NCBI RefSeq assembly: GCF_003688895.1
Contig: NZ_REFV01000004.1
Span: 62,001 to 126,000 of the forward strand
Direction: 5' to 3'
From: Dokdonia sinensis
GTDB taxonomy: Bacteria > Bacteroidota > Bacteroidia > Flavobacteriales > Flavobacteriaceae
Length of the DNA: 64,000 nt
The notes below the pieces were generated by a model. That model was not told where the DNA came from, made no database searches, and worked only from the letters and a program-made list of their open reading frames with translations. A program made the translations under genes and the position numbers. The first letter of the stretch is position 1; every line of letters begins with the position of its first letter. This document shows positions 1 to 64,000 of this stretch, in pieces.

Positions 1-152
1 ACTTTCCCATCTTTTTGGTAGATCTCGACGATAGATTTTGCCTCACCTGTGTTATCATCTATGGTTTTCCATTTTCCAAAAACAGATGCTTCTTGGGCTT
101 GCATACTGCTCGCTACAAAAGTCAAACAGAGTATTAAAAGTATTTTTCTCAT
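1..152 (-). CDS. DUF2147-type secreted protein, N-terminal part only
   Basis: Only the first 50 codons lie in the window; the gene runs off the left edge. The visible product starts with a signal peptide (MRKILLILCLTFVASSMQAQ) and continues with a segment, GKWKTIDDNTGEAKSIVEIY, typical of the start of the DUF2147 domain, a small beta-rich secreted domain of unknown function. The start is the ATG at 150-152 on the minus strand. It sits downstream of the chalcone-isomerase-like gene on the same strand, with a hairpin between them, so it is probably a separate transcript. The family assignment rests on this short segment only. Confidence 0.72.
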   Translation of the reverse strand, partial: MRKILLILCLTFVASSMQAQEASVFGKWKTIDDNTGEAKSIVEIYQKDGK

Positions 153-172
153 TGCAAATTTTATTTAAAATG

Positions 173-202
173 AAAACGGCGAATGATTCCATTCGCCGTT
201 TT
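173..202 (-). terminator. Intrinsic terminator hairpin
   Basis: A perfect 13-bp stem (AAAACGGCGAATG, 4-base loop, complementary arm at 190-202) follows the stop codon of the minus-strand chalcone-isomerase-like gene. The A run at its left end becomes a U run in the minus transcript. Confidence 0.75.
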
Positions 203-219
203 AAAATGATTTTTAAGGA

Positions 220-780
220 TTACTTTCCTAGCATCGCCTTTTTAAGATCTTTATCTGCAGGCTCTTTCCCCAACCAGATACCAAAAAGAGCTTTCTTAAA
301 GTCCATACCTTCAATCACTCCAACTTCTTTTCCGTTTTTGTAAACTACAGATCCTTTTCCTTTTATGTAAGCAATGTCAAAAACGTTTCCATTTACAATC
401 TCCTCATTAAAAAATCCTTTAAACTTCTCGATCTTATCTTTAAGTGGCGCAATATTTCCTCTCATAGAAGCATCAAAACCATCATTTACAGCCTCTACCA
501 TTTTTTCTTTAGAAACTAGTCCGGATACGATATGTAGTTTCATAACCATAGTCTCATCTGCATTTATGATAGTGTTTGCGTCTTTGCTTTTTGCTTTAAG
601 ATACAATCCGCCTGCATAAAGATCTATCCAGACTTTCTCTCTCATTCCTGCTCCATTGAGCATTAGGTCAGCTCCCTCGATAGTCATTGTGTTTGGGAGT
701 GTGGCGTCACCTACTTGGGTTTGCGCTTTGGCAAAAGCAAAACTAAAAACAGTAACTAAAGCTAAAAATACATTTTTCAT
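220..780 (-). CDS. Chalcone isomerase-like secreted protein
   Basis: A 186-residue protein with an N-terminal signal peptide ending AFAKA-QTQ, followed by a chalcone-isomerase-like fold domain. Segments that suggest the family are GAGMREKVWIDLYAGGLYL near residue 45 and the C-terminal FKKALFGIWLGKEPADKDLKKAMLG. Bacterial members of this family are periplasmic or secreted proteins of unknown substrate; the plant enzyme's isomerase activity should not be assumed. The signal-peptide cleavage region is encoded by a degenerate copy of the dispersed palindrome (725-738). YihY lies 8 bp upstream on the same strand, so co-transcription with nadC and yihY is likely. Confidence 0.8.
   Translation of the reverse strand: MKNVFLALVTVFSFAFAKAQTQVGDATLPNTMTIEGADLMLNGAGMREKVWIDLYAGGLYLKAKSKDANTIINADETMVMKLHIVSGLVSKEKMVEAVNDGFDASMRGNIAPLKDKIEKFKGFFNEEIVNGNVFDIAYIKGKGSVVYKNGKEVGVIEGMDFKKALFGIWLGKEPADKDLKKAMLGK
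725..738. repeat. Degenerate copy of the dispersed palindrome, in CDS
   Basis: GCTTTGGCAAAAGC differs from the core GCTTTCGCGAAAGC at two central positions. It encodes the Ala-Phe-Ala-Lys-Ala signal peptidase region of the chalcone-isomerase-like protein. Confidence 0.5.
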
Positions 781-787
781 AATTTGT

Positions 788-1729
788 TTATTTATTTAAG
801 GGTTGGTGCGATTTCCGCAATTTTCGTAAAACAGCGTTAAGCTCGAAGCCTAACAATATCAGGTTTGAATTTATCCAAATATATAACAACATTATTAATA
901 GTGCACCTATGGAACCGTACAGCTCATTATAGTTTGAAAAATTATCAATGTAAACACCAAATAAATAGGTAGTTAACATAAATAATAGTGTGGTCATTAG
1001 TGCTCCTGGCGAGAAAAACCTGCTGTGTTTTCCTTCTTTGGTGCCAAAATAATATAACGTCGCTACCGTCACATAGATCATAATCGTAAAGAAAATGTAA
1101 CTCCCTACACTCAATAAAACAATGTCTGTATCGTCACTCATAAAGTCCCTATCTCTTAAAGAATTGAGAACATATTCAAAATAAACCAATACTGTTATCG
1201 TAGTAACCAACAACAATGCCAAAATTATTGAAACACTCAGAGCTATAGCGTATTGCCTGAAAAAACTACGGTTTATATGCACATTAAAAGAGCCTTCAAA
1301 ACCACTAAAAATGGCATTTACGCCATTTGCCATAAGAAATAGTGCAAGTATACCGGCAAATGATAAAAGTCCCGCTCGCTCGTTCTGCGCAATGTCAGAA
1401 ATTATGGGTTGAAAAAAACCTTGCGACTGACTAGGAATAAGTTCATAGATGAATGCCATAAACTTAAGATTAAAGTCATCTATGGGCACATACGGAATCA
1501 AGTTTAACAAAAAAAGTAGCGCAGGAAAAAGCGCCATAAAAAAACTGTATGCGATAGAACTCGCTCTTGAGGACAATGCTCCTTCAAGAATTCCTGTAAA
1601 ATAGGTTTTTGTGAGATCATAAGCCGTCATTCCTTCAAAACCTGGAAGCACGATTTTCTGTAAACCCTCTACTATATAGCAAAAAGGCTTAAATCGCATT
1701 AACTTCTCTTCCAGCGTCTTTTCGGCCAT
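788..1729 (-). CDS. YihY/BrkB-family inner membrane protein
   Basis: A 313-residue polytopic membrane protein of the YihY (formerly ribonuclease BN) family, with about six hydrophobic segments. The diagnostic first block is SRASSIAYSFFMALFPALLF near residues 54-73, and the last block ends in IWINSNLILLGFELNAVLRK near the C-terminus. The molecular function of the family is not settled; it was once misassigned as an RNase. Its start codon overlaps the nadC stop codon by one base, which suggests translational coupling and a nadC-yihY transcript. Confidence 0.92.
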   Translation of the reverse strand: MAEKTLEEKLMRFKPFCYIVEGLQKIVLPGFEGMTAYDLTKTYFTGILEGALSSRASSIAYSFFMALFPALLFLLNLIPYVPIDDFNLKFMAFIYELIPSQSQGFFQPIISDIAQNERAGLLSFAGILALFLMANGVNAIFSGFEGSFNVHINRSFFRQYAIALSVSIILALLLVTTITVLVYFEYVLNSLRDRDFMSDDTDIVLLSVGSYIFFTIMIYVTVATLYYFGTKEGKHSRFFSPGALMTTLLFMLTTYLFGVYIDNFSNYNELYGSIGALLIMLLYIWINSNLILLGFELNAVLRKLRKSHQPLNK

Positions 1730-2589
1730 TAGACTGCTTTAAGACTTAGGTCTAAATTGTATACAGAATGTGTGAGGGCACCACTAGAAATATAATCTAC
1801 ACCGCACATCGCATACTCGCGTATGGTCTTTTCATTTATCCCACCAGAAGACTCCGTAAGGCACTTATCGCCAATTAATTTTACAGCCTTGCGCGTATCC
1901 TCATAATTAAAGTTATCTATGAGAATGCGATACACGTGCTCGTGATTTTCTAGGATTTCTTCGATTTCAGTTAAACTCCTTGCTTCGACAATTATCTTTA
2001 AGTCGCGGTTTGTTTCTTTAAGATAGTGCACCGTTTTTAGGATTGCTTTAGTAACTCCACCAGCAAAATCTATATGGTTGTCCTTAAGCATAATCATATC
2101 GTACAGGGCAAAACGGTGATTCTCGCCTCCACCAATTTTTACCGCCCATTTTTCTAGGGCTCGTATCCCTGGTGTTGTTTTTCGGGTATCTAGAATTTTA
2201 GTTCCCGTTCCTTCTAGAAGGTCTACAAAAAATTTTGTTTTGGTTGCTATGGCACTCATACGTTGCATTGCATTTAGGACTAAGCGTTCGGCTTTGAGGA
2301 TGCTTTGGCTACTTCCCGAAACGTAAAATGCAATGTCGCCGTATTTTACAGATGCTCCGTCCTCCAATAGAGTTTCTATTTCTAATGAAGCATCTACGTG
2401 GTGGAATACCGCTTTCGCGAAAGCGATACCCGCCAAAATCCCTTCATCCTTCACAAGTAGTTTTGCCTTACCTGTCGCTGTTGCTGGAATACACGCCAGC
2501 GAACTGTGGTCACCATCTCCCACATCCTCTCGAATTGCATTCTTAATTATACCTTGAATTTCTTTATCAAACTGTTCCTGAGAAATCAT
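1729..2589 (-). CDS. nadC: Nicotinate-nucleotide diphosphorylase (carboxylating), quinolinate phosphoribosyltransferase
   Basis: A 286-residue cytoplasmic enzyme of de novo NAD synthesis: quinolinate plus PRPP gives nicotinate mononucleotide, CO2 and pyrophosphate. Recognisable blocks are RLVLNAMQRMSAIATKTKFF, the substrate-binding DTRKTTPGIRALEKWAVKIG, then GGENHRFALYDMIMLKDNHI, and a C-terminal SSGGINEKTIREYA. Length is normal for the family. The protein contains Ala-Phe-Ala-Lys-Ala encoded by an exact copy of the dispersed palindrome (2410-2425), at a place where relatives usually have a similar helix of the same length, so it appears to replace rather than add residues. First gene of a minus-strand run with yihY. 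Confidence 0.97.
   Translation of the reverse strand: MISQEQFDKEIQGIIKNAIREDVGDGDHSSLACIPATATGKAKLLVKDEGILAGIAFAKAVFHHVDASLEIETLLEDGASVKYGDIAFYVSGSSQSILKAERLVLNAMQRMSAIATKTKFFVDLLEGTGTKILDTRKTTPGIRALEKWAVKIGGGENHRFALYDMIMLKDNHIDFAGGVTKAILKTVHYLKETNRDLKIIVEARSLTEIEEILENHEHVYRILIDNFNYEDTRKAVKLIGDKCLTESSGGINEKTIREYAMCGVDYISSGALTHSVYNLDLSLKAV
2410..2425. repeat. Dispersed palindrome copy inside nadC
   Basis: Perfect 16-bp palindrome CGCTTTCGCGAAAGCG. It reads Ala-Phe-Ala-Lys-Ala in the nadC frame. Confidence 0.9.
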
Positions 2590-2666
2590 AATCTTGCTTT
2601 GTGTAAAAATAGCAAAACCGCCGAAACCTTAATTAAATAGTCGATGATAGTTGCTACTTTTGGAAT

Positions 2667-3140
2667 ATGAATATAAGACTATTGTGCATAGGAAAAACGG
2701 ATAACAAGCAATTGCAACAGCTTATAGATGAATACAGCAAGCGCCTTAACTTTTACATAAAGTTTTCCATCGAGATTATTCCAGACATCAAGAATGTAAA
2801 AAACTTGAGCGAAATCCAGCAAAAAGAAAAAGAAGGCGAGCTTATTTTAAAGAAAATCAGTCCCCAAGACCATCTGATCCTCCTCGATGAAAATGGAAAG
2901 GAATTCTCTAGCGTAGGATTTTCTAAGTTTCTGCAAAAAAAAATGAATGCAGGATTAAAAACACTTGTCCTTGTCATAGGTGGACCATACGGCTTTTCTT
3001 ATGAGGTTTATAGCAAGGCTCAGGGGAAAGTTGCATTGTCTAAAATGACTTTCTCACATCAAATGGTGCGCCTTTTTATTACGGAACAGTTGTATCGCGG
3101 TTTTACTATTTTAAAGGGAGAACCATACCATCACCAATAA
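2667..3140 (+). CDS. rlmH: 23S rRNA (pseudouridine-1915-N3)-methyltransferase RlmH
   Basis: A 157-residue SPOUT-class enzyme that methylates pseudouridine 1915 in helix 69 of 23S rRNA in assembled ribosomes. It shows LILLDENGKEFSS, the SAM-binding knot LVIGGPYGFS, and the C-terminal signature KMTFSHQMVRLFITEQLYRG followed by the invariant PYHH end. Length is exactly typical. A -7-like TACTTTTG (2655-2662) ends only 4 bases before the ATG, so the mRNA may have almost no leader, though I see no clear -33 box. Divergent from nadC. Confidence 0.97.
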   Translation: MNIRLLCIGKTDNKQLQQLIDEYSKRLNFYIKFSIEIIPDIKNVKNLSEIQQKEKEGELILKKISPQDHLILLDENGKEFSSVGFSKFLQKKMNAGLKTLVLVIGGPYGFSYEVYSKAQGKVALSKMTFSHQMVRLFITEQLYRGFTILKGEPYHHQ

Positions 3141-3185
3141 ATCTGTTATATTTATACGAATTCTAACCACCTAATTTCTGATTTT

Positions 3186-3587
3186 ATGAAAAATGCTTTC
3201 TATCTGCTTTGTGTAATTCTCATTTCAAGTTGCAACTCTTCTAAAAGTAAATCTACCCAACAAAAAGAACTTAACTCTGGCACCTATAAGGTGACTAGGA
3301 TAAATAGCGACGACGTAACCTCAATGGATGTGACCTTTATCTTAAACAAAGAAGAGAAAAGAGTTTCAGGTAATGCAGGCTGTAACGATTACTCTGCAAC
3401 CATTACTATGGAAGGAGCTACAATGACCACAAGTGAAGCTGCAATGACTAAAAAATACTGCGACGGTAAAATGGAAGTTGAAAAAGCCTTTGCGAGCGCA
3501 CTTAACGGAGTTCAATCATATAAAATGGAAGGAAACGTAATCTCTCTTTTGGATAGTAGTGGAGAAGCTATTATAGAGATGAAATAA
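3186..3587 (+). CDS. META-domain lipoprotein
   Basis: A 133-residue lipoprotein. The signal peptide ends in a lipobox, LISSC, so the mature protein starts at Cys16. The rest is one META (HslJ-like) domain, with the typical VSGNAGCNDYSATITMEG block and a later KKYC. META domains are small beta-sheet proteins found in heat-shock or secreted proteins; the exact role is unknown. It follows rlmH by 45 bp and ends at a strong bidirectional terminator. Confidence 0.85.
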   Translation: MKNAFYLLCVILISSCNSSKSKSTQQKELNSGTYKVTRINSDDVTSMDVTFILNKEEKRVSGNAGCNDYSATITMEGATMTTSEAAMTKKYCDGKMEVEKAFASALNGVQSYKMEGNVISLLDSSGEAIIEMK

Positions 3588-3604
3588 AAATATCTATTCC
3601 ACAA

Positions 3605-3633
3605 AAAAAGGGTTGCCTCTGGCAACCCTTTTT
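3605..3633. terminator. Bidirectional intrinsic terminator
   Basis: A 13-bp stem AAAAAGGGTTGCC / GGCAACCCTTTTT with a 3-base loop lies between the convergent META lipoprotein and T9SS protease genes. It has A and T runs on both sides and so serves both strands. Confidence 0.88.
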
Positions 3634-3655
3634 CATTTTATGATATTTTTTTTAA

Positions 3656-5281
3656 TTACTTAAGAATGATCTTCTTTGAAGTCTTAGTTCCATCGTCTAG
3701 ACTCTCTACATTTAAGAAGTAGATTCCAGATGGGTTACCTCCTAGCTGTATCATTTCAAGAACACCGTCCATAGTTCCAGACTTAACTTCTTGTCCTAGT
3801 ACGTTGTATACTGTATAGATAAGTTCATCACCGCTTCTGTTAACGATACTCAACTCTCCATCTGTAGGATTAGGATATACAGTTACAGAATCGTTTAAAA
3901 GATTATCTGCAAGACCAAGAGCCTGACTAAGTGTAGAAATTTCTGTAACTCCAGAATCTGTAGGATCTAACCACTGTGCCAGACCATTATTATTGTAAGA
4001 AACAGCAAAACGACCGTAAGCATCCCAACGACCATTATCATTTGTACCCGCGCAAGCTGCAAGACCACAACATAGAGTACCTATAAGTTGTCCATCTTCA
4101 TTATATAGTGCAGATCCAGAAGAACCACCTTCGGTAACTCCTTGTTCCCATCCAGTTTCTCCACCTGTATCCATTATTCTCCAGAATTTCTGACCACCAT
4201 CTTGTTTAAGAAGACCTTCATCGTTTCTACAAACTTTCATAATGTCCCCAGCTGGGTGGTGTATACCAATAGTATAGTCCGGCTCCTCATCAGATACATC
4301 CCATCCAGAATATTCAATCTCCCAATCTTCACCAATTCCTCCAGTAATTTCAAATAATCTGTAATCACTCTCTCCATTTGTAGATAAAAGCGTTGCACCA
4401 GAGGTTGAATTAAATGATCCATTTGTACTATTTGTAGTTGTAGCACAAGAAGGATCTGGACTTATCCAGTTAAATCTAAACGAAGAAGAAGCCGCGTTAA
4501 AACCACAATGATTTGCAAATAAGAAATATGGAGTTTCATCTAGTGCTGTATTGTTAAGTAAAGTACCAGTACAAAGACCACCGCCTCCTATTACGAGACC
4601 TACAGAATGCTTTAAAAGTTCCTTTACAGGATCAAAGTCAGCTCCTATAGAACAATCAACATCAAGATTACAAGCACCAGAATCATTTAGCCCTTTATTA
4701 AGTAAGTCAGAATCTGTAACTGATCTGTATCCGTGAACAACTTGTCCTACATTAAGTAAACCTTGTCCTCTTACAGCAGCTGGCTCGTGATACTCAATCC
4801 AGATATTATCACCTTCTACCCACCAAGTTCCTAATACTCCTTCTTCTTGGTTCATTTTACTTGTGTAAGCTCCTAAAAGGTGCTCACGATCGTCAGAGTA
4901 TAAGTATACAGTTGCTCCTTCTGGAAGTTTATATTGGTCAAAAACAAAATTCAATGTTTTTGCACCTTCAGACCGAACGTTCACCTTCCATACACCATCT
5001 CCGTTCTCTAATTCTGTCCAATTACCAGCAGACTCAATTCCAAAATCGGTTAAGAATTCATTTCCAAAACGGTAAGGTTTTGATTTATTTAAATCATTAA
5101 TTTCATCTTCAGCTTTCAGTGCTTCTAAGTCAAATGATGCCATAATCACAGGAGCAGCGTCACTTTTAGTAGCTACTTCCCAGCTCAAAGGAGTTCCTTC
5201 GTTTGTTACCTGAGCAATAGACGACAGACCAAAAAGAGCTGTCAATGCAAAGGCAAATACATAATGTAGATTTTTTTTCAT
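3656..5281 (-). CDS. Secreted trypsin-like serine protease (lysyl endopeptidase-like) with T9SS type A sorting domain
   Basis: A 541-residue secreted protease. Order of parts: signal peptide (residues 1-23), an N-terminal prodomain-like beta region (about 30-190), a chymotrypsin-fold protease domain (about 200-440), and a C-terminal Por secretion-type tail. Catalytic residues can be read as His in LFANHCGF, Asp in GESDYRLFEI and Ser in GGSSGSALY. This arrangement, with several Cys, matches the Achromobacter-type lysyl endopeptidases. The tail VTVYPNPTDGELSI ... SKKIILK is a type A T9SS signal, so the protein should cross the outer membrane by the type IX system. A good promoter sits about 50 bp upstream. 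Confidence 0.9.
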   Translation of the reverse strand: MKKNLHYVFAFALTALFGLSSIAQVTNEGTPLSWEVATKSDAAPVIMASFDLEALKAEDEINDLNKSKPYRFGNEFLTDFGIESAGNWTELENGDGVWKVNVRSEGAKTLNFVFDQYKLPEGATVYLYSDDREHLLGAYTSKMNQEEGVLGTWWVEGDNIWIEYHEPAAVRGQGLLNVGQVVHGYRSVTDSDLLNKGLNDSGACNLDVDCSIGADFDPVKELLKHSVGLVIGGGGLCTGTLLNNTALDETPYFLFANHCGFNAASSSFRFNWISPDPSCATTTNSTNGSFNSTSGATLLSTNGESDYRLFEITGGIGEDWEIEYSGWDVSDEEPDYTIGIHHPAGDIMKVCRNDEGLLKQDGGQKFWRIMDTGGETGWEQGVTEGGSSGSALYNEDGQLIGTLCCGLAACAGTNDNGRWDAYGRFAVSYNNNGLAQWLDPTDSGVTEISTLSQALGLADNLLNDSVTVYPNPTDGELSIVNRSGDELIYTVYNVLGQEVKSGTMDGVLEMIQLGGNPSGIYFLNVESLDDGTKTSKKIILK

Positions 5282-5327
5282 TGTAGTTTATTTAAAATTA
5301 AATTTTACTCATTGAGTAACTTGTTAT

Positions 5328-5358
5328 CAAAAATAAGGTGTTAGAATCAAATTAACAA
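5328..5358 (-). promoter_or_regulatory. Bacteroidetes-type promoter of the protease gene
   Basis: Read on the minus strand, TTG (complement 5356-5358), 20 bases, then TATTTTTG (complement 5328-5335). This fits the TTG-N17..20-TAnnTTTG consensus and gives a leader of roughly 40 bases. Confidence 0.55.
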
Positions 5359-5451
5359 AATAATAACATCCTAATATTATGTAATACGACGTTAATATGA
5401 TATCTAAATGGGTTAGCATTGTTTAATTTTGCCAAAAACTGAATTTCAGCT

Positions 5452-6075
5452 ATGGGTCCTTATACAGGTACAAAAAAGAAAAATAGGTTACAGCTACTAC
5501 ATCAGTACTATCAGTATACTGGGTTTTACACTTTTCTCGCAGATGCGATGAAAAAAGCACTTCCCCCTATTTTACTTGTTGTAGCGGGTATTGCTGCCAT
5601 TCATTTTTTTGTGTATGATATCAACGATGCCCTAGAGTATGTCATAGCTAACTACTCTAATTTTCTTATTCTCACCGTCTTTTTCGTCTCAGAGTCTATA
5701 TTAGGTATTATCCCTCCAGAATTATTTATTGCGTGGAGTGATAAGACGGATGCTCCTATTTTTTATCTCTCTATGATAGCTGTACTTTCCTTTGCAGGTG
5801 GTATTGTTTCATATTTTACAGGGAGAGCAGCACTCAAGATTCCGAGAATATATGAATATCTTGAGGTGAAGATGGCAAAGCATTTAAAAAACGCGCGTAA
5901 ATGGGGAGGCTTCCTAATCCTCGTGGGAGCTCTGCTTCCACTACCCTTTGCTGTTGCTAGTCTGGCTGCTGGTATGATTAGGTTTAATTTTAAATACTAC
6001 CTTCTTTTTGGCTTGGCGCGCTTTGTACGTTTCGCTATTTATGGAGCAGCTATTTTTAGTCTCGTAGAAGGATGA
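5452..6075 (+). CDS. VTT-domain (DedA/SNARE-associated-like) membrane protein
   Basis: A 207-residue membrane protein with about four or five hydrophobic segments. The central FFVSESILGIIPPELFIAWS and the later RKWGGFLILVGALLPLPFAV followed by LAAGMIRFNFKYYLLF are the paired half-helix blocks of the VTT/DedA superfamily, whose members are lipid flippases or ion-coupled transporters. The substrate here is unknown. A -7-like TAATTTTG lies at 5424-5431. Its stop overlaps the start of the next gene by 4 bp (ATGA), so the two are translationally coupled. Confidence 0.75.
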   Translation: MGPYTGTKKKNRLQLLHQYYQYTGFYTFLADAMKKALPPILLVVAGIAAIHFFVYDINDALEYVIANYSNFLILTVFFVSESILGIIPPELFIAWSDKTDAPIFYLSMIAVLSFAGGIVSYFTGRAALKIPRIYEYLEVKMAKHLKNARKWGGFLILVGALLPLPFAVASLAAGMIRFNFKYYLLFGLARFVRFAIYGAAIFSLVEG

Positions 6076-6668
6076 AAATAGTCTTTGCCACACACAATCC
6101 CAATAAACTTAGAGAAATACAGGCATTAGTGCCTTCACATATTACTTTAGTGAGCCTTACTGATATAGGCTGCACAGAAGATATCATCGAAGACGCACCT
6201 ACTATTGAGGGTAATGCGATTCTTAAGGCTAAATATGTAAAGGATAAATACGGTTTTGACTGTTTTGCAGATGATACGGGTCTGGAAGTCAACGCACTTA
6301 ATGGAGCTCCAGGGGTATATTCGGCGCGATACGCAGGTGAACAGAAGAATGCTCTGGATAATATGAATAAGTTACTTATCGAGCTAGCGACTAAGCACGA
6401 TCGAAGTGCGCGGTTTAAAACGGTTATCGCTTTCGCGAAAACTTGTCCCGAACTTGATTCGGGAGCGGACAAAATCCAAACGTTTGAGGGAATATGTAAA
6501 GGTCAGATTACCCGGGAGAAATTGGGAGACGGCGGATTTGGCTATGACCCGATATTCCAACCTGATGGTTTTGATGCCACATTTGCCCAAATGGCAATGC
6601 AATTAAAGGGTAAAATAAGCCATCGCGGTAGGGCTTTTGAGAAGTTTGTTGACTTCTTAGGTCAGTAA
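6072..6668 (+). CDS. rdgB: Non-canonical purine NTP diphosphatase (RdgB/HAM1 family) with an in-frame repeat insertion
   Basis: A 198-residue house-cleaning enzyme that hydrolyses dITP, dXTP and ITP to the monophosphate plus pyrophosphate. Conserved features: the N-terminal FATHNPNKLREIQ, the metal/active-site ADDTGLEVNALNGAPGVYSA, and GFGYDPIFQPDG then SHRGRAF near the end. Between the strand ending in KTVIA and FEGICKGQI the protein carries an extra hydrophilic stretch, AFAKTCPELDSGADK, encoded by a composite palindromic repeat (6428-6467). From memory, relatives have only a short turn here. The reading frame is intact and the catalytic residues are present, so the enzyme is probably active. 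Confidence 0.93.
   Translation: MKIVFATHNPNKLREIQALVPSHITLVSLTDIGCTEDIIEDAPTIEGNAILKAKYVKDKYGFDCFADDTGLEVNALNGAPGVYSARYAGEQKNALDNMNKLLIELATKHDRSARFKTVIAFAKTCPELDSGADKIQTFEGICKGQITREKLGDGGFGYDPIFQPDGFDATFAQMAMQLKGKISHRGRAFEKFVDFLGQ
6428..6467. repeat. Composite palindrome with nested hairpin, in frame inside rdgB
   Basis: The left part CGCTTTCGCGAAA (6428-6440) matches the dispersed palindrome. It is followed by a separate hairpin TCCCGAACTTGATTCGGGA (6446-6464) and a closing GCG. The same architecture is seen at 27364-27403 and 60975-61018. Confidence 0.8.
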
Positions 6669-6714
6669 ACACAACAGTTCACACTATCCTCATAAACTAA
6701 ATCTACATTATAAC

Positions 6715-6743
6715 TTGGAATCCACTATTTAGGAGTACTTTTG
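6715..6743 (+). promoter_or_regulatory. Promoter of the DEAD-box helicase gene
   Basis: TTG at 6715-6717, 18 bases, TACTTTTG at 6736-6743: a full match to the Bacteroidetes TTG / TAnnTTTG pattern. Transcription would begin near 6749, leaving a leader of about 115 bases before the chosen ATG. Confidence 0.65.
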
Positions 6744-6754
6744 CACTTTGAAAA

Positions 6755-6854
6755 ACCTCAGGGTGAGGTTATGCCGAAATCATCGGCACCGTGTTGAAAG
6801 AAGCAATTGGTTATTATATGTCGTTGCGCTTCATACAGCACGATAACATATAAT
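6755..6854 (+). promoter_or_regulatory. Structured 5' leader of the DEAD-box helicase mRNA
   Basis: Three hairpins follow the promoter: ACCTCA/TGAGGT (6755-6769, 3-base loop), GCCGA/TCGGC (6773-6787, 5-base loop) and a longer one with a 9-bp base stem ATTATATGT (6813-6821) pairing with ACATATAAT (6846-6854), with inner pairs above it. The last ends 9 bases before the start codon and could control ribosome access. Function is inferred. Confidence 0.45.
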
Positions 6855-6863
6855 TATATATCA

Positions 6864-8831
6864 ATGACATTTGATCAATTGGGCCTAAGTGCGCCCTTAC
6901 TACAGGCAATTGCCGATATGGGCTTCGAAACCCCATCAAAAATCCAAGAAGAAGCAATCCCACAACTCCTCGCTGAAGATCGCGATATGGTTGCGCTAGC
7001 TCAAACAGGTACAGGAAAAACTGCAGCCTTTGGCTTTCCGTTACTACAGCAAATAGATGCTGACAGCAAAACAACACAAGGACTTATTATTGCCCCAACT
7101 CGTGAGCTCTGTTTACAGATTACAAACGAGATGAAACTCTATTCAAAGTATCTCAAAGGTGTACGTGTCGTAGCAGTTTATGGAGGTGCAAACATACAAG
7201 AGCAAGCCCGTGAGATTAGTCGCGGTGCTCAAATTGTAGTAGCTACACCTGGACGTATGCAAGATATGATGCGCCGTCGTATGGTCGATATCTCTAAGTT
7301 GAGCTATTGTGTACTAGACGAAGCAGATGAAATGCTCAATATGGGTTTTTATGAAGATATCACAAATATCCTTGCCGATACACCAACAGATAAATTAACG
7401 TGGCTTTTTAGTGCGACGATGCCCAAAGAAGTATCTCGTATCGCAAAGGAGTTTATGCATAATCCCCTTGAGATAACAGTTGGCCATAAAAATGAAGGTG
7501 CAAAAAATGTTTCTCACGAATATTTTGTCGTGCATACCAGAGACCGTTACCAAGCGTTAAAGCGACTTTCTGATGCAAATCCAGATATCTTTTCTGTGAT
7601 TTTCTGTCGCACAAAGAGAGACACTCAAAAAGTTGCAGAGCAACTTATAGAAGACGGTTATAACGCAGGAGCTTTACACGGAGACTTGAGTCAAAACCAG
7701 AGAGATTTGGTGATGAAAAGTTTTAGAAATCGCCAAATCCAAATGCTTGTCGCTACAGATGTTGCTGCACGTGGGATTGATGTAGATGATATCACACACG
7801 TGGTAAACTATCAACTTCCAGATGAGATAGAAACTTACACACACCGTTCAGGACGTACTGGACGTGCTGGAAAAACAGGAACTTCACTTGTAATTATCAC
7901 AAAAAGTGAGATGCGCAAGATCAAGCAACTAGAAAAAATATTAGGAAAGAAATTTGAGCAAAAACAAATTCCTGACGGGACAGAAATTACACAAGTCCAG
8001 CTATTTCACCTTGCAAACAGCATTAATAAGACAGAAATCAATCACGAGATTGATGCATACTTACCAGAAATAGAAGAAGTGCTAAAAGACAACACCAAGG
8101 AAGAGCTTATTAAAAAGGTCTTTTCAGTGGAGTTTACACGTTTCTTTAATTATTACAAGAAAGCAAAAGACCTTAACCAGAACGCTGTAGCTCACGCTAA
8201 GGAAGCCTCTGGAGATACAACTCGTTACTTTATAAATGTAGGGCGTAAGGATGATTTTGACTGGATGCAACTTAAGGATATGCTTAAGGAAATGACAGGT
8301 CTGGGTCAGGATGGCATTTACCGTGTAGATTGTAAAGACGCATTTTCTTTCTTTAATACAGATACAGAGCATAAAGAAAAAGTCTTAGCTCTCTTTGAAG
8401 ATTATCAAATTAATGGTCGTCGTGTCAGCGTAGAAGAAACACAAGGTGGCGGTGGTCGTGATCGTAATCGTGGCGGCGGCGGTGGTCGTGGTGATCGTGG
8501 TGATCGTCGTAAGAGTAGCGGCGGTAGTGGCGGCTTTAGAGGAAGACGTGACGATAGCGGTGGCGGAGATAGAAGAAAAAGAGACAGTAAACGCTCTGGC
8601 GGAGGGTTTGGCGGAGGTCGCCGTCGTGATGATACTAGATCTAGCGGGGGTAGCGATCGCCGTCGTCGTGATGATGGTGGTTCTGTTGCTTACGGAGGAG
8701 ATCGTAGAGATCGCCGTAGTGATGAGAACAGATCTAATAGCGATGACAGAAGTTCTAGACGCTCTCCCGACACTTCAAGTGAAAGCGGAGGAAAAAGCCC
8801 ATTTTCAGGAAAAAGACGTCGTCGCAACTAG
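6864..8831 (+). CDS. DEAD-box ATP-dependent RNA helicase with DbpA-type RNA-binding domain and RGG-rich tail
   Basis: I place the start at the ATG at 6864 (655 residues, MTFDQLGLSAPLLQAI), because upstream codons read through the structured leader. Motifs in order: Q motif, AQTGTGKT (Walker A), PTREL, TPGR, DEAD, SAT, IFCRT, ATDVAARGID and HRSGRTGRAG. After the two RecA-like domains there is a DbpA-type RNA-binding domain (about residues 455-530), then a tail of some 120 residues very rich in Gly, Arg, Asp and Ser (RGG-like). The enzyme probably remodels rRNA or structured mRNA, as CsdA/DeaD proteins do in the cold. The Gly/Arg tail creates a long Val/Ala-rich open frame in +2 that is not a gene. 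Confidence 0.95.
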   Translation: MTFDQLGLSAPLLQAIADMGFETPSKIQEEAIPQLLAEDRDMVALAQTGTGKTAAFGFPLLQQIDADSKTTQGLIIAPTRELCLQITNEMKLYSKYLKGVRVVAVYGGANIQEQAREISRGAQIVVATPGRMQDMMRRRMVDISKLSYCVLDEADEMLNMGFYEDITNILADTPTDKLTWLFSATMPKEVSRIAKEFMHNPLEITVGHKNEGAKNVSHEYFVVHTRDRYQALKRLSDANPDIFSVIFCRTKRDTQKVAEQLIEDGYNAGALHGDLSQNQRDLVMKSFRNRQIQMLVATDVAARGIDVDDITHVVNYQLPDEIETYTHRSGRTGRAGKTGTSLVIITKSEMRKIKQLEKILGKKFEQKQIPDGTEITQVQLFHLANSINKTEINHEIDAYLPEIEEVLKDNTKEELIKKVFSVEFTRFFNYYKKAKDLNQNAVAHAKEASGDTTRYFINVGRKDDFDWMQLKDMLKEMTGLGQDGIYRVDCKDAFSFFNTDTEHKEKVLALFEDYQINGRRVSVEETQGGGGRDRNRGGGGGRGDRGDRRKSSGGSGGFRGRRDDSGGGDRRKRDSKRSGGGFGGGRRRDDTRSSGGSDRRRRDDGGSVAYGGDRRDRRSDENRSNSDDRSSRRSPDTSSESGGKSPFSGKRRRRN

Positions 8832-8859
8832 ATAGATCTCTAAATACGGAATTATTATT

Positions 8860-8910
8860 GAGCCAAATTGTTATTTTTAATGTAAAAATTTCGATTTGGC
8901 TCGATTTTTT
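8860..8910 (+). terminator. Intrinsic terminator after the helicase gene
   Basis: GAGCCAAAT (8860-8868) pairs with ATTTGGCTC (8894-8902) and is followed by a T run (8905-8910). The loop is long and AT-rich. Confidence 0.65.
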
Positions 8911-8937
8911 ATATGGAATGTATAAATTGCCATTGCT

Positions 8938-9726
8938 ATGAAAGAAAACCTACTCCTACTTTTCCTTTTTATAGGATTTACAGTGTCTGCACAAGACACC
9001 CCTACTGAGGAAGTCTCCCTCGAATCTGGAATTATTAATGGTACCGTTTTAAGTGCTGCAGATGACCAACCGTTACAAAACGTAAATATTGTTAACCTCA
9101 ATAATGTAAAAGGGGCTATTACAAATCTCGAAGGCTACTTCGAAATCCCTGCTAAGGTCGATGATACACTTTACTTTTCGTATTTAGGGCATAAAAGCCT
9201 TCAAGTACGAGTGAGTGCAGATTGGGTACGTTTTGGTGATGTCAAAATTAAAATGAACGAAATAGGAATTACCCTAGAAGAAATAACAGTGCAAGAAATA
9301 CAGCTCACGGGATATCTAGAAATAGATGCAAAGAAAATTCCTATCTACAACAACTCACGCTATCGCATTGCGGGACTCAACTCTGGTTATGAAGGAGGAA
9401 GTAGTGAACCTGGAGCGATAAGTCGTGCACTTGGGGCTATATTTAATCCTGCAGATTTTCTCTACAATATATTCGGCAAGAAACCTAAGGAAATGAGGAA
9501 GTTACGTAAGATGAAAGAAGACGATAAAGTACGTAACCTTCTAGAAAAAAAATATGACCGTGAGACGCTCGTTGCTCTGTTGCAAATAGATCGCAACGAT
9601 ATTGATGCCATTTTATTAAACTGTAATTATTCTGATAACTTTATAGTGACCGCAAATGATCTTCAGATTTTAGATGCTATGTCAGAATGTTATGAGGAAT
9701 ACCAAGTGTTACAACAGAGAGATTAA
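8938..9726 (+). CDS. Secreted protein with carboxypeptidase regulatory-like beta-sandwich domain
   Basis: A 262-residue protein with a signal peptide (MKENLLLLFLFIGFTVSAQ), then a CarboxypepD_reg-like domain at about residues 30-105. The pattern INGTVLSAADDQPLQNVNIVN ... GAITNLEGYFEI ... LYFSYLGHKSL is the one found at the N-terminus of SusC/TonB-dependent receptors. No TonB barrel follows; the remaining 150 residues are mostly charged and helical. Such stand-alone proteins are common in flavobacteria and of unknown function. It stands alone between the helicase terminator and the convergent trmH gene. Confidence 0.8.
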   Translation: MKENLLLLFLFIGFTVSAQDTPTEEVSLESGIINGTVLSAADDQPLQNVNIVNLNNVKGAITNLEGYFEIPAKVDDTLYFSYLGHKSLQVRVSADWVRFGDVKIKMNEIGITLEEITVQEIQLTGYLEIDAKKIPIYNNSRYRIAGLNSGYEGGSSEPGAISRALGAIFNPADFLYNIFGKKPKEMRKLRKMKEDDKVRNLLEKKYDRETLVALLQIDRNDIDAILLNCNYSDNFIVTANDLQILDAMSECYEEYQVLQQRD

Positions 9727-9736
9727 TTCTGAAGAA

Positions 9737-9756
9737 TACGCTTTCGCGAAAGCGTA
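9737..9756. repeat. Full-length dispersed palindrome, intergenic
   Basis: Perfect 20-bp palindrome TACGCTTTCGCGAAAGCGTA between two convergent genes. It is followed by an A run and lies 6 bases from the trmH stop codon. Confidence 0.92.
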
Positions 9757-9762
9757 AAAAAC

Positions 9763-10419
9763 CTATTTTCCCTCCTGATTGTAACGCTCCATCACACCAT
9801 CTATATCCTTGATCATCTTTTTGGTCCAAGTTAATTTTTTGTCAAAAAGCTCTTGCTCCGAAAATTTCCAATCTATTGCTGAAGTTTTAAGCTTATTTGT
9901 AATATGCTGCAAGGTAATGGCCGCAGAAACAGAAATATTAAGGCTTTCTGTAAACCCTACTGTAGGAATATAGATGTAGTCATCTGCCTCATCAAGAACT
10001 AAGTCGCTAAGCCCTTCTGTCTCTCTCCCAAAGAAAATGGCGGCTCTCTGTGTGATGTCAAAATCTTCTAATCTATGTGCGCCCTTATGTGGAGAAGTTG
10101 CTACAATACGATATCCTGCCTTCTTAAGTTGTTTTATGCAATCTGAAGCACTTAAGTGTCGCTTAACATCTACCCATTTCTGAGCGCCCATTGCAATTTC
10201 CCTATCGATACGTTTTGCATTAACCTCCTCAATAACGTGCAACTCTTGGATACCAAATGACTCACAGCTTCGTATCACCGCGCTTGTGTTATGAAGTTGA
10301 TACACATCCTCTACCGCAACCGTAAAATGCTGTGTGCGCTCTTTTAGAACTTTGTCAAAAAGTGCTACACGTCTTTCAGTTAAAAATGATTCTAGGTATT
10401 CGAGTAATTTATGATCCAT
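9763..10419 (-). CDS. trmH: TrmH/SpoU-family RNA 2'-O-methyltransferase, probably tRNA Gm18
   Basis: A 218-residue SpoU enzyme. The three SPOUT motifs are visible: NTSAVIRSCESFG (motif 1, about residue 43), FFGRETEGLSD (motif 2) and IPTVGFTESLNISVSAAI (motif 3, forming the SAM-binding knot). The absence of the N-terminal L30e-like domain of RlmB and the length fit TrmH, which methylates the ribose of G18 in the tRNA D-loop. The C-terminal basic helix region (LTWTKKMIKDID) is also TrmH-like. Target assignment is by family resemblance. Confidence 0.88.
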   Translation of the reverse strand: MDHKLLEYLESFLTERRVALFDKVLKERTQHFTVAVEDVYQLHNTSAVIRSCESFGIQELHVIEEVNAKRIDREIAMGAQKWVDVKRHLSASDCIKQLKKAGYRIVATSPHKGAHRLEDFDITQRAAIFFGRETEGLSDLVLDEADDYIYIPTVGFTESLNISVSAAITLQHITNKLKTSAIDWKFSEQELFDKKLTWTKKMIKDIDGVMERYNQEGK

Positions 10420-10475
10420 TGTGGTTGTTAAGGTTTCAAAGATACTGTACTTTTAAAAGAGGTAAAACGTATGCT

Positions 10476-11165
10476 ATGAGCAAGAAAAAAATTGTTGTCC
10501 TCACTGGAGCAGGTATAAGTGCAGAAAGCGGTCTAAAAACCTTTAGAGATTCAAATGGTCTCTGGGAAGGTCACGACGTGATGGAAGTTGCTACACCTCA
10601 AGGCTGGGAGGCAAATATGAAGCTAGTTTTACAATTTTATAACGCTAGGCGCAAACAATTACTAGAGGTAAAACCTAATGAGGCTCACAAGGCGCTCGTA
10701 GATTTAGAAGAAAAATATCACGTCGCTATCATTACTCAAAATGTAGATGACCTGCACGAGCGGGCTGGAAGTACAAATATCATTCATTTACACGGCGAGT
10801 TGCTCAAGGTTCGTAGTACTTTAGATGATAAATTGATCTTGGATTGGAAAGATGATCTCAATGAGGGTGATATGTGCAAATTTAACCACCAGTTACGGCC
10901 GCATATCGTATGGTTTGGGGAAGCTGTGCCACTATTAGATAATGCGGCAGTATTAGTAAGTGAAGCAGACATAATCATTATTATAGGTACATCTATGCAG
11001 GTCTATCCTGCTGCCGGCCTCATAGATTATTCTCAACGGGACGCACAAGTTTATTTTATAGATCCGCATCCCTCTATAAAGGCCCAAAAGAATCTTGAAG
11101 TTATTGCAGCAAAAGCCACGACTGGTGTTTCACAACTTGTTGAGCGTTTATTAAAAGAGAGCTAA
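10476..11165 (+). CDS. cobB: NAD-dependent protein deacylase (sirtuin), zinc-site-less type
   Basis: I choose the ATG at 10476 (229 residues, MSKKKIVVLTGAGISAESGL), since upstream codons overlap trmH on the other strand. Visible sirtuin features: GAGISAESGLKTFRD, TQNVDDLHERAG, catalytic His in HLHGE (about residue 106), and GTSMQVYPAAG. Tyr55 and Arg58 in FYNARR correspond to the pair that recognises succinyl and malonyl lysine in SIRT5/CobB, so desuccinylase activity is plausible. The four zinc Cys of classical sirtuins are missing; only one Cys remains between the His and the HIVWFGE motif. It precedes the next gene by 2 bp. Confidence 0.9.
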   Translation: MSKKKIVVLTGAGISAESGLKTFRDSNGLWEGHDVMEVATPQGWEANMKLVLQFYNARRKQLLEVKPNEAHKALVDLEEKYHVAIITQNVDDLHERAGSTNIIHLHGELLKVRSTLDDKLILDWKDDLNEGDMCKFNHQLRPHIVWFGEAVPLLDNAAVLVSEADIIIIIGTSMQVYPAAGLIDYSQRDAQVYFIDPHPSIKAQKNLEVIAAKATTGVSQLVERLLKES

Positions 11166-11167
11166 TA

Positions 11168-11758
11168 ATGACCTTAAACGAACTCTATAAGGAATTAAAT
11201 TATGTGAACCATAGTCGTGAGAAACGGGCATATTATGCGACAATGGTACGTAACGACCCCGCATTATTCCCTCTTGTTCTTGAAATACTCTTTTTGGTAG
11301 ATGATTCAGCCTCAAATAAAGCTGGTTGGATAGCAGAATTTACCTGTAAACAGGATATTGCAATGCTCTATCCTCATCTCGATATGTTCACACATAATAT
11401 GCCTATGGTCTATCAGGATAGTGCCCTGAGACCCGTGGCTAAAATATGTGAATATCTTATACTGGAATACTATAAGATAAAAAAACCGCTTGCGCGAAAA
11501 TCTCTAAAACCTCACCACAAAAAACGTATCGTTGAAGCTGGTTTTGACTGGCTTATCACCGACCAAAAGGTTGCTGTTAAAGCCTACACGCTTACTACAC
11601 TATTCTGGCTAGGTACAGAAACAGATTGGGTGCATCAAGAGCTCAAAAAAATAATGGAACAAGACTATGCTAACCAAAGCGCCGCTTACAAAGCAAGATG
11701 CAAGCACACTTTTAAAGCAATTGAGATTTTTAATAGACAGAAAATGAAGATTATTTAA
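11168..11758 (+). CDS. Conserved alpha-helical protein of unknown function
   Basis: A 196-residue soluble protein, largely alpha-helical, with repeated helix pairs reminiscent of HEAT-type repeats. In related genomes similar proteins are sometimes labelled adenylosuccinate lyase, apparently because they lie beside purB; no lyase signature is present here, so I reject that name. It starts 2 bp after the sirtuin gene and is probably co-transcribed with it. Its last 8 bases overlap the end of the convergent response-regulator gene. Confidence 0.7.
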   Translation: MTLNELYKELNYVNHSREKRAYYATMVRNDPALFPLVLEILFLVDDSASNKAGWIAEFTCKQDIAMLYPHLDMFTHNMPMVYQDSALRPVAKICEYLILEYYKIKKPLARKSLKPHHKKRIVEAGFDWLITDQKVAVKAYTLTTLFWLGTETDWVHQELKKIMEQDYANQSAAYKARCKHTFKAIEIFNRQKMKII

Positions 11759-12512
11759 GGCGAAGAAATCTTGCGAGGCTTTCTTGACGTCTTTTTGCAA
11801 TAGGAAGTGAGATGTGGTCTCCAAGCTCTACGTAATTACCAGCCGACTTATTTATATTCTGTACATAATTGAGATTTACGATATAAGAATTATGAATTCT
11901 AAAGAACACCTTGTCATCTAAAAGTTGCTCGTACTCGCCAAGATTTTTACTAGATACAACCTTTCTCTTATCTTTAAGATGAAACTCAGTATACTTGCCG
12001 TCAGACCGACAGTAGGTAATGGTATTGGTTTTAATAAATTCAATCTTATTTACTGTAGGAATCGCTATAAAATCTTGATTTAGTTTTTCAGTAGTCATTG
12101 CCTCGACTAGAGCCGATAGTCTTTTCTCTTCAATAAATTGGTTATTCTCAACGCGCTCTGCAGCGTGATTTACGGCTAAGATGAGTGCTTCTATTTCTAC
12201 AGGTTTTAGCACAAAATCTACGGCGTTATATTTGAATGCTTTAATTGCAAATTCGTCAAATGCAGTCACAAAAATAATCTGCATATTAGTAGTGTCGATG
12301 GATTCTAAAACGTCAAAACCAGTTCCTTCGTCCAATACAATGTCCATAAACAATAAGTCTGGCTCAAGTTGTGGAATGATTGCTATGGCATCCTCCTTTG
12401 TATCTGCCTGTCCTATAACTTCTACCCGTGGGCAGTATTTTTTAAGAAAATGACTCAGCAACTCTATATTATTAGGCTCATCATCTACCAGTACAGCACT
12501 TAACTTTGACAT
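11751..12512 (-). CDS. LytTR-family response regulator
   Basis: A 253-residue regulator. A receiver domain occupies residues 1-125, with the acidic pair Asp10-Asp11, phospho-acceptor Asp57 (LLFMDIVL), Thr in FVTAFDE and Lys in VLKPVE. A LytTR DNA-binding domain fills about 145-250 (FIAIPTVNKIEFIKTNTITY, then FFRIHNSYIVNLNYV). It lies downstream of the large histidine kinase on the same strand and is presumably its partner, controlling target promoters by binding direct-repeat sites. Confidence 0.95.
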   Translation of the reverse strand: MSKLSAVLVDDEPNNIELLSHFLKKYCPRVEVIGQADTKEDAIAIIPQLEPDLLFMDIVLDEGTGFDVLESIDTTNMQIIFVTAFDEFAIKAFKYNAVDFVLKPVEIEALILAVNHAAERVENNQFIEEKRLSALVEAMTTEKLNQDFIAIPTVNKIEFIKTNTITYCRSDGKYTEFHLKDKRKVVSSKNLGEYEQLLDDKVFFRIHNSYIVNLNYVQNINKSAGNYVELGDHISLPIAKRRQESLARFLRLK

Positions 12513-12584
12513 TATAAATTCAATGTTTATTTATCTGAAGATACTAATAATTTGACTTTATCGTAATTAAAGTAAGGTTAATAT

Positions 12585-12596
12585 TTTCGCGAAAGC
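12585..12596. repeat. Partial dispersed palindrome between kinase and regulator
   Basis: TTTCGCGAAAGC core with one decayed flank, located in the 96-bp gap between the two-component genes. Confidence 0.7.
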
Positions 12597-12608
12597 ATAA
12601 CTAAAATA

Positions 12609-15600
12609 TTAATTTAGGGGTAACTTTAATATGACCCTCGTTCCTATCGATATATCCCCTTCATACAAGTCTATGATTTGAAGATTAACGTTTTTATTAG
12701 TGTATCGGTTTATGATTTCTATACGCTCTTTTAGAATTTTTGTAGCCCACGATTTGTGGGTCTTTCTATTTTTTGCTTTAAGCGCTATCGCAGCCTTTCT
12801 ACCGATTCCATTATCTGTAATGGATCCAATAAGATGTCCATTTTCCTCCTTGAATTTTATTTCAATTTTTGCCTCGCCATCTCTTTTGGGAGCCAGACCG
12901 TGGATTATAGCATTCTCGACAATAGGCTGAAATAACATGCAGGGAATTTGTATACTCGCGATGTCGAGGTCTTCTGGATCAATCGTGATTACAGTTTCTA
13001 AGGATCGTGCCTGACGTATCTTTTCTAAACTTAAATATGCTTCTAGATACTCTATCTCCTCGCTTAGACTTATAGTGTCTGTACGGCTCATATCGAGTGA
13101 TGAGCGTAGCAACTTAGAGAAAGAACCTAAATATTTATTTGCTTCCTTTTCTCCTTTAAGAATCATTGTACTCTGCAGTCCATTAAGTGCATTAAACATA
13201 AAATGCGGATTCATCTGAGCTCTAAGAGCCTTTGCTTCCAACTGGTCTACCTGACGTTGCTGTCTATATTTCTCTTTCCAACGATATTTTCTGAACTCGT
13301 AAAAACCGATAAGCATAAGCGCTATTCCAGCGATATTAAGCAAGAGGAACCACGTGGTTTTATAGAAGACCTGCTCAACCTTTATGGGAATGGTTATTTC
13401 ATTTACCGTAGGGCTCCCTGAAGAATCGTCCCCGCGCAGGCGTAAGATATACTCCCCTGGCGAAAGCGCATTCAACTGTAAAGAATTAGACGCTCCCAAA
13501 TCTATCCAATTAGGATTAAGTCCCTCTAGTTTATATTCATAAGTTGCTTCTTCTGCGTTAAAGAGATCCGTAATGGCAAAACTTATATTGAGAAAAGTTT
13601 TGGAATAAGGAAGAACTAAATTATCTAAGCGTCTTTTAACATTATAGGTTTCCGTAACTACTTCTTCTTTCTCATCATCATAAAACTGAGCACTTACGAT
13701 CTTAATCTGTGCATCAGATTTCTTAAAAGTTAAGTCGGCAGAGGTAAAATAGGCTACACCATTAAGTCCTCCGAAAAATAGCGCATCAGATTTACTTTTG
13801 AAGTATGAGGTTTGATTAAATTCATTTTCTGGTAGTCCGTCTTTTTCATAAAAATTATAAAACCAATCATCTATCTTATGATAACAAGTCAGGCCTCCAA
13901 AAGTGCTAAGCCAGACACCTATGTCATCTTCTAATATTCCGACTACTGTATTATTTGCTATTCCATCTGCTTTATCGTAATGCTCCCAAGAAGTTAGGTC
14001 ACTATTTAAGATTACCAGCCCAGCATCGGTACCTAGATAATATGACCCATCGTGCCCCTTATGAATAACATATATGGTACGTGCAGGAAATGGCTTTATC
14101 TTATCATCAGGTGAAAAATGAACTACCAGACCACTCTCAAGGTTCTTATAAAGTAGTCCATCGCTAGATGTGGCCAGTAATAAATATCGATTCTTCTCAT
14201 CTAAGTAAATGTCCTTAATAGTATATGCTGCAAGATCAAATCCTGGCAGGATATCATTCATTTCCTTAACTTCTTTACTAATCCTATCAAAAACGAAGAG
14301 TCCTTTGTTAGTTCCTATAAAAAATTGGTCCGAACCTGTTGCTACGAGTTTTTGTGAGGTAAGTAACCGACCCTCATTTTCTCCTTCTAAAATGTAGGGA
14401 GTAGAGACTCTCGTGTTCAAATTTATACGCAACAGCCGCCTTGTTTCACCTAAGTTCCAAAGAATACTATCGTTCTCAACGTATAAACTCCGATTGAGAT
14501 TAAGTAACTTATTGGATTGATCCCTTAACGGCAGATCGACCATAGAAACTTGCTCATTACTATCCATCTCATACAATCCTCCATAAGTTGCAAATAAAAT
14601 ATTTCCATTTTCCTTTTGTGCCATTCCTCTAACACTAACTCGGGAAGCTTGTATCGGTAATTGATCGCTTGTTAATAACGTTTTAAAGGGGAGCTGCTTA
14701 TATTTTAATTTAAAGGCTCCTCCTAGTGTCGATATATAAATGGGAGCATCACTAGTAGAAAAAATACGCTGTACAGACCTTTGAAAAGTTACTGGTTTAA
14801 GGATTGAATTCAATTTCTTTTTTTCCCTGTCGAGTACGTAAAAATTTACTTTAGCACTATTGCTAGCATCAATTTCAGAAACTACGACTCCTTGTTGCAT
14901 ATCTGGCAACCCTGATTCTGTTAAGACCTGAAAACGTTGTGACGGTAAGACTAATACTTGACTCTCAATGCTAGATAAAACGTCAAAGGGGTATTTTTTA
15001 TCATTATGACTATAAAAACCTGAAGTTCTAAGAGGCATTACAGCACCATCAGGAATAACTTTTAAATATGCCCCATCTGCTAATTGATCCCTAAGAGATT
15101 CATACGATTTTATAAATGTTATTGCATCATTCTCAAACTTTAAAACTTTATCAAATTGAGTAAGAATTACTCCATTTAATCCAACTCTGTTTTGAAATTT
15201 AATGCGATAACTATCAAAATCATCTGTTGAGACTGGAGTTACATATAGGTCGTCATCTAGTTTAATAGGAAGTAAACTATCAGATTTAGAGTTATAGCGC
15301 ACCACATACTGACTGTTTGTAGTAAACAGCATCGTACCGTCACTAGTTTCATAAATACTGGTAAACCCTAAAGCCTCTTTTGTATTCGGATTAGATAATT
15401 GCAACCACCTCCCACTTAATGTTTCTTCTGAAAACTGATAAAGCCCAAGGCTTGTAGCAACCCAAACTGACCCGTCACGAGACTGATAAATATCCCTAGA
15501 AGGATTGGGACCCAACTCTTCTGGAGGAGGAGAAAATGAATGCGTCATCTCCTCTACACCGTAATACTTTACGATACCATTTGCTGTAGTATACCAAGGA

Positions 15601-15782
15601 AAACCATCTATACCCATACAGAAAATGGTAGATACAGCTGCCGAACCTCCATTCCTATTGATCTGAATCTCGGCAACCTCTAATTTTCCATTTGATTGTA
15701 CTTGCCCAAAAATGGCTGATGGAACCAAACTTGTTAGAGATAGCCAAACAAAAATTATACTTAGTGAGATTCGGTATATCAT
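12609..15782 (-). CDS. Large propeller-sensor histidine kinase (LytS-type HisKA module)
   Basis: A 1057-residue membrane kinase. Order: signal peptide; a periplasmic two-component-regulator propeller of many repeats (about 35-690, e.g. SRDIYQSRDGSVWVATSLGL and VVGILEDDIGVWLSTFGGL); a Y_Y_Y domain (about 740-800); one transmembrane helix (WFLLLNIAGIALMLIGFYEF); and a LytS-like kinase with the phospho-His in QMNPHFMFNALNGLQ and the ATP-binding PIVENAIIHG and DNGIGRKAA. The architecture is that of non-hybrid members of the family tied to surface or cell-wall sensing. It probably phosphorylates the LytTR regulator encoded next to it. Confidence 0.94.
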   Translation of the reverse strand: MIYRISLSIIFVWLSLTSLVPSAIFGQVQSNGKLEVAEIQINRNGGSAAVSTIFCMGIDGFPWYTTANGIVKYYGVEEMTHSFSPPPEELGPNPSRDIYQSRDGSVWVATSLGLYQFSEETLSGRWLQLSNPNTKEALGFTSIYETSDGTMLFTTNSQYVVRYNSKSDSLLPIKLDDDLYVTPVSTDDFDSYRIKFQNRVGLNGVILTQFDKVLKFENDAITFIKSYESLRDQLADGAYLKVIPDGAVMPLRTSGFYSHNDKKYPFDVLSSIESQVLVLPSQRFQVLTESGLPDMQQGVVVSEIDASNSAKVNFYVLDREKKKLNSILKPVTFQRSVQRIFSTSDAPIYISTLGGAFKLKYKQLPFKTLLTSDQLPIQASRVSVRGMAQKENGNILFATYGGLYEMDSNEQVSMVDLPLRDQSNKLLNLNRSLYVENDSILWNLGETRRLLRINLNTRVSTPYILEGENEGRLLTSQKLVATGSDQFFIGTNKGLFVFDRISKEVKEMNDILPGFDLAAYTIKDIYLDEKNRYLLLATSSDGLLYKNLESGLVVHFSPDDKIKPFPARTIYVIHKGHDGSYYLGTDAGLVILNSDLTSWEHYDKADGIANNTVVGILEDDIGVWLSTFGGLTCYHKIDDWFYNFYEKDGLPENEFNQTSYFKSKSDALFFGGLNGVAYFTSADLTFKKSDAQIKIVSAQFYDDEKEEVVTETYNVKRRLDNLVLPYSKTFLNISFAITDLFNAEEATYEYKLEGLNPNWIDLGASNSLQLNALSPGEYILRLRGDDSSGSPTVNEITIPIKVEQVFYKTTWFLLLNIAGIALMLIGFYEFRKYRWKEKYRQQRQVDQLEAKALRAQMNPHFMFNALNGLQSTMILKGEKEANKYLGSFSKLLRSSLDMSRTDTISLSEEIEYLEAYLSLEKIRQARSLETVITIDPEDLDIASIQIPCMLFQPIVENAIIHGLAPKRDGEAKIEIKFKEENGHLIGSITDNGIGRKAAIALKAKNRKTHKSWATKILKERIEIINRYTNKNVNLQIIDLYEGDISIGTRVILKLPLN

Positions 15783-15823
15783 AGATGTTTTAAATATAAG
15801 ATTTTGTGGGGTTTATTTTTATT

Positions 15824-15839
15824 CTTTCGCGAAAGCGTA
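15824..15839. repeat. Dispersed palindrome, intergenic
   Basis: CTTTCGCGAAAGCGTA with the left flank decayed, between the divergent kinase gene and a small membrane protein gene. Confidence 0.8.
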
Positions 15840-15900
15840 CACCGCTCAAACCTCAATTGGAATATTATTGTCGTAGCTTTCCCATAAATTCCAGATTATT

Positions 15901-16305
15901 ATGAAAGTAACATTTGTTGAAAAAGGGTTTATTCTTGCGGGTTTGAGTAATATTCTTGGAGTTCTTTTGTTTTCAAGATTATTTACAAATGAGGTTATGA
16001 TGCATAGCCAGCCTGAGGTTATGAGCTATTTTGGCCTCATATCTATTATATTATGGGGACTTGCGTATATCGCAGTTTATCAAAGTTATGAGTATGTACC
16101 CTTATTGCTGCTTGTTTTTGTTATAGAAAAGTTTATTTATGTTATCCTCTGGTTGCTTTGGATAATTACCCATTCTCTAGCTATCACATACGAAAAGGAC
16201 CTATTTGCCGGCATTTTTTATACAATTTACGGGGTAAATGATTCAATTTTCGGAATTTTCTTTGCGTGGGTGTATGTTAAGATGAAGTCTGTGCAAACTA
16301 AATAA
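15901..16305 (+). CDS. Small four-helix membrane protein of unknown function
   Basis: A 134-residue hydrophobic protein with about four transmembrane segments (residues 8-28, 40-62, 66-90 and 102-126). I recognise no family. Codon use and length look like a real gene, and its ATG directly follows a non-coding gap. It has no operon partner; neighbouring genes on both sides run on the minus strand. Confidence 0.7.
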   Translation: MKVTFVEKGFILAGLSNILGVLLFSRLFTNEVMMHSQPEVMSYFGLISIILWGLAYIAVYQSYEYVPLLLLVFVIEKFIYVILWLLWIITHSLAITYEKDLFAGIFYTIYGVNDSIFGIFFAWVYVKMKSVQTK

Positions 16306-16433
16306 TTAACCTTAGAACTATTTGAAATATGAAATACAATATTTTAAATGTTGAAATTAAAAAAGGTCATAATTATACTTGCGTATGATTATAACCTTGA
16401 TAAGTTACATTTTTTATAAGTCATAATATAAAT

Positions 16434-16832
16434 CTATATAGCCTCCATCCCAGCTTGAGCAACGGTATGGTCATTTTCGACAGAGCTTCCGCTTACTCCT
16501 ATGGCTCCTATAATTGCCCCGTTAGCCCCGCTTATTGGTATTCCACCAGGGAAAGAAATAAGCCCTCCATTAGAGTGTTCTATGTTAAATAGCGGCTCGC
16601 CAGGTTGAGATAATTTTCCTATTTCGCCAGATGGCATATCAAAAAAACGGGCTGTCCTTGCCTTTTTTAAAGCAATGTCAGCGCTTCCAAGCCAAGCCCC
16701 GTCCATCCTTGCAAATGCAACTTGATTTGCTCCAGCATCGACAACACTTATATTCATTTTTGCGTCTATCTCTAGCGCCTTTGCCATTGCTTTTTCTATG
16801 ACAGTCTGGGCTTGCTTTAGTGTGATATTCAT
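16434..16832 (-). CDS. GlcG/HbpS-family (heme-binding-like) protein
   Basis: A 132-residue single-domain protein of the GlcG/HbpS (DUF336) family. Typical features are [35 protein letters not shown], and the glycine-rich [24 protein letters not shown]. Some members bind heme; most, including GlcG, have no proven activity. It stands alone. Confidence 0.88.
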
Positions 16833-16977
16833 AAAGTTAGTTTTAATGATTAGTTTATTTCTCTCTTACTATTTGCTTAAAGATACCTTATGAGAGCTCC
16901 GAAACCATTTAAACTTGCATAAGAATAGGTTAAATGTTGTAAAACAGCGCTTAATTAAAAGCTTTGGGGAGAAGTTT

Positions 16978-16994
16978 GCTTTCGCGAAAGCGTA
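16978..16994. repeat. Dispersed palindrome in the 3' region of the SH3 gene
   Basis: GCTTTCGCGAAAGCGTA followed by an A run; it ends 9 bases from the stop codon of the minus-strand gene at 17004. Confidence 0.88.
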
Positions 16995-17003
16995 AAAAAA
17001 ATG

Positions 17004-17663
17004 CTATTCATCAGAAACAGGCATTTTTTTAACATACTCAGAATATATCCAACCCGTGGTGCCATCCTTGCGAGTTACCTTACACCACGATAACGTATCA
17101 GAAGCTGGCAACAGCAACATAACACGCTCTCCCTCTTTCGGAAAGAAGTCAATAATATCGGCATTAAGGTTAGGTTTTTCTCGCATATTAACATCGCTTC
17201 CCGTAATAATTGCATTACCATATAAAGAGTCTGTTGTGGTAGTTGCAAATTCGGACATAGGAGTCGGTTCTATTTTATCGATCATCGGGGGCTCTGTCTT
17301 ACTAGGATCATTGTTATTCCAGGTAGCATATACAATTGCGATGGTACCGATTATTATTACGGTAAATCCTAATAGCATAAAAAGCGTTTTCTTTTTGCGC
17401 TTTTGGAGGGCTTCTTCTTGTTCCTGTTCAAAAATATCCAGACGTTCCCTTTGAGCTTCTTTCTTTTTGGCGATAAGCTTTTTTGACCAAGCTCTAGAAG
17501 TGTAAACTGTATCATTATCGCCAGCATAGTATCCTGTAAACTTTTGATTACCCGAATCATCGACTTCTAAAATTCGATTTAAATTGTCTTTGATAAACCT
17601 TTTGTCACCGCTCGCAAGGCTCTCTATAATAAGTTTAAGTTTTTTACCCATAAAATTTGACAC
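17004..17663 (-). CDS. Membrane-anchored bacterial SH3-domain protein
   Basis: A 219-residue protein. The N-terminal 85 residues are charged and cytoplasmic, one transmembrane helix follows (TLFMLLGFTVIIIGTIAIVY, about 93-112), then a linker and a C-terminal SH3b domain (about 145-215: GSDVNMREKPNLNADIIDFF, then KVTRKDGTTGWIYSEYV). SH3b domains often bind peptidoglycan peptides, so an envelope role is likely. No partner is obvious. Confidence 0.82.
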   Translation of the reverse strand: MSNFMGKKLKLIIESLASGDKRFIKDNLNRILEVDDSGNQKFTGYYAGDNDTVYTSRAWSKKLIAKKKEAQRERLDIFEQEQEEALQKRKKKTLFMLLGFTVIIIGTIAIVYATWNNNDPSKTEPPMIDKIEPTPMSEFATTTTDSLYGNAIITGSDVNMREKPNLNADIIDFFPKEGERVMLLLPASDTLSWCKVTRKDGTTGWIYSEYVKKMPVSDE

Positions 17664-17833
17664 ATTGCATTTACTCTAAGATATTAAACTCGCAACAAAT
17701 AACCTTCCCCAGCTCATATAATTAATGAATTTTGAAAACAGGTAAGACTTTAATCAATTACGTTAATATCAACACCTTATATCAAAACTTTTTAGCCCCC
17801 AATTACGTTTATCATGTATATAACTTAAATTAT

Positions 17834-17975
17834 AAGGAGGTACGTATGAATAAGGAATAACCGAAAGAAGTCATTGCACAAAACATGTAATGCAAATTAA
17901 TGATTTAATTATTCACTAATAATTGAATTAGCCAAAACAAAAGTGCTGGGAATCGTTCTCGGCGCTTTTTGTTTT
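17834..17975 (+). promoter_or_regulatory. Candidate leader or small RNA with terminator-like hairpin
   Basis: The 366-bp gap before the next start holds an unusually strong ribosome-binding sequence AAGGAGG (17834-17840), a four-codon frame (ATG 17846 to TAA 17860), and a hairpin (17943-17952 with 17956-17965, 3-base loop) flanked by A-rich and T-rich arms. All ten stem pairs form only in the plus-strand RNA because three are G-U pairs. It could be an attenuator for the gene at 18030 or the terminator of a small RNA. Confidence 0.4.
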
Positions 17976-18029
17976 GTAACAATTTATCATTTAAACCTAC
18001 TTATAAGTATCAATCAAACTTTAAGAAAA

Positions 18030-18833
18030 ATGCAAGCACACGAAATAGACTACGAGATACACGGAGAAGAAATGCAATATGTCGAGATAGAGCTCGACCC
18101 ACAAGAAGGCGTCATTGCCGAAGCGGGAAGCTTTATGATGATGGAAGATGGTATAAAGATGAATACCATCTTTGGCGATGGGTCAAAAAATGACAATACT
18201 GTTATGGGGAAGATATTTGGGGCAGGGAAGCGATTACTCACAGGAGAAAGCTTGTTTATGACGGCTTTTTATAATGATGTTTCTTTTGGCAAGAAAAAAG
18301 TAAGCTTTGCTTCGCCGTATCCCGGTAAAATCATTCCTATTGATCTTGCCCTTAATGGCGGAAAGTTCATTTGTCAAAAGGATGCTTTTTTATGTGCTGC
18401 AAAAGGTGTTTCTGTGGGGATCGAATTTTCGCGAAAGCTAGGAAGAGGACTTTTTGGCGGTGAAGGATTTATAATGCAAAAACTTGAAGGGGACGGACTT
18501 GCTTTTGTACACGCAGGGGGAACAACTCTGATTAAAGAACTTGCACCGGGTGAACGGCTAAAAGTCGATACTGGTTGCATCATAGGATTTGATAATAGCG
18601 TGAATTATGATATTGAATTTGTAGGAGGAATCAAAAACACCATCTTTGGTGGTGAAGGGCTCTTCTTTGCTACGCTCACTGGTCCTGGAACAGTTTACAT
18701 ACAATCATTACCGTTTTCCAGATTGGCAAATAGAGTCATCGCAATGGCGCCTAAAGCGGGAGGGAAATCAAGAGGAGAAGGCTCCATCTTAGGCGGACTT
18801 GGAGATTTACTTGATGGTGACAATAGGTTTTAA
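18030..18833 (+). CDS. TIGR00266/AIM24-family protein
   Basis: I start it at the ATG at 18030 (267 residues, MQAHEIDYEIHGEEMQYVEI), since the upstream in-frame codons cross the terminator hairpin. The protein is a single beta-rich domain of the TIGR00266 (AIM24) family: VIAEAGSFMMMEDGIKMNTI, LFMTAFYND, GFIMQKLEGDGLAFVHAGG and LPFSRLANRV. The family has no known enzymatic role; the yeast relative is a mitochondrial inner-membrane organising factor. One copy of the palindrome core lies in the gene in an uncommon frame (Phe-Ser-Arg-Lys). Confidence 0.88.
   Translation: MQAHEIDYEIHGEEMQYVEIELDPQEGVIAEAGSFMMMEDGIKMNTIFGDGSKNDNTVMGKIFGAGKRLLTGESLFMTAFYNDVSFGKKKVSFASPYPGKIIPIDLALNGGKFICQKDAFLCAAKGVSVGIEFSRKLGRGLFGGEGFIMQKLEGDGLAFVHAGGTTLIKELAPGERLKVDTGCIIGFDNSVNYDIEFVGGIKNTIFGGEGLFFATLTGPGTVYIQSLPFSRLANRVIAMAPKAGGKSRGEGSILGGLGDLLDGDNRF
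18427..18438. repeat. Palindrome core in the TIGR00266 gene
   Basis: TTTCGCGAAAGC, read here as Phe-Ser-Arg-Lys instead of Ala-Phe-Ala-Lys-Ala. It is the weakest of the exact in-gene copies and could be chance. Confidence 0.5.
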
Positions 18834-18861
18834 ATATAGTGCCAACGCTTTGTTTAAAATT

Positions 18862-18891
18862 AACACGTTAAAGTTTAAAATTTAACGTGTT
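18862..18891 (+). terminator. Hairpin after the TIGR00266 gene
   Basis: AACACGTTAAA (18862-18872) pairs with TTTAACGTGTT (18881-18891), followed by TTG. An 11-bp stem but a short U run. Confidence 0.6.
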
Positions 18892-18987
18892 TTGTTCAAC
18901 AAAAATTACTACTTTTAAAGAGAACAAACGATCAAGCCTATTGAGAAATTACTACTTTTTTAATTTAACCTAAACCTAATTCGAACT

Positions 18988-19185
18988 ATGGCGAGAGCAA
19001 TGTTTGAGTACACCAAAACTATCTTGAATAAAGTAAGTTTTGATAGTGTGTTGTTTTGTAAAGAATTACAAAAAGCAGTAAAGAGACTACTCCCCTATGA
19101 AATAGAGGAACTTAAAATCTGGGTAGATAATTTACTTGTCGATAAACCAGATTTAAATCATTGTCTCGTTTATCTAAACCCTTAA
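18988..19185 (+). CDS. Small conserved flavobacterial protein (65 residues)
   Basis: A 65-residue, predominantly helical protein beginning MARAMFEYTKTILNKVSFD. It has no signal peptide or membrane segment. I have the impression of close relatives in many flavobacteria, but no function is known to me. It is a single-gene transcript closed by a strong terminator, and its codon use is like that of the neighbours. Confidence 0.72.
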   Translation: MARAMFEYTKTILNKVSFDSVLFCKELQKAVKRLLPYEIEELKIWVDNLLVDKPDLNHCLVYLNP

Positions 19186-19189
19186 AAGC

Positions 19190-19218
19190 AAAATGTCCCG
19201 TTAACCACGGGACATTTT
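19190..19218. terminator. Bidirectional terminator
   Basis: AAAATGTCCCG / CGGGACATTTT, 11-bp stem with a 7-base loop, between convergent genes. Confidence 0.85.
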
Positions 19219-19238
19219 TCGTTAATATTTAAAGGAAT

Positions 19239-20735
19239 TTAATGCTTTGCCCCTTTCTCTATCCCTTGTGACGATGTCTCAATAAACTCTCGTATGTCAT
19301 CATTAGCCTTGATCAAGTCCTCATTACGTAAATACATCATATGACCACTGCGATATCCCTTAAAGCTCAAGCGATCTGCCAGTTTACCAGAAGCATTGAG
19401 TTGCCACATAATATACTTTGCATTAAAATATGTAGTTGCCCCATCATAGTAACCACTCTGAACCATTACGTTAAGATTAGGATTTACACCCATAGCTCTA
19501 CGTAAACTAGCTCCAGAATTATTATTCGTTCTATCCCAAGGTCGCACGGGTCCAAACATATTGTAACTTAAGTCAGTTTTAAAACCGAGTTCCTGACTGT
19601 AATAATAATTAATCGCTGGAGTAAAGGAATGTAACCAGGATGTGAGCTCGCTATTGTAATCTGGTCTATCGCCAGCCTCTTTTACATCAAGTCCTTTATA
19701 TCGAGAATCTAGTCTTCCTATGGTTAGTCCATCACGATCGCGCAACAAGTCTTTCCAGAAATAATTAAAAGGTACCTCAAGGTTATGCTGTCGTATCGTT
19801 TCTTCCGAAAGTCCTGAAAAATATGCCATTTTCTTAATCGCATTCTCTTTTTTATCCTTTTCAAGATAACCTGATTTTACGAGTAACGGCAAGAGCTCAT
19901 TTACTGCATAGTCTTCACTTTGAGCTAGAACTTCTGGAAGATCTTTTTGCTGAAGTGCCGCAGGAAGCATCTTATGGTACCAAGCGGCAGCGGTAAAATA
20001 GGGTAATCTATTTGCCACCTCTACGGGTCCGTCAAATTCAAATCCTATCTCAGTAGGAGAAACAAGTATGACCCCGTTTATAAACATCCATTTACTGTCT
20101 TGAAGTGCGGCGGCAAGCCCAGATACGCGAGTGGTACCGTAACTTTCTCCTATGAGGAACTTTGGTGAGCGCCAGCGGTTGTTGCGTGTCACAAATGTGT
20201 TTACCCAGTCTGCTAGGTATTTTATATCTGCATTTACGCCAAAAAACATTTTTTTATCAGGCATTTTGCCATCTTCCCCTGGTAGCATTCGGCTGTAGCC
20301 AGTGTTTACGGGATTTACAAAAACGATATCTGCAACATCAAGAATAGAATTTGGATTGCTTTTTATTCCATAAGGCTGTACGGGAAAACCCTCATCATCT
20401 ATTTTCAGAATGCGCGGTCCCGTATAGGCAATGTGCATCCATACAGATGCAGAGCCAGGCCCTCCATTAAAAGAGATTACCAGCGGGCGCGTTTCATCAT
20501 TTGAAATATCGCTCCGTTTGTAATAAGTATATAAAAGACTTGCTACGGGCATTCCTGCGTCATCCCAAACAGGTTGAAATCCCACGGTCGCAGTGTATGG
20601 AATCGTCTTTCCTTTTATCATCGTGCTGTGTTTAGACACGATTGTGGTATCTACGGGAACGTGTATTTTTTGTGAGAACGCTTTCGCGAAAGCAAAAACA
20701 AAAACAAACCCAACAAGAATAGTTTTAAGTTTCAT
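19239..20735 (-). CDS. Secreted S10-family serine carboxypeptidase-like peptidase
   Basis: A 498-residue exported peptidase with alpha/beta-hydrolase fold. A signal peptide ends in AFAKA-FSQ. Then come SFNGGPGSASVWMHIAYTGP (oxyanion region), the nucleophile Ser in LIGESYGTTR, and late Asp/His candidates in QSGYYDGATTYFNAKY and YRSGHMMYLR. S10 enzymes remove C-terminal residues from peptides at acidic pH. The palindrome (20679-20693) encodes the signal peptidase site. It starts 4 bp after the DUF3307 gene stop, so it may share its transcript. Confidence 0.92.
   Translation of the reverse strand: MKLKTILVGFVFVFAFAKAFSQKIHVPVDTTIVSKHSTMIKGKTIPYTATVGFQPVWDDAGMPVASLLYTYYKRSDISNDETRPLVISFNGGPGSASVWMHIAYTGPRILKIDDEGFPVQPYGIKSNPNSILDVADIVFVNPVNTGYSRMLPGEDGKMPDKKMFFGVNADIKYLADWVNTFVTRNNRWRSPKFLIGESYGTTRVSGLAAALQDSKWMFINGVILVSPTEIGFEFDGPVEVANRLPYFTAAAWYHKMLPAALQQKDLPEVLAQSEDYAVNELLPLLVKSGYLEKDKKENAIKKMAYFSGLSEETIRQHNLEVPFNYFWKDLLRDRDGLTIGRLDSRYKGLDVKEAGDRPDYNSELTSWLHSFTPAINYYYSQELGFKTDLSYNMFGPVRPWDRTNNNSGASLRRAMGVNPNLNVMVQSGYYDGATTYFNAKYIMWQLNASGKLADRLSFKGYRSGHMMYLRNEDLIKANDDIREFIETSSQGIEKGAKH
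20679..20693. repeat. Dispersed palindrome in the S10 peptidase signal peptide
   Basis: CGCTTTCGCGAAAGC, read Ala-Phe-Ala-Lys-Ala at the signal peptide cleavage region. Confidence 0.88.
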
Positions 20736-20739
20736 AATA

Positions 20740-21462
20740 TCAATTTAAATTAAGTATGGATTTTAGTAAAAGCCCAGAACCTATAGCAATAGCAAAGCTC
20801 AGCATCGTTCCGATAAGCACATATTCTGTTTTAAGGTAATCGCCATCTTTAAAGCGTAATATGGATTTTGCCGTAATTAGAAATCCCACTGCGCTAAATT
20901 GTCCTATGAGAATAAATACAATTACCATCCACCGTTCTGTAATTCCTATGAGTCTTCCCGCATTGGGCAAATCCTCAGATTTTCCAGTAAATGATACTGA
21001 AAACAGATTGAAAATCTCGCGTATCAGAATATTAGCGGGTTTTGTGCAAAAGAGAAAAATTGCAAATATTACAAAGTATGATATGTACGAAATATCAAAA
21101 ATTATGGGCTCCCAAGTAAAAAGCTTTAAAAATAGCCAACTCATCACCACATAGGTTACTATATGAAGAAACTGGTCTATAAAAAAGGCTCCTTTTTTTA
21201 GTGCTTTACTTTTTAGTAATAAAGGTTTACAACCATCAATAACCCAATGTAGCAAGGCTGTTCCAAGCGCAAAGGGTAAGAAGCGATAATCAAAAGCAAA
21301 CACAGCTGCACACCCAAATACAATGAGAATATGCCATTTAAGCATCGGACTTCTAAACCCATGCTTTGCCTTAGACTTCGCAATTTTCTTGCTTTGGAAT
21401 GTATAATCTGCAAAGAGATGCGCGATAGTTTGCAAAACTACAAGGGTGTACATAGCGTTCAT
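20740..21462 (-). CDS. DUF3307 membrane protein
   Basis: A 240-residue membrane protein with about six hydrophobic segments. The N-terminal QTIAHLFADYTFQSKKIAKSK and the following LHWVIDGCKPLLL ... FFIDQFLHI carry the His/Asp motifs typical of DUF3307, a family of unknown role. Its start overlaps the stop of the SatD-like gene by 4 bp, so it is coupled to that regulator. In flavobacteria the pair SatD-DUF3307 recurs, suggesting one function. Confidence 0.85.
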   Translation of the reverse strand: MNAMYTLVVLQTIAHLFADYTFQSKKIAKSKAKHGFRSPMLKWHILIVFGCAAVFAFDYRFLPFALGTALLHWVIDGCKPLLLKSKALKKGAFFIDQFLHIVTYVVMSWLFLKLFTWEPIIFDISYISYFVIFAIFLFCTKPANILIREIFNLFSVSFTGKSEDLPNAGRLIGITERWMVIVFILIGQFSAVGFLITAKSILRFKDGDYLKTEYVLIGTMLSFAIAIGSGLLLKSILNLN

Positions 21463-22145
21463 TTATATGCAGATAAAGTATTATAAAAGTACGAAACAGA
21501 TTTCTCTATAGCATTCCACCCCGAAGCAGTGGAGTGTTGATTTACAGATGACTGACTGATTTCTAATTGTTTGGCAATTTCCTTTTCACTATTTCCCATA
21601 AGTTTGAGGAAAATTACTTCACTCTGTTTACTTGTAGCTCTTGCGAGAATATGGTCCAGTAATCCTAATATCGTTTCCATTGCTTCATTAAGGACTTCTT
21701 CTTTTGAACTAAAGAAAAGGGTGTTTTTAATTACAATACGTTCCTTATTATGTGTGCTTTCATCACTTATTGCTCTACCACTGCGGTAAATAGCATCTCC
21801 ATCTATAACATTACTCTCCCTGTCGAACCTATCTAAAGTACCTAATCCCATTGCAAGACGTATGCTGTATGTCTGAAAAACCTTAGAACGTGTATTAGTA
21901 GCTTTCTCTTCTATTTCTAGAGATTTAATAAATGTTTTGATGATAAGAGCTACAACTAGTCCATTTTCAGGGTCTGGAACAACTGTTTCGAGATAATCAC
22001 CTTTTACTAAACGGCTAAAGGTGTTATAACGTTTCTCCATATCCTTGAATAAACTTTGGATAGATTGCTCCAGCTCCTGCTTTTCTGCTGTAGATAAGCT
22101 GGTATATGAGATAAAATCTCCTGATATAACAATGTAATTTTTCAT
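21459..22145 (-). CDS. SatD-family regulator-like protein with C-terminal helix-turn-helix
   Basis: A 228-residue protein. The N-terminal part (MKNYIVISGDFISYTSLS, LVKGDYLETVVPD, RLAMGLGTLD, GDAIYRSGRAI) matches the SatD family, which resembles a nucleotide-cyclase-like fold without catalytic proof. The C-terminal segment SEVIFLKLMGNSEKEIAKQL and SQSSVNQHSTASGWNAIE reads like a sigma-region-4/LuxR-type helix-turn-helix. Four palindromic sites at a 29-bp period lie immediately before the ATG, strongly suggesting autoregulation. Relatives are sometimes wrongly named fumarate hydratase. Confidence 0.75.
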   Translation of the reverse strand: MKNYIVISGDFISYTSLSTAEKQELEQSIQSLFKDMEKRYNTFSRLVKGDYLETVVPDPENGLVVALIIKTFIKSLEIEEKATNTRSKVFQTYSIRLAMGLGTLDRFDRESNVIDGDAIYRSGRAISDESTHNKERIVIKNTLFFSSKEEVLNEAMETILGLLDHILARATSKQSEVIFLKLMGNSEKEIAKQLEISQSSVNQHSTASGWNAIEKSVSYFYNTLSAYK

Positions 22146-22252
22146 TATAAGTAAATATGCTTATAAAGCCCAAATATAAGTAAATATGCTTATAAACAAC
22201 ATTTATAAGTGAATACGCTTATAAATATCATTTATAAGTGAATACGCTTATA
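22146..22252. promoter_or_regulatory. Four-site operator array of the satD-like operon
   Basis: Four 20-bp sites of the form TATAAG-TRAATAYG-CTTATA start at 22146, 22175, 22204 and 22233, an exact 29-bp period. The first two share the centre TAAATATG and the last two TGAATACG. They fill the whole gap between the satD-like start codon and the stop of the upstream amidohydrolase gene. Confidence 0.8.
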
Positions 22253-22254
22253 AA

Positions 22255-25200
22255 TTATTGATGTCCCACGTGACAGCCACATCCTGGGATTGTAAAGCTA
22301 TTTGTTTCCTGATGCCAAGGGAAAGATTCGCTCTGCATTGTATTCTCCCACCAGAACATACCACGCTCCTTAGGTTCATTGCCTATTTCATTCATCGTGG
22401 CAGTTTCATACAGACGGCCATTAACCATAGTATGTGTAACATTTTCCGTGTTTCTAATATCCTCTAGCGGATTTCCATCTATGATTATTAAATCTGCAAG
22501 TTTTCCAACCTTTAAAGAACCGATATCATTTCCAGCCCCGATGTATTGTGCAGCATTTAATGTTGCTGCACGTAGTGCTTCCATATTTGTCATACCGCCT
22601 TGGTGCAACAGCCACGTTTCCCAGTGCGCTCCAAGACCCTGTAACTGACCGTGAGCGCCCATATTTACCTTAACGCCCCTATCTGTGAGTTCTTTTGCCA
22701 CTTTAGAAACCGCTACGTGACCGTTTTCATATTCCTCGTCTGGTACCATTGTGCGGTGTCTCGATCGGGAATCGACGATGGCTCTTGGGGTGTACTTTAA
22801 AAGTTTTTCATTCTCCCATACGTTGTCTTTTTGGTAGAAATAATATTCACCATTCAATCCTCCGTAGTTTACAATAAGCGTAGGCGTATATCCCGTACCA
22901 CTTGCACCCCATAATTCATATACATCCTTATATACCGGAGCGACAGGAATATTATGCTCAACACCTGTATGACCGTCCATAATCATTGTCATATTATGGT
23001 AAAAAGTAGAACCTCCTTCTGGTACTACATTTATTCCCAGTTCTCGAGCGGCCTGCATTACCTGCTGGCGTTGCTCACGACGTGGCTGATTGTAACTCTT
23101 AACAGACTTCGCGCCAAAAGCCATCGTCCTACGTATCGCAGACTTAGCATCATCTAGATTATTAATCACCGCTTTAAAATCCCCATCGGCGCCGTAGAGG
23201 ATGAAGCCTGTGCTGTAAAGACGAGGTCCTACCATTTCGCCACTCTTAAGTAATTCACTCAATGAGAAAACCGTTTCTGTGTTTGCACTTGGGTCGTGTG
23301 CGGTCGTTACTCCAAAGGCAAGATTTGCATAAAATGGCCAATGCTTTTGAGGGTTCAGTCCATCTCTAAAAGCTCCCACGTGGGCGTGTGCATCTACAAG
23401 GCCAGGCATAATTGTTTTTCCACCTACATCGATGACTTTTGCGCCTTTAGGCACGGGAACTTCGTTTCCTATTCCTACGATTTTGTTACCTGTCACGGCA
23501 ATCGCTCCGTTCTCAATGACGGTATCACCTTCCATTGTGATAATGTGGGCATTTGTAAAAACGATAGAGCCCGATGGTTTATCTGTTTGTATTTCAAGGC
23601 CAATCTTAGTTCCTGAAGTGGTCATATCCTCAACCTTCTCTGGCGAACCAGGCAGGTAGGTAAATCTGTCTTTTACTTCATTTACAAAGTACTCCTCACC
23701 CAGCGTCCACATCACTTTGTCACTCTCTGGCGACCAGTGAATGTTAATACCCGCATCCTTTGCAAACTGTGATACCGGAACATATTTAGAATTATTGTCC
23801 AAGTCTATCTCCTGTCCGTTCATCACTAAAGGTGCAAGAAATGCCTTGTGCAGATTTGTGTAAGCAATCCATTTGTTATCTGGACTGGGAACGAGTCTGT
23901 TCGCATATTTTGATTTTACGTGTACACGCTTGTCTTCTCCATTTAGGTCTACAGAAACAAGGCTCTTTGTGAGATTTCCAAAATACTCTCCTCCCTCTTG
24001 CAAAAAGATTCGTTTTCCATCTGCGCTATAGGTTGGGAAAGCTCCGTCTTGCGTGATGAGTTTTGGCGTTCCGCCCGAGACGGCGATGGTGTAGATTCCT
24101 GGTGTTTTGGCATAAGCGAGCCCTTGATCTGTATTTCTAGATTCTTTACGGTAGATGATTTCTTTTGTGGTGTTTGGTTGCGCTTTCGCGAAAGCGGGAG
24201 TACGATAAATCCCCTTTTCACTAGTTACCTTCTGAGATACCCCTCCATTTATCGAAATCGTGTGAATCGCCCCGTACTTCTCATCATTCCAAGTCACATA
24301 CACCAGCCGTTGCCCATCTTCCGAGAAGGAAGGCTCAAACTCGTAATCGTTTTCTTGAGTGGTTAATCGCTGTGGTTTTCCGTCTGGTAAAGCCTTTTTC
24401 CAAAGCTTCCCGATAGCGCTAAAAACAAGCGTTTTGCCGTCTGGCGAAGTAACTGCACTTCGTATCATCTTTGCATCAAACGTTTCGGGAGCTACAGGTG
24501 AGTCAAAATGTACTGTTTCGGCAATTTGTAACTCCACATCTGCGGTAAACGGGATCACGCTAGATTCGTAGGTTTCAATATTTACTTTATTTATTTTTCC
24601 GTTTGCCCAGAATACGATTTCCTTACCGTTAGGCATCCAGTCAAAGTTAGGATACACCCCAAAAATCGCCCACGCTTCCTGCTGGTCTTTATTGAGCTTA
24701 TCGTATACCGGCCATTCTTCGCCAGTTTCTAAGTTGTGTATGTACAGCACACTTTTAGTACGCACGCGCTTTACAAAGGCAAGCTTCTTACCATCTGGCG
24801 AAACGGTAGGACGCGCGGCTCCACCTGGTCCATTAATAAGAGTTTGGATTTTTCCATCCTCAAAACGGTAGCGTTGCACCACATATATCTGACTATTAGG
24901 GTCTTTGTTGTATTGGAAATTTCCGCCAGGATAAACGTCCTCGCTGTAGTAGAGATATTTTCCATCTGGAGAAACGGATGGTTCGTTTACGTCTTGCTGA
25001 TCATTCTTACGCTCCGTGAGTTGCAGTCCGGAACCTCCTGTGATATGATATTGCCACATCTCCCCTGCTCCCAGAGATCGTCCAGAAGTAAAATGTTTTC
25101 TAGCGATGAGGAATTGCCCATCTGGTGTCCAGGTGGCATTGTTTAGGAGTCTAAAATCTTCTTTTGTAATTTGTTTTGCATCGCTTCCATCTGCATTCAT

Positions 25201-25578
25201 TGTCCAGATGTTGTCTCCTCCGCCAGCGTCGCTGGTAAAAGAAATTTTTGTACCGTCAGGAGAGAACTTAGGCTGAATTTCAAAAGGAATTCCTGTGCGC
25301 AGTGCTTTTGCCTTTCCTCCAGTCACGGGAATGGTATAGATGTCTCCCATCAGGTCAAAAACGATGGTCTTGCCGTCTGGGCTTACGTCTAGGTTCATCC
25401 ACGTCCCTTCATCGGTCTCAAAGGAGTGTTTTTTATAGTTGAATTCATCGCCCGGTGAGGAAACGTCCCATTTCTCTTCGGTTTTATCTTTGTCTTTTGA
25501 TTTTTTCTTTTTGCGCTGGGCGGTTGCGGTTAAGGTCACAAAAAGTGCAAGTAAAATAGTCAGGAAACGTGTAGTCAT
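22255..25578 (-). CDS. Secreted amidohydrolase fused to a TolB/WD40-like beta-propeller
   Basis: I start it at the Met of MTTRFLTILLALFVTLTATA (25578; 1107 residues), a clean signal peptide; an earlier ATG at 25620 would spoil it. The N-terminal 650 residues hold PD40/TolB-type repeats (LDVSPDGKTIVFDL, IQPKFSPDGTKISF, ARPTVSPDGKKLAFVKR). The C-terminal 400 residues are a metal-dependent amidohydrolase with VDAHAHVGAF, HNIPVAPVY, MGAHGQLQG and IGSLKVGKLADLIII. The protein is probably periplasmic and hydrolyses an amide or dipeptide-like substrate. A palindrome copy (24181-24196) encodes AFAKA in the propeller. It lies just upstream of the satD operator array. Confidence 0.9.
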   Translation of the reverse strand: MTTRFLTILLALFVTLTATAQRKKKKSKDKDKTEEKWDVSSPGDEFNYKKHSFETDEGTWMNLDVSPDGKTIVFDLMGDIYTIPVTGGKAKALRTGIPFEIQPKFSPDGTKISFTSDAGGGDNIWTMNADGSDAKQITKEDFRLLNNATWTPDGQFLIARKHFTSGRSLGAGEMWQYHITGGSGLQLTERKNDQQDVNEPSVSPDGKYLYYSEDVYPGGNFQYNKDPNSQIYVVQRYRFEDGKIQTLINGPGGAARPTVSPDGKKLAFVKRVRTKSVLYIHNLETGEEWPVYDKLNKDQQEAWAIFGVYPNFDWMPNGKEIVFWANGKINKVNIETYESSVIPFTADVELQIAETVHFDSPVAPETFDAKMIRSAVTSPDGKTLVFSAIGKLWKKALPDGKPQRLTTQENDYEFEPSFSEDGQRLVYVTWNDEKYGAIHTISINGGVSQKVTSEKGIYRTPAFAKAQPNTTKEIIYRKESRNTDQGLAYAKTPGIYTIAVSGGTPKLITQDGAFPTYSADGKRIFLQEGGEYFGNLTKSLVSVDLNGEDKRVHVKSKYANRLVPSPDNKWIAYTNLHKAFLAPLVMNGQEIDLDNNSKYVPVSQFAKDAGINIHWSPESDKVMWTLGEEYFVNEVKDRFTYLPGSPEKVEDMTTSGTKIGLEIQTDKPSGSIVFTNAHIITMEGDTVIENGAIAVTGNKIVGIGNEVPVPKGAKVIDVGGKTIMPGLVDAHAHVGAFRDGLNPQKHWPFYANLAFGVTTAHDPSANTETVFSLSELLKSGEMVGPRLYSTGFILYGADGDFKAVINNLDDAKSAIRRTMAFGAKSVKSYNQPRREQRQQVMQAARELGINVVPEGGSTFYHNMTMIMDGHTGVEHNIPVAPVYKDVYELWGASGTGYTPTLIVNYGGLNGEYYFYQKDNVWENEKLLKYTPRAIVDSRSRHRTMVPDEEYENGHVAVSKVAKELTDRGVKVNMGAHGQLQGLGAHWETWLLHQGGMTNMEALRAATLNAAQYIGAGNDIGSLKVGKLADLIIIDGNPLEDIRNTENVTHTMVNGRLYETATMNEIGNEPKERGMFWWENTMQSESFPWHQETNSFTIPGCGCHVGHQ
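24181..24196. repeat. Dispersed palindrome inside the amidohydrolase gene
   Basis: Perfect CGCTTTCGCGAAAGCG, read Ala-Phe-Ala-Lys-Ala. Confidence 0.9.
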
Positions 25579-25645
25579 TGTGGTTGAATTTTTGAAACCA
25601 CAATTTACACAATTAAGCAATAAATACTTTTAGCGGTTTGTAAGA

Positions 25646-26452
25646 TTATGGAAGAAGTGTTTCCATCACCTCAAGATATTCTGGAAACTGAATCAGATTA
25701 TTATGTCCACCTTCGGGAACCGTGGTTAAATCTTTGTCAGACTTGCTTATATGATCAAAAAGTCTCTTCCCGTGATCATAGTCCACTACGCCATCATCAG
25801 TTCCGTGTATGATGGAAATAGGCATCTGCACATCATTTATGAATGAATACGTCGGAAACTTGTATTTCAGCAAATGTTTGAGTGGCAGGAATGGAAATCT
25901 AGATTTTGCCTCATCCTGGATGCTATAAAATGGAGTTTCAAGAATAAGCTGTTCGGCGGGATTTTTACTGGCTACATAAGTTGCAAACGTCGTCCCTAGA
26001 CTACGTCCGTAGATGTGCAATGGGGTTGTGGAGTATTGCGCTTTCGCGAAAGCGTACCACTTCAAACTATCTTCATACAACGCCTCTTCCGAAAGTGTGC
26101 CACCACTTTTCCCGTACTGCCTATAATCCATCACAATAACCGAATACCCTTTCTCTACGAAATATGTGGTTATCTCGCCCCAACGTTGCACGTCACCAGC
26201 ATTACCGTGATAGTAGAGCATTGCGCCTTTTGCGTTTTCAACAGGAAAATGGATGCCGTGCAATCGTTGCCCGTCCTCAATGTCGAGATATACTTCCTCA
26301 AAGGTATTCTCAAACTCAAATTCGTAATCCTGTACGAGCCGGCTAGGGTGGAAAATCAGGTTTTCTTGAAAAAAATAAAGTCCCCCGCAGCCGATTGCAT
26401 AAAGATTTGCCACGATAAAAAGGAGAATAAGGGGTTTTTTAATCTTTCGCAT
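25646..26452 (-). CDS. Alpha/beta hydrolase, membrane-anchored, copy 1 of a tandem pair
   Basis: A 268-residue hydrolase with an N-terminal hydrophobic anchor (residues 8-28). The core shows YYHGNAGDVQRWG, the nucleophile Ser in IYGRSLGTTFA, Asp in IHGTDDGVVDY and His in GGHNNL, a complete triad of the BEM46/ABHD type. The substrate is unknown, probably an ester or acyl compound. It overlaps the upstream paralogue by 14 bp. The palindrome at 26039-26056 encodes WYAFAKAQ, aligned without a gap with VYNKLKEH in the paralogue. Confidence 0.88.
   Translation of the reverse strand: MRKIKKPLILLFIVANLYAIGCGGLYFFQENLIFHPSRLVQDYEFEFENTFEEVYLDIEDGQRLHGIHFPVENAKGAMLYYHGNAGDVQRWGEITTYFVEKGYSVIVMDYRQYGKSGGTLSEEALYEDSLKWYAFAKAQYSTTPLHIYGRSLGTTFATYVASKNPAEQLILETPFYSIQDEAKSRFPFLPLKHLLKYKFPTYSFINDVQMPISIIHGTDDGVVDYDHGKRLFDHISKSDKDLTTVPEGGHNNLIQFPEYLEVMETLLP
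26039..26056. repeat. Dispersed palindrome inside the alpha/beta hydrolase gene
   Basis: CGCTTTCGCGAAAGCGTA, read AFAKA. The neighbouring paralogue has no copy at the equivalent place. Confidence 0.9.
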
Positions 26453-27314
26453 TCTTGCGTTTTGAGTTGTGTTTTACCTTGTAACTGGTGCTCTCTAAAA
26501 TAATAGGTTCTGACCTTTCATTTAAGATATTTGAGAGCATCTTGTGATAGCTTTCAAAGTTATTTAAATTCTTATGACCACCGCCTAAAACCGTATGCAA
26601 GGTGGTAATTTTTGGTTGGATTTTAGACAAGCGCACGCTCGTTTTATAGGGAATCAATTTGTCGTCTGTGCCGTGAATGATATGAATAGGACAACGCACA
26701 TATTTTAACCATTTATAAGTAGGAAGCGGATATTTCATAAGCCAGCTCAGTGGCATAAAGGGTGCATACTGGCCAGCAACTTTAGTAAGACTGTAATATG
26801 GCGCGTCCAGAATGAGCATTCTGGGATGATTTATGGAGGCGAGTTTTGTAGCAAGACCAGAACCCAGACTTCTACCATAGACGATGATGTGCTTTTCGTC
26901 CACGTGCTCCTTGAGTTTGTTGTATACTAACTGGACATCTCTTTTTAATGCCTTTTGCGTTCGGCGACCGCTACTTTTTCCGAAACCGCGGTAGTCCATC
27001 ATCACTACATCGTAGCCGTTACGGGTGAAGTCTACCGCAAACTTTCCCCAGCCTTTTATGCTTTTTGAGTTTCCTTTGAGGTACAGAACTACGCCTTTAG
27101 GGTTTTCTATTTGGAAATGGAGTCCGTTCAGGATGGCGCCGTCGCGGGTTTCTATGTTGTACTCCTTTGTCGTTTGGTTTTCGTAGTAAAATTCAAAATC
27201 TGACGGTAGTTTTTCGGCTCTAAAAAGGAAATAATCTTGTAGGTAAAAGACGAGTATGCTTATCAAAGCATAAATTCCTATGACTACGAGCAATATGTAT
27301 AACCATCCTGGCAT
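26439..27314 (-). CDS. Alpha/beta hydrolase, membrane-anchored, copy 2 of a tandem pair
   Basis: A 291-residue paralogue of the next gene downstream, with the same layout: N-terminal membrane helix (about 5-27), LYLKGNSKSIKGWGKFA, MMDYRGFGKSSG, nucleophile Ser in VYGRSLGSGLA, Asp in IHGTDDKLIPY and His in GGGHKNL. The C-terminus has an extra basic tail (KVKHNSKRKNAKD), which overlaps the start of copy 1. The two genes likely arose by tandem duplication and are co-transcribed. Confidence 0.88.
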   Translation of the reverse strand: MPGWLYILLVVIGIYALISILVFYLQDYFLFRAEKLPSDFEFYYENQTTKEYNIETRDGAILNGLHFQIENPKGVVLYLKGNSKSIKGWGKFAVDFTRNGYDVVMMDYRGFGKSSGRRTQKALKRDVQLVYNKLKEHVDEKHIIVYGRSLGSGLATKLASINHPRMLILDAPYYSLTKVAGQYAPFMPLSWLMKYPLPTYKWLKYVRCPIHIIHGTDDKLIPYKTSVRLSKIQPKITTLHTVLGGGHKNLNNFESYHKMLSNILNERSEPIILESTSYKVKHNSKRKNAKD

Positions 27315-27363
27315 CCCTTAAATATACTATAATTTAATTCTTGTGCGTGGTGTGGGTGAGATA

Positions 27364-27403
27364 TACGCTTTCGCGGAATTTACTCTGAACTTGATTCAGA
27401 GCG
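27364..27403. repeat. Composite palindrome with nested hairpin, intergenic
   Basis: TACGCTTTCGCG (27364-27375), a 7-base spacer, hairpin CTCTGAACTTGATTCAGAG (27383-27401) and a closing GCG. It has the same architecture as 6428-6467 and 60975-61018, and its nested hairpin arms show compensatory changes. Confidence 0.75.
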
Positions 27404-27487
27404 CAACCAAACAGAGCATTTAACAGAATATTAAGAATGCTAGAAACGTTGGATTGTATATTTAACGACTTCAAAAACAATCAAATA

Positions 27488-30364
27488 ATGATACAAATTA
27501 AAAATGTAAAAATGTATGCTCTTGCCCTTTGTGGTATGGCATTGTTCTTCACATCTTGTGGAGATGAAAATTCTAAGGATGTTGCGGTGGCAGATGATGC
27601 CTCGCTCTCCATAGATTATGAAAAATATGAGCTAGAGAATGGTCTAGATGTGATTTTACATAAAGATAGTAGTGATCCTATTGTTTCGCTAGCGATTCAA
27701 TACGGTGTAGGTTCTAACCGTGAGAAAACAGGTAGAACAGGATTTGCTCACTTGTTTGAGCATATGCTTTTTCAAGAGTCTGAAAACGTGCCACAGGATC
27801 AATTCTTTAAAACTGTGCAAGACGCTGGTGGAACACTAAACGGTGGAACGTGGAAAGATGGAACAATCTATTATGAGACAGTGCCTAACAATGCCCTTGA
27901 GACGGTGCTTTGGCTAGAGTCTGACCGTATGGGATTCTTAATTAATACGGTAACGGAGAGTGCTTTCTACAATCAGCAGGAAGTTGTGCAGAATGAGAAA
28001 AGACAGCGTGTAGATAATAATCCTTACGGACATACGAGTTGGGTTTTAGATAAAAACATTTACCCAGAAGGACATCCTTATAACTGGCAAGTGATAGGTG
28101 AATTAGTAGATCTACAAAATGCAACCGTAGAAGATGTACGAGAGTTTTACGACAAATATTATGGACCTAATAATGCAACTTTAGTACTTGCGGGAGACTT
28201 TGATACTGCAGAGGCTAAAGAAATGATTGAGAAATACTTCGGCGAAATAAAAAGACGTCAAGAAGTTCCAGCTCTGGAGCCACAACCTGTGACAATTGCT
28301 GAAACGAAGATGTTGTACCACGAAGACAATTTTGCGCAAGCGCCACAATTGCACCGAGTGTACCCTACCGTACAGCAATATACGGATGATGCTTACGCTT
28401 TAGATTTCCTTGCCGAAATTATGTCTAGCGGAAAAAAAGCGCCTTTATATAAGGTACTCGTAAAAGAGAAAGATCTTACTTCCAGAACTACAGCTTACAA
28501 CAATAGCCAAGAGCTAGCCGGAGAATTCCACATTATCATCACAGCAAATGGCGGTGTAGATTTAGATTCAATCGCTTCTGGTGTAGATGAAGGTATTGCT
28601 TTATTTGAGAAAAATGGTGTTACTGAGAAAGATGTGGAACGCATAAAAGCAGGTCTTGAAACGCAGTTTTACAACGGTATCAGTAGTGTAAATGGGAAAG
28701 CATTCCAACTAGCGAGTTACAATGTTTTTGCTGGAAGTCCAGATTTTATCGAGAAAGATATTGAAAACATAAAAGCTGTAACTAAGGAAGACGTAATGCG
28801 CGTTTTTGAAAAGTATGTAAAAGGGAAGCCTTATGTGCAAACGAGTTTTGTTCCAAAAGGTCAGATGGACTTGATCGTCGAAGGTTCTACTAAAGCCCCA
28901 GTCGTAGAGGAAGAGATCAAAGAAAACGTAGAGACTAAGGTTGTAGATACAAAAACTGAAGTAGAAAAAACTCCTTCTAACTTTGACCGTTCTGTACAAC
29001 CCGCTTCTGGAGATTCGCCAGCACTTAATATTCCTGACGCCTGGACTGCTGAGCTCAGTAACGGGATGGAAGTCTACGGAATCGAGCAAAACGAAATTCC
29101 TACTGTAAACTTTAGCCTTATTATCGACGGAGGTCATTTACTTGATAGTATGGATAAGAATGGAGTTGCAAACTTGATGTCTGATATTCTTATGGAAGGA
29201 ACGGCAAACAAGACTCCAGAAGAGCTAGAGGAAGCCATCGAACTTTTAGGCGCTAGTATTAATATGTATACCACTCGTGAATCTATCGTAGTACAAGGGA
29301 ATACGCTTACGCGAAATTTTGACAAAACAATGGACCTTGTAGAAGAAATTCTTTTACAGCCACGTTGGGATGAAGAAGAACTTGCCCGTATTAAAACGGC
29401 AACTATAAACGGCATCCAACGTAGCTCGGCAAATCCTAATGCTGTTGCAAATGAAGTATACAATAAAGTACTTTATGGAGAGGATCATATCTTTAGCTAC
29501 CCAACAAGCGGTACCGAGGAGTCTGTTAAAGCGATTACAATGCAAGACTTGAAGGATTATTACAACAAGTACATTTCTCCTTCTGTAAGTCGTTTTCACG
29601 TGGTAGGTAAAATAGAGAAAGCAACTACACTCAATGTTCTTGAAGATTTAGAATCTAAATGGGAAGCAAAGGAAGTTACTATTCCTGAATTCCCTGTCGC
29701 AAATAATAGAGACAAGTCTTCGCTTTTATTTGTAGATATCCCTAATGCAAAGCAGTCGGTAATTAACATAGGGTATATCGGGTTACCTCGCACAAGCGAA
29801 GACTTCTACCCTGCCGAAGTGATGAATTACAAACTAGGAGGTTCTTTCTCCGGTTCTGTAAACTTAATATTACGAGAAGAGAAAGGTTACACTTACGGAG
29901 CACGCACTGGATTTAGTGGTTCTAAGATTCCTGGAACCTTCACGGCTTCCTCTAGTGTACGCACAAATACTACAGGTGAATCTGTAGAAATATTTAGAGA
30001 TGAGATTAATAAGTACAAGGAGGGGATTTCTCAGGAAGATCTGGACTTTACTAAGAACGCCCTCATTAAGTCTAATGCACGTCGTTTTGAAACGCAATTT
30101 GCATTGCTAGGAATGTTACAAGAACGTAGTGCATATGATTTACCTGCAAACTATATTGAGGGTGAAGAAGCGACCATTAGAAATATGACGCTTGAGCAAC
30201 ACAAAGCACTTGCAAATAAGTATCTAGATGCAGATAAGATGGTGTATCTCGTCGTAGGAGACGGAGCAACACAGTTTTCTCAGTTTAAGGATATGGGCTT
30301 TGACGAAGTGAAGATGGTAGATAAAGAAGGAAATGAAGTCAAAATGTCTGACGTAAAACAATAA
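27488..30364 (+). CDS. M16-family zinc peptidase with two fused halves, lipoprotein
   Basis: I start it at the ATG at 27488 (958 residues), which gives a lipoprotein signal ending ALFFTSC. Two M16 units are fused. The N-terminal half has the inverted zinc motif HLFEH (in GFAHLFEHMLFQES), with a downstream Glu in QQEVVQNEKRQ. The C-terminal half lacks it (GVANLMSDILMEGT), as expected for the inactive partner subunit. Between the halves is an acidic, Lys/Glu-rich linker. Such proteins degrade peptides in the periplasm. Closed by a terminator at 30387. Confidence 0.94.
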   Translation: MIQIKNVKMYALALCGMALFFTSCGDENSKDVAVADDASLSIDYEKYELENGLDVILHKDSSDPIVSLAIQYGVGSNREKTGRTGFAHLFEHMLFQESENVPQDQFFKTVQDAGGTLNGGTWKDGTIYYETVPNNALETVLWLESDRMGFLINTVTESAFYNQQEVVQNEKRQRVDNNPYGHTSWVLDKNIYPEGHPYNWQVIGELVDLQNATVEDVREFYDKYYGPNNATLVLAGDFDTAEAKEMIEKYFGEIKRRQEVPALEPQPVTIAETKMLYHEDNFAQAPQLHRVYPTVQQYTDDAYALDFLAEIMSSGKKAPLYKVLVKEKDLTSRTTAYNNSQELAGEFHIIITANGGVDLDSIASGVDEGIALFEKNGVTEKDVERIKAGLETQFYNGISSVNGKAFQLASYNVFAGSPDFIEKDIENIKAVTKEDVMRVFEKYVKGKPYVQTSFVPKGQMDLIVEGSTKAPVVEEEIKENVETKVVDTKTEVEKTPSNFDRSVQPASGDSPALNIPDAWTAELSNGMEVYGIEQNEIPTVNFSLIIDGGHLLDSMDKNGVANLMSDILMEGTANKTPEELEEAIELLGASINMYTTRESIVVQGNTLTRNFDKTMDLVEEILLQPRWDEEELARIKTATINGIQRSSANPNAVANEVYNKVLYGEDHIFSYPTSGTEESVKAITMQDLKDYYNKYISPSVSRFHVVGKIEKATTLNVLEDLESKWEAKEVTIPEFPVANNRDKSSLLFVDIPNAKQSVINIGYIGLPRTSEDFYPAEVMNYKLGGSFSGSVNLILREEKGYTYGARTGFSGSKIPGTFTASSSVRTNTTGESVEIFRDEINKYKEGISQEDLDFTKNALIKSNARRFETQFALLGMLQERSAYDLPANYIEGEEATIRNMTLEQHKALANKYLDADKMVYLVVGDGATQFSQFKDMGFDEVKMVDKEGNEVKMSDVKQ

Positions 30365-30386
30365 TCTAATAGCTTAGTTTATTTAA

Positions 30387-30416
30387 AGAGAGTCTAGCAA
30401 TAGGCTCTCTTTTTTT
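30387..30416 (+). terminator. Intrinsic terminator of the M16 gene
   Basis: AGAGAGTCT (30387-30395), 6-base loop, AGGCTCTCT (30402-30410), then a T run to 30416. Confidence 0.85.
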
Positions 30417-30578
30417 ATGCACTCACAATTTCTAAAACAACGTTATAGTTATGCTTCAGACTGTCCGAGGCTTACTTATTCTAAAATATCTTAACAACCC
30501 AGCGTTAAATAGTATTAAAACAACACCTACCCTTTCATTCTGTCCATAAATTAGAGAAGAACTTTAAATTAAGATATT

Positions 30579-30725
30579 ATGGAAAAGCCAAATAACGAAG
30601 ACAGATCTGCAGAAAAAACAAGCAAAAGAGAACAAGCCATTAACATAGGTGAAACTCAAGGAAAAGAAATTAACCATCAAGTGAAGGACAAAAAAGAAAT
30701 TCATCAACCACGGGATAATGCCTAA
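30579..30725 (+). CDS. Small hydrophilic 48-residue protein
   Basis: A 48-codon frame, MEKPNNEDRSAEKTSKREQA onward, ending DNA-stop. It is extremely rich in Lys, Glu, Gln and Asn, with no hydrophobic core, as in small intrinsically disordered stress proteins. Support comes from its isolated position between two terminators and from normal codon use; I recognise no family. It fills part of the 450-bp gap between the M16 and T9SS genes. Confidence 0.6.
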   Translation: MEKPNNEDRSAEKTSKREQAINIGETQGKEINHQVKDKKEIHQPRDNA

Positions 30726-30746
30726 TCAGCATCAAAAGAATATTTT

Positions 30747-30773
30747 AAACGTCTTAATTTAAGGCGTTTTTTT
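30747..30773 (+). terminator. Intrinsic terminator of the 48-residue gene
   Basis: AAACGTCTT / AAGGCGTTT stem (one G-U pair) with a 5-base loop, followed by a T run. Its presence supports a real transcript. Confidence 0.75.
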
Positions 30774-30790
30774 ATGATTGAATATCAGTT

Positions 30791-30808
30791 CGCTTTCGCG
30801 AAAGCGTA
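30791..30808. repeat. Dispersed palindrome, 3' of the T9SS type B gene
   Basis: CGCTTTCGCGAAAGCGTA followed by A bases; 6 bases from the stop codon at 30815. Confidence 0.9.
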
Positions 30809-30814
30809 AAAAAT

Positions 30815-33556
30815 CTACCCTCTCCTTATTAAGGTAAATGGACCTTTAAAAACCCTCCCATCTGCAAGTTCAATGTGGTACCAATATCCATTTACAGGAA
30901 GTGGGTTGCCATTATAATTACCATCCCAGCCAGCACCGAGGGGTGCGACATTAGCCAGTAATTTACCAAAACGGTCAAAGATCAAAATTTCTTTTACCGT
31001 AGGGAATTCTCTGCTCAATCCTTTTATACGCCAGAAGTCGTTAATACCATCACCGTTTGGCGTGAAGAATCTTGGAATACCTATGACTGCTATTTCGTCT
31101 ACAACAAATCCGCAACCGTTCTTATCTCGCACATAAACATTTATAATTCCGGGTTCTACGTTTTCAAAAAATGGACTTTCCTGATAAGGTCCAGCCGGCG
31201 AGGTAATGCTATATTCATAGTCCCCTTCCCCACTTGCTGTTACTAATAAGGTGTTGTTCTCAGAGACATCTGTAACTTCTATCTCCTCTATCGTTGCAAT
31301 ATTAGAAGCAAAAGCTGTAAAATCTATAGTTGTAGTGCATTCGCGCATTCCTTCTTCAGAGCTGTATGCATAAGCAACTTCTAAGGTATAATTTCCTGGT
31401 TCCTCAAGTGTCAAAAACTTATTTTCAGATATGACCATCCCTGATCTTGACCAAGAGTAGCGATCAAATCCATCTGGTGCCGTAAGTTCCTGCGGTACTT
31501 GATTAAGACAAACCAAGAACTCACTAGGAAAATCAACGGTAGGAGTAGCATCTATTACAAGATCAATGGTTACGATACTCACACAATCATTTTCATTTTC
31601 TGAGCGAACATATAAGGTTGTATTAGGAAAATTTACAGCTGTAAAAGGAAGCGAGTTCTTTTCTAAAATAGCATCTTCTCTACTACTATAAAAACTAATC
31701 TCCATATCGCCTGGAAAAAGGTCTTGAGCGATGCTTGCAATATTAAATAAGGCACTTGGAGCTGCTGCTTCAGTACTTTCGTCACAGGCGTAGAGTGTAG
31801 TGATTTTTGGTAAACTGGATAATGTAGGCTGTACGATGAGTTCGAGACGACCAATATTCCTACAGCCAGAATCAGTTCTAATTTCAACAATTAATTCCTG
31901 ACTAAAAGGAATAGTATTTTGATACCCAACTAGATTTATTATAGGCCTTTCGTTACTTAAATCTAAATCATTCTCATAAAATCTGATCTGGATATCTTCA
32001 ATTCCCTCTGTAAATACATCTATAGTCTCTTCAAGGTTGAAAAAAGTAATACCGTCTGTAGAGTCGTTTACGTCAATATCACATTGCGTTAAAGATTGTA
32101 TTTGTGCTGCGGGAAGCTCAAGAACGGTCATGAAGCCAAACCCTTCCAAAGGACAATCGCCATTCATAGGATCTATCTCTACGCGATACAAACCAGAGTC
32201 ATCAGCCCCAACATTGTTGACCGCGCATTCTGGGCCGCTACAGTTAAGGATAGTTTCTGCCACACCATCATCAAAAAACCAAGTATATGTACTTCCAGGA
32301 ATGGGATTCTGAACTTCAAAAGTAAATTCATCATCCGTACATAAGGTCACTTGATCTAAAGGCACTCCTTCATCATTGGTAAGACCTGTAATATCTACAA
32401 CTTCATTAAAAAGTGATTGAATAAATGGAGGCAAGCCAAAATTAGAACTCCTACCTCCTAGTGGTACTGCACGCCTTCTGTAGTCTGCTCCTTGACCCAC
32501 GGTATTAGGGTTCTCAATAACATTTAAAGATGTTTCAAAACTAGAATGATAAATTTTACCATTTGCGGCAAGTTGTAAAGCACCAGAAGATGTACTACCC
32601 GTCGATAATGTACTGGAGGAAATATCACTAATTGATAAATCATATTGAAACACATTATTAATATTTCCCGTCTGCACCGTAGCATAAAAAACTTGACTAT
32701 TAGGGGAAAACTCGACTCCATAGGGAGTTCCAGAACTGATATCTAATTCGATTTCGTTTGTAACAGCTCCAGTAAGTGTATTAAAATCATAAAGTAACAA
32801 AGCTCCTGGGGCATCCGTATCTACAATACTAGAAAGATTTTGGTGTGCAATACCCAGTCGAGTTCCATCTGGAGATGCTTTCAAATATCCTATAGCATTA
32901 CGACGATGTACAGGAAATGGAACTTCTAGAGCCGTTTGCGAAACGACCGCATTACTATCTACTCCAGCTGCAGAGACGTTAAAAGAATAAAATGAATCTC
33001 CAAAATGGGTAATGACCCAGATGGCGCTACAATCTGCAGCGCGTACTGCAGTAATTTTTTCGGAATTTGGTATGAGTAGCGGCATTCCATCATTGCCGTG
33101 TTCTATAACACTTCCATTGGGGCCTTCATCGAGGTCAACCACATAATAGTTAAGTCCCTTAAGTTTATCTAAATCGGTCAGAGGAGTCTCGCCTGGTTCC
33201 AGAGCTGCAACGGTAAAAATGTAATAAATGGTATTGCTATCTGGCTTAGGAACAATAATCGCAGACTGTGCGCTGGATGGATCGCCCAGTAATCCGGACC
33301 CACCAGGCATCACTTGGTGCGTCCTATCATAAACCGTTACCCCATCTGTGTAAAAAAGTAAACTTCCAAAACGGTCTGATATCGCCGCACACCCTTCTAA
33401 GGTATTTAAGGACCCGTCTGATAATGTTTCAACACTTCCATCGGGATTAAATCTTATGCCCGCATTAGATCCAAAATACCAATGTGCGGCTTCACGTTGG
33501 GCTTGAACTGCTGTTAAAAACAGGAAAAAAAATATGATGAAAAGCTGTCGCCGCAT
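30815..33556 (-). CDS. Large secreted surface protein with T9SS type B (gliding-motility-type) sorting domain
   Basis: A 913-residue protein. It has a signal peptide (to about 20); an N-terminal propeller-like region with AAHWYFGSNAGIRFNPDGSV and LKASPDGTRLGIAH (about 20-360); several PKD/Ig-like beta modules in the middle (about 390-810), including cysteine pairs; and the C-terminal CHU_C/type B signal starting RFFTPNGDGINDFWRI. Type B substrates are exported by the type IX system and attached to the surface, or released. The role could be adhesion; nothing specific can be read. Confidence 0.9.
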   Translation of the reverse strand: MRRQLFIIFFFLFLTAVQAQREAAHWYFGSNAGIRFNPDGSVETLSDGSLNTLEGCAAISDRFGSLLFYTDGVTVYDRTHQVMPGGSGLLGDPSSAQSAIIVPKPDSNTIYYIFTVAALEPGETPLTDLDKLKGLNYYVVDLDEGPNGSVIEHGNDGMPLLIPNSEKITAVRAADCSAIWVITHFGDSFYSFNVSAAGVDSNAVVSQTALEVPFPVHRRNAIGYLKASPDGTRLGIAHQNLSSIVDTDAPGALLLYDFNTLTGAVTNEIELDISSGTPYGVEFSPNSQVFYATVQTGNINNVFQYDLSISDISSSTLSTGSTSSGALQLAANGKIYHSSFETSLNVIENPNTVGQGADYRRRAVPLGGRSSNFGLPPFIQSLFNEVVDITGLTNDEGVPLDQVTLCTDDEFTFEVQNPIPGSTYTWFFDDGVAETILNCSGPECAVNNVGADDSGLYRVEIDPMNGDCPLEGFGFMTVLELPAAQIQSLTQCDIDVNDSTDGITFFNLEETIDVFTEGIEDIQIRFYENDLDLSNERPIINLVGYQNTIPFSQELIVEIRTDSGCRNIGRLELIVQPTLSSLPKITTLYACDESTEAAAPSALFNIASIAQDLFPGDMEISFYSSREDAILEKNSLPFTAVNFPNTTLYVRSENENDCVSIVTIDLVIDATPTVDFPSEFLVCLNQVPQELTAPDGFDRYSWSRSGMVISENKFLTLEEPGNYTLEVAYAYSSEEGMRECTTTIDFTAFASNIATIEEIEVTDVSENNTLLVTASGEGDYEYSITSPAGPYQESPFFENVEPGIINVYVRDKNGCGFVVDEIAVIGIPRFFTPNGDGINDFWRIKGLSREFPTVKEILIFDRFGKLLANVAPLGAGWDGNYNGNPLPVNGYWYHIELADGRVFKGPFTLIRRG

Positions 33557-33643
33557 CTTAATTTATTAAGGTATTAAAATACAACTTATCCTAAAGGTAC
33601 TGAAGTTAATTTACAGATGAATAGCGCAATTGAGGTGAGTTTT

Positions 33644-33663
33644 TACGCTTTCGTAAAAGCGTA
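33644..33663. repeat. Diverged dispersed palindrome, intergenic
   Basis: TACGCTTTCGTAAAAGCGTA: the outer arms are intact and the centre is altered. Confidence 0.75.
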
Positions 33664-33706
33664 CATATAAAATTTAATTAACCATACAATATGAGGCATT
33701 ATTAAA

Positions 33707-33735
33707 AAAAGCCTTTGCGACGAGCAAAGGCTTTT
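33707..33735 (-). terminator. Terminator of the nusB-DUF1573-yajC operon
   Basis: AAAAGCCTTTGC / GCAAAGGCTTTT, 12-bp stem with a 5-base loop, with a U run on the minus transcript. Confidence 0.85.
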
Positions 33736-33754
33736 ACATTATTAAGAGCTGCAA

Positions 33755-34045
33755 TTACTTAGCAACAACTGTTTTATTGAGACTTTTAGTCATTTCTATT
33801 GAAATCGCAGAGCGTTCAAATTTAAGTTTGCCTGCTCCTGACTCAATAATACAGGTACCATCGTTATTCATAGTTACTACTTTACCGTGTAAGCCACTTT
33901 TAGTAACAACTTTTGCCCCCACTTTTAGACTTGCGTCAAATTCTTTTTCTTGCTTTATTTTCTTACGTTGTGGTAACACAATAAAGAAAATGATAAATAC
34001 TGCAAAGAGTAATATCGGGCCTGCAAGTTGTCCTAAGTCACCCAT
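33755..34045 (-). CDS. yajC: Preprotein translocase subunit YajC
   Basis: A 96-residue single-span membrane protein: LFAVFIIFFIVLPQRKKIKQ (about 12-31), then a soluble domain, KVGAKVVTKSGLHGKVVTMN. YajC associates with SecDF and assists Sec export. The family normally has about 100 residues, so this is complete. It is the last gene of the nusB-DUF1573-yajC run, 5 bp after DUF1573. Confidence 0.95.
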   Translation of the reverse strand: MGDLGQLAGPILLFAVFIIFFIVLPQRKKIKQEKEFDASLKVGAKVVTKSGLHGKVVTMNNDGTCIIESGAGKLKFERSAISIEMTKSLNKTVVAK

Positions 34046-34050
34046 AAGAA

Positions 34051-34509
34051 TTACTTAGTAGCTCCAGCTGGTGCAGCTACAAAAGCTTTGATACGGATAG
34101 TCTCCTTACCAGCTTCAGTATTTGCTTTTATAGTAACAGTTTTTGTTACTTGATTTGTTCCGCTTCCGTTATATTTTACAAGAAGCTCTCCAGTCTCACC
34201 TGGTGCAACAGGGTCCTTAGAATATTGAGGTACAGTACAACCACAAGAGCTTTTTGCATCTACTATCACTAAAGGAGCTTTTCCTGTGTTAGTAAACGTA
34301 AATTTGTGCTCTACTGCAGTTCCCTTGTCGATGTTTCCAAAATCAAATTCAGTCTCGTCAAATGACATTACTGGGTACTCCGTAGCTTTGGCATCACGAG
34401 CCGCTGCAACTTCAACATTCTCTTCTTTTACTTTGCTAGTTGCATCTTCCTTACAAGATGTAAAGATCATAGCAGAAAGTACACCTAGTACTAAAATACC
34501 TTTTTTCAT
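34051..34509 (-). CDS. DUF1573 lipoprotein
   Basis: A 152-residue lipoprotein: lipobox FTSC (mature Cys about 19), then one DUF1573 domain with FDFGNIDKGTAVEHKFTFTN and SSCGCTVPQYSKDPVAPGE. This is a beta-sandwich of the ASH type, with a conserved Cys-Gly-Cys. It is abundant in Bacteroidota, probably periplasmic, and of unknown role. It is part of the nusB operon. Confidence 0.92.
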   Translation of the reverse strand: MKKGILVLGVLSAMIFTSCKEDATSKVKEENVEVAAARDAKATEYPVMSFDETEFDFGNIDKGTAVEHKFTFTNTGKAPLVIVDAKSSCGCTVPQYSKDPVAPGETGELLVKYNGSGTNQVTKTVTIKANTEAGKETIRIKAFVAAPAGATK

Positions 34510-34553
34510 TGTTTATTTTTTTAAAAAATTAATGCACAAAAGTAATAAAAAAA

Positions 34554-35501
34554 TTATTCCTGCAACCCTCTTCCTGTTTTCTTTAACGTATCATCATTCT
34601 TGTATTGTTTTACAAGTTTATCTAGAATACCATTAATAAAAATGCTGCTTTTGGGTGTAGAATACTCTTTTGCAATCTCAAGATACTCATTTATTGTTGC
34701 CTTTACTGGTATTGATGGAAATTTTAAAAATTCACATAGCGCCATTTTTATAAGTACAAGATCTACATCTGCGATACGTTCTTTATCCCAGTTAGGAGTG
34801 TTTTCTGTAATCTCCTGTGTGAGAAAATCGTCATTTGCTACGGTTTTGGACAGTAATTCCTGTCCAAACTCTCGATCATCTTCATTTTTGTACAAATCTG
34901 GAAGTAAAGAGCTATCAGGTGTTGCGGCTTTAATTTTTTGCAATCTTCTAAGAACGGCCATATTTACAACAGGCAAATCATCTAGCCAGGTCAGACGCTT
35001 ATCTTCCAAATAGTCGTATAACTTATCGTTTGGAGCAAGAATATCTGTGTAAAATTTTATAACAAAAGCTCGATCTGTTTTAAATTTTTGTTCACTTTCA
35101 GACATATAGTCCTCATAAAGCTCGCTCTCTATTAGGGCGTTATAAATAACTGCTACATACTCATCATCCAATCGCCAGTTTTTGAGCTTACGTTTGTCTA
35201 ATGTTTCTTGTAATATTTTATTTTCAGCGAGTTTTAGAAGAACTTCGTTTTCGATAAATTTCTTATTCGGGTTGATATCTTCTTCGGTAGCAAGAATTTT
35301 TTTTGAGTGCATTTCTTGTTTTGCTTTCGCGAAAGCGTGTACCTCAACAATCATATCCAGCATCAAGAGATACAGATTGTAGATTTCCTTTATACTCTCT
35401 TCCAGAAATTTTTCTTCCTGGGGAAGTGAGCTTTCTGGGCGGCATCCCATTGCATAAATAGATTGCATTACCTTCACACGGATGTGGCGTCTGTTCAACA
35501 T
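34554..35501 (-). CDS. nusB: Transcription antitermination factor NusB, long Bacteroidetes form
   Basis: A 315-residue protein, roughly twice the usual 140 residues. The NusB helical domain is at the C-terminus (about 190-300: ANDDFLTQEITENTPNWDKE, DLVLIKMALCEFLKFPSIPV, INEYLEIAKEYSTPKSSIFI, NGILDKLVKQ). The N-terminal part begins LNRRHIRVKVMQSIYAM, a start typical of the Bacteroidetes form. NusB binds boxA RNA with NusE for rRNA antitermination. A palindrome copy (35323-35337) encodes AFAKA in the extension. A -7-like TATTTTTG lies upstream (complement 35557-35564). Confidence 0.92.
   Translation of the reverse strand: MLNRRHIRVKVMQSIYAMGCRPESSLPQEEKFLEESIKEIYNLYLLMLDMIVEVHAFAKAKQEMHSKKILATEEDINPNKKFIENEVLLKLAENKILQETLDKRKLKNWRLDDEYVAVIYNALIESELYEDYMSESEQKFKTDRAFVIKFYTDILAPNDKLYDYLEDKRLTWLDDLPVVNMAVLRRLQKIKAATPDSSLLPDLYKNEDDREFGQELLSKTVANDDFLTQEITENTPNWDKERIADVDLVLIKMALCEFLKFPSIPVKATINEYLEIAKEYSTPKSSIFINGILDKLVKQYKNDDTLKKTGRGLQE
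35323..35337. repeat. Dispersed palindrome inside nusB
   Basis: GCTTTCGCGAAAGCG, read Ala-Phe-Ala-Lys-Ala. Confidence 0.9.
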
Positions 35502-35616
35502 ATCACCAAAGAACTTTAAGAGTAAGACTTGCGTTTTAATTTATTTAAAACCACGGCAAAAATACTACTTTCTATGTAACCTGAATATTAAGTTTTAAAT
35601 TAAAAAAGCATAAAAA

Positions 35617-35638
35617 AAGCAGGAATAAATTCCTGCTT
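35617..35638 (-). terminator. Terminator of the amino-acid dehydrogenase gene
   Basis: AAGCAGGAA / TTCCTGCTT stem with a 4-base loop and a U run on the minus transcript. Confidence 0.8.
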
Positions 35639-35665
35639 GCTACTATTATAAAAAATTGAAATGTG

Positions 35666-36766
35666 CTACTTATTTGCTGCTTTGCGAGCAGCAATACGCT
35701 CAAGTGCAACTTCAAGAGCTGCTTGATGGGTAGTAATTCCTCGCATTTCGGAAGTGTTAAGAATTTCTAATGTTGTATCGTATATATTTTCTGTTTTGCG
35801 CATAATCTCGTGTCTATCATATTTTTCGAGTTCTGCATATACATTTATGATACCTCCTGCATTAATTAAAAAATCCGGAGCATATGTAATTCCTCTTTCT
35901 TGAAGTAGTAAAGCATGTTTATTCTCATCTGCTAGCTGATTATTTGCTGCTCCAGCCACAATTGTAGCATTGAGCTTATGAAATGTATCATCATTTATAG
36001 TTGCTCCTAATGCACAGGGTGCGTAAATATCTACATCTGCAATATATGGATCGTTACCTCTATATACTGTTGCGCCATACTTCTTGCTTACTTCTTCTAG
36101 TCGGGCTTCATTAATATCACTTATAATTACTTCACCACCTTCATTTGTAATATGCTCAACCAGCACTTCTCCTACGTGGCCTATTCCCTCGACTAGTACC
36201 TTCTTACCTTCTAAATTATTTGAACCATACGTAAATTGAGCTGCGGCTTTCATTCCCATAAAAACACCGTAGGCAGTTACGGGAGAAGGATTTCCAGCAC
36301 CACCCTTATCTTCAGATATTCCTGTGACATATGGAGTTACTGTTCTTACCAGGTCCATATCTGCGGTTTCCATACCTACATCTTCTGCTGTGATGTATTT
36401 ACCACTTAAGGAATGTACAAATTCTCCAAAACGTTTCATTAACTCTGGTGTCTTTTCGGATTTTGCATCTCCTATGATAACGGCTTTCCCGCCGCCCAAG
36501 TTTAATCCTGTAATAGCGGCTTTAAATGTCATTCCTCTGGAAAGTCGAAGTACGTCATTTAATGCATCCCACTCCGAGGCATAGTTCCACATTCTCGTTC
36601 CTCCTAATGCAGGTCCCAATACCGTATTGTGAATTCCTATGATAGCTTTTAATCCTGTATCTTTGTCATTGCAAAAAACGATTTGCTCGTGATCATTAAA
36701 GGAGGTCTGACCAAAAACTGGTGATGCTTTTTTAAGCTTGCCTGGAGAAAGAATATCTACCGTCAT
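35666..36766 (-). CDS. Glu/Leu/Phe/Val dehydrogenase (leucine-dehydrogenase type)
   Basis: A 366-residue NAD-dependent oxidative deaminase. It has an N-terminal dimerisation domain with the Gly-rich GPALGGTRMWNY and catalytic Lys region MTFKAAITGLNLGGGKAVI, then KYITAEDVGMETADMDLV. A Rossmann domain follows, KKVLVEGIGHVGEVLVEHI, ending with NNQLADENKHALL and YAPDFLINAGGIINVY. This length and the motifs fit leucine/valine dehydrogenases, which convert branched amino acids to 2-oxo acids plus ammonia. Single-gene transcript. Confidence 0.93.
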   Translation of the reverse strand: MTVDILSPGKLKKASPVFGQTSFNDHEQIVFCNDKDTGLKAIIGIHNTVLGPALGGTRMWNYASEWDALNDVLRLSRGMTFKAAITGLNLGGGKAVIIGDAKSEKTPELMKRFGEFVHSLSGKYITAEDVGMETADMDLVRTVTPYVTGISEDKGGAGNPSPVTAYGVFMGMKAAAQFTYGSNNLEGKKVLVEGIGHVGEVLVEHITNEGGEVIISDINEARLEEVSKKYGATVYRGNDPYIADVDIYAPCALGATINDDTFHKLNATIVAGAANNQLADENKHALLLQERGITYAPDFLINAGGIINVYAELEKYDRHEIMRKTENIYDTTLEILNTSEMRGITTHQAALEVALERIAARKAANK

Positions 36767-36901
36767 AGATTAATTTATGTTAAGAGTTAATTTTCGACTT
36801 TATGATTTTACGGCACTAAAATAATGAATTATTCAATTTACAACGTTATAGCGTGTGCAAATTGCGAATTTGTTAATAAATCCAATTTTTAAAATAGTTT
36901 A

Positions 36902-38656
36902 ATGAAAGCACTTAAGTCGCTCAATAAATATTTCTTACGATATAAATGGCGCCTTATTCTAGGCTTTTTTATTGTCATTGCGGCACGCGTTTTTGCGGTA
37001 GCAAATGTCAATTTTATAGGAAAAATTGTAGATGTTGTTCGTTCCTATTTAAAAGGAGATATTACCCAAGACCTTTTAAAAAGCGGACTTCTAAAATATT
37101 TACTTTTTCTTCTAGGGGCTACTGCCCTATCTGGACTTTTTACCTTCCTTATGCGACAAATGATTATAGTGGTGTCTCGATTTATCGAAGCAGATCTTAA
37201 AGACGATGTTTATGCACAATATCAACGTCTTTCCTTAGGGTTTTACAAGAAGAATCGTACGGGAGACTTGATGAACAGAATTTCTGAAGACGTGAGTAAA
37301 GTAAGAATGTATGTGGGTCCTGCAATTATGTACTTACTCAATGCGATCGTACTTTTTGCAACAGTAATACCCTATATGTATGTCACTGCACCCAGTCTTA
37401 CACTATATACGCTAATACCACTTCCCGTTCTATCCCTTGCAATTTATAAATTGAGTAGAGAGATTCATAAACGCAGTACTATTGTTCAGGAATATCTTTC
37501 TAAGCTTACGACCTTTACTCAAGAATCCTTTAGTGGTATCGCAGTTATTAAATCCTACACTATGGAGGGTCAGGTGTATGGAAATTTTGCACAGTTGAGT
37601 GAAGATAGTAAGGGTAAGAATCTAGATTTAGTAAAAGTTCAGGCCTTCTTTTTTCCGCTTATGGTTGGGTTGATAGGCGCTAGTAACCTACTCGTAGTTT
37701 TTATAGGAGGGAAACAATATCTGGATGGCACTATTACAGAGTTAGGAACGCTGGTAGAGTTTATCATGTTTGTAAATATGCTCACGTGGCCTGTAGCTAC
37801 AGTGGGTTGGGTAACCTCAATTATTAAGGCTGCCGAAGCTTCTCAAATAAGAATCAATGAGTTTCTGGATGTGCAACCTGAGATCCAAAATCATATAGAA
37901 GTTGCAACTCCCATACAAGGAGACATTACTTTCAAGGACGTAACCTTCACCTACGATGATACGAACATCACGGCACTTAAAAATGTAAGCTTTGAAGTTA
38001 AGAACGGTCAGACACTGGCTATTATAGGTCGCACAGGTTCTGGAAAATCTACAATTCTTGAACTTATCGGTAGATTATATGATGTGACTTCGGGTAAGAT
38101 TATGGTAGATGGTACAACGATTACTCAGGTAAATTTAAACAGTTTACGTTCCAGCATAGGGTATGTGCCGCAGGATGCTTTTCTCTTTAGTGATTCGATA
38201 AAAGAAAATATTAAATTTGGAGCCACAGAAGCTACGGATGAAGAGGTTACCGCTTTCGCGAAAGCGGCCTCCGTACACCATAACATCATAGATTTTAAGA
38301 ATGGTTACGATACAGTCCTGGGAGAGCGAGGCATCACTTTATCCGGAGGTCAAAAACAGCGCGTATCCATTGCCAGGGCACTTATAGGTAATCCAAAAAT
38401 TATGCTCTTAGATGATAGCTTAAGTGCCGTAGATACGGAAACAGAGGAAGAAATACTTACGAATCTGGCAAAAATTGCCGCGCATACGACTACCATAATC
38501 GTGAGTCATCGCATCTCTTCTGCAAAAAATGCTGACCATATCATCATCCTAGATGAAGGTCGCATCACACAGCAAGGCACTCATAATCAGCTCGTAGCAC
38601 AAGACGGTTACTACAAGGAACTTTATAAGAAACAAATGGATGAGAAAGAAAGTTAA
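36902..38656 (+). CDS. ABC-type exporter, fused permease and ATPase
   Basis: A 584-residue half-transporter: six transmembrane helices in residues 15-310, then the nucleotide-binding domain with Walker A GRTGSGKST, Q-loop YVPQDAFLF, signature LSGGQKQRVSIARAL, Walker B IMLLDDSLSAVD and switch His in VSHR. The residue after the Walker B Asp is Asp, not the usual catalytic Glu; this is seen in a recurrent subset of exporters and may slow hydrolysis. A palindrome copy (38251-38266) encodes AFAKAAS before the helical subdomain, without changing its length. MsbA-like; substrate unknown. Confidence 0.92.
   Translation: MKALKSLNKYFLRYKWRLILGFFIVIAARVFAVANVNFIGKIVDVVRSYLKGDITQDLLKSGLLKYLLFLLGATALSGLFTFLMRQMIIVVSRFIEADLKDDVYAQYQRLSLGFYKKNRTGDLMNRISEDVSKVRMYVGPAIMYLLNAIVLFATVIPYMYVTAPSLTLYTLIPLPVLSLAIYKLSREIHKRSTIVQEYLSKLTTFTQESFSGIAVIKSYTMEGQVYGNFAQLSEDSKGKNLDLVKVQAFFFPLMVGLIGASNLLVVFIGGKQYLDGTITELGTLVEFIMFVNMLTWPVATVGWVTSIIKAAEASQIRINEFLDVQPEIQNHIEVATPIQGDITFKDVTFTYDDTNITALKNVSFEVKNGQTLAIIGRTGSGKSTILELIGRLYDVTSGKIMVDGTTITQVNLNSLRSSIGYVPQDAFLFSDSIKENIKFGATEATDEEVTAFAKAASVHHNIIDFKNGYDTVLGERGITLSGGQKQRVSIARALIGNPKIMLLDDSLSAVDTETEEEILTNLAKIAAHTTTIIVSHRISSAKNADHIIILDEGRITQQGTHNQLVAQDGYYKELYKKQMDEKES
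38251..38266. repeat. Dispersed palindrome inside the ABC exporter gene
   Basis: CGCTTTCGCGAAAGCG, read AFAKA on the plus strand. Because the motif is palindromic, gene orientation does not alter the reading. Confidence 0.9.
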
Positions 38657-38733
38657 AAAATAATTGGGCAATACTCATTTTTTTACCATTTTTGAGCAAC
38701 TAATTAAATTTAAACTAAAACGAAAGATTGACT

Positions 38734-39126
38734 ATGAGTGATTACGGAACGCGTGAGAATGAGGAGATATACTCTAAGGTACTGAGAGCAGGAAGACGCA
38801 CCTATTTTTTTGATGTACGCTCAACTAAGGCGGGAGACTATTACCTAACGATAACTGAGAGCAAGAAGTTTACAAATGACGATGGATCTTTTCACTTTAA
38901 GAAACATAAGATTTACTTATATAAAGAAGATTTTGAAGGATTTGAAGAAATCTTAAAGGAAATGACCGGTTACATTCTAGACGAAAAAGGTAGCGAGGTC
39001 ATAAGCGATCGCCACCAAGCAGACTATACAAGACCAGAAACAAACGACCAAGCGCCGAGCACTGAAGAAACTGCAGAGGCTCCAACAGCAGAGAAATTTA
39101 CAGACGTAAGCTTTGATGACATATAA
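38734..39126 (+). CDS. PUR-domain (DUF3276) nucleic-acid-binding protein
   Basis: Starts at the ATG at 38734 (130 residues, MSDYGTRENEEIYSKVLRAG); a TTG two codons earlier is less likely. Residues 10-80 form one PUR repeat: RRTYFFDVRSTKAGDYYLTI, TESKKF, HKIYLYKEDFEGF. Bacterial PUR proteins bind single-stranded DNA or RNA. The C-terminal 40 residues are acidic and disordered. Closed by a strong terminator. Confidence 0.9.
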   Translation: MSDYGTRENEEIYSKVLRAGRRTYFFDVRSTKAGDYYLTITESKKFTNDDGSFHFKKHKIYLYKEDFEGFEEILKEMTGYILDEKGSEVISDRHQADYTRPETNDQAPSTEETAEAPTAEKFTDVSFDDI

Positions 39127-39144
39127 ATTATTATAATCACAGTA

Positions 39145-39179
39145 AAAAAGCCGTTTCAGCATTTCTGAAACGGCTTTTT
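39145..39179. terminator. Bidirectional terminator
   Basis: AAAAAGCCGTTTCAG / CTGAAACGGCTTTTT, 15-bp stem with a 5-base loop, between the convergent PUR gene and sugar kinase gene. Confidence 0.9.
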
Positions 39180-39201
39180 ATTTTTATGATTTTCTTCTAC
39201 A

Positions 39202-40065
39202 TCATTTCTGCAAAATGTATCCTTTGTGATGTGCCACAAGGCCATCTATAGGTCTTTTCAACACTTTACCAATCTTGAGTTCGTAGTCCTCAAGAACAGC
39301 TTTTAATTCCTTTTTTAGATAAAAAGCAATAGAGCCCACAAAATGAACAGGCACTTCACGAGCATCGTCAAATTGCAAGACCTGATTCTCAATAAACAGC
39401 GACAACCCTCTTTTGATTAATCCTTGACAATACTCTTCATCCTTATTCTCTATAAGAAAACGAGCAAAAGTCGCCAGATATGTGTTAGGATTTGGATTTT
39501 TATACAAATGATTTTTTACAGTTTCCGAACTTAAGTCATACGCCTTACCAAACTTCTCAGCCAGAGCTTTAGGAAATTTGTTAAAATGATAATCTCTTAT
39601 GAGCTGGCGTCCAAAGTAATTTCCACTCGCATCATCCATTAAGATATATCCTAGCGAAATAACGCGTTGATCTATTTCTTTACCATCATAATAGCTACAA
39701 TTAGATCCTGTACCAAGAATACACACTATAGAAGGTGTATCATTCTGGGCAACTGCGTATATAGCGGCGTAGGTATCCTCTTTTACTACAATTTCGTCTG
39801 CAAGTGAAAAGAAATCATCAAAAACTTCTTTTATAAGCTTGCGAGGTTTTTCTACCCCGCAACCAGCACCGTAGAAATAAAGCTTTTTTACTTCCTGCCT
39901 GTGTTTATAAAGTTCAAAATTATTGATGATGCGCTCGCGCAAGATTTCTTGAGATAAGACCTGTGGATTTAGACCTAGTGTCTGGGTTTGAAAAAGTTCA
40001 TTCCCGTCGTCAGACAAGGCGATCCAGTCGGTCTTAGTGGAGCCACTATCAACAATTAATATCAT
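39202..40065 (-). CDS. N-acetylglucosamine kinase-like (BadF/BadG ATPase family)
   Basis: Starts at the Met of MILIVDSGSTKTDWIALSDD (40065; 287 residues); the earlier in-frame Met lies in a region holding palindrome relics. The N-terminal phosphate-binding DSGSTKTDW and the central CILGTGSNCSYYDG, then GYILMDDASGNYFGRQLI, match the BadF/BadG/BcrA/BcrD ATPase family, which in this context includes N-acetylglucosamine kinases. It lies 3' of gapA and pfkA on the same strand, so a sugar-phosphate role fits; the exact sugar is inferred. Confidence 0.82.
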   Translation of the reverse strand: MILIVDSGSTKTDWIALSDDGNELFQTQTLGLNPQVLSQEILRERIINNFELYKHRQEVKKLYFYGAGCGVEKPRKLIKEVFDDFFSLADEIVVKEDTYAAIYAVAQNDTPSIVCILGTGSNCSYYDGKEIDQRVISLGYILMDDASGNYFGRQLIRDYHFNKFPKALAEKFGKAYDLSSETVKNHLYKNPNPNTYLATFARFLIENKDEEYCQGLIKRGLSLFIENQVLQFDDAREVPVHFVGSIAFYLKKELKAVLEDYELKIGKVLKRPIDGLVAHHKGYILQK

Positions 40066-40094
40066 CTCTAAAAGGTGTGAATTAGATGTATAAA

Positions 40095-40111
40095 TACGCT
40101 TAAGCGAAAGC
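40095..40111. repeat. Diverged palindrome copy
   Basis: TACGCTTAAGCGAAAGC: right arm intact and centre altered, 12 bases from a good copy at 40123. Confidence 0.6.
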
Positions 40112-40122
40112 AATCTATTCAG

Positions 40123-40141
40123 ACGTTTTCGCGAAAGCGTA
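40123..40141. repeat. Dispersed palindrome, 3' of gapA
   Basis: ACGTTTTCGCGAAAGCGTA followed by A bases; 12 bases from the gapA stop codon. Confidence 0.85.
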
Positions 40142-40153
40142 AAAAATCAAATA

Positions 40154-42161
<2,008 letters not shown>

Positions 42162-42235
42162 TCAATCTCCAATTGTTGTTAAAATTAGGAAACTAAATCT
42201 AGATAATTCAAGTATTAACGGGCTTTTTAGACGGA

Positions 42236-42265
42236 TTGTCAATTTCAAACGTTTTCGTTTGACAA
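42236..42265. promoter_or_regulatory. Candidate operator upstream of pfkA
   Basis: CAAACG-TTTT-CGTTTG (42246-42261) nested in TTGTCAA / TTGACAA arms. It could be a repressor site for the glycolytic operon or a weak hairpin; not proven. Confidence 0.35.
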
Positions 42266-42339
42266 CTTTTTTCTCTATGTCGCTCTAGAAACTGAAAAAC
42301 AGGAATGAAATTAAGAAATATTAGGTTTTGGGGAGTGGT

Positions 42340-42357
42340 TACGCTTTCGCGAAAGCG
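42340..42357. repeat. Dispersed palindrome, intergenic
   Basis: TACGCTTTCGCGAAAGCG in the gap between tamB and pfkA. Confidence 0.9.
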
Positions 42358-42412
42358 GACAATGCTACCTTTAGAAAAAGCTTATGCCGTCACCCACATT
42401 TTCGCCGAAAGG

Positions 42413-45400
42413 CTAGTTCTTAAAAGTTACACCGTCTGGGCCGATTTTCTCATTTTCTGAAGGCCTCTCACGGAGTTCATTTTCGACGCTCTTGTTCTTT
42501 CCTTTAAAGATTTTATTGATGAGTTCCTTAAAGGTATTAAAATCAACCGAATAGGAAATACCTGCGCCTTGCGTATAGCCTTCGGTCTCACCTATGAATT
42601 GAATATCACTCTGACGATTAAAGACCTTTGCTCGTAATGTTCCATCCTCATTAAGTAAGAAATCTACCTCGACATCTCCCACAATGACCGATTCACTCAC
42701 GCCGCCTGTAGGCACCCCAACTTTACCGTTTATAAGCACTCGATTAGAAATTTGAGTAGATAATGTAAACCCGACACGGCCAGCACTCTGCCGGTTAGGA
42801 TCACGGTCTGCAGCGACGATGTCTACACCCACGTCAAAAACTTCGCCATTATTATTAAATAATATCCCACTTAATATAGAGGAGCCGGTTTCAAAAGCGT
42901 TATTTACTAATGCGGCATTGCTCACATTACTTACAGATGCCCCACTCAAAAATGAACTTTGTGATACCAATGAAATAGCATTAAGTTCTCTTGTATTCCT
43001 ATCCTGTAATAAAAACTCTAACTCTGATGTCACCGTACTACCAGAATTAGGAAAATTAATATCAAAGTCGATGTCAGGCTGTATGAGCTCACCATTAAGA
43101 TTAATAACAACCTCAACAGGAATCTTTCTGTTAACTGAGGATGTCTCCAGTAATATAGATGGATTTGCATTAGTACGATACACGGCTTTTACATCTAGTA
43201 ATGCTCGCTCAGGATTGCCATCCCAGCGAATGTTTCCCAAAGGTTCTACATCAAATTGCTTAGAAACCAAGCCTCCATATTTAAAAAAGAATTTGCCTTC
43301 ATAGGCCACAAAATCTCCCCACATATTGAACTTTCCATTGGTATTTATTTCCATATAGATTGTTCCTGCACCCCGACCAGTAAGGTAACTACCGTTTACT
43401 TTGTCTACTACAATTTCAATAAGTGCATCGTCATCTATGTCTAGGTCAAAATTGAGTTCTAATCCATTATCGCGTGCCGTCTGTACTACTTCACCGTTTA
43501 TTTTTGCCTCTTTTTCTTCAGGACTTAGGAAATGTATGTAAGAGTTATCTCCTATTGCTTCTGAGTCATCTATGGGAACGTAGAATTTAGTTCCTTTTTC
43601 AGTCTCGGCTGTAACATCTATGACGAGATTATCAGTAGGTCCTTTTAGAGAAGCACTACCGGCTATAAAACCTGTCCCATAGTATAATGCCTCTAATTCC
43701 TCTTTTGTATCGAGTACTAAGAGTCTATCTGTACTAATGCCTAAGTCTAACTTCCAGTCAGAAAATGAAGTGTGAGATATGGAGCCATCTAAAATACCAC
43801 GGGTCTTGTACTTTATATCTTCTAAGTCTACCGCTTTAAATATAAATTTTTGCTTGCTCAATCCTATGTTTGATGTACCTGCAAAATCATAATCTGTATT
43901 AAGATATGGGATTTTTAACCCTGCATTTTCTAGTGTAAGGTTTCCATTAATATCTGGATTTTTGTAATCGCCTTTTACAATAGCATTACCACTTGCAAGT
44001 CCCCTGATATTTGTAATCACATCTCCTCCCAAAGCATTAAAAGGACTTAAATCAAAATCTTTTAATGCAACATCAAGATTTATTGTAGAATAGCTACTCA
44101 CATTAATTGTCCCTGTGGCACTTAATGATTTTAACTTATCATTTTTGAGAACAGTCCTTACATCATAACTGGAAAGCGATGTATCTCCCTCTACTTTGAG
44201 ATCTAAAATTCCTAAGATGGTTCCATTTACACCAATGTTATCTACAATTATTGAGGAATTAGGGTAGTAAGCTCCATTTTTTTGAAGTAAATCTAGTTTA
44301 CCATTTACGCGACCTTCAAGGTCAATGTTCTCAATTTCAGGAGTGATTTTTTTGAGATCGACGTTTGTAAACTTAGCCTCAATGTTCTTATAAGTAGAAT
44401 CTCGCAACTGCCCCTTTAACGCTATACGTTCATCTTTATGGCTGAGCACCAATGTTTTGATATCAACATCCTTAAAGTTATTATCAAAGACGACGCTATT
44501 ATTCTTATCGTTTGCCTCGTTTATAAACCACTCATTATTCTTAAACTCGATTTCTGACTTCTTAAATCCTAGCACAGAATTACCATCTGCATTAATGGTA
44601 TGATATAAGGAGAGATTAAATGCATCGTCATTGCGCTTCCCTCCTGTAAATTCTGAACGCATAAACAGCGTGTCTTTAAGCGTCACATTAATGAGGTTAA
44701 AATCTGAGACGGCATAAAAACCAGCGTCTATACTATCTGCAGCAACGTAGGTGTTAAAGAGCGGGTTCTTATTATCTACTTTTACTTCTATGGCCTGCGC
44801 CATTCGTCCGAAGGCTTCAATCTTTGGCGACTTGAAAGTAAGTTTAAACTCAGAGTCGTTTGAAACGACACTACCACGAATGATGGTTTCTGGTTCAAAC
44901 TCTATTTCTGGAACAAAAACCTCAACAATTTTATTCTTTATATCAAAGTCAAAATCCATATACTGACCTTCTGTGGTAATTTCTGGCTGATAGTTTGTAT
45001 ATAGACTTCCGATAGCATTTTTAAAAAGCGGAACAACCTCTCTAAAATCCCAGACACCCGTTACTGTCCCACTAACAATATCTGGAGAATTTATCTCTAT
45101 AGTTCTAACGCGTTTATCATCAAAGACAGACGTAATTTCAAAATCTTTAAACTCATATGTAGCATTAATGTTCTGAAAACTTGCATCTGTAAATGAAATA
45201 CGCCCAAAGGCATCATCTATCCCAGTTCCCTTCATATCCATAAGCACCTCGCCCTTAAGAATAGCAACACTATCTTTAACAAGGTTGAGCGCATTTAAAT
45301 CTGCATAAGAAATGTCTGCAGTAAAATCATAATTATTTACAGCTTTAGTCACATCAATTAGTCCTTGAAGATCTGCATTGAGATTTTTATCCTTGACAAA

Positions 45401-46876
45401 AATCTCACCATTAAAAACTGGTGCTTTAAGGTTTCCGAACACCGTAATATTGCGATAGGTGTAATCATTAAACTGGACGCTACTAATTTCACCAGACAGC
45501 TGTGTTTTGAGGTTGTCTTGAATAAAGCCCACGCCCTTTACATCTAAATCTAGAGTTGTTTTTCCTAGACTCTTTACATCTGCAAAGCGGCCTACATTAA
45601 AATTATCCAACTTTACATTGCCATTGTAAATGGTAAACTCTGTATTTTGAATATTATCTAATGTCACATCCAGCGTTGCTTTTCCTAACCCCGTACTTAG
45701 CGTTCCTTTTGTGTCTACACTACTTTGGGTAACTACATTTCTCCCGCGCAATTGGACCGTTCCCAATCGCGACAAGGAGGCAGGAAGTGCAGATAATACG
45801 TCTGGGAGTAATGCTTTAAGGTCAAAATAATTGGTTTGGATAAGATTGTAATTTCCAGAAATTTCAAAATCTCCGCTTTCTACAAGTCCCTTAAAGTTAA
45901 CATCTCCGTAAACCTTCGAGTTCTGTAGACCCGTTAACTCCAAATTGGGAACATTAAAATCGTTCAGCGTTCCTTTTAAGTCACCTTTTAAGGATAGCAT
46001 TTTATTTGGAGCTAGTCCATCATAAAAGGGTCTGATATCGTTAGTTGATATTTCCGCTTTCGCGAAAGCAGCTTCAACCCCAACTCTCGTATTAAAATCA
46101 TCTAGCGCACCATCCCGAGTATCTAGCTTTATAGTCCCCACTATAGCCGAATTTTCCGTCTTCAAGTCAAAATCTGTAAGCGTAATTAGTTCCGGATCGT
46201 AGTGAATTTGACCTTTCAGATCCGAAATTTGATATCCTCTACGCGCTTCGAACTGCAGATGGTCTATATAAGCATCTACCGCTTCCCCCTCCAGCTTAAA
46301 ATCTTGCCAGTCTGTATTAATATTGCGATAATCTATGACTAGCGGATTCTCTAAGTCCTCATTCTCAAATCGAAAAGCGCCGTTCTCTATCTCGATATCT
46401 GGTGAACTAAGAAGAAATACTTTCCCAGAAGGCGGTTGTCCCGTATTAAATTTGCGAGAGAAGAGTGAAAGATTGTCCACTTCATCATCTTCATATTTTT
46501 TGATGTAAAATTTTACACCTTCTAAATCTATCGAACCTAGCTCCATCGTGCCGTCAACCACATTCTTAATACTGAGTATACTTGTGGCGAGTGTTCTTGC
46601 GTAGATTAGCGTATCTGCCTTATGATCTTTTATATAAACACCCTTAACATTCACATCGCCATTCCACTTAAGTCCGATTCTTTGAATGTTTATATCCGTA
46701 TTATATTGTTTGTTAATTTTACTTGTCGCAAAATGCGCAAGCCTCGTCTGTACACTAGGAATTGAGAATAATAGCAACAACAGTCCAAATAGCAATAATA
46801 AGACAAGCAAAGTGCGCAAGGCGATTTTGCTTATTTTTTTGGTACGGGAGGTTGTCTTAACTTTGTCTTCTTTCAC
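42413..46876 (-). CDS. tamB: TamB-like translocation/assembly module protein (bridge lipid-transfer type)
   Basis: A 1487-residue envelope protein. A single N-terminal membrane helix (LLVLLLLFGLLLLLFSIPSV, about 18-37) is followed by over 1000 residues of beta-strand-rich repeats and the C-terminal TamB/DUF490 domain (about 1090-1440, e.g. NFPNSGSTVTSELEFLLQDR, ISLVSQSSFLSG). TamB/AsmA-like proteins are now viewed as periplasmic bridges carrying phospholipid to the outer membrane, and earlier as helpers of outer-membrane protein assembly. One palindrome copy (46055-46069) encodes AFAKA. Divergent from tsaD with only 19 bp between, a pairing seen in Bacteroidota. Confidence 0.92.
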   Translation of the reverse strand: MKEDKVKTTSRTKKISKIALRTLLVLLLLFGLLLLLFSIPSVQTRLAHFATSKINKQYNTDINIQRIGLKWNGDVNVKGVYIKDHKADTLIYARTLATSILSIKNVVDGTMELGSIDLEGVKFYIKKYEDDEVDNLSLFSRKFNTGQPPSGKVFLLSSPDIEIENGAFRFENEDLENPLVIDYRNINTDWQDFKLEGEAVDAYIDHLQFEARRGYQISDLKGQIHYDPELITLTDFDLKTENSAIVGTIKLDTRDGALDDFNTRVGVEAAFAKAEISTNDIRPFYDGLAPNKMLSLKGDLKGTLNDFNVPNLELTGLQNSKVYGDVNFKGLVESGDFEISGNYNLIQTNYFDLKALLPDVLSALPASLSRLGTVQLRGRNVVTQSSVDTKGTLSTGLGKATLDVTLDNIQNTEFTIYNGNVKLDNFNVGRFADVKSLGKTTLDLDVKGVGFIQDNLKTQLSGEISSVQFNDYTYRNITVFGNLKAPVFNGEIFVKDKNLNADLQGLIDVTKAVNNYDFTADISYADLNALNLVKDSVAILKGEVLMDMKGTGIDDAFGRISFTDASFQNINATYEFKDFEITSVFDDKRVRTIEINSPDIVSGTVTGVWDFREVVPLFKNAIGSLYTNYQPEITTEGQYMDFDFDIKNKIVEVFVPEIEFEPETIIRGSVVSNDSEFKLTFKSPKIEAFGRMAQAIEVKVDNKNPLFNTYVAADSIDAGFYAVSDFNLINVTLKDTLFMRSEFTGGKRNDDAFNLSLYHTINADGNSVLGFKKSEIEFKNNEWFINEANDKNNSVVFDNNFKDVDIKTLVLSHKDERIALKGQLRDSTYKNIEAKFTNVDLKKITPEIENIDLEGRVNGKLDLLQKNGAYYPNSSIIVDNIGVNGTILGILDLKVEGDTSLSSYDVRTVLKNDKLKSLSATGTINVSSYSTINLDVALKDFDLSPFNALGGDVITNIRGLASGNAIVKGDYKNPDINGNLTLENAGLKIPYLNTDYDFAGTSNIGLSKQKFIFKAVDLEDIKYKTRGILDGSISHTSFSDWKLDLGISTDRLLVLDTKEELEALYYGTGFIAGSASLKGPTDNLVIDVTAETEKGTKFYVPIDDSEAIGDNSYIHFLSPEEKEAKINGEVVQTARDNGLELNFDLDIDDDALIEIVVDKVNGSYLTGRGAGTIYMEINTNGKFNMWGDFVAYEGKFFFKYGGLVSKQFDVEPLGNIRWDGNPERALLDVKAVYRTNANPSILLETSSVNRKIPVEVVINLNGELIQPDIDFDINFPNSGSTVTSELEFLLQDRNTRELNAISLVSQSSFLSGASVSNVSNAALVNNAFETGSSILSGILFNNNGEVFDVGVDIVAADRDPNRQSAGRVGFTLSTQISNRVLINGKVGVPTGGVSESVIVGDVEVDFLLNEDGTLRAKVFNRQSDIQFIGETEGYTQGAGISYSVDFNTFKELINKIFKGKNKSVENELRERPSENEKIGPDGVTFKN
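46055..46069. repeat. Dispersed palindrome inside tamB
   Basis: CGCTTTCGCGAAAGC, read AFAKA. Confidence 0.9.
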
Positions 46877-46895
46877 AAGTATTTTGCCCTAGCTC

Positions 46896-47933
46896 ATGTC
46901 CTTAAAAAATGATTGTTTTATTCTAGCGATTGAGTCCTCTTGCGACGACACATCTGCTGCTGTATTGCACAACGATAAAGTGTTGTCTAATGTTGTTGCT
47001 GGTCAGGCAATTCACGAGCAATATGGCGGTGTGGTTCCAGAACTTGCCTCTCGCGCACATCAACAACATATTGTTCCTGTAGTTGCCGCAGCCTTAAGGC
47101 AAGCAAATATCGATAAAAAACAACTAAATGCCATAGCATTTACTAGTGGTCCTGGACTACTAGGATCCTTACTTGTGGGCACCTCATTTGCAAAGTCACT
47201 CGCATTAGGTTTAAACTTACCACTTATTGATGTAAATCATATGCAAGCTCATATTCTCGCTCATTTTATTGATGAGGAAGGATATGAGAAACCATCATTT
47301 CCCTTTCTAGCAATGACTATTTCTGGAGGGCATACTCAAATTGTACGTGTAGATGACTATTTTGAGATGACCGTCATAGGAGAAACCATAGATGATGCTG
47401 TAGGAGAAGCCTTTGATAAAAGCGCAAAGCTACTAGGCTTGCCCTATCCAGGTGGACCCTTTATAGATAAATATGCTGCCCTTGGGAACCCCAAGGCTTT
47501 TCCGTTTACTAAACCTAATGTCCCTAAGTTAAATTTTAGTTTTAGTGGTTTAAAAACCCAAATAATGTATTTCGTACAACGCAATACAGAAGCTCAATCA
47601 GATTTTGTAAATGAGAATTTGAATGATATTTGTGCTTCGATTCAGTACACTATCATAAACATAATTTTAGACAAACTTAAAAAAGCTGTCAAGGAAACTG
47701 GAATTAAAAGTATAGCCATAGGTGGAGGTGTTTCTGCAAATAGCGGAATCAGAAAAGCAATTAAAGACGGAGAAGCAAAATGGGGGTGGAAAACATACAT
47801 CCCAAAATTTGAGTACACCACAGATAATGCAGGGATGATTGGGATTGTAGGATATCTTAAGTATCAGAACCTAGAAAACAAAAACTCTTTTGTAGATCAA
47901 GGAGTGTCAGCACAGTCCCGTTTAAAAATTTAA
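46896..47933 (+). CDS. tsaD: tRNA N6-threonylcarbamoyladenosine synthase subunit TsaD
   Basis: A 345-residue ASKHA-fold enzyme that transfers threonylcarbamoyl to A37 of tRNAs reading ANN codons. Visible: AIESSCDDTSAAVL, the metal-binding HMQAHILAHF, MTISGGHTQIV, KLLGLPYPGGP and GGGVSANSGIRKA. It is complete. It works with TsaB and TsaE, which are not in this window. The next gene, rsmE, begins 1 bp after its stop. Confidence 0.97.
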   Translation: MSLKNDCFILAIESSCDDTSAAVLHNDKVLSNVVAGQAIHEQYGGVVPELASRAHQQHIVPVVAAALRQANIDKKQLNAIAFTSGPGLLGSLLVGTSFAKSLALGLNLPLIDVNHMQAHILAHFIDEEGYEKPSFPFLAMTISGGHTQIVRVDDYFEMTVIGETIDDAVGEAFDKSAKLLGLPYPGGPFIDKYAALGNPKAFPFTKPNVPKLNFSFSGLKTQIMYFVQRNTEAQSDFVNENLNDICASIQYTIINIILDKLKKAVKETGIKSIAIGGGVSANSGIRKAIKDGEAKWGWKTYIPKFEYTTDNAGMIGIVGYLKYQNLENKNSFVDQGVSAQSRLKI

Positions 47934-47934
47934 T

Positions 47935-48642
47935 ATGCAATTATTTTACAACTCAGACATAGAGCTCCTAACTAAAACTTATTCGTTTCCCAGAGATGAG
48001 AGCAAGCACATTGTTCGCGTACTTAGAAAGCAGGAAGGAGATACATTGCATATCACAAATGGAAAGGGTTATATTTTTAAAGGAACTATTACTGCTGCAG
48101 GACAAAACAAGTGCATAATTGAGATAAAAAGCTTTGAGCAGCAGGCACCACTACCCTATTATCTTCATCTAGCAGTTGCCCCGACTAAGAGCAACGATCG
48201 TTTTGAATGGTTTTTAGAGAAAGCTACAGAAATAGGAATCTCTGAAATCACACCATTACTATGTGATCATAGTGAACGCAAGGTTATTAAGCAAGAACGC
48301 TTTGAAAAAATAATTCAAAGCGCAATGAAACAGTCGCTCCAAGCACACTTACCTAAACTTAATCCGCTAGCCTCCTTTAAAGATTTTATTAATGACGCTT
48401 CTTGCGAACATAAATTTATTGCTCATTGCGAACCCACAAAAAAAAATAAACTTAGCCATAGTGCTGCTTTAAAGAAGAAAGTACTAGTATTAATTGGCCC
48501 AGAAGGTGATTTTTCTCCAGAAGAAATTTCTAGTGCGGCAGAAAATAAATATATTGCAGTCACGTTAGGGAGTCAGCGATTGCGAACAGAAACGGCAGCT
48601 ATTACCGCCTGCCAATTAATTTCTTTTCTAAACGATAATTAA
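47935..48642 (+). CDS. rsmE: 16S rRNA (uracil-1498-N3)-methyltransferase RsmE
   Basis: A 235-residue SPOUT enzyme with an N-terminal PUA-like domain (FPRDESKHIVRVLRKQEGDT) and a SAM-binding C-terminal knot: DRFEWFLEKATEIGISEITP, LIGPEGDFSPEEI and TLGSQRLRTETAAITACQLI. It modifies U1498 in the decoding region of the 30S subunit. It is directly coupled to tsaD and followed by a strong terminator. Confidence 0.96.
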   Translation: MQLFYNSDIELLTKTYSFPRDESKHIVRVLRKQEGDTLHITNGKGYIFKGTITAAGQNKCIIEIKSFEQQAPLPYYLHLAVAPTKSNDRFEWFLEKATEIGISEITPLLCDHSERKVIKQERFEKIIQSAMKQSLQAHLPKLNPLASFKDFINDASCEHKFIAHCEPTKKNKLSHSAALKKKVLVLIGPEGDFSPEEISSAAENKYIAVTLGSQRLRTETAAITACQLISFLNDN

Positions 48643-48742
48643 ACCAACTCAAGACATGTGAGGTTGGTCTATTATGGAAAATATAGAGAATTGAACAACA
48701 CATATATTCAAGTAATGGACCGTCGCCTCATTAATGCAAACA

Positions 48743-48768
48743 GAAAACCCGCTTAAAAGCGGGTTTTC
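48743..48768. terminator. Bidirectional terminator
   Basis: GAAAACCCGCTT-AA-AAGCGGGTTTTC, a 12-bp stem between the convergent rsmE and histidine kinase genes. Confidence 0.88.
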
Positions 48769-48798
48769 TTATTTCCAGGCTATCTAAACTATAATATT

Positions 48799-50001
48799 TT
48801 ACTTCTTTACTGTAAATACAAACTCGGTATACTTACCTAATTCTGAACTCACTTTTATGGTTCCGTTAAAACTATCTACCAACTTCTCAACCGTAGAGAG
48901 ACCTATACCGTGCCCCTTTTCACCATCGCGATCTAAGTGTCCTATCGTACTAAATAAGGTAAAAATAGTGTCTAATTTATCCTCCTCAATTCCTCTTCCA
49001 TTGTCTCTAACAGAGAACTCAAAGTAATTTTCCATTTCACGTGCACCAATACTTATTATGGTACGCTTTTTATCATTGTATTTAAGACTGTTACCTATTA
49101 AATTGAGAAAAACCTGCTCTAACGCAGAGCGATTGCAATGTATCTCAAAATTAGTATCAGGCAAGTGTACTTCGCATTCATATTTTATATCGAGTAAATC
49201 AACAAGATCTTCAAGCATCTCATTGAGCTGGAAGTTATGCGCATCGTCTCTATCGTAAGCCGTACTTTCATAATGCGCAAGTATATTTGTTATGTACTTA
49301 CTCATAGAAAGTGAAGATTTCTTTAAGTACCCTAAATAGGTTAAGCCTGTCTCATCAAGCATTCCCTCGTATTTCTTTTTAAGAATATCCGAAGTCAAGA
49401 TCAGATTTGAAAGTGGCATTTTCAGGTCGTGCGATACAGTTCCTGCAAAATCTTTTAGTAAGTCATTATGCTTTGAAAGGCTATTCTTAGCTTGTTCCAG
49501 CGCACTATTCTTTAACCGAAGATCAAACAAACGCTCTACTTGTTTTCCTAAACTCTTGAGAGCCATCCTTTGTCCTTCATCTAATATCTTAGGTTTACTA
49601 TCAATTACACAGAGGGACCCCATAGCCATTCCATCTGTAGTTAAGAGTGGTATACCCGCATAAAAAACAACAGGCTCATCTGCTTTGGTAAGCGGGTTCT
49701 CTATAAATCTAAGATCTTTTCTTGCATCTGGAATTTCGAGAATTTCATTTGGCTTTAAGATAGCATGAGCACAAAAAGAATTGTCGCGAGATGTTTCACA
49801 CAGAGTCGTCCCTTTTTTAGACTTAAACCATTGACGATCCTTGTCTATGAGAGAAATTAAAGAGACCTCTGTTTTACATATATATGCAGCCAGAGCCGTA
49901 ATATGTTCATAATCCCCATCCATTGGGGTATCAAGAATTTCAAGACTATGCAACGCTTCAAGACGTTGTGCTTCATTTTTGGGAATAGCTGCTACAATCA
50001 T
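48799..50001 (-). CDS. GAF-domain sensor histidine kinase
   Basis: A 400-residue soluble kinase. A GAF domain fills about residues 20-160 (ICKTEVSLISLIDKDRQWFK, NSFCAHAILKPNEILEIPD, FYAGIPLLTTDGMAMGSLCV). Then HisKA with phospho-His in FAGTVSHDLKMPLSNL and a HATPase domain with NLIGNSLKYNDK, DNGRGIEED and GEKGHGIGLSTVEKL. No receiver or transmembrane segment is present, so the partner regulator must be encoded elsewhere. It may sense a small ligand or redox state; the Cys in the GAF region are few. Confidence 0.92.
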   Translation of the reverse strand: MIVAAIPKNEAQRLEALHSLEILDTPMDGDYEHITALAAYICKTEVSLISLIDKDRQWFKSKKGTTLCETSRDNSFCAHAILKPNEILEIPDARKDLRFIENPLTKADEPVVFYAGIPLLTTDGMAMGSLCVIDSKPKILDEGQRMALKSLGKQVERLFDLRLKNSALEQAKNSLSKHNDLLKDFAGTVSHDLKMPLSNLILTSDILKKKYEGMLDETGLTYLGYLKKSSLSMSKYITNILAHYESTAYDRDDAHNFQLNEMLEDLVDLLDIKYECEVHLPDTNFEIHCNRSALEQVFLNLIGNSLKYNDKKRTIISIGAREMENYFEFSVRDNGRGIEEDKLDTIFTLFSTIGHLDRDGEKGHGIGLSTVEKLVDSFNGTIKVSSELGKYTEFVFTVKK

Positions 50002-50108
50002 TTTGAAGGTTTTAAATTGTTGAACAAAACAAAGATAAAATAAAACATTAACACAATTGGACGGGATTCAATCTCAGTGAACACTATTGAAAGAATTTAT
50101 ATCCTAAT

Positions 50109-50128
50109 TACGCTTTCGCGAAAGCGTA
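50109..50128. repeat. Full-length dispersed palindrome, intergenic
   Basis: Perfect TACGCTTTCGCGAAAGCGTA between the divergent kinase and marR genes. Confidence 0.92.
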
Positions 50129-50182
50129 TAAATCATAAATGGAACTACAAATCCAATTAATTGATCAAATTATTTTTTAAAT

Positions 50183-50202
50183 ATACTATGCACGCATAAT
50201 AT
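50183..50202. promoter_or_regulatory. Candidate MarR operator upstream of the beta-oxidation operon
   Basis: ATACTATGC-AC-GCATAATAT, an inverted repeat with 8 of 9 pairs matching, lies 37 bp before the marR start. Size and place fit a MarR dimer site; binding is inferred. Confidence 0.5.
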
Positions 50203-50239
50203 AATTTGTATATTTACAACGTTTTCGCAACCAAAATTC

Positions 50240-50695
50240 ATGAAAGACAAAACAATAGATTACTGTTTAAGAGCCACTTGGCAAGCAGTTATGAAAATGT
50301 ACAACGAGCAAGCCTCTCAATTTGACGTGACAATGGCTGTTGGATTTGCACTTCTCAGCATTGATCCTGATCAAGGTACGCCATCTACAGCATTAGGGCC
50401 GAGAATGGGAATGGAAGCCACTTCCCTATCGCGCACACTCAAAACAATGGAAGAGCGTGGACTTATAGAGCGTAAACCTAATCCTGCAGACGGACGTGGC
50501 GTCCTTATACATCTTACCCCTTTCGGTAAAGAAAAAAGAGATTTTGCAAAGGCTCAAGTAAAAACCTTTAATGGTGCCGTGCGCAACAATATATCAGAAG
50601 AAAAGGTAAATCATTTTTACGAGGTAATAGATACCATAAATGACCTTATCCAAAATAGAAAAGTATTTAACCAAGAAGAAACTATACTAAAATAA
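50240..50695 (+). CDS. MarR-family transcriptional regulator of fatty-acid degradation
   Basis: A 151-residue winged-helix regulator: LGPRMGMEATSLSRTLKTME (recognition helix region) and ERGLIERKPNPADGRGVLIH (wing) are diagnostic. It is the first gene of the beta-oxidation operon; its stop overlaps the ATG of the next gene by one base. It most likely represses the operon and is released by an acyl-CoA or fatty acid. An inverted repeat just upstream is a candidate operator. Confidence 0.92.
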   Translation: MKDKTIDYCLRATWQAVMKMYNEQASQFDVTMAVGFALLSIDPDQGTPSTALGPRMGMEATSLSRTLKTMEERGLIERKPNPADGRGVLIHLTPFGKEKRDFAKAQVKTFNGAVRNNISEEKVNHFYEVIDTINDLIQNRKVFNQEETILK

Positions 50696-53103
50696 TGGCA
50701 AAACGTAGAATTAAGAAAGTCGCCGTCATCGGTAGTGGAATTATGGGAAGCGGTATTGCTTGTCATTTTGCAAACATCGGTGTAGATGTCCTATTATTAG
50801 ATATCGTACCGCGCGAACTAAACGACAAAGAAAAAGCAAAGGGACTTACTTTAAAAGATAAAGTAGTACGTAACCGTATGGTAAATGAGGCGCTAGCAAC
50901 TGCGCTTAAAAGCAAACCCTCTCCTATTTATAGTCAGGATTTTGCAAACCGCATCACAACAGGAAATCTGGAAGATGATATTGCAAAAGTAAAAGATGTA
51001 GATTGGATCATAGAGGTTGTTGTTGAGCGACTGGATATCAAGAAGCAAGTATTCGAAAATCTTGAGAAACACAGAACTCCAGGAACACTTATAACATCAA
51101 ATACCTCTGGAATCCCTATTAAATTTATGTCCGAAGGACGTAGCGACGATTTCCAAAAGCATTTCTGTGGGACGCACTTCTTTAATCCTGCGCGTTACCT
51201 CAAGTTATTTGAAATCATTCCTGGACCAAAAACCGATCAGGACGTACTAGATTTCTTAAATGAATACGGAGAGAAATTCCTAGGTAAGACCTCTGTAGTT
51301 GCTAAGGACACCCCAGCATTTATTGGAAACCGTATTGGGATTTTCTCGATTATGTCACTCTTCCACACCGTAAAGGAAATGGGAATGACCATCGAAGAAG
51401 TTGATAAACTAACAGGTCCAGTAATAGGTCGTCCTAAGTCGGCGACATTTAGAACGGTAGATGTTGTTGGTTTAGACACACTCGTACACGTAGCAAACGG
51501 TATCGCAGAAAACTGTCCTGACGATGAGCGTAAGGAGCTTTTTGCTCTTCCAGACTTCATCAATACGATGATGGAAAACAAATGGCTAGGTTCTAAAACG
51601 GGTCAAGGGTTCTATAAAAAGACAAAAGATGATAAAGGCAATACCGCCATTTTATCTCTCGATTTAGAAACACTAGACTACCGCGCAAACAAGCGTGCTA
51701 AGTTTGCAACGCTCGAACTTACAAAGACGATAGATAACGTTGCAGACCGTTTTCCAGTGCTCGTAAAAGGGAAAGACAAAGCCGGAGAGTTCTACCGCAA
51801 GTCTTTTGCCCATTTATTTGCTTACGTACAAAACAGAATTCCAGAAATTACAGATGAGCTTTACAAGATAGACGACGCGATGAAAGCTGGTTTCGGCTGG
51901 CAGCACGGACCGTTTGAAATCTGGGACGCCGTAGGCGTTGACAAAGGAATCGAACTCATGAAAGCCGAAGGTCTTGAAGTTGCCTCTTGGGTGACTGAAA
52001 TGAAAGCCTCAGGAAGTGAGAGTTTCTATACAGTAAAGGATGGAGCTACTTACTTTTATGATATTCCTTCTAAGACACAGACTAAAATTCCAGGTCAAGA
52101 TGCATTTATCATACTAGACAATGTGCGTAAGACGACTGAGGTGTTTAAAAACTCAGGTGTTTCTGTCCAAGACCTAGGCGACGGAATCTTGAATGTTGAG
52201 TTCCGCTCTAAGATGAATTCTATAGGTGGCGATGTACTTTCTGGACTAAACAAAGCCATCGATATGGCAGAGAAAGATTATGATGGTCTCGTTGTAGGTA
52301 ATCAAGGAACTAACTTCTCTGTAGGGGCAAACATCGGGATGATCTTTATGATGGCCGTAGAGCAAGAATATGATGAGCTTAACGCTGCCGTAAAATATTT
52401 CCAAGATACGTGTATGCGTTTACGCTATAGCGCAATACCAACTGTAGTCGCTCCTCACGGAATGACGCTAGGTGGTGGCTGTGAGATGACCCTTCACGCA
52501 GATAGAGTTGTTGCTGCAGCAGAATCTTACATCGGTCTCGTAGAGTTTGGTGTAGGTGTGATTCCTGGTGGTGGTGGTTCTAAAGAAATGGCGCTACGTG
52601 CTTCTGACACTTTCGTGAAAGGTGACGTACAGCTTAACGTTCTTCAAGAGCACTTCCTTACTATCGGGATGGCAAAAGTTTCTACATCGGCTTATGAAGC
52701 TTACGACACAAATATCCTGAAACACGGAAAAGATATTGTCGTGGTAAATCGTGACCGCCAGATTGCAACAGCAAAAGCCGTGGCAAAACAAATGGCAGAT
52801 CAAGGATACACACAACCAGTAAAACGTAATGATGTTTTAGTATTAGGAAAACAGGCCTTAGGGATGTTCTTAGTAGGAACAGACTCCATGCAAGCCTCTC
52901 ACTATATCTCTGAACACGACCGTAAAATTGCAGACAAGCTTGCCTACGTAATGGCAGGTGGAGATTTATCTGAACCTACTAAAGTGTCAGAGCAATACTT
53001 ACTGGATTTAGAGCGTGAAGCTTTCCTAAGTCTTACAGGAGAACGCAAGACATTAGAACGTTTAGAGCATATGATTAAGAAAGGGAAACCGTTGAGAAAC
53101 TAG
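50695..53103 (+). CDS. Bifunctional 3-hydroxyacyl-CoA dehydrogenase / enoyl-CoA hydratase
   Basis: An 802-residue beta-oxidation enzyme with domain order opposite to FadB: the NAD-binding dehydrogenase first (VAVIGSGIMGSGIACHFANI, then SNTSGIPI, CGTHFFNPARYLKLFEIIPG), C-terminal dehydrogenase domains (about 200-460), and the hydratase/crotonase domain last (about 500-690). The latter has GGGCEMTLHADRVVAAAE and YIGLVEFGVGVIPGGGG, giving both catalytic Glu. It hydrates trans-2-enoyl-CoA and oxidises L-3-hydroxyacyl-CoA. The operon is interrupted just after it by an S23 gene. Confidence 0.95.
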   Translation: MAKRRIKKVAVIGSGIMGSGIACHFANIGVDVLLLDIVPRELNDKEKAKGLTLKDKVVRNRMVNEALATALKSKPSPIYSQDFANRITTGNLEDDIAKVKDVDWIIEVVVERLDIKKQVFENLEKHRTPGTLITSNTSGIPIKFMSEGRSDDFQKHFCGTHFFNPARYLKLFEIIPGPKTDQDVLDFLNEYGEKFLGKTSVVAKDTPAFIGNRIGIFSIMSLFHTVKEMGMTIEEVDKLTGPVIGRPKSATFRTVDVVGLDTLVHVANGIAENCPDDERKELFALPDFINTMMENKWLGSKTGQGFYKKTKDDKGNTAILSLDLETLDYRANKRAKFATLELTKTIDNVADRFPVLVKGKDKAGEFYRKSFAHLFAYVQNRIPEITDELYKIDDAMKAGFGWQHGPFEIWDAVGVDKGIELMKAEGLEVASWVTEMKASGSESFYTVKDGATYFYDIPSKTQTKIPGQDAFIILDNVRKTTEVFKNSGVSVQDLGDGILNVEFRSKMNSIGGDVLSGLNKAIDMAEKDYDGLVVGNQGTNFSVGANIGMIFMMAVEQEYDELNAAVKYFQDTCMRLRYSAIPTVVAPHGMTLGGGCEMTLHADRVVAAAESYIGLVEFGVGVIPGGGGSKEMALRASDTFVKGDVQLNVLQEHFLTIGMAKVSTSAYEAYDTNILKHGKDIVVVNRDRQIATAKAVAKQMADQGYTQPVKRNDVLVLGKQALGMFLVGTDSMQASHYISEHDRKIADKLAYVMAGGDLSEPTKVSEQYLLDLEREAFLSLTGERKTLERLEHMIKKGKPLRN

Positions 53104-53112
53104 AGTTTCTTA

Positions 53113-53143
53113 GATGTGAGACGTGAGATTTGAGATTTGAGAC
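53113..53143. repeat. Left inverted repeat of S23 module 1
   Basis: A 31-base stretch made of repeated 6-8 base units of the GAGATTT/GAGAC type. Its reverse complement matches 53561-53591 at 24 of 31 positions. Confidence 0.65.
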
Positions 53144-53203
53144 GCTCACTCTCTTTAACCATTTTATCTCATTTCTCGCATCTAAATACTAAAATCTAAT
53201 AAA

Positions 53204-53557
53204 ATGCACGATTTTCAAAAATTACTAGTCTGGCAAAAAGCGATGGATATTACAGAAGATGTATATCGCCTTTCTGCACTATTCCCAAAAGAGGAAAAGT
53301 ACGGACTTACTAGTCAAATAAGACGTTGTGCAGTTTCAGTTCCTTCAAATATAGCAGAAGGCGCGGGCAGAAATACAGATGGAGAATTTAAAAATTTTCT
53401 AGGTATTGCAAGCGGCTCTTCAAATGAGCTTCTTACGCAGCTTATATTATCAAAAAGATTAGAACTCGTTAATGATAACCAAGTTCAACCGATTATTAAA
53501 GATTTGATTGAGGTTCAAAAGATTAATTACTCGTTAATTAGAAAATTTTCAAAGTAA
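53204..53557 (+). CDS. Four-helix-bundle (23S rRNA intervening-sequence type, S23) protein
   Basis: A 117-residue helical protein of the S23 family: FQKLLVWQKAMDITEDVYRL, YGLTSQIRRCAVSVPSNIAE, GAGRNTDGEFKNFLGIASGS. Members form pentameric four-helix bundles; they occur in 23S rRNA intervening sequences of some bacteria, as accessory (Avd-like) proteins of retroelements, and as free-standing genes in Bacteroidota. No 23S rRNA or reverse transcriptase is here. The gene sits between fadJ-like and thiolase genes, flanked by inverted repeats. Function unknown. Confidence 0.9.
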   Translation: MHDFQKLLVWQKAMDITEDVYRLSALFPKEEKYGLTSQIRRCAVSVPSNIAEGAGRNTDGEFKNFLGIASGSSNELLTQLILSKRLELVNDNQVQPIIKDLIEVQKINYSLIRKFSK

Positions 53558-53560
53558 AAA

Positions 53561-53591
53561 ATCTAAAATCTCATATCTAACATCTAAAATC
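53561..53591. repeat. Right inverted repeat of S23 module 1
   Basis: Begins 3 bases after the S23 stop codon, ends 6 bases before the thiolase ATG, and is built of ATCTAAA-like units. Confidence 0.65.
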
Positions 53592-53597
53592 TACAAA

Positions 53598-54788
53598 ATG
53601 AAAACAGCATACATAGTAAAAGCCTACCGTACCGCAGTAGGTAAAGCCCCAAAAGGAGTTTTTCGCTTTAAGAGAGCAGACGAACTCGCAGCAGAAACCA
53701 TTCAATATATGATGGATGAGCTGCCTAATTTTGATAAAAAGCGTATAGACGATGTCATCGTGGGTAACGCTATGCCAGAAGGATCTCAGGGTCTTAATAT
53801 GGCACGTTTAATCTCTCTTATGGGATTAGACATTATTGATGTACCTGGAGTAACGGTAAACCGTTTTTGCTCCTCAGGTATTGAGACCATCGGGATGGCA
53901 GTAGCAAAGATTCAAGCCGGAATGGGCGATTGTATAATCGCTGGTGGTGCAGAATCTATGAGCTCTGTGCCTATGACAGGTTTTAAACCAGAACTAAACT
54001 ACGACATCGTAAAATCGGGTCACGAAGATTATTACTGGGGAATGGGAAATACGGCCGAGGCAGTAGCTAACGAATACAAAGTATCTCGAGAAGATCAAGA
54101 TGAGTTTGCCTACAACTCTCATATGAAAGCCTTAAAAGCACAGGCTGAAGATCGTTTTAAAGACCAAATCGTACCTATAGAGGTCGAGCAAACCTTTGTA
54201 AACGCAAACGGGAAAAAAGAGTCTAAAAAATATACGGTAACTAAAGATGAAGGCCCACGTGCTGGAACGAGTAAAGAAGTACTCGGCAAGCTACGACCTG
54301 TTTTTGCAGCAAACGGCAGTGTTACCGCGGGTAACTCTTCACAAATGAGTGATGGTGCCGCTTTTGTACTCGTTATGAGTGAGGAGATGGTAAAAGAATT
54401 AAATCTTGAGCCTATAGCACGTATGGTCAACTATGCAGCAGCAGGTGTACCTCCTCGCGTGATGGGAATAGGACCAGTCGCTGCGGTGCCAAAAGCACTT
54501 AAACAAGCAGGATTAAAACAAAGCGATATAGAACTTATAGAATTAAACGAAGCTTTTGCGTCACAATCTCTAGCTGTTATTCGTGAGTTGGACTTAAATC
54601 CAGATATCATAAATGTTAATGGTGGTGCTATTGCTTTAGGTCACCCGCTAGGATGTACAGGTGGTAAACTTTCTGTACAATTATTTGACGAGATGCGTAA
54701 GAGAGATATGGCTGGCAAATATGGTATGGTGACTATGTGTGTTGGTACTGGACAAGGAGCAGCTGGGATTTACGAGTTTTTGAAGTAA
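53598..54788 (+). CDS. fadA: Acetyl-CoA C-acyltransferase (thiolase)
   Basis: A 396-residue thiolase, catalysing 3-ketoacyl-CoA plus CoA to acyl-CoA plus acetyl-CoA. Nucleophilic Cys91 lies in VNRFCSSGIETI. Further motifs are ELNEAFASQSLAVIRE, GGAIALGHPLGCTGGKL and the second Cys in MVTMCVGTGQGAAGIYEF. Full length. It belongs functionally to the operon before and after it. Confidence 0.96.
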   Translation: MKTAYIVKAYRTAVGKAPKGVFRFKRADELAAETIQYMMDELPNFDKKRIDDVIVGNAMPEGSQGLNMARLISLMGLDIIDVPGVTVNRFCSSGIETIGMAVAKIQAGMGDCIIAGGAESMSSVPMTGFKPELNYDIVKSGHEDYYWGMGNTAEAVANEYKVSREDQDEFAYNSHMKALKAQAEDRFKDQIVPIEVEQTFVNANGKKESKKYTVTKDEGPRAGTSKEVLGKLRPVFAANGSVTAGNSSQMSDGAAFVLVMSEEMVKELNLEPIARMVNYAAAGVPPRVMGIGPVAAVPKALKQAGLKQSDIELIELNEAFASQSLAVIRELDLNPDIINVNGGAIALGHPLGCTGGKLSVQLFDEMRKRDMAGKYGMVTMCVGTGQGAAGIYEFLK

Positions 54789-54793
54789 GGGAA

Positions 54794-54819
54794 TGATTTC
54801 GCTTTCGCGAAATGATGTA
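54794..54819. repeat. Hairpin repeat A, carries a palindrome core
   Basis: TGATTTCGCTTTCGCGAAAT followed by GATGTA. The core CGCTTTCGCGAAA (54800-54812) belongs to the dispersed palindrome family. The sequence recurs in part at 54877-54901. Confidence 0.7.
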
Positions 54820-54837
54820 TGACTTAGCCTTCGGCTT

Positions 54838-54854
54838 GATGTACGATGTACGAC
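54838..54854. repeat. Left inverted repeat of S23 module 2
   Basis: GATGTACGATGTACGAC; its reverse complement matches 55298-55314 at 14 of 17 positions. Confidence 0.6.
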
Positions 54855-54876
54855 TAAAGTGGTTTGAAATGGAAGT

Positions 54877-54901
54877 TGATTTCGCTAGGGCGAAATGATG
54901 T
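54877..54901. repeat. Hairpin repeat B
   Basis: TGATTTCGCTAGGGCGAAAT followed by GATGT; a second copy of 54794-54819 with a different loop. Confidence 0.6.
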
Positions 54902-54937
54902 CGATGTATAACATAGACGATATCTCTATAGATAAAT

Positions 54938-55297
54938 ATGAATAGTAGACATAATTTTAGAAAACTAGGGATTTGGAAAGAAGGTATTGAGGTTGCTAAG
55001 GAGACTTATGCAACTACTAAGATATTTCCTAAGTCTGAAATGTATGGGTTGAGTAGTCAAATGCAACGATGTGCTGTATCTATTCCTTCAAATATTGCCG
55101 AAGGAACAGCAAAGAGTAGTAATAAACATTTTAATCAATATTTAGAAACTGCGCTTGGATCTGCATTTGAATGGGAAACACAGTTGATTATTGCTTATGA
55201 AATAGAATATATTTCAGAGGAAACTTTTAGTCACCTTGAGAATAAAATTCAACGAATACAGAATATGATTTCTAATTTTATGAAAACAATCGTTTAA
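54938..55297 (+). CDS. Four-helix-bundle (S23) protein, second copy
   Basis: A 119-residue S23 paralogue: FRKLGIWKEGIEVAKETYAT, YGLSSQMQRCAVSIPSNIAE, GTAKSSNKHFNQYLETALGS. It shares the YGLxSQxxRCAVSxPSNIAEG core with the copy at 53204 but differs widely elsewhere, so it is not a recent duplication. It lies between thiolase and acyl-CoA dehydrogenase genes and is flanked by a different inverted repeat whose right arm begins at the stop codon. Confidence 0.9.
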   Translation: MNSRHNFRKLGIWKEGIEVAKETYATTKIFPKSEMYGLSSQMQRCAVSIPSNIAEGTAKSSNKHFNQYLETALGSAFEWETQLIIAYEIEYISEETFSHLENKIQRIQNMISNFMKTIV

Positions 55298-55314
55298 GTC
55301 ATAAATCGTATATC
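55298..55314. repeat. Right inverted repeat of S23 module 2
   Basis: GTCATAAATCGTATATC, directly after the S23 stop codon. A further GTCTTACATCG is found nearby, at 55334. Confidence 0.6.
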
Positions 55315-55403
55315 AGCAAAGCGCAGCGAGCAAGTCTTACATCGCGAAGCGTAGCGGAGCAAGAATAGAGTAGATTATAGAAGATTAAATACAACAGAGA
55401 ATA

Positions 55404-55418
55404 TTTTCGCGAAAGCGT
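55404..55418. repeat. Dispersed palindrome, intergenic
   Basis: TTTCGCGAAAGCGTA followed by an A run. Confidence 0.85.
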
Positions 55419-55492
55419 AAAAAAATAATTAATAAAGAATAACACAAAATAAACATAGAGAACAGATTTTAGAAGGACGATACAACACTCCT

Positions 55493-55527
55493 ATCTAACG
55501 TCTAAAATCTCAAATCTAATATCTAAT
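55493..55527. repeat. Orphan ATCTAAA-type flank before the acyl-CoA dehydrogenase
   Basis: Repeated units (ATCTAAC, GTCTAAA, ATCTCAA, ATCTAAT) in the same orientation as the right arm of S23 module 1, ending next to the ATG at 55529. There is no S23 gene beside it. Confidence 0.6.
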
Positions 55528-55528
55528 T

Positions 55529-57343
55529 ATGGCAACAGAAACAACAGAAAAAGAAATCCTACGCGGTGGTCAGTTCCTCGTTAAGGAAACAGCATGTGAA
55601 GACGTGTTTACGATGGAAGACTTAAATGAAGAGCAACGTATGATGCGTGACTCGACCAAAGAGTTTGTAGATCGTGAGTTATGGGCACACTGGGAGCGTT
55701 TTGAGAAAAAAGACTACGCTTATACTGAAGAAACGATGCGTAAAGCTGGTGAACTCGGACTTTTAGGCGTTGCTGTACCAGAAAAATATGACGGTCTAGG
55801 AATGGGCTTTGTCTCTACAATGCTCGTTTGTGATTACATTTCTGGAGCTACAGGATCATTTAGTACGGCATTTGGAGCGCATACGGGAATTGGTACCATG
55901 CCTATCACGCTTTATGGAAACGAAGAGCAAAAGATGAAGTACGTACCAAAACTTGCTACTGGTGAGTGGTTTGGTGCATACTGTCTTACAGAGCCAGGTG
56001 CTGGTTCTGACGCAAATTCTGGAAAAACAAAAGCAGTTCTTTCTGATGACGGAAAAACATACAAAATTTCTGGCCAGAAAATGTGGATCTCAAATGCTGG
56101 ATTCTGTAACCTATTTATCGTTTTTGCTAGAATAGAAGATGATAAGAATATCACAGGGTTTATCGTAGAAAATGATCCTTCTAACGGCATCACATTAGGT
56201 GACGAAGAAAAGAAGTTAGGTATTCACTCTTCATCTACGCGTCAGGTATTCTTTAATGATACTGTGGTTCCTGTAGAAAATATGCTTTCTGAGCGTGGTA
56301 ACGGTTTTAAAATTGCTATGAACGCCCTTAACGTAGGTCGTATTAAACTAGCTGCGGCTTGTCTAGATGCGCAGCGTCGTGTGATTAATGAAGCAACTAC
56401 CTATGCTAAGGAACGTGTACAGTTTAAAACACCTATCATCAACTTTGGAGCGATTAAGAGTAAGCTCGCTATTATGGCGACAAATGCTTATGCAGATGAG
56501 AGTGCTTGTTACCGTGCTGCAAAAAATATAGAAGACCGTATCGCAATGCGTGAGGCGGCTGGAAACACCCACCAAGAAGCAGAGCTTAAAGGTGTAGAAG
56601 AATATGCTATAGAGTGTTCTATCTTAAAAGTTGCCGTTTCTGAGCACGTACAAGCGTGTAGTGATGAAGGTATCCAGATTTTTGGAGGAATGGGCTTTAG
56701 TGCAGACACCCCAATGGAATCTGCCTGGAGAGATGCACGTATTGCTCGCATTTATGAAGGTACAAATGAGATAAACCGTATGCTTGCGGTAGGAATGCTT
56801 GTAAAGAAAGCGATGAAAGGTCACGTAGACCTTTTAGGTCCTGCAACAGCGGTAGGTGAAGAACTTATGGGAATCCCAAGTTTTGACACTCCAGATTATA
56901 GCGAACTCTTTGCCGAAGAGAAAGAAATTATCAAGAAGCTTAAGAAAGTATTTTTAATGGTAGCAGGAAGTGCGGTACAGAAATTTGGCCCACAATTAGA
57001 AGAGCACCAGCAATTATTACTTGCTGCTTCAGATATCTTGATCCAAGTATATATGGCAGAAAGTGCGTTACTACGTACCGAAAAGAATGCTAAGAAAAAA
57101 GGTGAAGATTCGCAGAAAACAGAAATTGCAATGACGCAATTGTATCTGTACAATGCAGTAGACATCGTAGCCACAAAAGCTAAGGAGTCTATTATCTCTT
57201 TCGCCGAAGGTGATGAGCAACGCGTAATGCTTATGGGACTTAAACGTTTTACAAAGTATACCAATATGCCTAACATCGTTGCCCTTAGAAAGCAAATTTC
57301 TAGCGATCTTGAAGAGAACGGAAAATATCGTTTTGATGGGTAG
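55529..57343 (+). CDS. Acyl-CoA dehydrogenase, long form
   Basis: A 604-residue flavoenzyme introducing the first double bond in beta-oxidation. The N-terminal helical domain is about 40-150, then CLTEPGAGSDANSGKTKAVL and ISGQKMWISNAGFCNLFIVF (FAD/substrate region), QIFGGMGFSADTPMESAWRD, and the catalytic Glu in RIYEGTNEINRMLAV. The extra C-terminal 150 residues, mostly helical, are as in very-long-chain enzymes. Last gene of the operon and followed by a terminator. Confidence 0.95.
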   Translation: MATETTEKEILRGGQFLVKETACEDVFTMEDLNEEQRMMRDSTKEFVDRELWAHWERFEKKDYAYTEETMRKAGELGLLGVAVPEKYDGLGMGFVSTMLVCDYISGATGSFSTAFGAHTGIGTMPITLYGNEEQKMKYVPKLATGEWFGAYCLTEPGAGSDANSGKTKAVLSDDGKTYKISGQKMWISNAGFCNLFIVFARIEDDKNITGFIVENDPSNGITLGDEEKKLGIHSSSTRQVFFNDTVVPVENMLSERGNGFKIAMNALNVGRIKLAAACLDAQRRVINEATTYAKERVQFKTPIINFGAIKSKLAIMATNAYADESACYRAAKNIEDRIAMREAAGNTHQEAELKGVEEYAIECSILKVAVSEHVQACSDEGIQIFGGMGFSADTPMESAWRDARIARIYEGTNEINRMLAVGMLVKKAMKGHVDLLGPATAVGEELMGIPSFDTPDYSELFAEEKEIIKKLKKVFLMVAGSAVQKFGPQLEEHQQLLLAASDILIQVYMAESALLRTEKNAKKKGEDSQKTEIAMTQLYLYNAVDIVATKAKESIISFAEGDEQRVMLMGLKRFTKYTNMPNIVALRKQISSDLEENGKYRFDG

Positions 57344-57360
57344 ACAGGAATGTATTTGTC

Positions 57361-57380
57361 ACTTCCGCGTAGGCGGAAGT
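57361..57380. repeat. Bacteroidetes-style intergenic hairpin
   Basis: ACTTCCGC-GTAG-GCGGAAGT. From memory, the flanks (GTC before, CTCA after) resemble a hairpin type found in many flavobacterial genomes. It is a separate family from the TTTCGCGAAA palindrome. Confidence 0.55.
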
Positions 57381-57464
57381 CTCATTTGATTACCGAAATA
57401 CTTTATCAATACATTTTTATAATTCGCTTTATATGTCCAAGTCTTTAGCTTGGCGCGAAAAATC

Positions 57465-57495
57465 AAAACCACCTGAGTAATTGGGTGGTTTTTTT
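57465..57495 (+). terminator. Terminator of the beta-oxidation operon
   Basis: AAAACCACC / GGTGGTTTT with a 10-base loop and a T run to 57495. The rest of the 343-bp gap up to 57686 holds only the hairpin at 57361, a short one at 57437-57453, and AT-rich DNA. Confidence 0.85.
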
Positions 57496-57685
57496 GTGGG
57501 GAGCTATATGGACTTCTCTGTAGACTTCTTTGGTATTTTCGTTAATGCAAGAATTCATAAGTGAATTAAGAAAATATACAATTATTCTATTTCTCTACTT
57601 CTATATGCAAAAGACCTTCAGAGTATCCACCTATAAACCCAATTATATTCTCTACTTTCGTCACTAGAAAAATTAAGTTTTAAGA

Positions 57686-58450
57686 ATGGCTAATAAATAT
57701 CTGAATTTTATAACCGATGAACATCTCTTAAATTGTATTGAAAACCTTCACAAATCATATTTGAAGGCTAAAGCAAATGTGAGTAAAAAGAAATTTTACA
57801 AAAATAAAATAGATACAATTAAATTAACTTTTGATAGTAAATTCAATGATTTAGATGAAGAGACACTCATAAAAACAGAAATAAATCGTCAGATAGATAA
57901 ATCTATAAATAACTCCATTGGTACATTTCACGAACAAATTTTAGGAGGCATTTCTGGTTACGAAATAGGAAATTTAAGTGGTTTTGATATTAAAGCAAGT
58001 AATGACACTCTATTTGCTGATATTAAAAACAAGCATAATACTATGAATAGTAGTTCGGCTGAAAGCTTATTTCAGAAATTAGCCAAATATGCAGATACCT
58101 ATAAGCAAGCTAATTGTTATTTGGTTCAGATTCTTGCAAAAAATAGCTTTAATGAAAAATGGTTTGGAGAAATAAATGGTAAAGAATACAGTCACAGTAG
58201 AGTGTACAAAATATCAGGTGATCAATTTTACAAATTACTATCTGGCCAAGAAGACGCTCTCTTTCAATTATACAGTGTTTTACCTAAGGCTATTACTGAT
58301 TATTTGAAAAAGCAACAAAATGAGAAATCACATACTAATTCGGCTCTTGAAGAAATTTCAACTAGTTCAAGTCAAACTAAAAGAACTATTTTAAACGAAA
58401 TTACTTTTGAAAATTTTAGCTACTACTTAGGTTTTGACAAACTTAAATAA
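57686..58450 (+). CDS. Eco47II-family type II restriction endonuclease
   Basis: A 254-residue nuclease. The central region TFHEQILGGISGYEIGNLSG (about 80-99), FDIKASNDTLFADIKNKHNT (100-119) and AESLFQKLAKYADTYKQANC resembles the Eco47II family, whose members cut GGNCC or related sites. A PD-(D/E)XK centre can be read as Asp101 and Asp112-Ile-Lys114. The specificity is inferred only. It converges on the methylase gene with a 28-bp overlap. The DNA is AT-rich relative to flanks, and the pair is probably acquired. Confidence 0.85.
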   Translation: MANKYLNFITDEHLLNCIENLHKSYLKAKANVSKKKFYKNKIDTIKLTFDSKFNDLDEETLIKTEINRQIDKSINNSIGTFHEQILGGISGYEIGNLSGFDIKASNDTLFADIKNKHNTMNSSSAESLFQKLAKYADTYKQANCYLVQILAKNSFNEKWFGEINGKEYSHSRVYKISGDQFYKLLSGQEDALFQLYSVLPKAITDYLKKQQNEKSHTNSALEEISTSSSQTKRTILNEITFENFSYYLGFDKLK

Positions 58451-59682
58451 TAAGAGTTCAGGAACTTTATAACAGAATACCCAACTTCCTGCCCCAAATT
58501 ACAAGGCACTGCATTACCTATTTGTTTATACTGTTGTGAAGTAGAACCTGCAAACTCCCACTCATCAGGGAACGTTTGAATTCTAGCATACTCTCGAACT
58601 GTGAACGGTCTTGTTTCATCAGGATGGCAACGTTCTGTTTGTTTCTGAGCAGGACTACACGTTAAAGTTAAGCTTGGTTCGTCCCAACCAATACGCCTTG
58701 CCATACCTGTTTTTCCGCCTCCTAAGTAGAAACTACCTCCCATATATTCCTTTTGCAAATCAAGTGGAAGGTCTCTCCAATATCCTTTAGGTGGTATCAA
58801 ATCCAAAATTTGCTTCTTATATTCCGGATATTTTGCTCCTTCCGATTTTGGAACTTTCTTATTGTATAGTTCTCCTTTCTTAAGAGCATCTTTAAGATTA
58901 TAAACCTTTTTATGTGGAGTAGGATATTGATAATCTATATTAATATCTTTTCTTATGCCCACTAAGAACAGACGTTCGCGCTTTTGCGGAACACGATAAT
59001 GAATTGCTTTAAGAACTTCTACAGGAACTACTTTATATCCAATTTCGTCAAGAATTGATTTCATTCCTTCGAGAGTTTGTCCTTTTTCGTGACTTAAAAG
59101 TCCTCTCACATTTTCACCAATACAAATAAGTGGTTGCACCTCTTGAACTACTCTCGCAAATTCATAAAATAATGTTCCTCTCGCATCATTTAAACCTAAT
59201 TTTTTTCCTGCATAACTAAATGCTTGACAAGGAAATCCTCCAGTAACTACATCTACGGAATTCCTATAATCTTTAAAATCAAAATTTTTGATATCTCCTT
59301 CTAATACATTCCAATTTGGTCTGTTATTTCTAAGGGTTTGACAAGCCCATTTATCTATTTCATTTAGTGCAACACATTTAAGTCCTGCTTTTTCCATTCC
59401 GACCGCTAAACCACCAGCCCCAGCGAATAATTCAAGTACAGAATATTCCTTTTTAGGTTCAACTACATTAGAAACTGGAGTTTGAAAATTTTCATCGAGT
59501 AATTCACCCATAAATAGTTGGATATCCGTTTTTCTATAAACACGATAGTTCGATCCAGGTTCTCTTACAGCGTTTAATACTCCATCATTATCCCATCTTC
59601 TTAATGTTTCTTTACTCTTCCCAACTATCTCTGCAGTCTCAGATAATGACAAATATTCTTTCATAACCAACTTATTAAACAT
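58423..59682 (-). CDS. DNA (cytosine-5) methyltransferase with N-terminal MerR/excisionase-like HTH
   Basis: A 419-residue modification enzyme. Residues 8-58 are a MerR-type helix-turn-helix (SLSETAEIVGKSKETLRRWD, then EPGSNYRVYRKTDIQLFM). The C5 methylase core follows: motif I LFAGAGG (85-91), catalytic Pro151-Cys152 in GGFPCQAFS, motif VI ENVRGL, motif VIII VPQKRERLFLVG and motif X QYKQIGNAVP. The target-recognition part includes YMGGSFYLGGGKTGMARRIG and LTCSPAQKQTERCHP, like Sau96I/Eco47II-type (GGNCC) enzymes. The HTH may repress its own gene or that of the nuclease. An internal start at 59664 (MKEYLSL) is also possible. Confidence 0.92.
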   Translation of the reverse strand: MFNKLVMKEYLSLSETAEIVGKSKETLRRWDNDGVLNAVREPGSNYRVYRKTDIQLFMGELLDENFQTPVSNVVEPKKEYSVLELFAGAGGLAVGMEKAGLKCVALNEIDKWACQTLRNNRPNWNVLEGDIKNFDFKDYRNSVDVVTGGFPCQAFSYAGKKLGLNDARGTLFYEFARVVQEVQPLICIGENVRGLLSHEKGQTLEGMKSILDEIGYKVVPVEVLKAIHYRVPQKRERLFLVGIRKDINIDYQYPTPHKKVYNLKDALKKGELYNKKVPKSEGAKYPEYKKQILDLIPPKGYWRDLPLDLQKEYMGGSFYLGGGKTGMARRIGWDEPSLTLTCSPAQKQTERCHPDETRPFTVREYARIQTFPDEWEFAGSTSQQYKQIGNAVPCNLGQEVGYSVIKFLNSYYLSLSKPK

Positions 59683-59778
59683 TATACAATGGTTACAAAA
59701 ATATAACGTTTATTTGAAAGATTAAACGTAACTTTAAATTATTATTGAAAATAAATAGAAACATTAATTTGAATCAAA

Positions 59779-60033
59779 ATGAAATACCCACAAACCGAAG
59801 AAGAACGCATAAAACTAGCTCACCCCTACTACAAAATAATGGAGCTAAATAAGGAAACGCTCTTAAAAGAGTTAGCATCTTGGAGCCGTACAGAACTAAT
59901 TGAATGGCTTTGCTGGAATGATAGAAATGGTGTTTACAAAGACCAAGAGCGTATTGACGAAGGAGGTGATCCTATGGACAGAGATTACGCACTAGAAACT
60001 ATGACAAGACAAATTCTTCAAGAAGATGAGTGA
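59779..60033 (+). CDS. Small hypothetical protein (84 residues)
   Basis: An 84-residue soluble protein starting MKYPQTEEERIKLAHPYYKI and containing ELASWSRTELIEWLCWNDRN. It is acidic and helical. I do not recognise the family. It lies between the methylase gene (divergent, 96 bp) and the remnant at 60073. Confidence 0.7.
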   Translation: MKYPQTEEERIKLAHPYYKIMELNKETLLKELASWSRTELIEWLCWNDRNGVYKDQERIDEGGDPMDRDYALETMTRQILQEDE

Positions 60034-60072
60034 TTATCTACTTACTGTTTATTGTGAACTACTTTACTCTTT

Positions 60073-60240
60073 GTGAAAGAACAAGCCAAAGATGAACACA
60101 AAAACACATTAGGTTATGTTTTTATAGGCCTTGGTAGACTAGAAGCGTATTCAGGCGCAAAACCTATGAATATTAACTGGAGACTTGAAGAACCGCTACC
60201 ACCCTATTTATGGAAGGATAGCGCTAAACTAGCGATATAA
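60073..60240 (+). pseudogene. Remnant of a DUF3427-like C-terminus
   Basis: A 55-residue open frame with no good start (GTG at 60073) and a stop upstream at 60055. It contains GYVFIGLGRLEAYSGAKPMN followed by INWRLEEPLPPYLWKDSAKL. From memory this resembles the end of DUF3427 domains, found at the tail of some helicase-type or nuclease-type defence proteins. If so, the rest of the gene was deleted, leaving a scar beside the restriction-modification pair. The similarity should be tested. Confidence 0.45.
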
Positions 60241-60260
60241 TAAAACGCAAATTTCCCCCA

Positions 60261-60917
60261 TCACACCTCATACACCACTGTCCGAATCAACCCATCACTT
60301 TCTGCAACACAGCACAACTCCCGCTGGGTTTTAGCATTAAACTCAAAAGGAGCGGCTGTAATATCTACCCCACTTTCCTTTTTAAGCCGTGTCCCTTGAC
60401 CTGAAATAATATCCACGTTGGGCGTAAACGTGCCGTTTGGGATATGTTCGGTTAAAATTACGTAAGCATATTGTGATAATTTATCGAGTATGGCCTGTAT
60501 TTCAGCATTAGAAAGGTGTTGTAAGACCTGGCGCACGAGTGCACAATCGGCGTTGGGTAGTGGGTCTTTAGCGATATCTTGGCATAAAAAAGTAACGCTC
60601 GTATCAGTTACCGTTTGCTTATGATACGCGATGAGTTCTGGAACAATATCTACCGCAAAGTACTTAGCCGTATGCGCTACGAGTTGACTGCCTACGTTAA
60701 AGTCCCCACATCCTAAATCGCACACCATTGGTGGCTGGTCAAAATTGCTTAAAAACGCCTGCACTGCCGTCACATAAGGCGCCGTTATGTGCTCCTTATG
60801 CGATCCTTCTCCAGAATAAAAAGGCGTCGTGCCAGCACCCCAAAGCTGTTTTGCATACACTTGCTGCATCGCATCTTTAGTAGGCCAAGGTTTCTTATGT
60901 CGTTTATGCGTGCTCAA
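60261..60917 (-). CDS. Class I SAM-dependent methyltransferase
   Basis: A 218-residue enzyme. Motif I is VCDLGCGDFNVGSQLV (about 86-101), followed by KYFAVDIVPELIAYH (acidic residue for the SAM ribose) and DCALVRQVLQHLSNAEIQAIL. The substrate is unknown. The N-terminus is basic (MSTHKRHKKPWPTKDAMQQV), which may suggest nucleic-acid binding but is not proof. It is transcribed away from the dihydrouridine synthase gene. Confidence 0.85.
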   Translation of the reverse strand: MSTHKRHKKPWPTKDAMQQVYAKQLWGAGTTPFYSGEGSHKEHITAPYVTAVQAFLSNFDQPPMVCDLGCGDFNVGSQLVAHTAKYFAVDIVPELIAYHKQTVTDTSVTFLCQDIAKDPLPNADCALVRQVLQHLSNAEIQAILDKLSQYAYVILTEHIPNGTFTPNVDIISGQGTRLKKESGVDITAAPFEFNAKTQRELCCVAESDGLIRTVVYEV

Positions 60918-60974
60918 GAGGTTGAAATTAGAATATTATATACAAAGAAAGTCATATAATTTGTCTTGTGTGCG

Positions 60975-61018
60975 TACGCTTTCGCGAGACCTGTCCCGAG
61001 CTCGCATCGGGAAGCGTA
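60975..61018. repeat. Composite palindrome with nested hairpin, intergenic
   Basis: TACGCTTTCGCGA (60975-60987), hairpin TCCCGAGCTCGCATCGGGA (60994-61012), then AGCGTA (61013-61018). The outer arms still pair as in the simple palindrome. Confidence 0.8.
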
Positions 61019-61086
61019 ATCTCAACACCCTAACCCCTCAAAATCTACTAGATAATCGCATATCTTTGCCCCAGCAAGACTCACCT

Positions 61087-62040
61087 ATGTCCTATACCCT
61101 TTTATCGTCGCCGCTGCAAGGTTTTACAGATTTCCGCTTTAGGAATGCGCAGCAAAAGTTTTTTGGAGGGATAGACACCTATTATGCGCCGTACATTAAA
61201 ATGGGTAAGAAGCAGATCATTAAAGGCTCTTACCAGCGTGACCTCAATCCTGAGGTGAACACGACATTAGAAGTCATCCCGCAAGTAATGACCGCAAATG
61301 CCGATGATTTTATATTTGTCATCAAGTATATACAATCGCTAGGCTACAAAGAACTAAACTGGAATCTAGGCTGCCCCTACCCGATGGTGACTAAAAGTGG
61401 GATGGGCTCCGGCCTGATTTGCAATACTGAAAAAATAGACCATATTCTAGACCGTGCCCACAGCGAGACCGATTGTACCATCTCTATGAAAATGCGTTTA
61501 GGGTACGACAGTCCTAATGAGATTTTAGAATCTTTTAAAGTGCTGGACAAATACCCACTTAAAAATGTAGCCATACACGCGCGTCTGGGCAAACAGTTAT
61601 ACAAAGGCGGTACTGATTTAGAAGCTTTTCAGCGTTGTGTAGATGTGGCTAAACATACCTTGTACTACAATGGTGACATCACCTCAGTAGCGAGTTTTAA
61701 AAAACTACGGGAGCGTTTCCCAAGTATTCAGCATTTTATGATGGGCAGAGGTCTCATCGCAGATCCATTCTTACCGAGTATGATAAAAGCAGATACGACG
61801 GAGTATCCTGCAAATAGGTGGGATATTTTTCGCGAATTTCACGATACGATTTATCACCAGTATGATGCCGCGCTCTCTGGCCCTACGCCTATCAAGATGA
61901 AAATGTTAGGCTTCTGGGAGTTTTTCTCTCAATCTACCCACAATCCTCAAAAGGTATACAAAGCAATTAAGAAAGCTGGCAACCCTTTTAAATACCAGCA
62001 GGCGGTTAGCGAGATTATTGCACAGCAAAAACGTTTGTAA
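61087..62040 (+). CDS. tRNA-dihydrouridine synthase
   Basis: I start it at the ATG at 61087 (317 residues, MSYTLLSSPLQGFTDFRFRN), because the upstream frame runs through the composite repeat. It is an FMN-dependent Dus enzyme with SPLQGFTDFRFR, the catalytic Cys in NLGCPYPMVTKSGMGSGL (about 95-112), MKMRLGY, HARLGKQLY, and FMMGRGLIADPF binding flavin phosphate. Family subgroup (DusA/B/C) is not certain; it is closest to DusC-like proteins of Bacteroidota. Reduces uridines in the tRNA D-loop. Confidence 0.9.
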   Translation: MSYTLLSSPLQGFTDFRFRNAQQKFFGGIDTYYAPYIKMGKKQIIKGSYQRDLNPEVNTTLEVIPQVMTANADDFIFVIKYIQSLGYKELNWNLGCPYPMVTKSGMGSGLICNTEKIDHILDRAHSETDCTISMKMRLGYDSPNEILESFKVLDKYPLKNVAIHARLGKQLYKGGTDLEAFQRCVDVAKHTLYYNGDITSVASFKKLRERFPSIQHFMMGRGLIADPFLPSMIKADTTEYPANRWDIFREFHDTIYHQYDAALSGPTPIKMKMLGFWEFFSQSTHNPQKVYKAIKKAGNPFKYQQAVSEIIAQQKRL

Positions 62041-62156
62041 CGTTAAAATAAAATAAGTAAACTGCAACCATACACGATACATACCTTGTACACTGAGCGT
62101 GCGTACTTCTGTATATAATGCTATTTTTATAGTATCTAGTTCTTAGCATTTATTTT

Positions 62157-63296
62157 ATGAAACACCTACTCACGTTACTATGTGTACTGCTCTTGATTTC
62201 TTGCGATACTGGTCCCACATTTTCTTGGAATCCTGAAATCGAAGAAACGGTTAGTGGTGATCTCACCGCTTGGCTTAAAAGCGCACCCTTTGACGGGCTC
62301 TGGGATCCTAATGATAATGACCGTGGTGACGTTTACATTACCAACGCACGAGAGGTATTTCCTTTTATAGGTGAGCTTATTAATGAGGATAATAATTTAG
62401 TCCTGATTAGCGAAAAAAACAGACCGTTTTACAAGGAGCAGCTTGTTGTTTTTAAAGACCCTACTTGGGGCGAAAGCGTGGTTTATGGAAGTTTACTTTA
62501 CGATAGCCAAGAACTGTTTATGCGTAAGTCTTATTCAAAATCGGCAAATATTATTACAGATGGTCTGGCAAATATGAACAACCGTAATTACGCCAGCCTT
62601 GGGGCGACTGAACTGATTGCTACTACAGCAGACCATAAAACAGCTGCCTATTGGGTCCAGGCAAACAATACGACCTACTTAATGGGGTTTTATCAGAAAG
62701 ACCAGCTTGCCTTTCAAGTCGCTTTTCCCTGCCCGATGACTAAAAAAGAAAAAGGACTGGCACAACTTAAAAAAGTAGCAGCAACCTTACAGTTAGACAT
62801 CCCAGCCTGGAAAAATGCTGCCGCTGACGACTTAGCGAGAGCAGACCGTACAGATGCTTTCTGGCAAGATCCGTACATTCCGCTGTTTTACTCTCGAGGG
62901 TTAATGCCTATTATAAACATAAAACTCAAAGGCACCCTTTTTGAAAAGGAGACATTTAATAGACAGTCGCGCTCTTCAAACAAGGCAAGCATAAGCCACG
63001 TAGCTGGTGACAAAACCTACACACTGACCATAAGCAAAGAAGACACGGAGTTAAGTGCACTCGCTTTTCGCGAAAGCGAAACCAGCAAACCACTACCAGG
63101 TGCCGTAGATAAGGACCGAGAGTACATACTTGAAACTACCGAAAGTGGCGCAATGACCCAAATAAAAGCCACCACCTATTACAAAGACCATCAAGTATTT
63201 GTATTTACCTACACCTACCCCACTGCTCAAACTGATCAAGCCGCAGTACTTAACACCGTATTGCAAACCATAAAAATAAGTCGTTACACCATTTAA
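62157..63296 (+). CDS. Lipoprotein of unknown function (379 residues)
   Basis: A lipoprotein with lipobox LLISC, mature Cys at about 16. The rest has no family I recognise: a mixed alpha/beta N-terminal half and a beta-rich C-terminal half with LKGTLFEKETFNRQSRSSNK and a late TYTYPTAQTDQ. It is followed by the 107-residue gene after 10 bp and by another lipoprotein gene, so the three may form an operon. An off-frame palindrome copy (63061-63077) is present. Confidence 0.75.
   Translation: MKHLLTLLCVLLLISCDTGPTFSWNPEIEETVSGDLTAWLKSAPFDGLWDPNDNDRGDVYITNAREVFPFIGELINEDNNLVLISEKNRPFYKEQLVVFKDPTWGESVVYGSLLYDSQELFMRKSYSKSANIITDGLANMNNRNYASLGATELIATTADHKTAAYWVQANNTTYLMGFYQKDQLAFQVAFPCPMTKKEKGLAQLKKVAATLQLDIPAWKNAAADDLARADRTDAFWQDPYIPLFYSRGLMPIINIKLKGTLFEKETFNRQSRSSNKASISHVAGDKTYTLTISKEDTELSALAFRESETSKPLPGAVDKDREYILETTESGAMTQIKATTYYKDHQVFVFTYTYPTAQTDQAAVLNTVLQTIKISRYTI
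63061..63077. repeat. Palindrome with one extra base in the lipoprotein gene
   Basis: CGCTTTTCGCGAAAGCG, 17 bases, read Ala-Phe-Arg-Glu-Ser because the added T shifts the frame choice. Confidence 0.7.
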
Positions 63297-63306
63297 GTCG
63301 CAGGCT

Positions 63307-63630
63307 ATGTACAATCTAGAAGACATTTTTGCACTAGTACAAGCAGGTAAAAAACTGGAAGCCATAAAGCGGTTACGGCTTATGTATACTGGTTTAGGAT
63401 TAAAAGGTGCACACGATATGGTACAATCAATAGCAGATGGGTCATTGACTCGTGAAGAAGCCATAGAAAAACTAAAAAATCATACTCGCCTCACACAAGC
63501 AGTTCCTGAAAACGGAAATATAATCATCGAGAAAAGCACAAAAGACAAGGTTATAGGTTGGCTGGCGGTGATTGTACTTCTTATCTTGATGTTTATCATT
63601 ATGTATGCCGTTGGCACTTTCAATATCTAA
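63307..63630 (+). CDS. Membrane protein with ribosomal L7/L12 C-terminal-like domain
   Basis: A 107-residue protein. Residues 8-60 (LVQAGKKLEAIKRLRLMYTG, LGLKGAHDMVQSIADG) resemble the C-terminal domain of ribosomal protein L7/L12, where a similar KxxxIK..R..TGLGLKEAKDLV pattern is the factor-binding face. One transmembrane helix follows (VIGWLAVIVLLILMFIIMYA, about 82-101). Such non-ribosomal L7/L12-like membrane proteins are scattered in bacteria and have no proven role. It starts 10 bp after the lipoprotein gene. Confidence 0.72.
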   Translation: MYNLEDIFALVQAGKKLEAIKRLRLMYTGLGLKGAHDMVQSIADGSLTREEAIEKLKNHTRLTQAVPENGNIIIEKSTKDKVIGWLAVIVLLILMFIIMYAVGTFNI

Positions 63631-63641
63631 AAACAAACACG

Positions 63642-64000
63642 ATGCACAAAGCTTTTTTAGGTTTCTGTTTCCTTGCATTAGTTGTTGCAACTGGCTGTAC
63701 AGAGCGACTTCCGACAGACCACAAATTAAATCCACTCGCCTACGAAGCGATACCTTACAAAGGCGGTGAGCAACTTATCTTTCAGTCAGATAGTCAACAA
63801 TTAGATACGATTTTTATTACGGGAACCACGACTGCGATGGTGCGTGGTGGTGACCCTTTTAGCATAAACCCAGATCGTTTTGAACACCTACGCATAGATT
63901 ATACAACCACCAGAAAACCCAGCGAGCAAGGGCTACTATACCTAAGCGGTTCTGGTGAGACGTACAACCTACGGTTTGAATTTGACGCTGGGCACTCGCG
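63642..64000 (+). CDS. Lipoprotein, N-terminal part only
   Basis: An open frame from the ATG at 63642 to the window end (119 codons seen). It starts MHKAFLGFCFLALVVATGCT, a lipoprotein signal with Cys19, and continues with beta-rich sequence. No family is recognised. It lies 11 bp after the L7/L12-like gene and is probably in its operon. Confidence 0.72.
   Translation, partial: MHKAFLGFCFLALVVATGCTERLPTDHKLNPLAYEAIPYKGGEQLIFQSDSQQLDTIFITGTTTAMVRGGDPFSINPDRFEHLRIDYTTTRKPSEQGLLYLSGSGETYNLRFEFDAGHS

What the first reader, a model, noticed from the sequence alone, without database searches (positions are those of the whole stretch)
725..63077. A dispersed palindrome, TTTCGCGAAA core, about 25 copies in 64 kb
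At least 20 places carry an exact TTTCGCGAAA core, and five more carry altered forms; the best copies extend to the 20-bp perfect palindrome TACGCTTTCGCGAAAGCGTA (9737, 50109). With roughly 62% AT, a given 10-mer of this composition is expected well under once in 64 kb. Copies are spread about every 2-3 kb, on both sides of gene ends and inside genes. This differs from an ordinary REP, which avoids coding DNA, and is closer in behaviour to HIP1 in cyanobacteria (GCGATCGC) or uptake sequences. The role is unknown: candidates are a nucleoid/chromosome-organising site, a DNA-uptake mark, a repair/recombination signal or an RNA-end element. I know no description for this group.
Basis: partly seen in the sequence, partly recalled or inferred. 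Interest (0 to 1): 0.85.

Follow-up and report, generated by a model that had tools for sequence, protein, structure and literature searches.

The report
Evenly spaced palindrome in marine flavobacteria
About a thousand copies of one palindrome, each set in matching one-sided flanks, are spread at regulated distances through the genomes of a few marine bacterial genera and kept in place by selection, which points to an unknown protein that reads them and to an undescribed genome-wide marking system.

Summary
The window has 20 exact TTTCGCGAAA (0.1 expected); its genome (Dokdonia, by matching contig lengths) has 1107 against 15 for the reversed control. The 17 other genomes of the genus searched have 481-1195. 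In a 397-genome family sample only Dokdonia, Nonlabens and a third genus are rich; in a 395-genome phylum sample nothing else is.

The unit is about 52 bp. On each strand the 16 or so bases 5' of the palindrome are very poor in C, with a 3-base rhythm, so GC skew flips at the centre. HIP1, Chi and the same 14-mer elsewhere lack this.

The halves do not covary as a hairpin would. Cores inside alignments persist far above background. Gains in genes are substitutions. Pairs under 1 kb apart are rare (10, 76 expected).

RAYT, extra ParB, RecC and two methyltransferase families do not track the sites. Best reading: a duplex site for an unknown dimeric protein, most likely a self-DNA mark spread by biased uptake (0.4); a chromosome-organising site is the main rival (0.3). 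Neither protein nor process was shown.

The parts
2392..2443 (.). Element, core 2413-2422, inside QRPTase ORF 1729-2589 (-)
6410..6461 (.). Element, core 6431-6440, inside Ham1-family ORF 6072-6668 (+); right flank looks like a REP-like repeat
9721..9772 (.). Element, core 9742-9751, full 20-bp palindrome 9737-9756, between convergent gene ends 9726 and 9763
12564..12615 (.). Element, core 12585-12594, 14 nt past the stop of ORF 12609-15782 (-)
15804..15855 (.). Element, core 15825-15834, between divergent starts 15782 and 15901
16959..17010 (.). Element, core 16980-16989, 14 nt past the stop of ORF 17004-17663 (-)
18406..18457 (.). Element, core 18427-18436, inside AIM24-family ORF 17943-18833 (+); the aligned G016, G008, G006, G009, G003 and G004 sequences differ by one or two core bases
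20661..20712 (.). Element, core 20682-20691, in the N-terminal, signal-peptide-like part of ORF 19239-20735 (-), read as AFAKA
24163..24214 (.). Element, core 24184-24193, inside ORF 22255-25620 (-)
26021..26072 (.). Element, core 26042-26051, inside hydrolase ORF 25646-26452 (-)
30773..30824 (.). Element, core 30794-30803, 11 nt past the stop of ORF 30815-33556 (-)
35304..35355 (.). Element, core 35325-35334, inside NusB-family ORF 34554-35501 (-); 14-mer identical in 9 of 9 Dokdonia read and in G222
38233..38284 (.). Element, core 38254-38263, inside ABC transporter ORF 36902-38656 (+)
40106..40157 (.). Element, core 40127-40136, 17 nt past the stop of ORF 40154-41155 (-)
42324..42375 (.). 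Element, core 42345-42354, between ORFs 41175-42161 (-) and 42413-46876 (-)
46037..46088 (.). Element, core 46058-46067, inside TamB ORF 42413-46876 (-)
50093..50144 (.). Element, core 50114-50123, full 20-bp palindrome 50109-50128, between divergent starts 50001 and 50240
54782..54833 (.). Element, core 54803-54812, 14 nt past the stop at 54788
55384..55435 (.). Element, core 55405-55414, between ORFs 54938-55297 (+) and 55529-57343 (+)
63045..63096 (.). Element, core 63066-63075, inside ORF 62157-63296 (+)
33644..33663 (.). Degenerate copy (2 of 20 positions differ), possibly a decaying site

Best explanation
Each copy is a dyad of two ~26-bp half-sites: five core bases, then GC(G)TA, then a ~16-base arm whose 5' strand avoids C and prefers G and T in 3-base steps. 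I read it as a duplex DNA site for a sequence-specific protein that binds as a dimer. SHOWN: genome-wide copies, arms, absence of hairpin covariation, strong conservation in place within alignments, gain in genes by substitution, and an exclusion zone of about 1 kb. INFERRED: the protein, its dimeric state and the process. The process I commit to is self-DNA recognition in DNA uptake. Fragments carrying one site are taken up and recombined preferentially, so sites spread and are restored by molecular drive. They settle where they do least harm. A second site on the same fragment brings nothing, which empties distances under about 1 kb. My confidence in 'protein-read duplex site kept by selection or drive' is about 0.85; the number below is for the uptake process.
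For: Copy number and near-exact core: 1107 in the genome; in 464 kb the core has 157 copies, the next palindromic 10-mer 9. Core plus degenerate arms: GC skew of the 5' flank +0.61, +0.51, +0.25 at 5-10, 10-20, 20-30 nt; seven control palindromes lie between -0.04 and +0.12 at 5-20 nt; C depletion ends about -21; 3-base phase in 264 strictly noncoding half-sites, p 2e-13, far control p 0.34, rows partly related so p is overstated. Duplex, not hairpin: left-right identity in 280 sites never exceeds expectation by more than 1.6 sd at -1 to -40. Selection on arms, not deamination: C/T differences per T fall from 0.067 to 0.030 while per C they are about unchanged (derived). Conservation: 12 of 12 and 12 of 13 aligned cores at 76% identity where 10.5-10.8% of all 10-mers are kept. 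Even spacing: 6 of 153 gaps under 1 kb against 49.9 simulated, minimum 35 in 1000 runs. No sites in two phages of a Nonlabens-group host. USS in Haemophilus are described as core plus AT-tracts, about 1000 bp apart, spread by molecular drive (passages of PMC7811141), and uptake sequences as evenly spaced (passage of PMC1939737). Riemerella columbina, a Flavobacteriaceae member by that paper, takes up its own DNA preferentially (passages of PMC7965970).
Against: Known uptake sequences are not palindromes (passage of PMC1939737). I found nothing showing that Dokdonia or Nonlabens is competent (titles and abstract starts only, Dokdonia only) and tested no competence gene; Flavobacterium johnsoniae was not competent in the Riemerella study, which also named no established uptake sequence. 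Of four gaps over 6.5 kb in 464 kb, three carry genes that look like ordinary chromosomal genes, judged by eye from translated starts, so site-poor DNA is not simply foreign. Half scores of one site correlate weakly and positively (Pearson 0.15, Spearman 0.24), so halves are not fully independent. The arms at -6 to -21 are not more conserved in sequence than farther flanks. In the third genus the arms are shorter and weaker (21 sites). Spacing in G016 is less even (CV 0.83 against 0.59).
Confidence: 0.4

Rival explanations
1. A chromosome-organising site: an undescribed dimeric nucleoid protein sits on about a thousand dyads and structures the chromosome locally, one site for each 1-3 kb, perhaps nucleating a nucleoprotein filament along the arms.
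For: Local exclusion zone, kept orthologous places, local re-siting when a site is lost in a distant pair (19 of 29 placements against about 5 expected, about four separate places, all involving G004), dyad symmetry and arms, no strong gradient along the G016 chromosome (3-8 per 20 kb in 20 stretches).
Against: No candidate protein: ParB_N genes are 1-2 per genome in the 13 site-rich genomes and 1-3 in the 11 others. In closer pairs re-siting is at the chance level (2 of 36 placements, about 2.9 expected).
Confidence: 0.3
2. A two-way Chi-like signal: the helicase-nuclease stops at the palindrome from either side and RecA loads on the G/T-rich 3'-ended strand just 5' of it. The arms would be a RecA nucleation stretch, hence the 3-base step.
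For: Arms lie on the side where RecA would load and have a 3-base rhythm; the genome encodes a 903-aa PD-(D/E)XK protein (that it is AddB is my reading); copy number is like the 1008 Chi of E. coli (passage of PMC1939737). RecA's G/T preference and triplet binding are recalled.
Against: RecC is absent in 28 of 28 genomes. E. coli Chi has no such 5' flank in 200 kb (56 sites, skew 0.08 near and 0.03 far). Chi needs no exclusion zone and known Chi sites are not palindromes (recalled).
Confidence: 0.08
3. A HIP1-type sequence produced by an orphan methyltransferase and methyl-directed mismatch repair, as Elhai proposes for cyanobacteria.
For: GC-rich palindrome in great excess; Elhai's model saturates at a set spacing (section 18 part 1 read).
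Against: 5 of 9 Dokdonia genomes have neither a C5 nor an N6/N4 methyltransferase over cut-off; HIP1 shows no skew at 6-21 nt in two cyanobacterial plasmid stretches (26 and 32 sites, -0.01 and 0.04), though 0.11 and 0.33 at 1-5 nt. D12, HsdM and Eco57I-type families were not tested.
Confidence: 0.08
4. A mobile palindrome of the REP/MITE kind.
For: Dispersed, denser between genes; Y1_Tnp genes in 3 of 3 Nonlabens.
Against: Differences inside genes are mostly ungapped multi-base substitutions and cores keep their places; Y1_Tnp in only 1 of 9 Dokdonia (27 bits, cut-off 23) and 0 of 1 G222, and in 5 of 11 site-poor genomes; halves do not covary.
Confidence: 0.02

Closest known systems
Uptake sequences USS (Pasteurellaceae) and DUS (Neisseriaceae)
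   Same: About a thousand copies, short exact core with degenerate flanks, even spacing, denser outside genes, confined to a few genera
   Different: Palindromic, two-sided arms that switch polarity, family with no established uptake sequence that I found; uptake not shown
HIP1 (GCGATCGC) of cyanobacteria
   Same: Highly iterated GC-rich palindrome, in and between genes
   Different: No consistent methyltransferase of the two families tested; ~16-base C-poor arms not seen at HIP1; strong preference for intergenic DNA
Chi sites of RecBCD/AddAB
   Same: Similar copy number; G/T-rich strand on the side where RecA would load
   Different: Palindrome, exclusion zone, no RecC; E. coli Chi lacks the flank pattern
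parS / Noc sites of ParB-family proteins
   Same: TTTC...GAAA dyads (resemblance recalled)
   Different: Centre two bases shorter; a thousand copies; no extra ParB gene in 12 of 13 site-rich genomes
REP elements and their RAYT transposases
   Same: Short dispersed palindromes near gene ends
   Different: No pairing covariation, no insertion history seen, no Y1_Tnp in 8 of 9 Dokdonia, many copies in genes

Membership tests
DNA uptake sequences (USS/DUS) | Strong genomic over-representation of one short core | tested here: met
   1107 copies against 15 control
DNA uptake sequences (USS/DUS) | Even spacing | tested here: met
   Gaps under 1 kb 6 of 153, simulated mean 49.9; in G016 7 of 99 against 25.5; pairs under 1 kb 10 against 76
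DNA uptake sequences (USS/DUS) | Under-represented in coding DNA | tested here: met
   0.175 against 1.109 per kb
DNA uptake sequences (USS/DUS) | Under-represented in newly acquired DNA | tested here: inconclusive
   Restriction-modification genes lie in the window's widest gap; two phages lack sites; but the three other gaps over 6.5 kb hold ordinary-looking genes
DNA uptake sequences (USS/DUS) | Non-palindromic, directional core | tested here: not met
   Perfect palindrome with symmetric arms; so it is not filed as a member, only as possibly working like one
DNA uptake sequences (USS/DUS) | Preferential uptake of fragments that carry it | not testable with these tools
   Needs uptake assays
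HIP1 | Sequence GCGATCGC | tested here: not met
   Core is TTTCGCGAAA
HIP1-type (alternate HIPs) | Cognate methyltransferase in the genome | tested here: inconclusive
   C5: 4 of 9 Dokdonia, 2 of 3 Nonlabens, 0 of 1 G222. N6/N4 over cut-off: 0 of 9, 1 of 3, 1 of 1. Other families not tested
Chi | Asymmetric sequence, active in one direction | tested here: not met
   Palindrome
Chi | Read by RecBCD or AddAB | tested here: inconclusive
   RecC 0 of 28; one PD-(D/E)XK protein, PF12705, in the own genome
REP/RAYT | Hairpin with paired, covarying arms | tested here: not met
   280 sites, left-right identity not above expectation at -1 to -40
REP/RAYT | Cognate RAYT transposase | tested here: not met
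   Y1_Tnp in 1 of 9 Dokdonia and 0 of 1 G222, though 3 of 3 Nonlabens
REP/RAYT | Extragenic | tested here: not met
   67 of 157 in coding DNA
Intrinsic terminator | Hairpin followed by a T tract in the direction of transcription | tested here: not met
   T-rich stretch lies before, not after, the palindrome on each strand
parS / Noc | Bound by a ParB-family protein beyond the chromosomal one | tested here: not met
   ParB_N: one gene in 12 of 13 site-rich genomes, two in G011; binding itself not tested

The most novel reading that the evidence does not exclude
An undescribed bacterial system in which a dimeric protein reads ~52-bp dyads whose arms flip strand asymmetry at the centre and are read in 3-base steps, and in which about a thousand such sites are held at regulated distances, mostly over 1 kb, along the whole chromosome: a genome-wide self-mark or chromosome ruler of a kind I know from no other bacterium.
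Probability: 0.35. Interest if true: 0.93.

Novelty: new variant of a known kind. Interest (0 to 1): 0.83.

Why it matters
Short sequences repeated a thousand times in a genome (HIP1, USS, DUS, Chi) reveal how cells mark, take up, repair or fold their own DNA; HIP1, reported in 1995, still has no agreed function that I know of. This case adds features that I did not see at HIP1: a bounded extended motif, a measurable exclusion distance, strong conservation in place, and genera with and without it in one family. That makes the protein and the process directly findable by affinity capture and uptake assays in marine genera with cultured members. If it is an uptake mark it would be the first in Bacteroidota that I know of and the first palindromic one; if structural, a new chromosome-organising system.

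Tried and rejected
Hairpin or mini-hairpin as the unit: halves do not covary; GCGAAAGC, recalled as a very stable DNA mini-hairpin, is not in clear excess outside the palindrome (267 of 299 copies lie inside; the other 32 compare with 4-32 for five control 8-mers; a sixth control, CGAAAGCG, has 253 because it overlaps the element). Transcription terminator: wrong side for the T tract, and many sites in genes. Mobile element: rejected on ungapped gains and on Y1_Tnp not tracking the sites. Single-strand deamination as the cause of the skew: C/T differences per C are not clearly raised (derived). Extra ParB/Noc: rejected. RecBCD: RecC absent.

Comparable palindromes in 20 other genera, 20 kb each, and in stretches of three more: none with the excess of Dokdonia (7 against 0.25) or Nonlabens (5 against 0.15); the strongest were AAGATCTT (6 against 0.85) and TACCGGTA (4 against 0.32). 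This screen is weak: it missed the motif in a 20-kb stretch of G222, which is rich in it.

One clade for the three genera: a one-gene tree of 30 genomes did not give it in any of 200 bootstrap trees, but is poorly resolved, and its well-supported branches do not rule out one origin. Against separate origins, G222 and Dokdonia share sites in place. A foreign-DNA reading of all wide gaps failed. Two of two Nonlabens sites aligned to Dokdonia were not shared. Not followed: competence genes, D12/HsdM methyltransferases, the protein itself.


Full report
1. Observation. TTTCGCGAAA occurs 20 times in the window; dinucleotide shuffles give 0.10 and Markov models of orders 1-4 give 0.10-0.32. Two copies extend to the 20-bp palindrome. 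One-mismatch forms add only 6 where about 3.6 are expected. The genome of the window (3.65 Mb, 43 contigs) has 1107 copies; the same letters read backwards give 15.

2. Who has it. The 17 other genomes of the genus that were searched have 481-1195 copies; the 21 other relatives of that. In a sample of 397 genomes of the family only 6 exceed 34: two Dokdonia, three of genus g26 (595, 648, 700) and one of genus g206 (G222, 559). g26 is Nonlabens by the same kind of match; g206 is unnamed. Among 394 other genomes of a phylum sample the highest count is 29, with a control of 41.

3. Where it sits. In 464 kb of the own genome (window plus 20 stretches, a gene caller of my own) 67 of 157 cores are in coding DNA and 90 between genes, 0.175 against 1.109 per kb. 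27 lie 7-32 nt past a stop codon. Of the 67 coding cores, 42 are in the frame that reads FAK, 36 of them AFAKA. Some lie in signal-peptide-like starts. The gene caller misses some genes, so the intergenic share is an upper estimate; by the ORF list the window has 10 and 10.

4. Anatomy. Around the core the 5' flank of each strand is poor in C and rich in G and T: GC skew +0.61 at 5-10 nt, +0.51 at 10-20, +0.25 at 20-30, about 0.1 at 30-60 and near zero by 160. G016 and Nonlabens (32 sites) agree; G222 is weaker and shorter (21 sites). Seven other palindromes in the same DNA lie between -0.04 and +0.12 at 5-20 nt (one of them has only 12 sites and strays to 0.19 farther out). Depletion of C ends about -21. 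In 264 half-sites free of coding frames, base use differs with a 3-base phase (p 2e-13; far flank p 0.34; rows from related genomes, so p is overstated). The pattern repeats in named Dokdonia (106 half-sites, skew 0.48) and Nonlabens (78, 0.59). It is absent around the same 14-mer in other taxa (44 half-sites of 22 loci, 0.05) and viral contigs (170, 0.02), and at 6-21 nt from HIP1 (26 and 32 sites, -0.01 and 0.04; 0.11 and 0.33 at 1-5 nt) and 5' of E. coli Chi (56, 0.08). Five loci of uncertain standing were set apart: 12 half-sites, skew 0.36 near and 0.25 far. The element is therefore about 52 bp.

5. Not a hairpin. In 280 sites the two halves match each other no more often than composition predicts at positions -1 to -40; the largest departures, at -7 and -10, are below expectation (z -2.3, -2.5). 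Shifts of 1-4 bases change little. The test is conditional on an exact core. Half strengths correlate slightly and positively (Pearson 0.15, Spearman 0.24), and inner part and arm of one half more so (0.33), which suggests that some sites have one degenerate half (420 sites, partly orthologous).

6. Evolution. Counting only cores inside alignments, orthologous cores are kept in 12 of 12 (G016-G008) and 12 of 13 (G016-G006) cases at 76% identity, where 10.5 and 10.8% of 10-mers are kept; 59 of 63, 60 of 64, 58 of 62 and 17 of 17 in closer pairs with controls 0.56, 0.38, 0.36 and 0.60. An earlier pooled test by flank identity agrees: 8 of 11, 19 of 27, 17 of 22 and 27 of 28, controls 2.0, 3.8, 7.2 and 13.8%. 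Over whole joined 200-kb stretches, unaligned parts included, fewer find a partner: 49 of 55-58 (G006-G009), 48 of 58 and of 64 (G006-G008). Differences inside genes are mostly ungapped changes of several bases with changed amino acids. Arms diverge in sequence as fast as farther flanks, but C/T differences per T are halved (0.030 against 0.067) and A/G per A are raised (0.124 against 0.086), with C/T per C about unchanged (0.147 against 0.128); these are my arithmetic on the unpolarised counts and assume stationarity. That is avoidance of C, not excess deamination. In a NusB-family gene, read in the window and in 18 of the 29 other genomes that have it, the 14 bases are identical in 9 of 9 Dokdonia and in G222, while 3 of 3 Nonlabens and 6 of 6 site-poor genomes have other letters (family). 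In aligned stretches of G222 and Dokdonia both cores covered are shared. Both Nonlabens cores covered were not shared.

7. Spacing. Of 153 gaps in the own genome 6 are under 1 kb; placing sites at random with the observed coding and intergenic rates gives 49.9, never below 35 in 1000 runs. G016 is less even: 7 of 99 gaps under 1 kb, 25.5 expected, CV 0.83 against 0.59. Pooled own and G016 stretches give 10 pairs under 1 kb against 76, 23 at 1-1.5 kb against 38, and beyond that ratios of 0.75-1.12. Where a core has no partner, another unmatched one lies within 700 bp in 19 of 29 placements involving G004 (about 5 expected, some four separate places), but in only 2 of 36 placements of the other pairs (about 2.9 expected). 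Density in 20 stretches of the G016 chromosome varies from 3 to 8 per 20 kb without a clear trend.

8. Proteins tested, 24 genomes (13 rich, 11 poor): C5 methyltransferase in 6 of 13 and 3 of 11; Y1_Tnp in 4 of 13 (3 of them Nonlabens) and 5 of 11; ParB_N in all, one or two per rich genome; N6/N4 methyltransferase over cut-off in 2 of 13 and 2 of 11. RecC in 0 of 28. None tracks the sites. A 903-aa PD-(D/E)XK protein is encoded in the own genome; that it is AddB is my reading.

9. Mechanism. The data show a duplex recognition site under selection or drive with a reach of about 1 kb. Uptake marks explain the copy number, core plus arms, even spacing, avoidance of genes and confinement to a few genera. 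Riemerella columbina prefers its own DNA in transformation, while Flavobacterium johnsoniae was not competent in the same study (abstract start and passages of PMC7965970). Against it stand the palindrome, the lack of any evidence of competence here, and ordinary-looking genes in three of four wide gaps. A nucleoid protein explains the same spacing and conservation. I give 0.4 and 0.3. The 3-base rhythm and G/T-rich 3'-ended strands also fit a two-way Chi with RecA loading (0.08); RecA's preferences are recalled.

10. Known or not. Searches for the letters and for the topic found no description. The ten listed papers holding TTTCGCGAAA (listing seen) are, by title, about other matters. The library lacks most subscription papers. 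Seen: Elhai 2015, abstract, section 18 part 1 and passages; passages of PMC7965970, PMC1939737 and PMC7811141; other papers as listings only.

Noticed in passing
window 57686-59682: Eco47II-type restriction endonuclease gene (PF09553) convergent with a C5 methyltransferase gene that carries an N-terminal MerR-like domain; it lies in the widest site-free gap of the window (55.4-63.07 kb).
   Followed up: partly
L124 13621, L126 13439, L133 11027, L136 13450, window 6431: A second, REP-like repeat (about CTTGTTCCGAATTTATTTCGGGAGC, with variants) abuts or closely follows the core on one side at these sites, as if it uses the core edge as a target.
   Followed up: no
L190 12776 and its counterpart in L192: In G014 the counterpart of a G011 palindrome is interrupted by a roughly 45-bp insert that looks like another short repeat.
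   Followed up: no
L364, L370, L172: CTTCGGAA, not palindromic, is in excess in 20-kb stretches of three other genera (15, 10 and 8 copies against 1.7, 1.5 and 0.1 expected); the contig length of L364 equals that of Altibacter lentus NZ_KN050846.
   Followed up: no
window 54938-55297: A 23S rRNA intervening-sequence protein gene (PF05635) lies between two of the palindromes (54803 and 55405), the closest pair in the window.
   Followed up: no
L163 (G222): AACGGTCT and overlapping 8-mers are in excess (10 against 0.6 expected), not palindromic; local repeat or second motif not decided.
   Followed up: no
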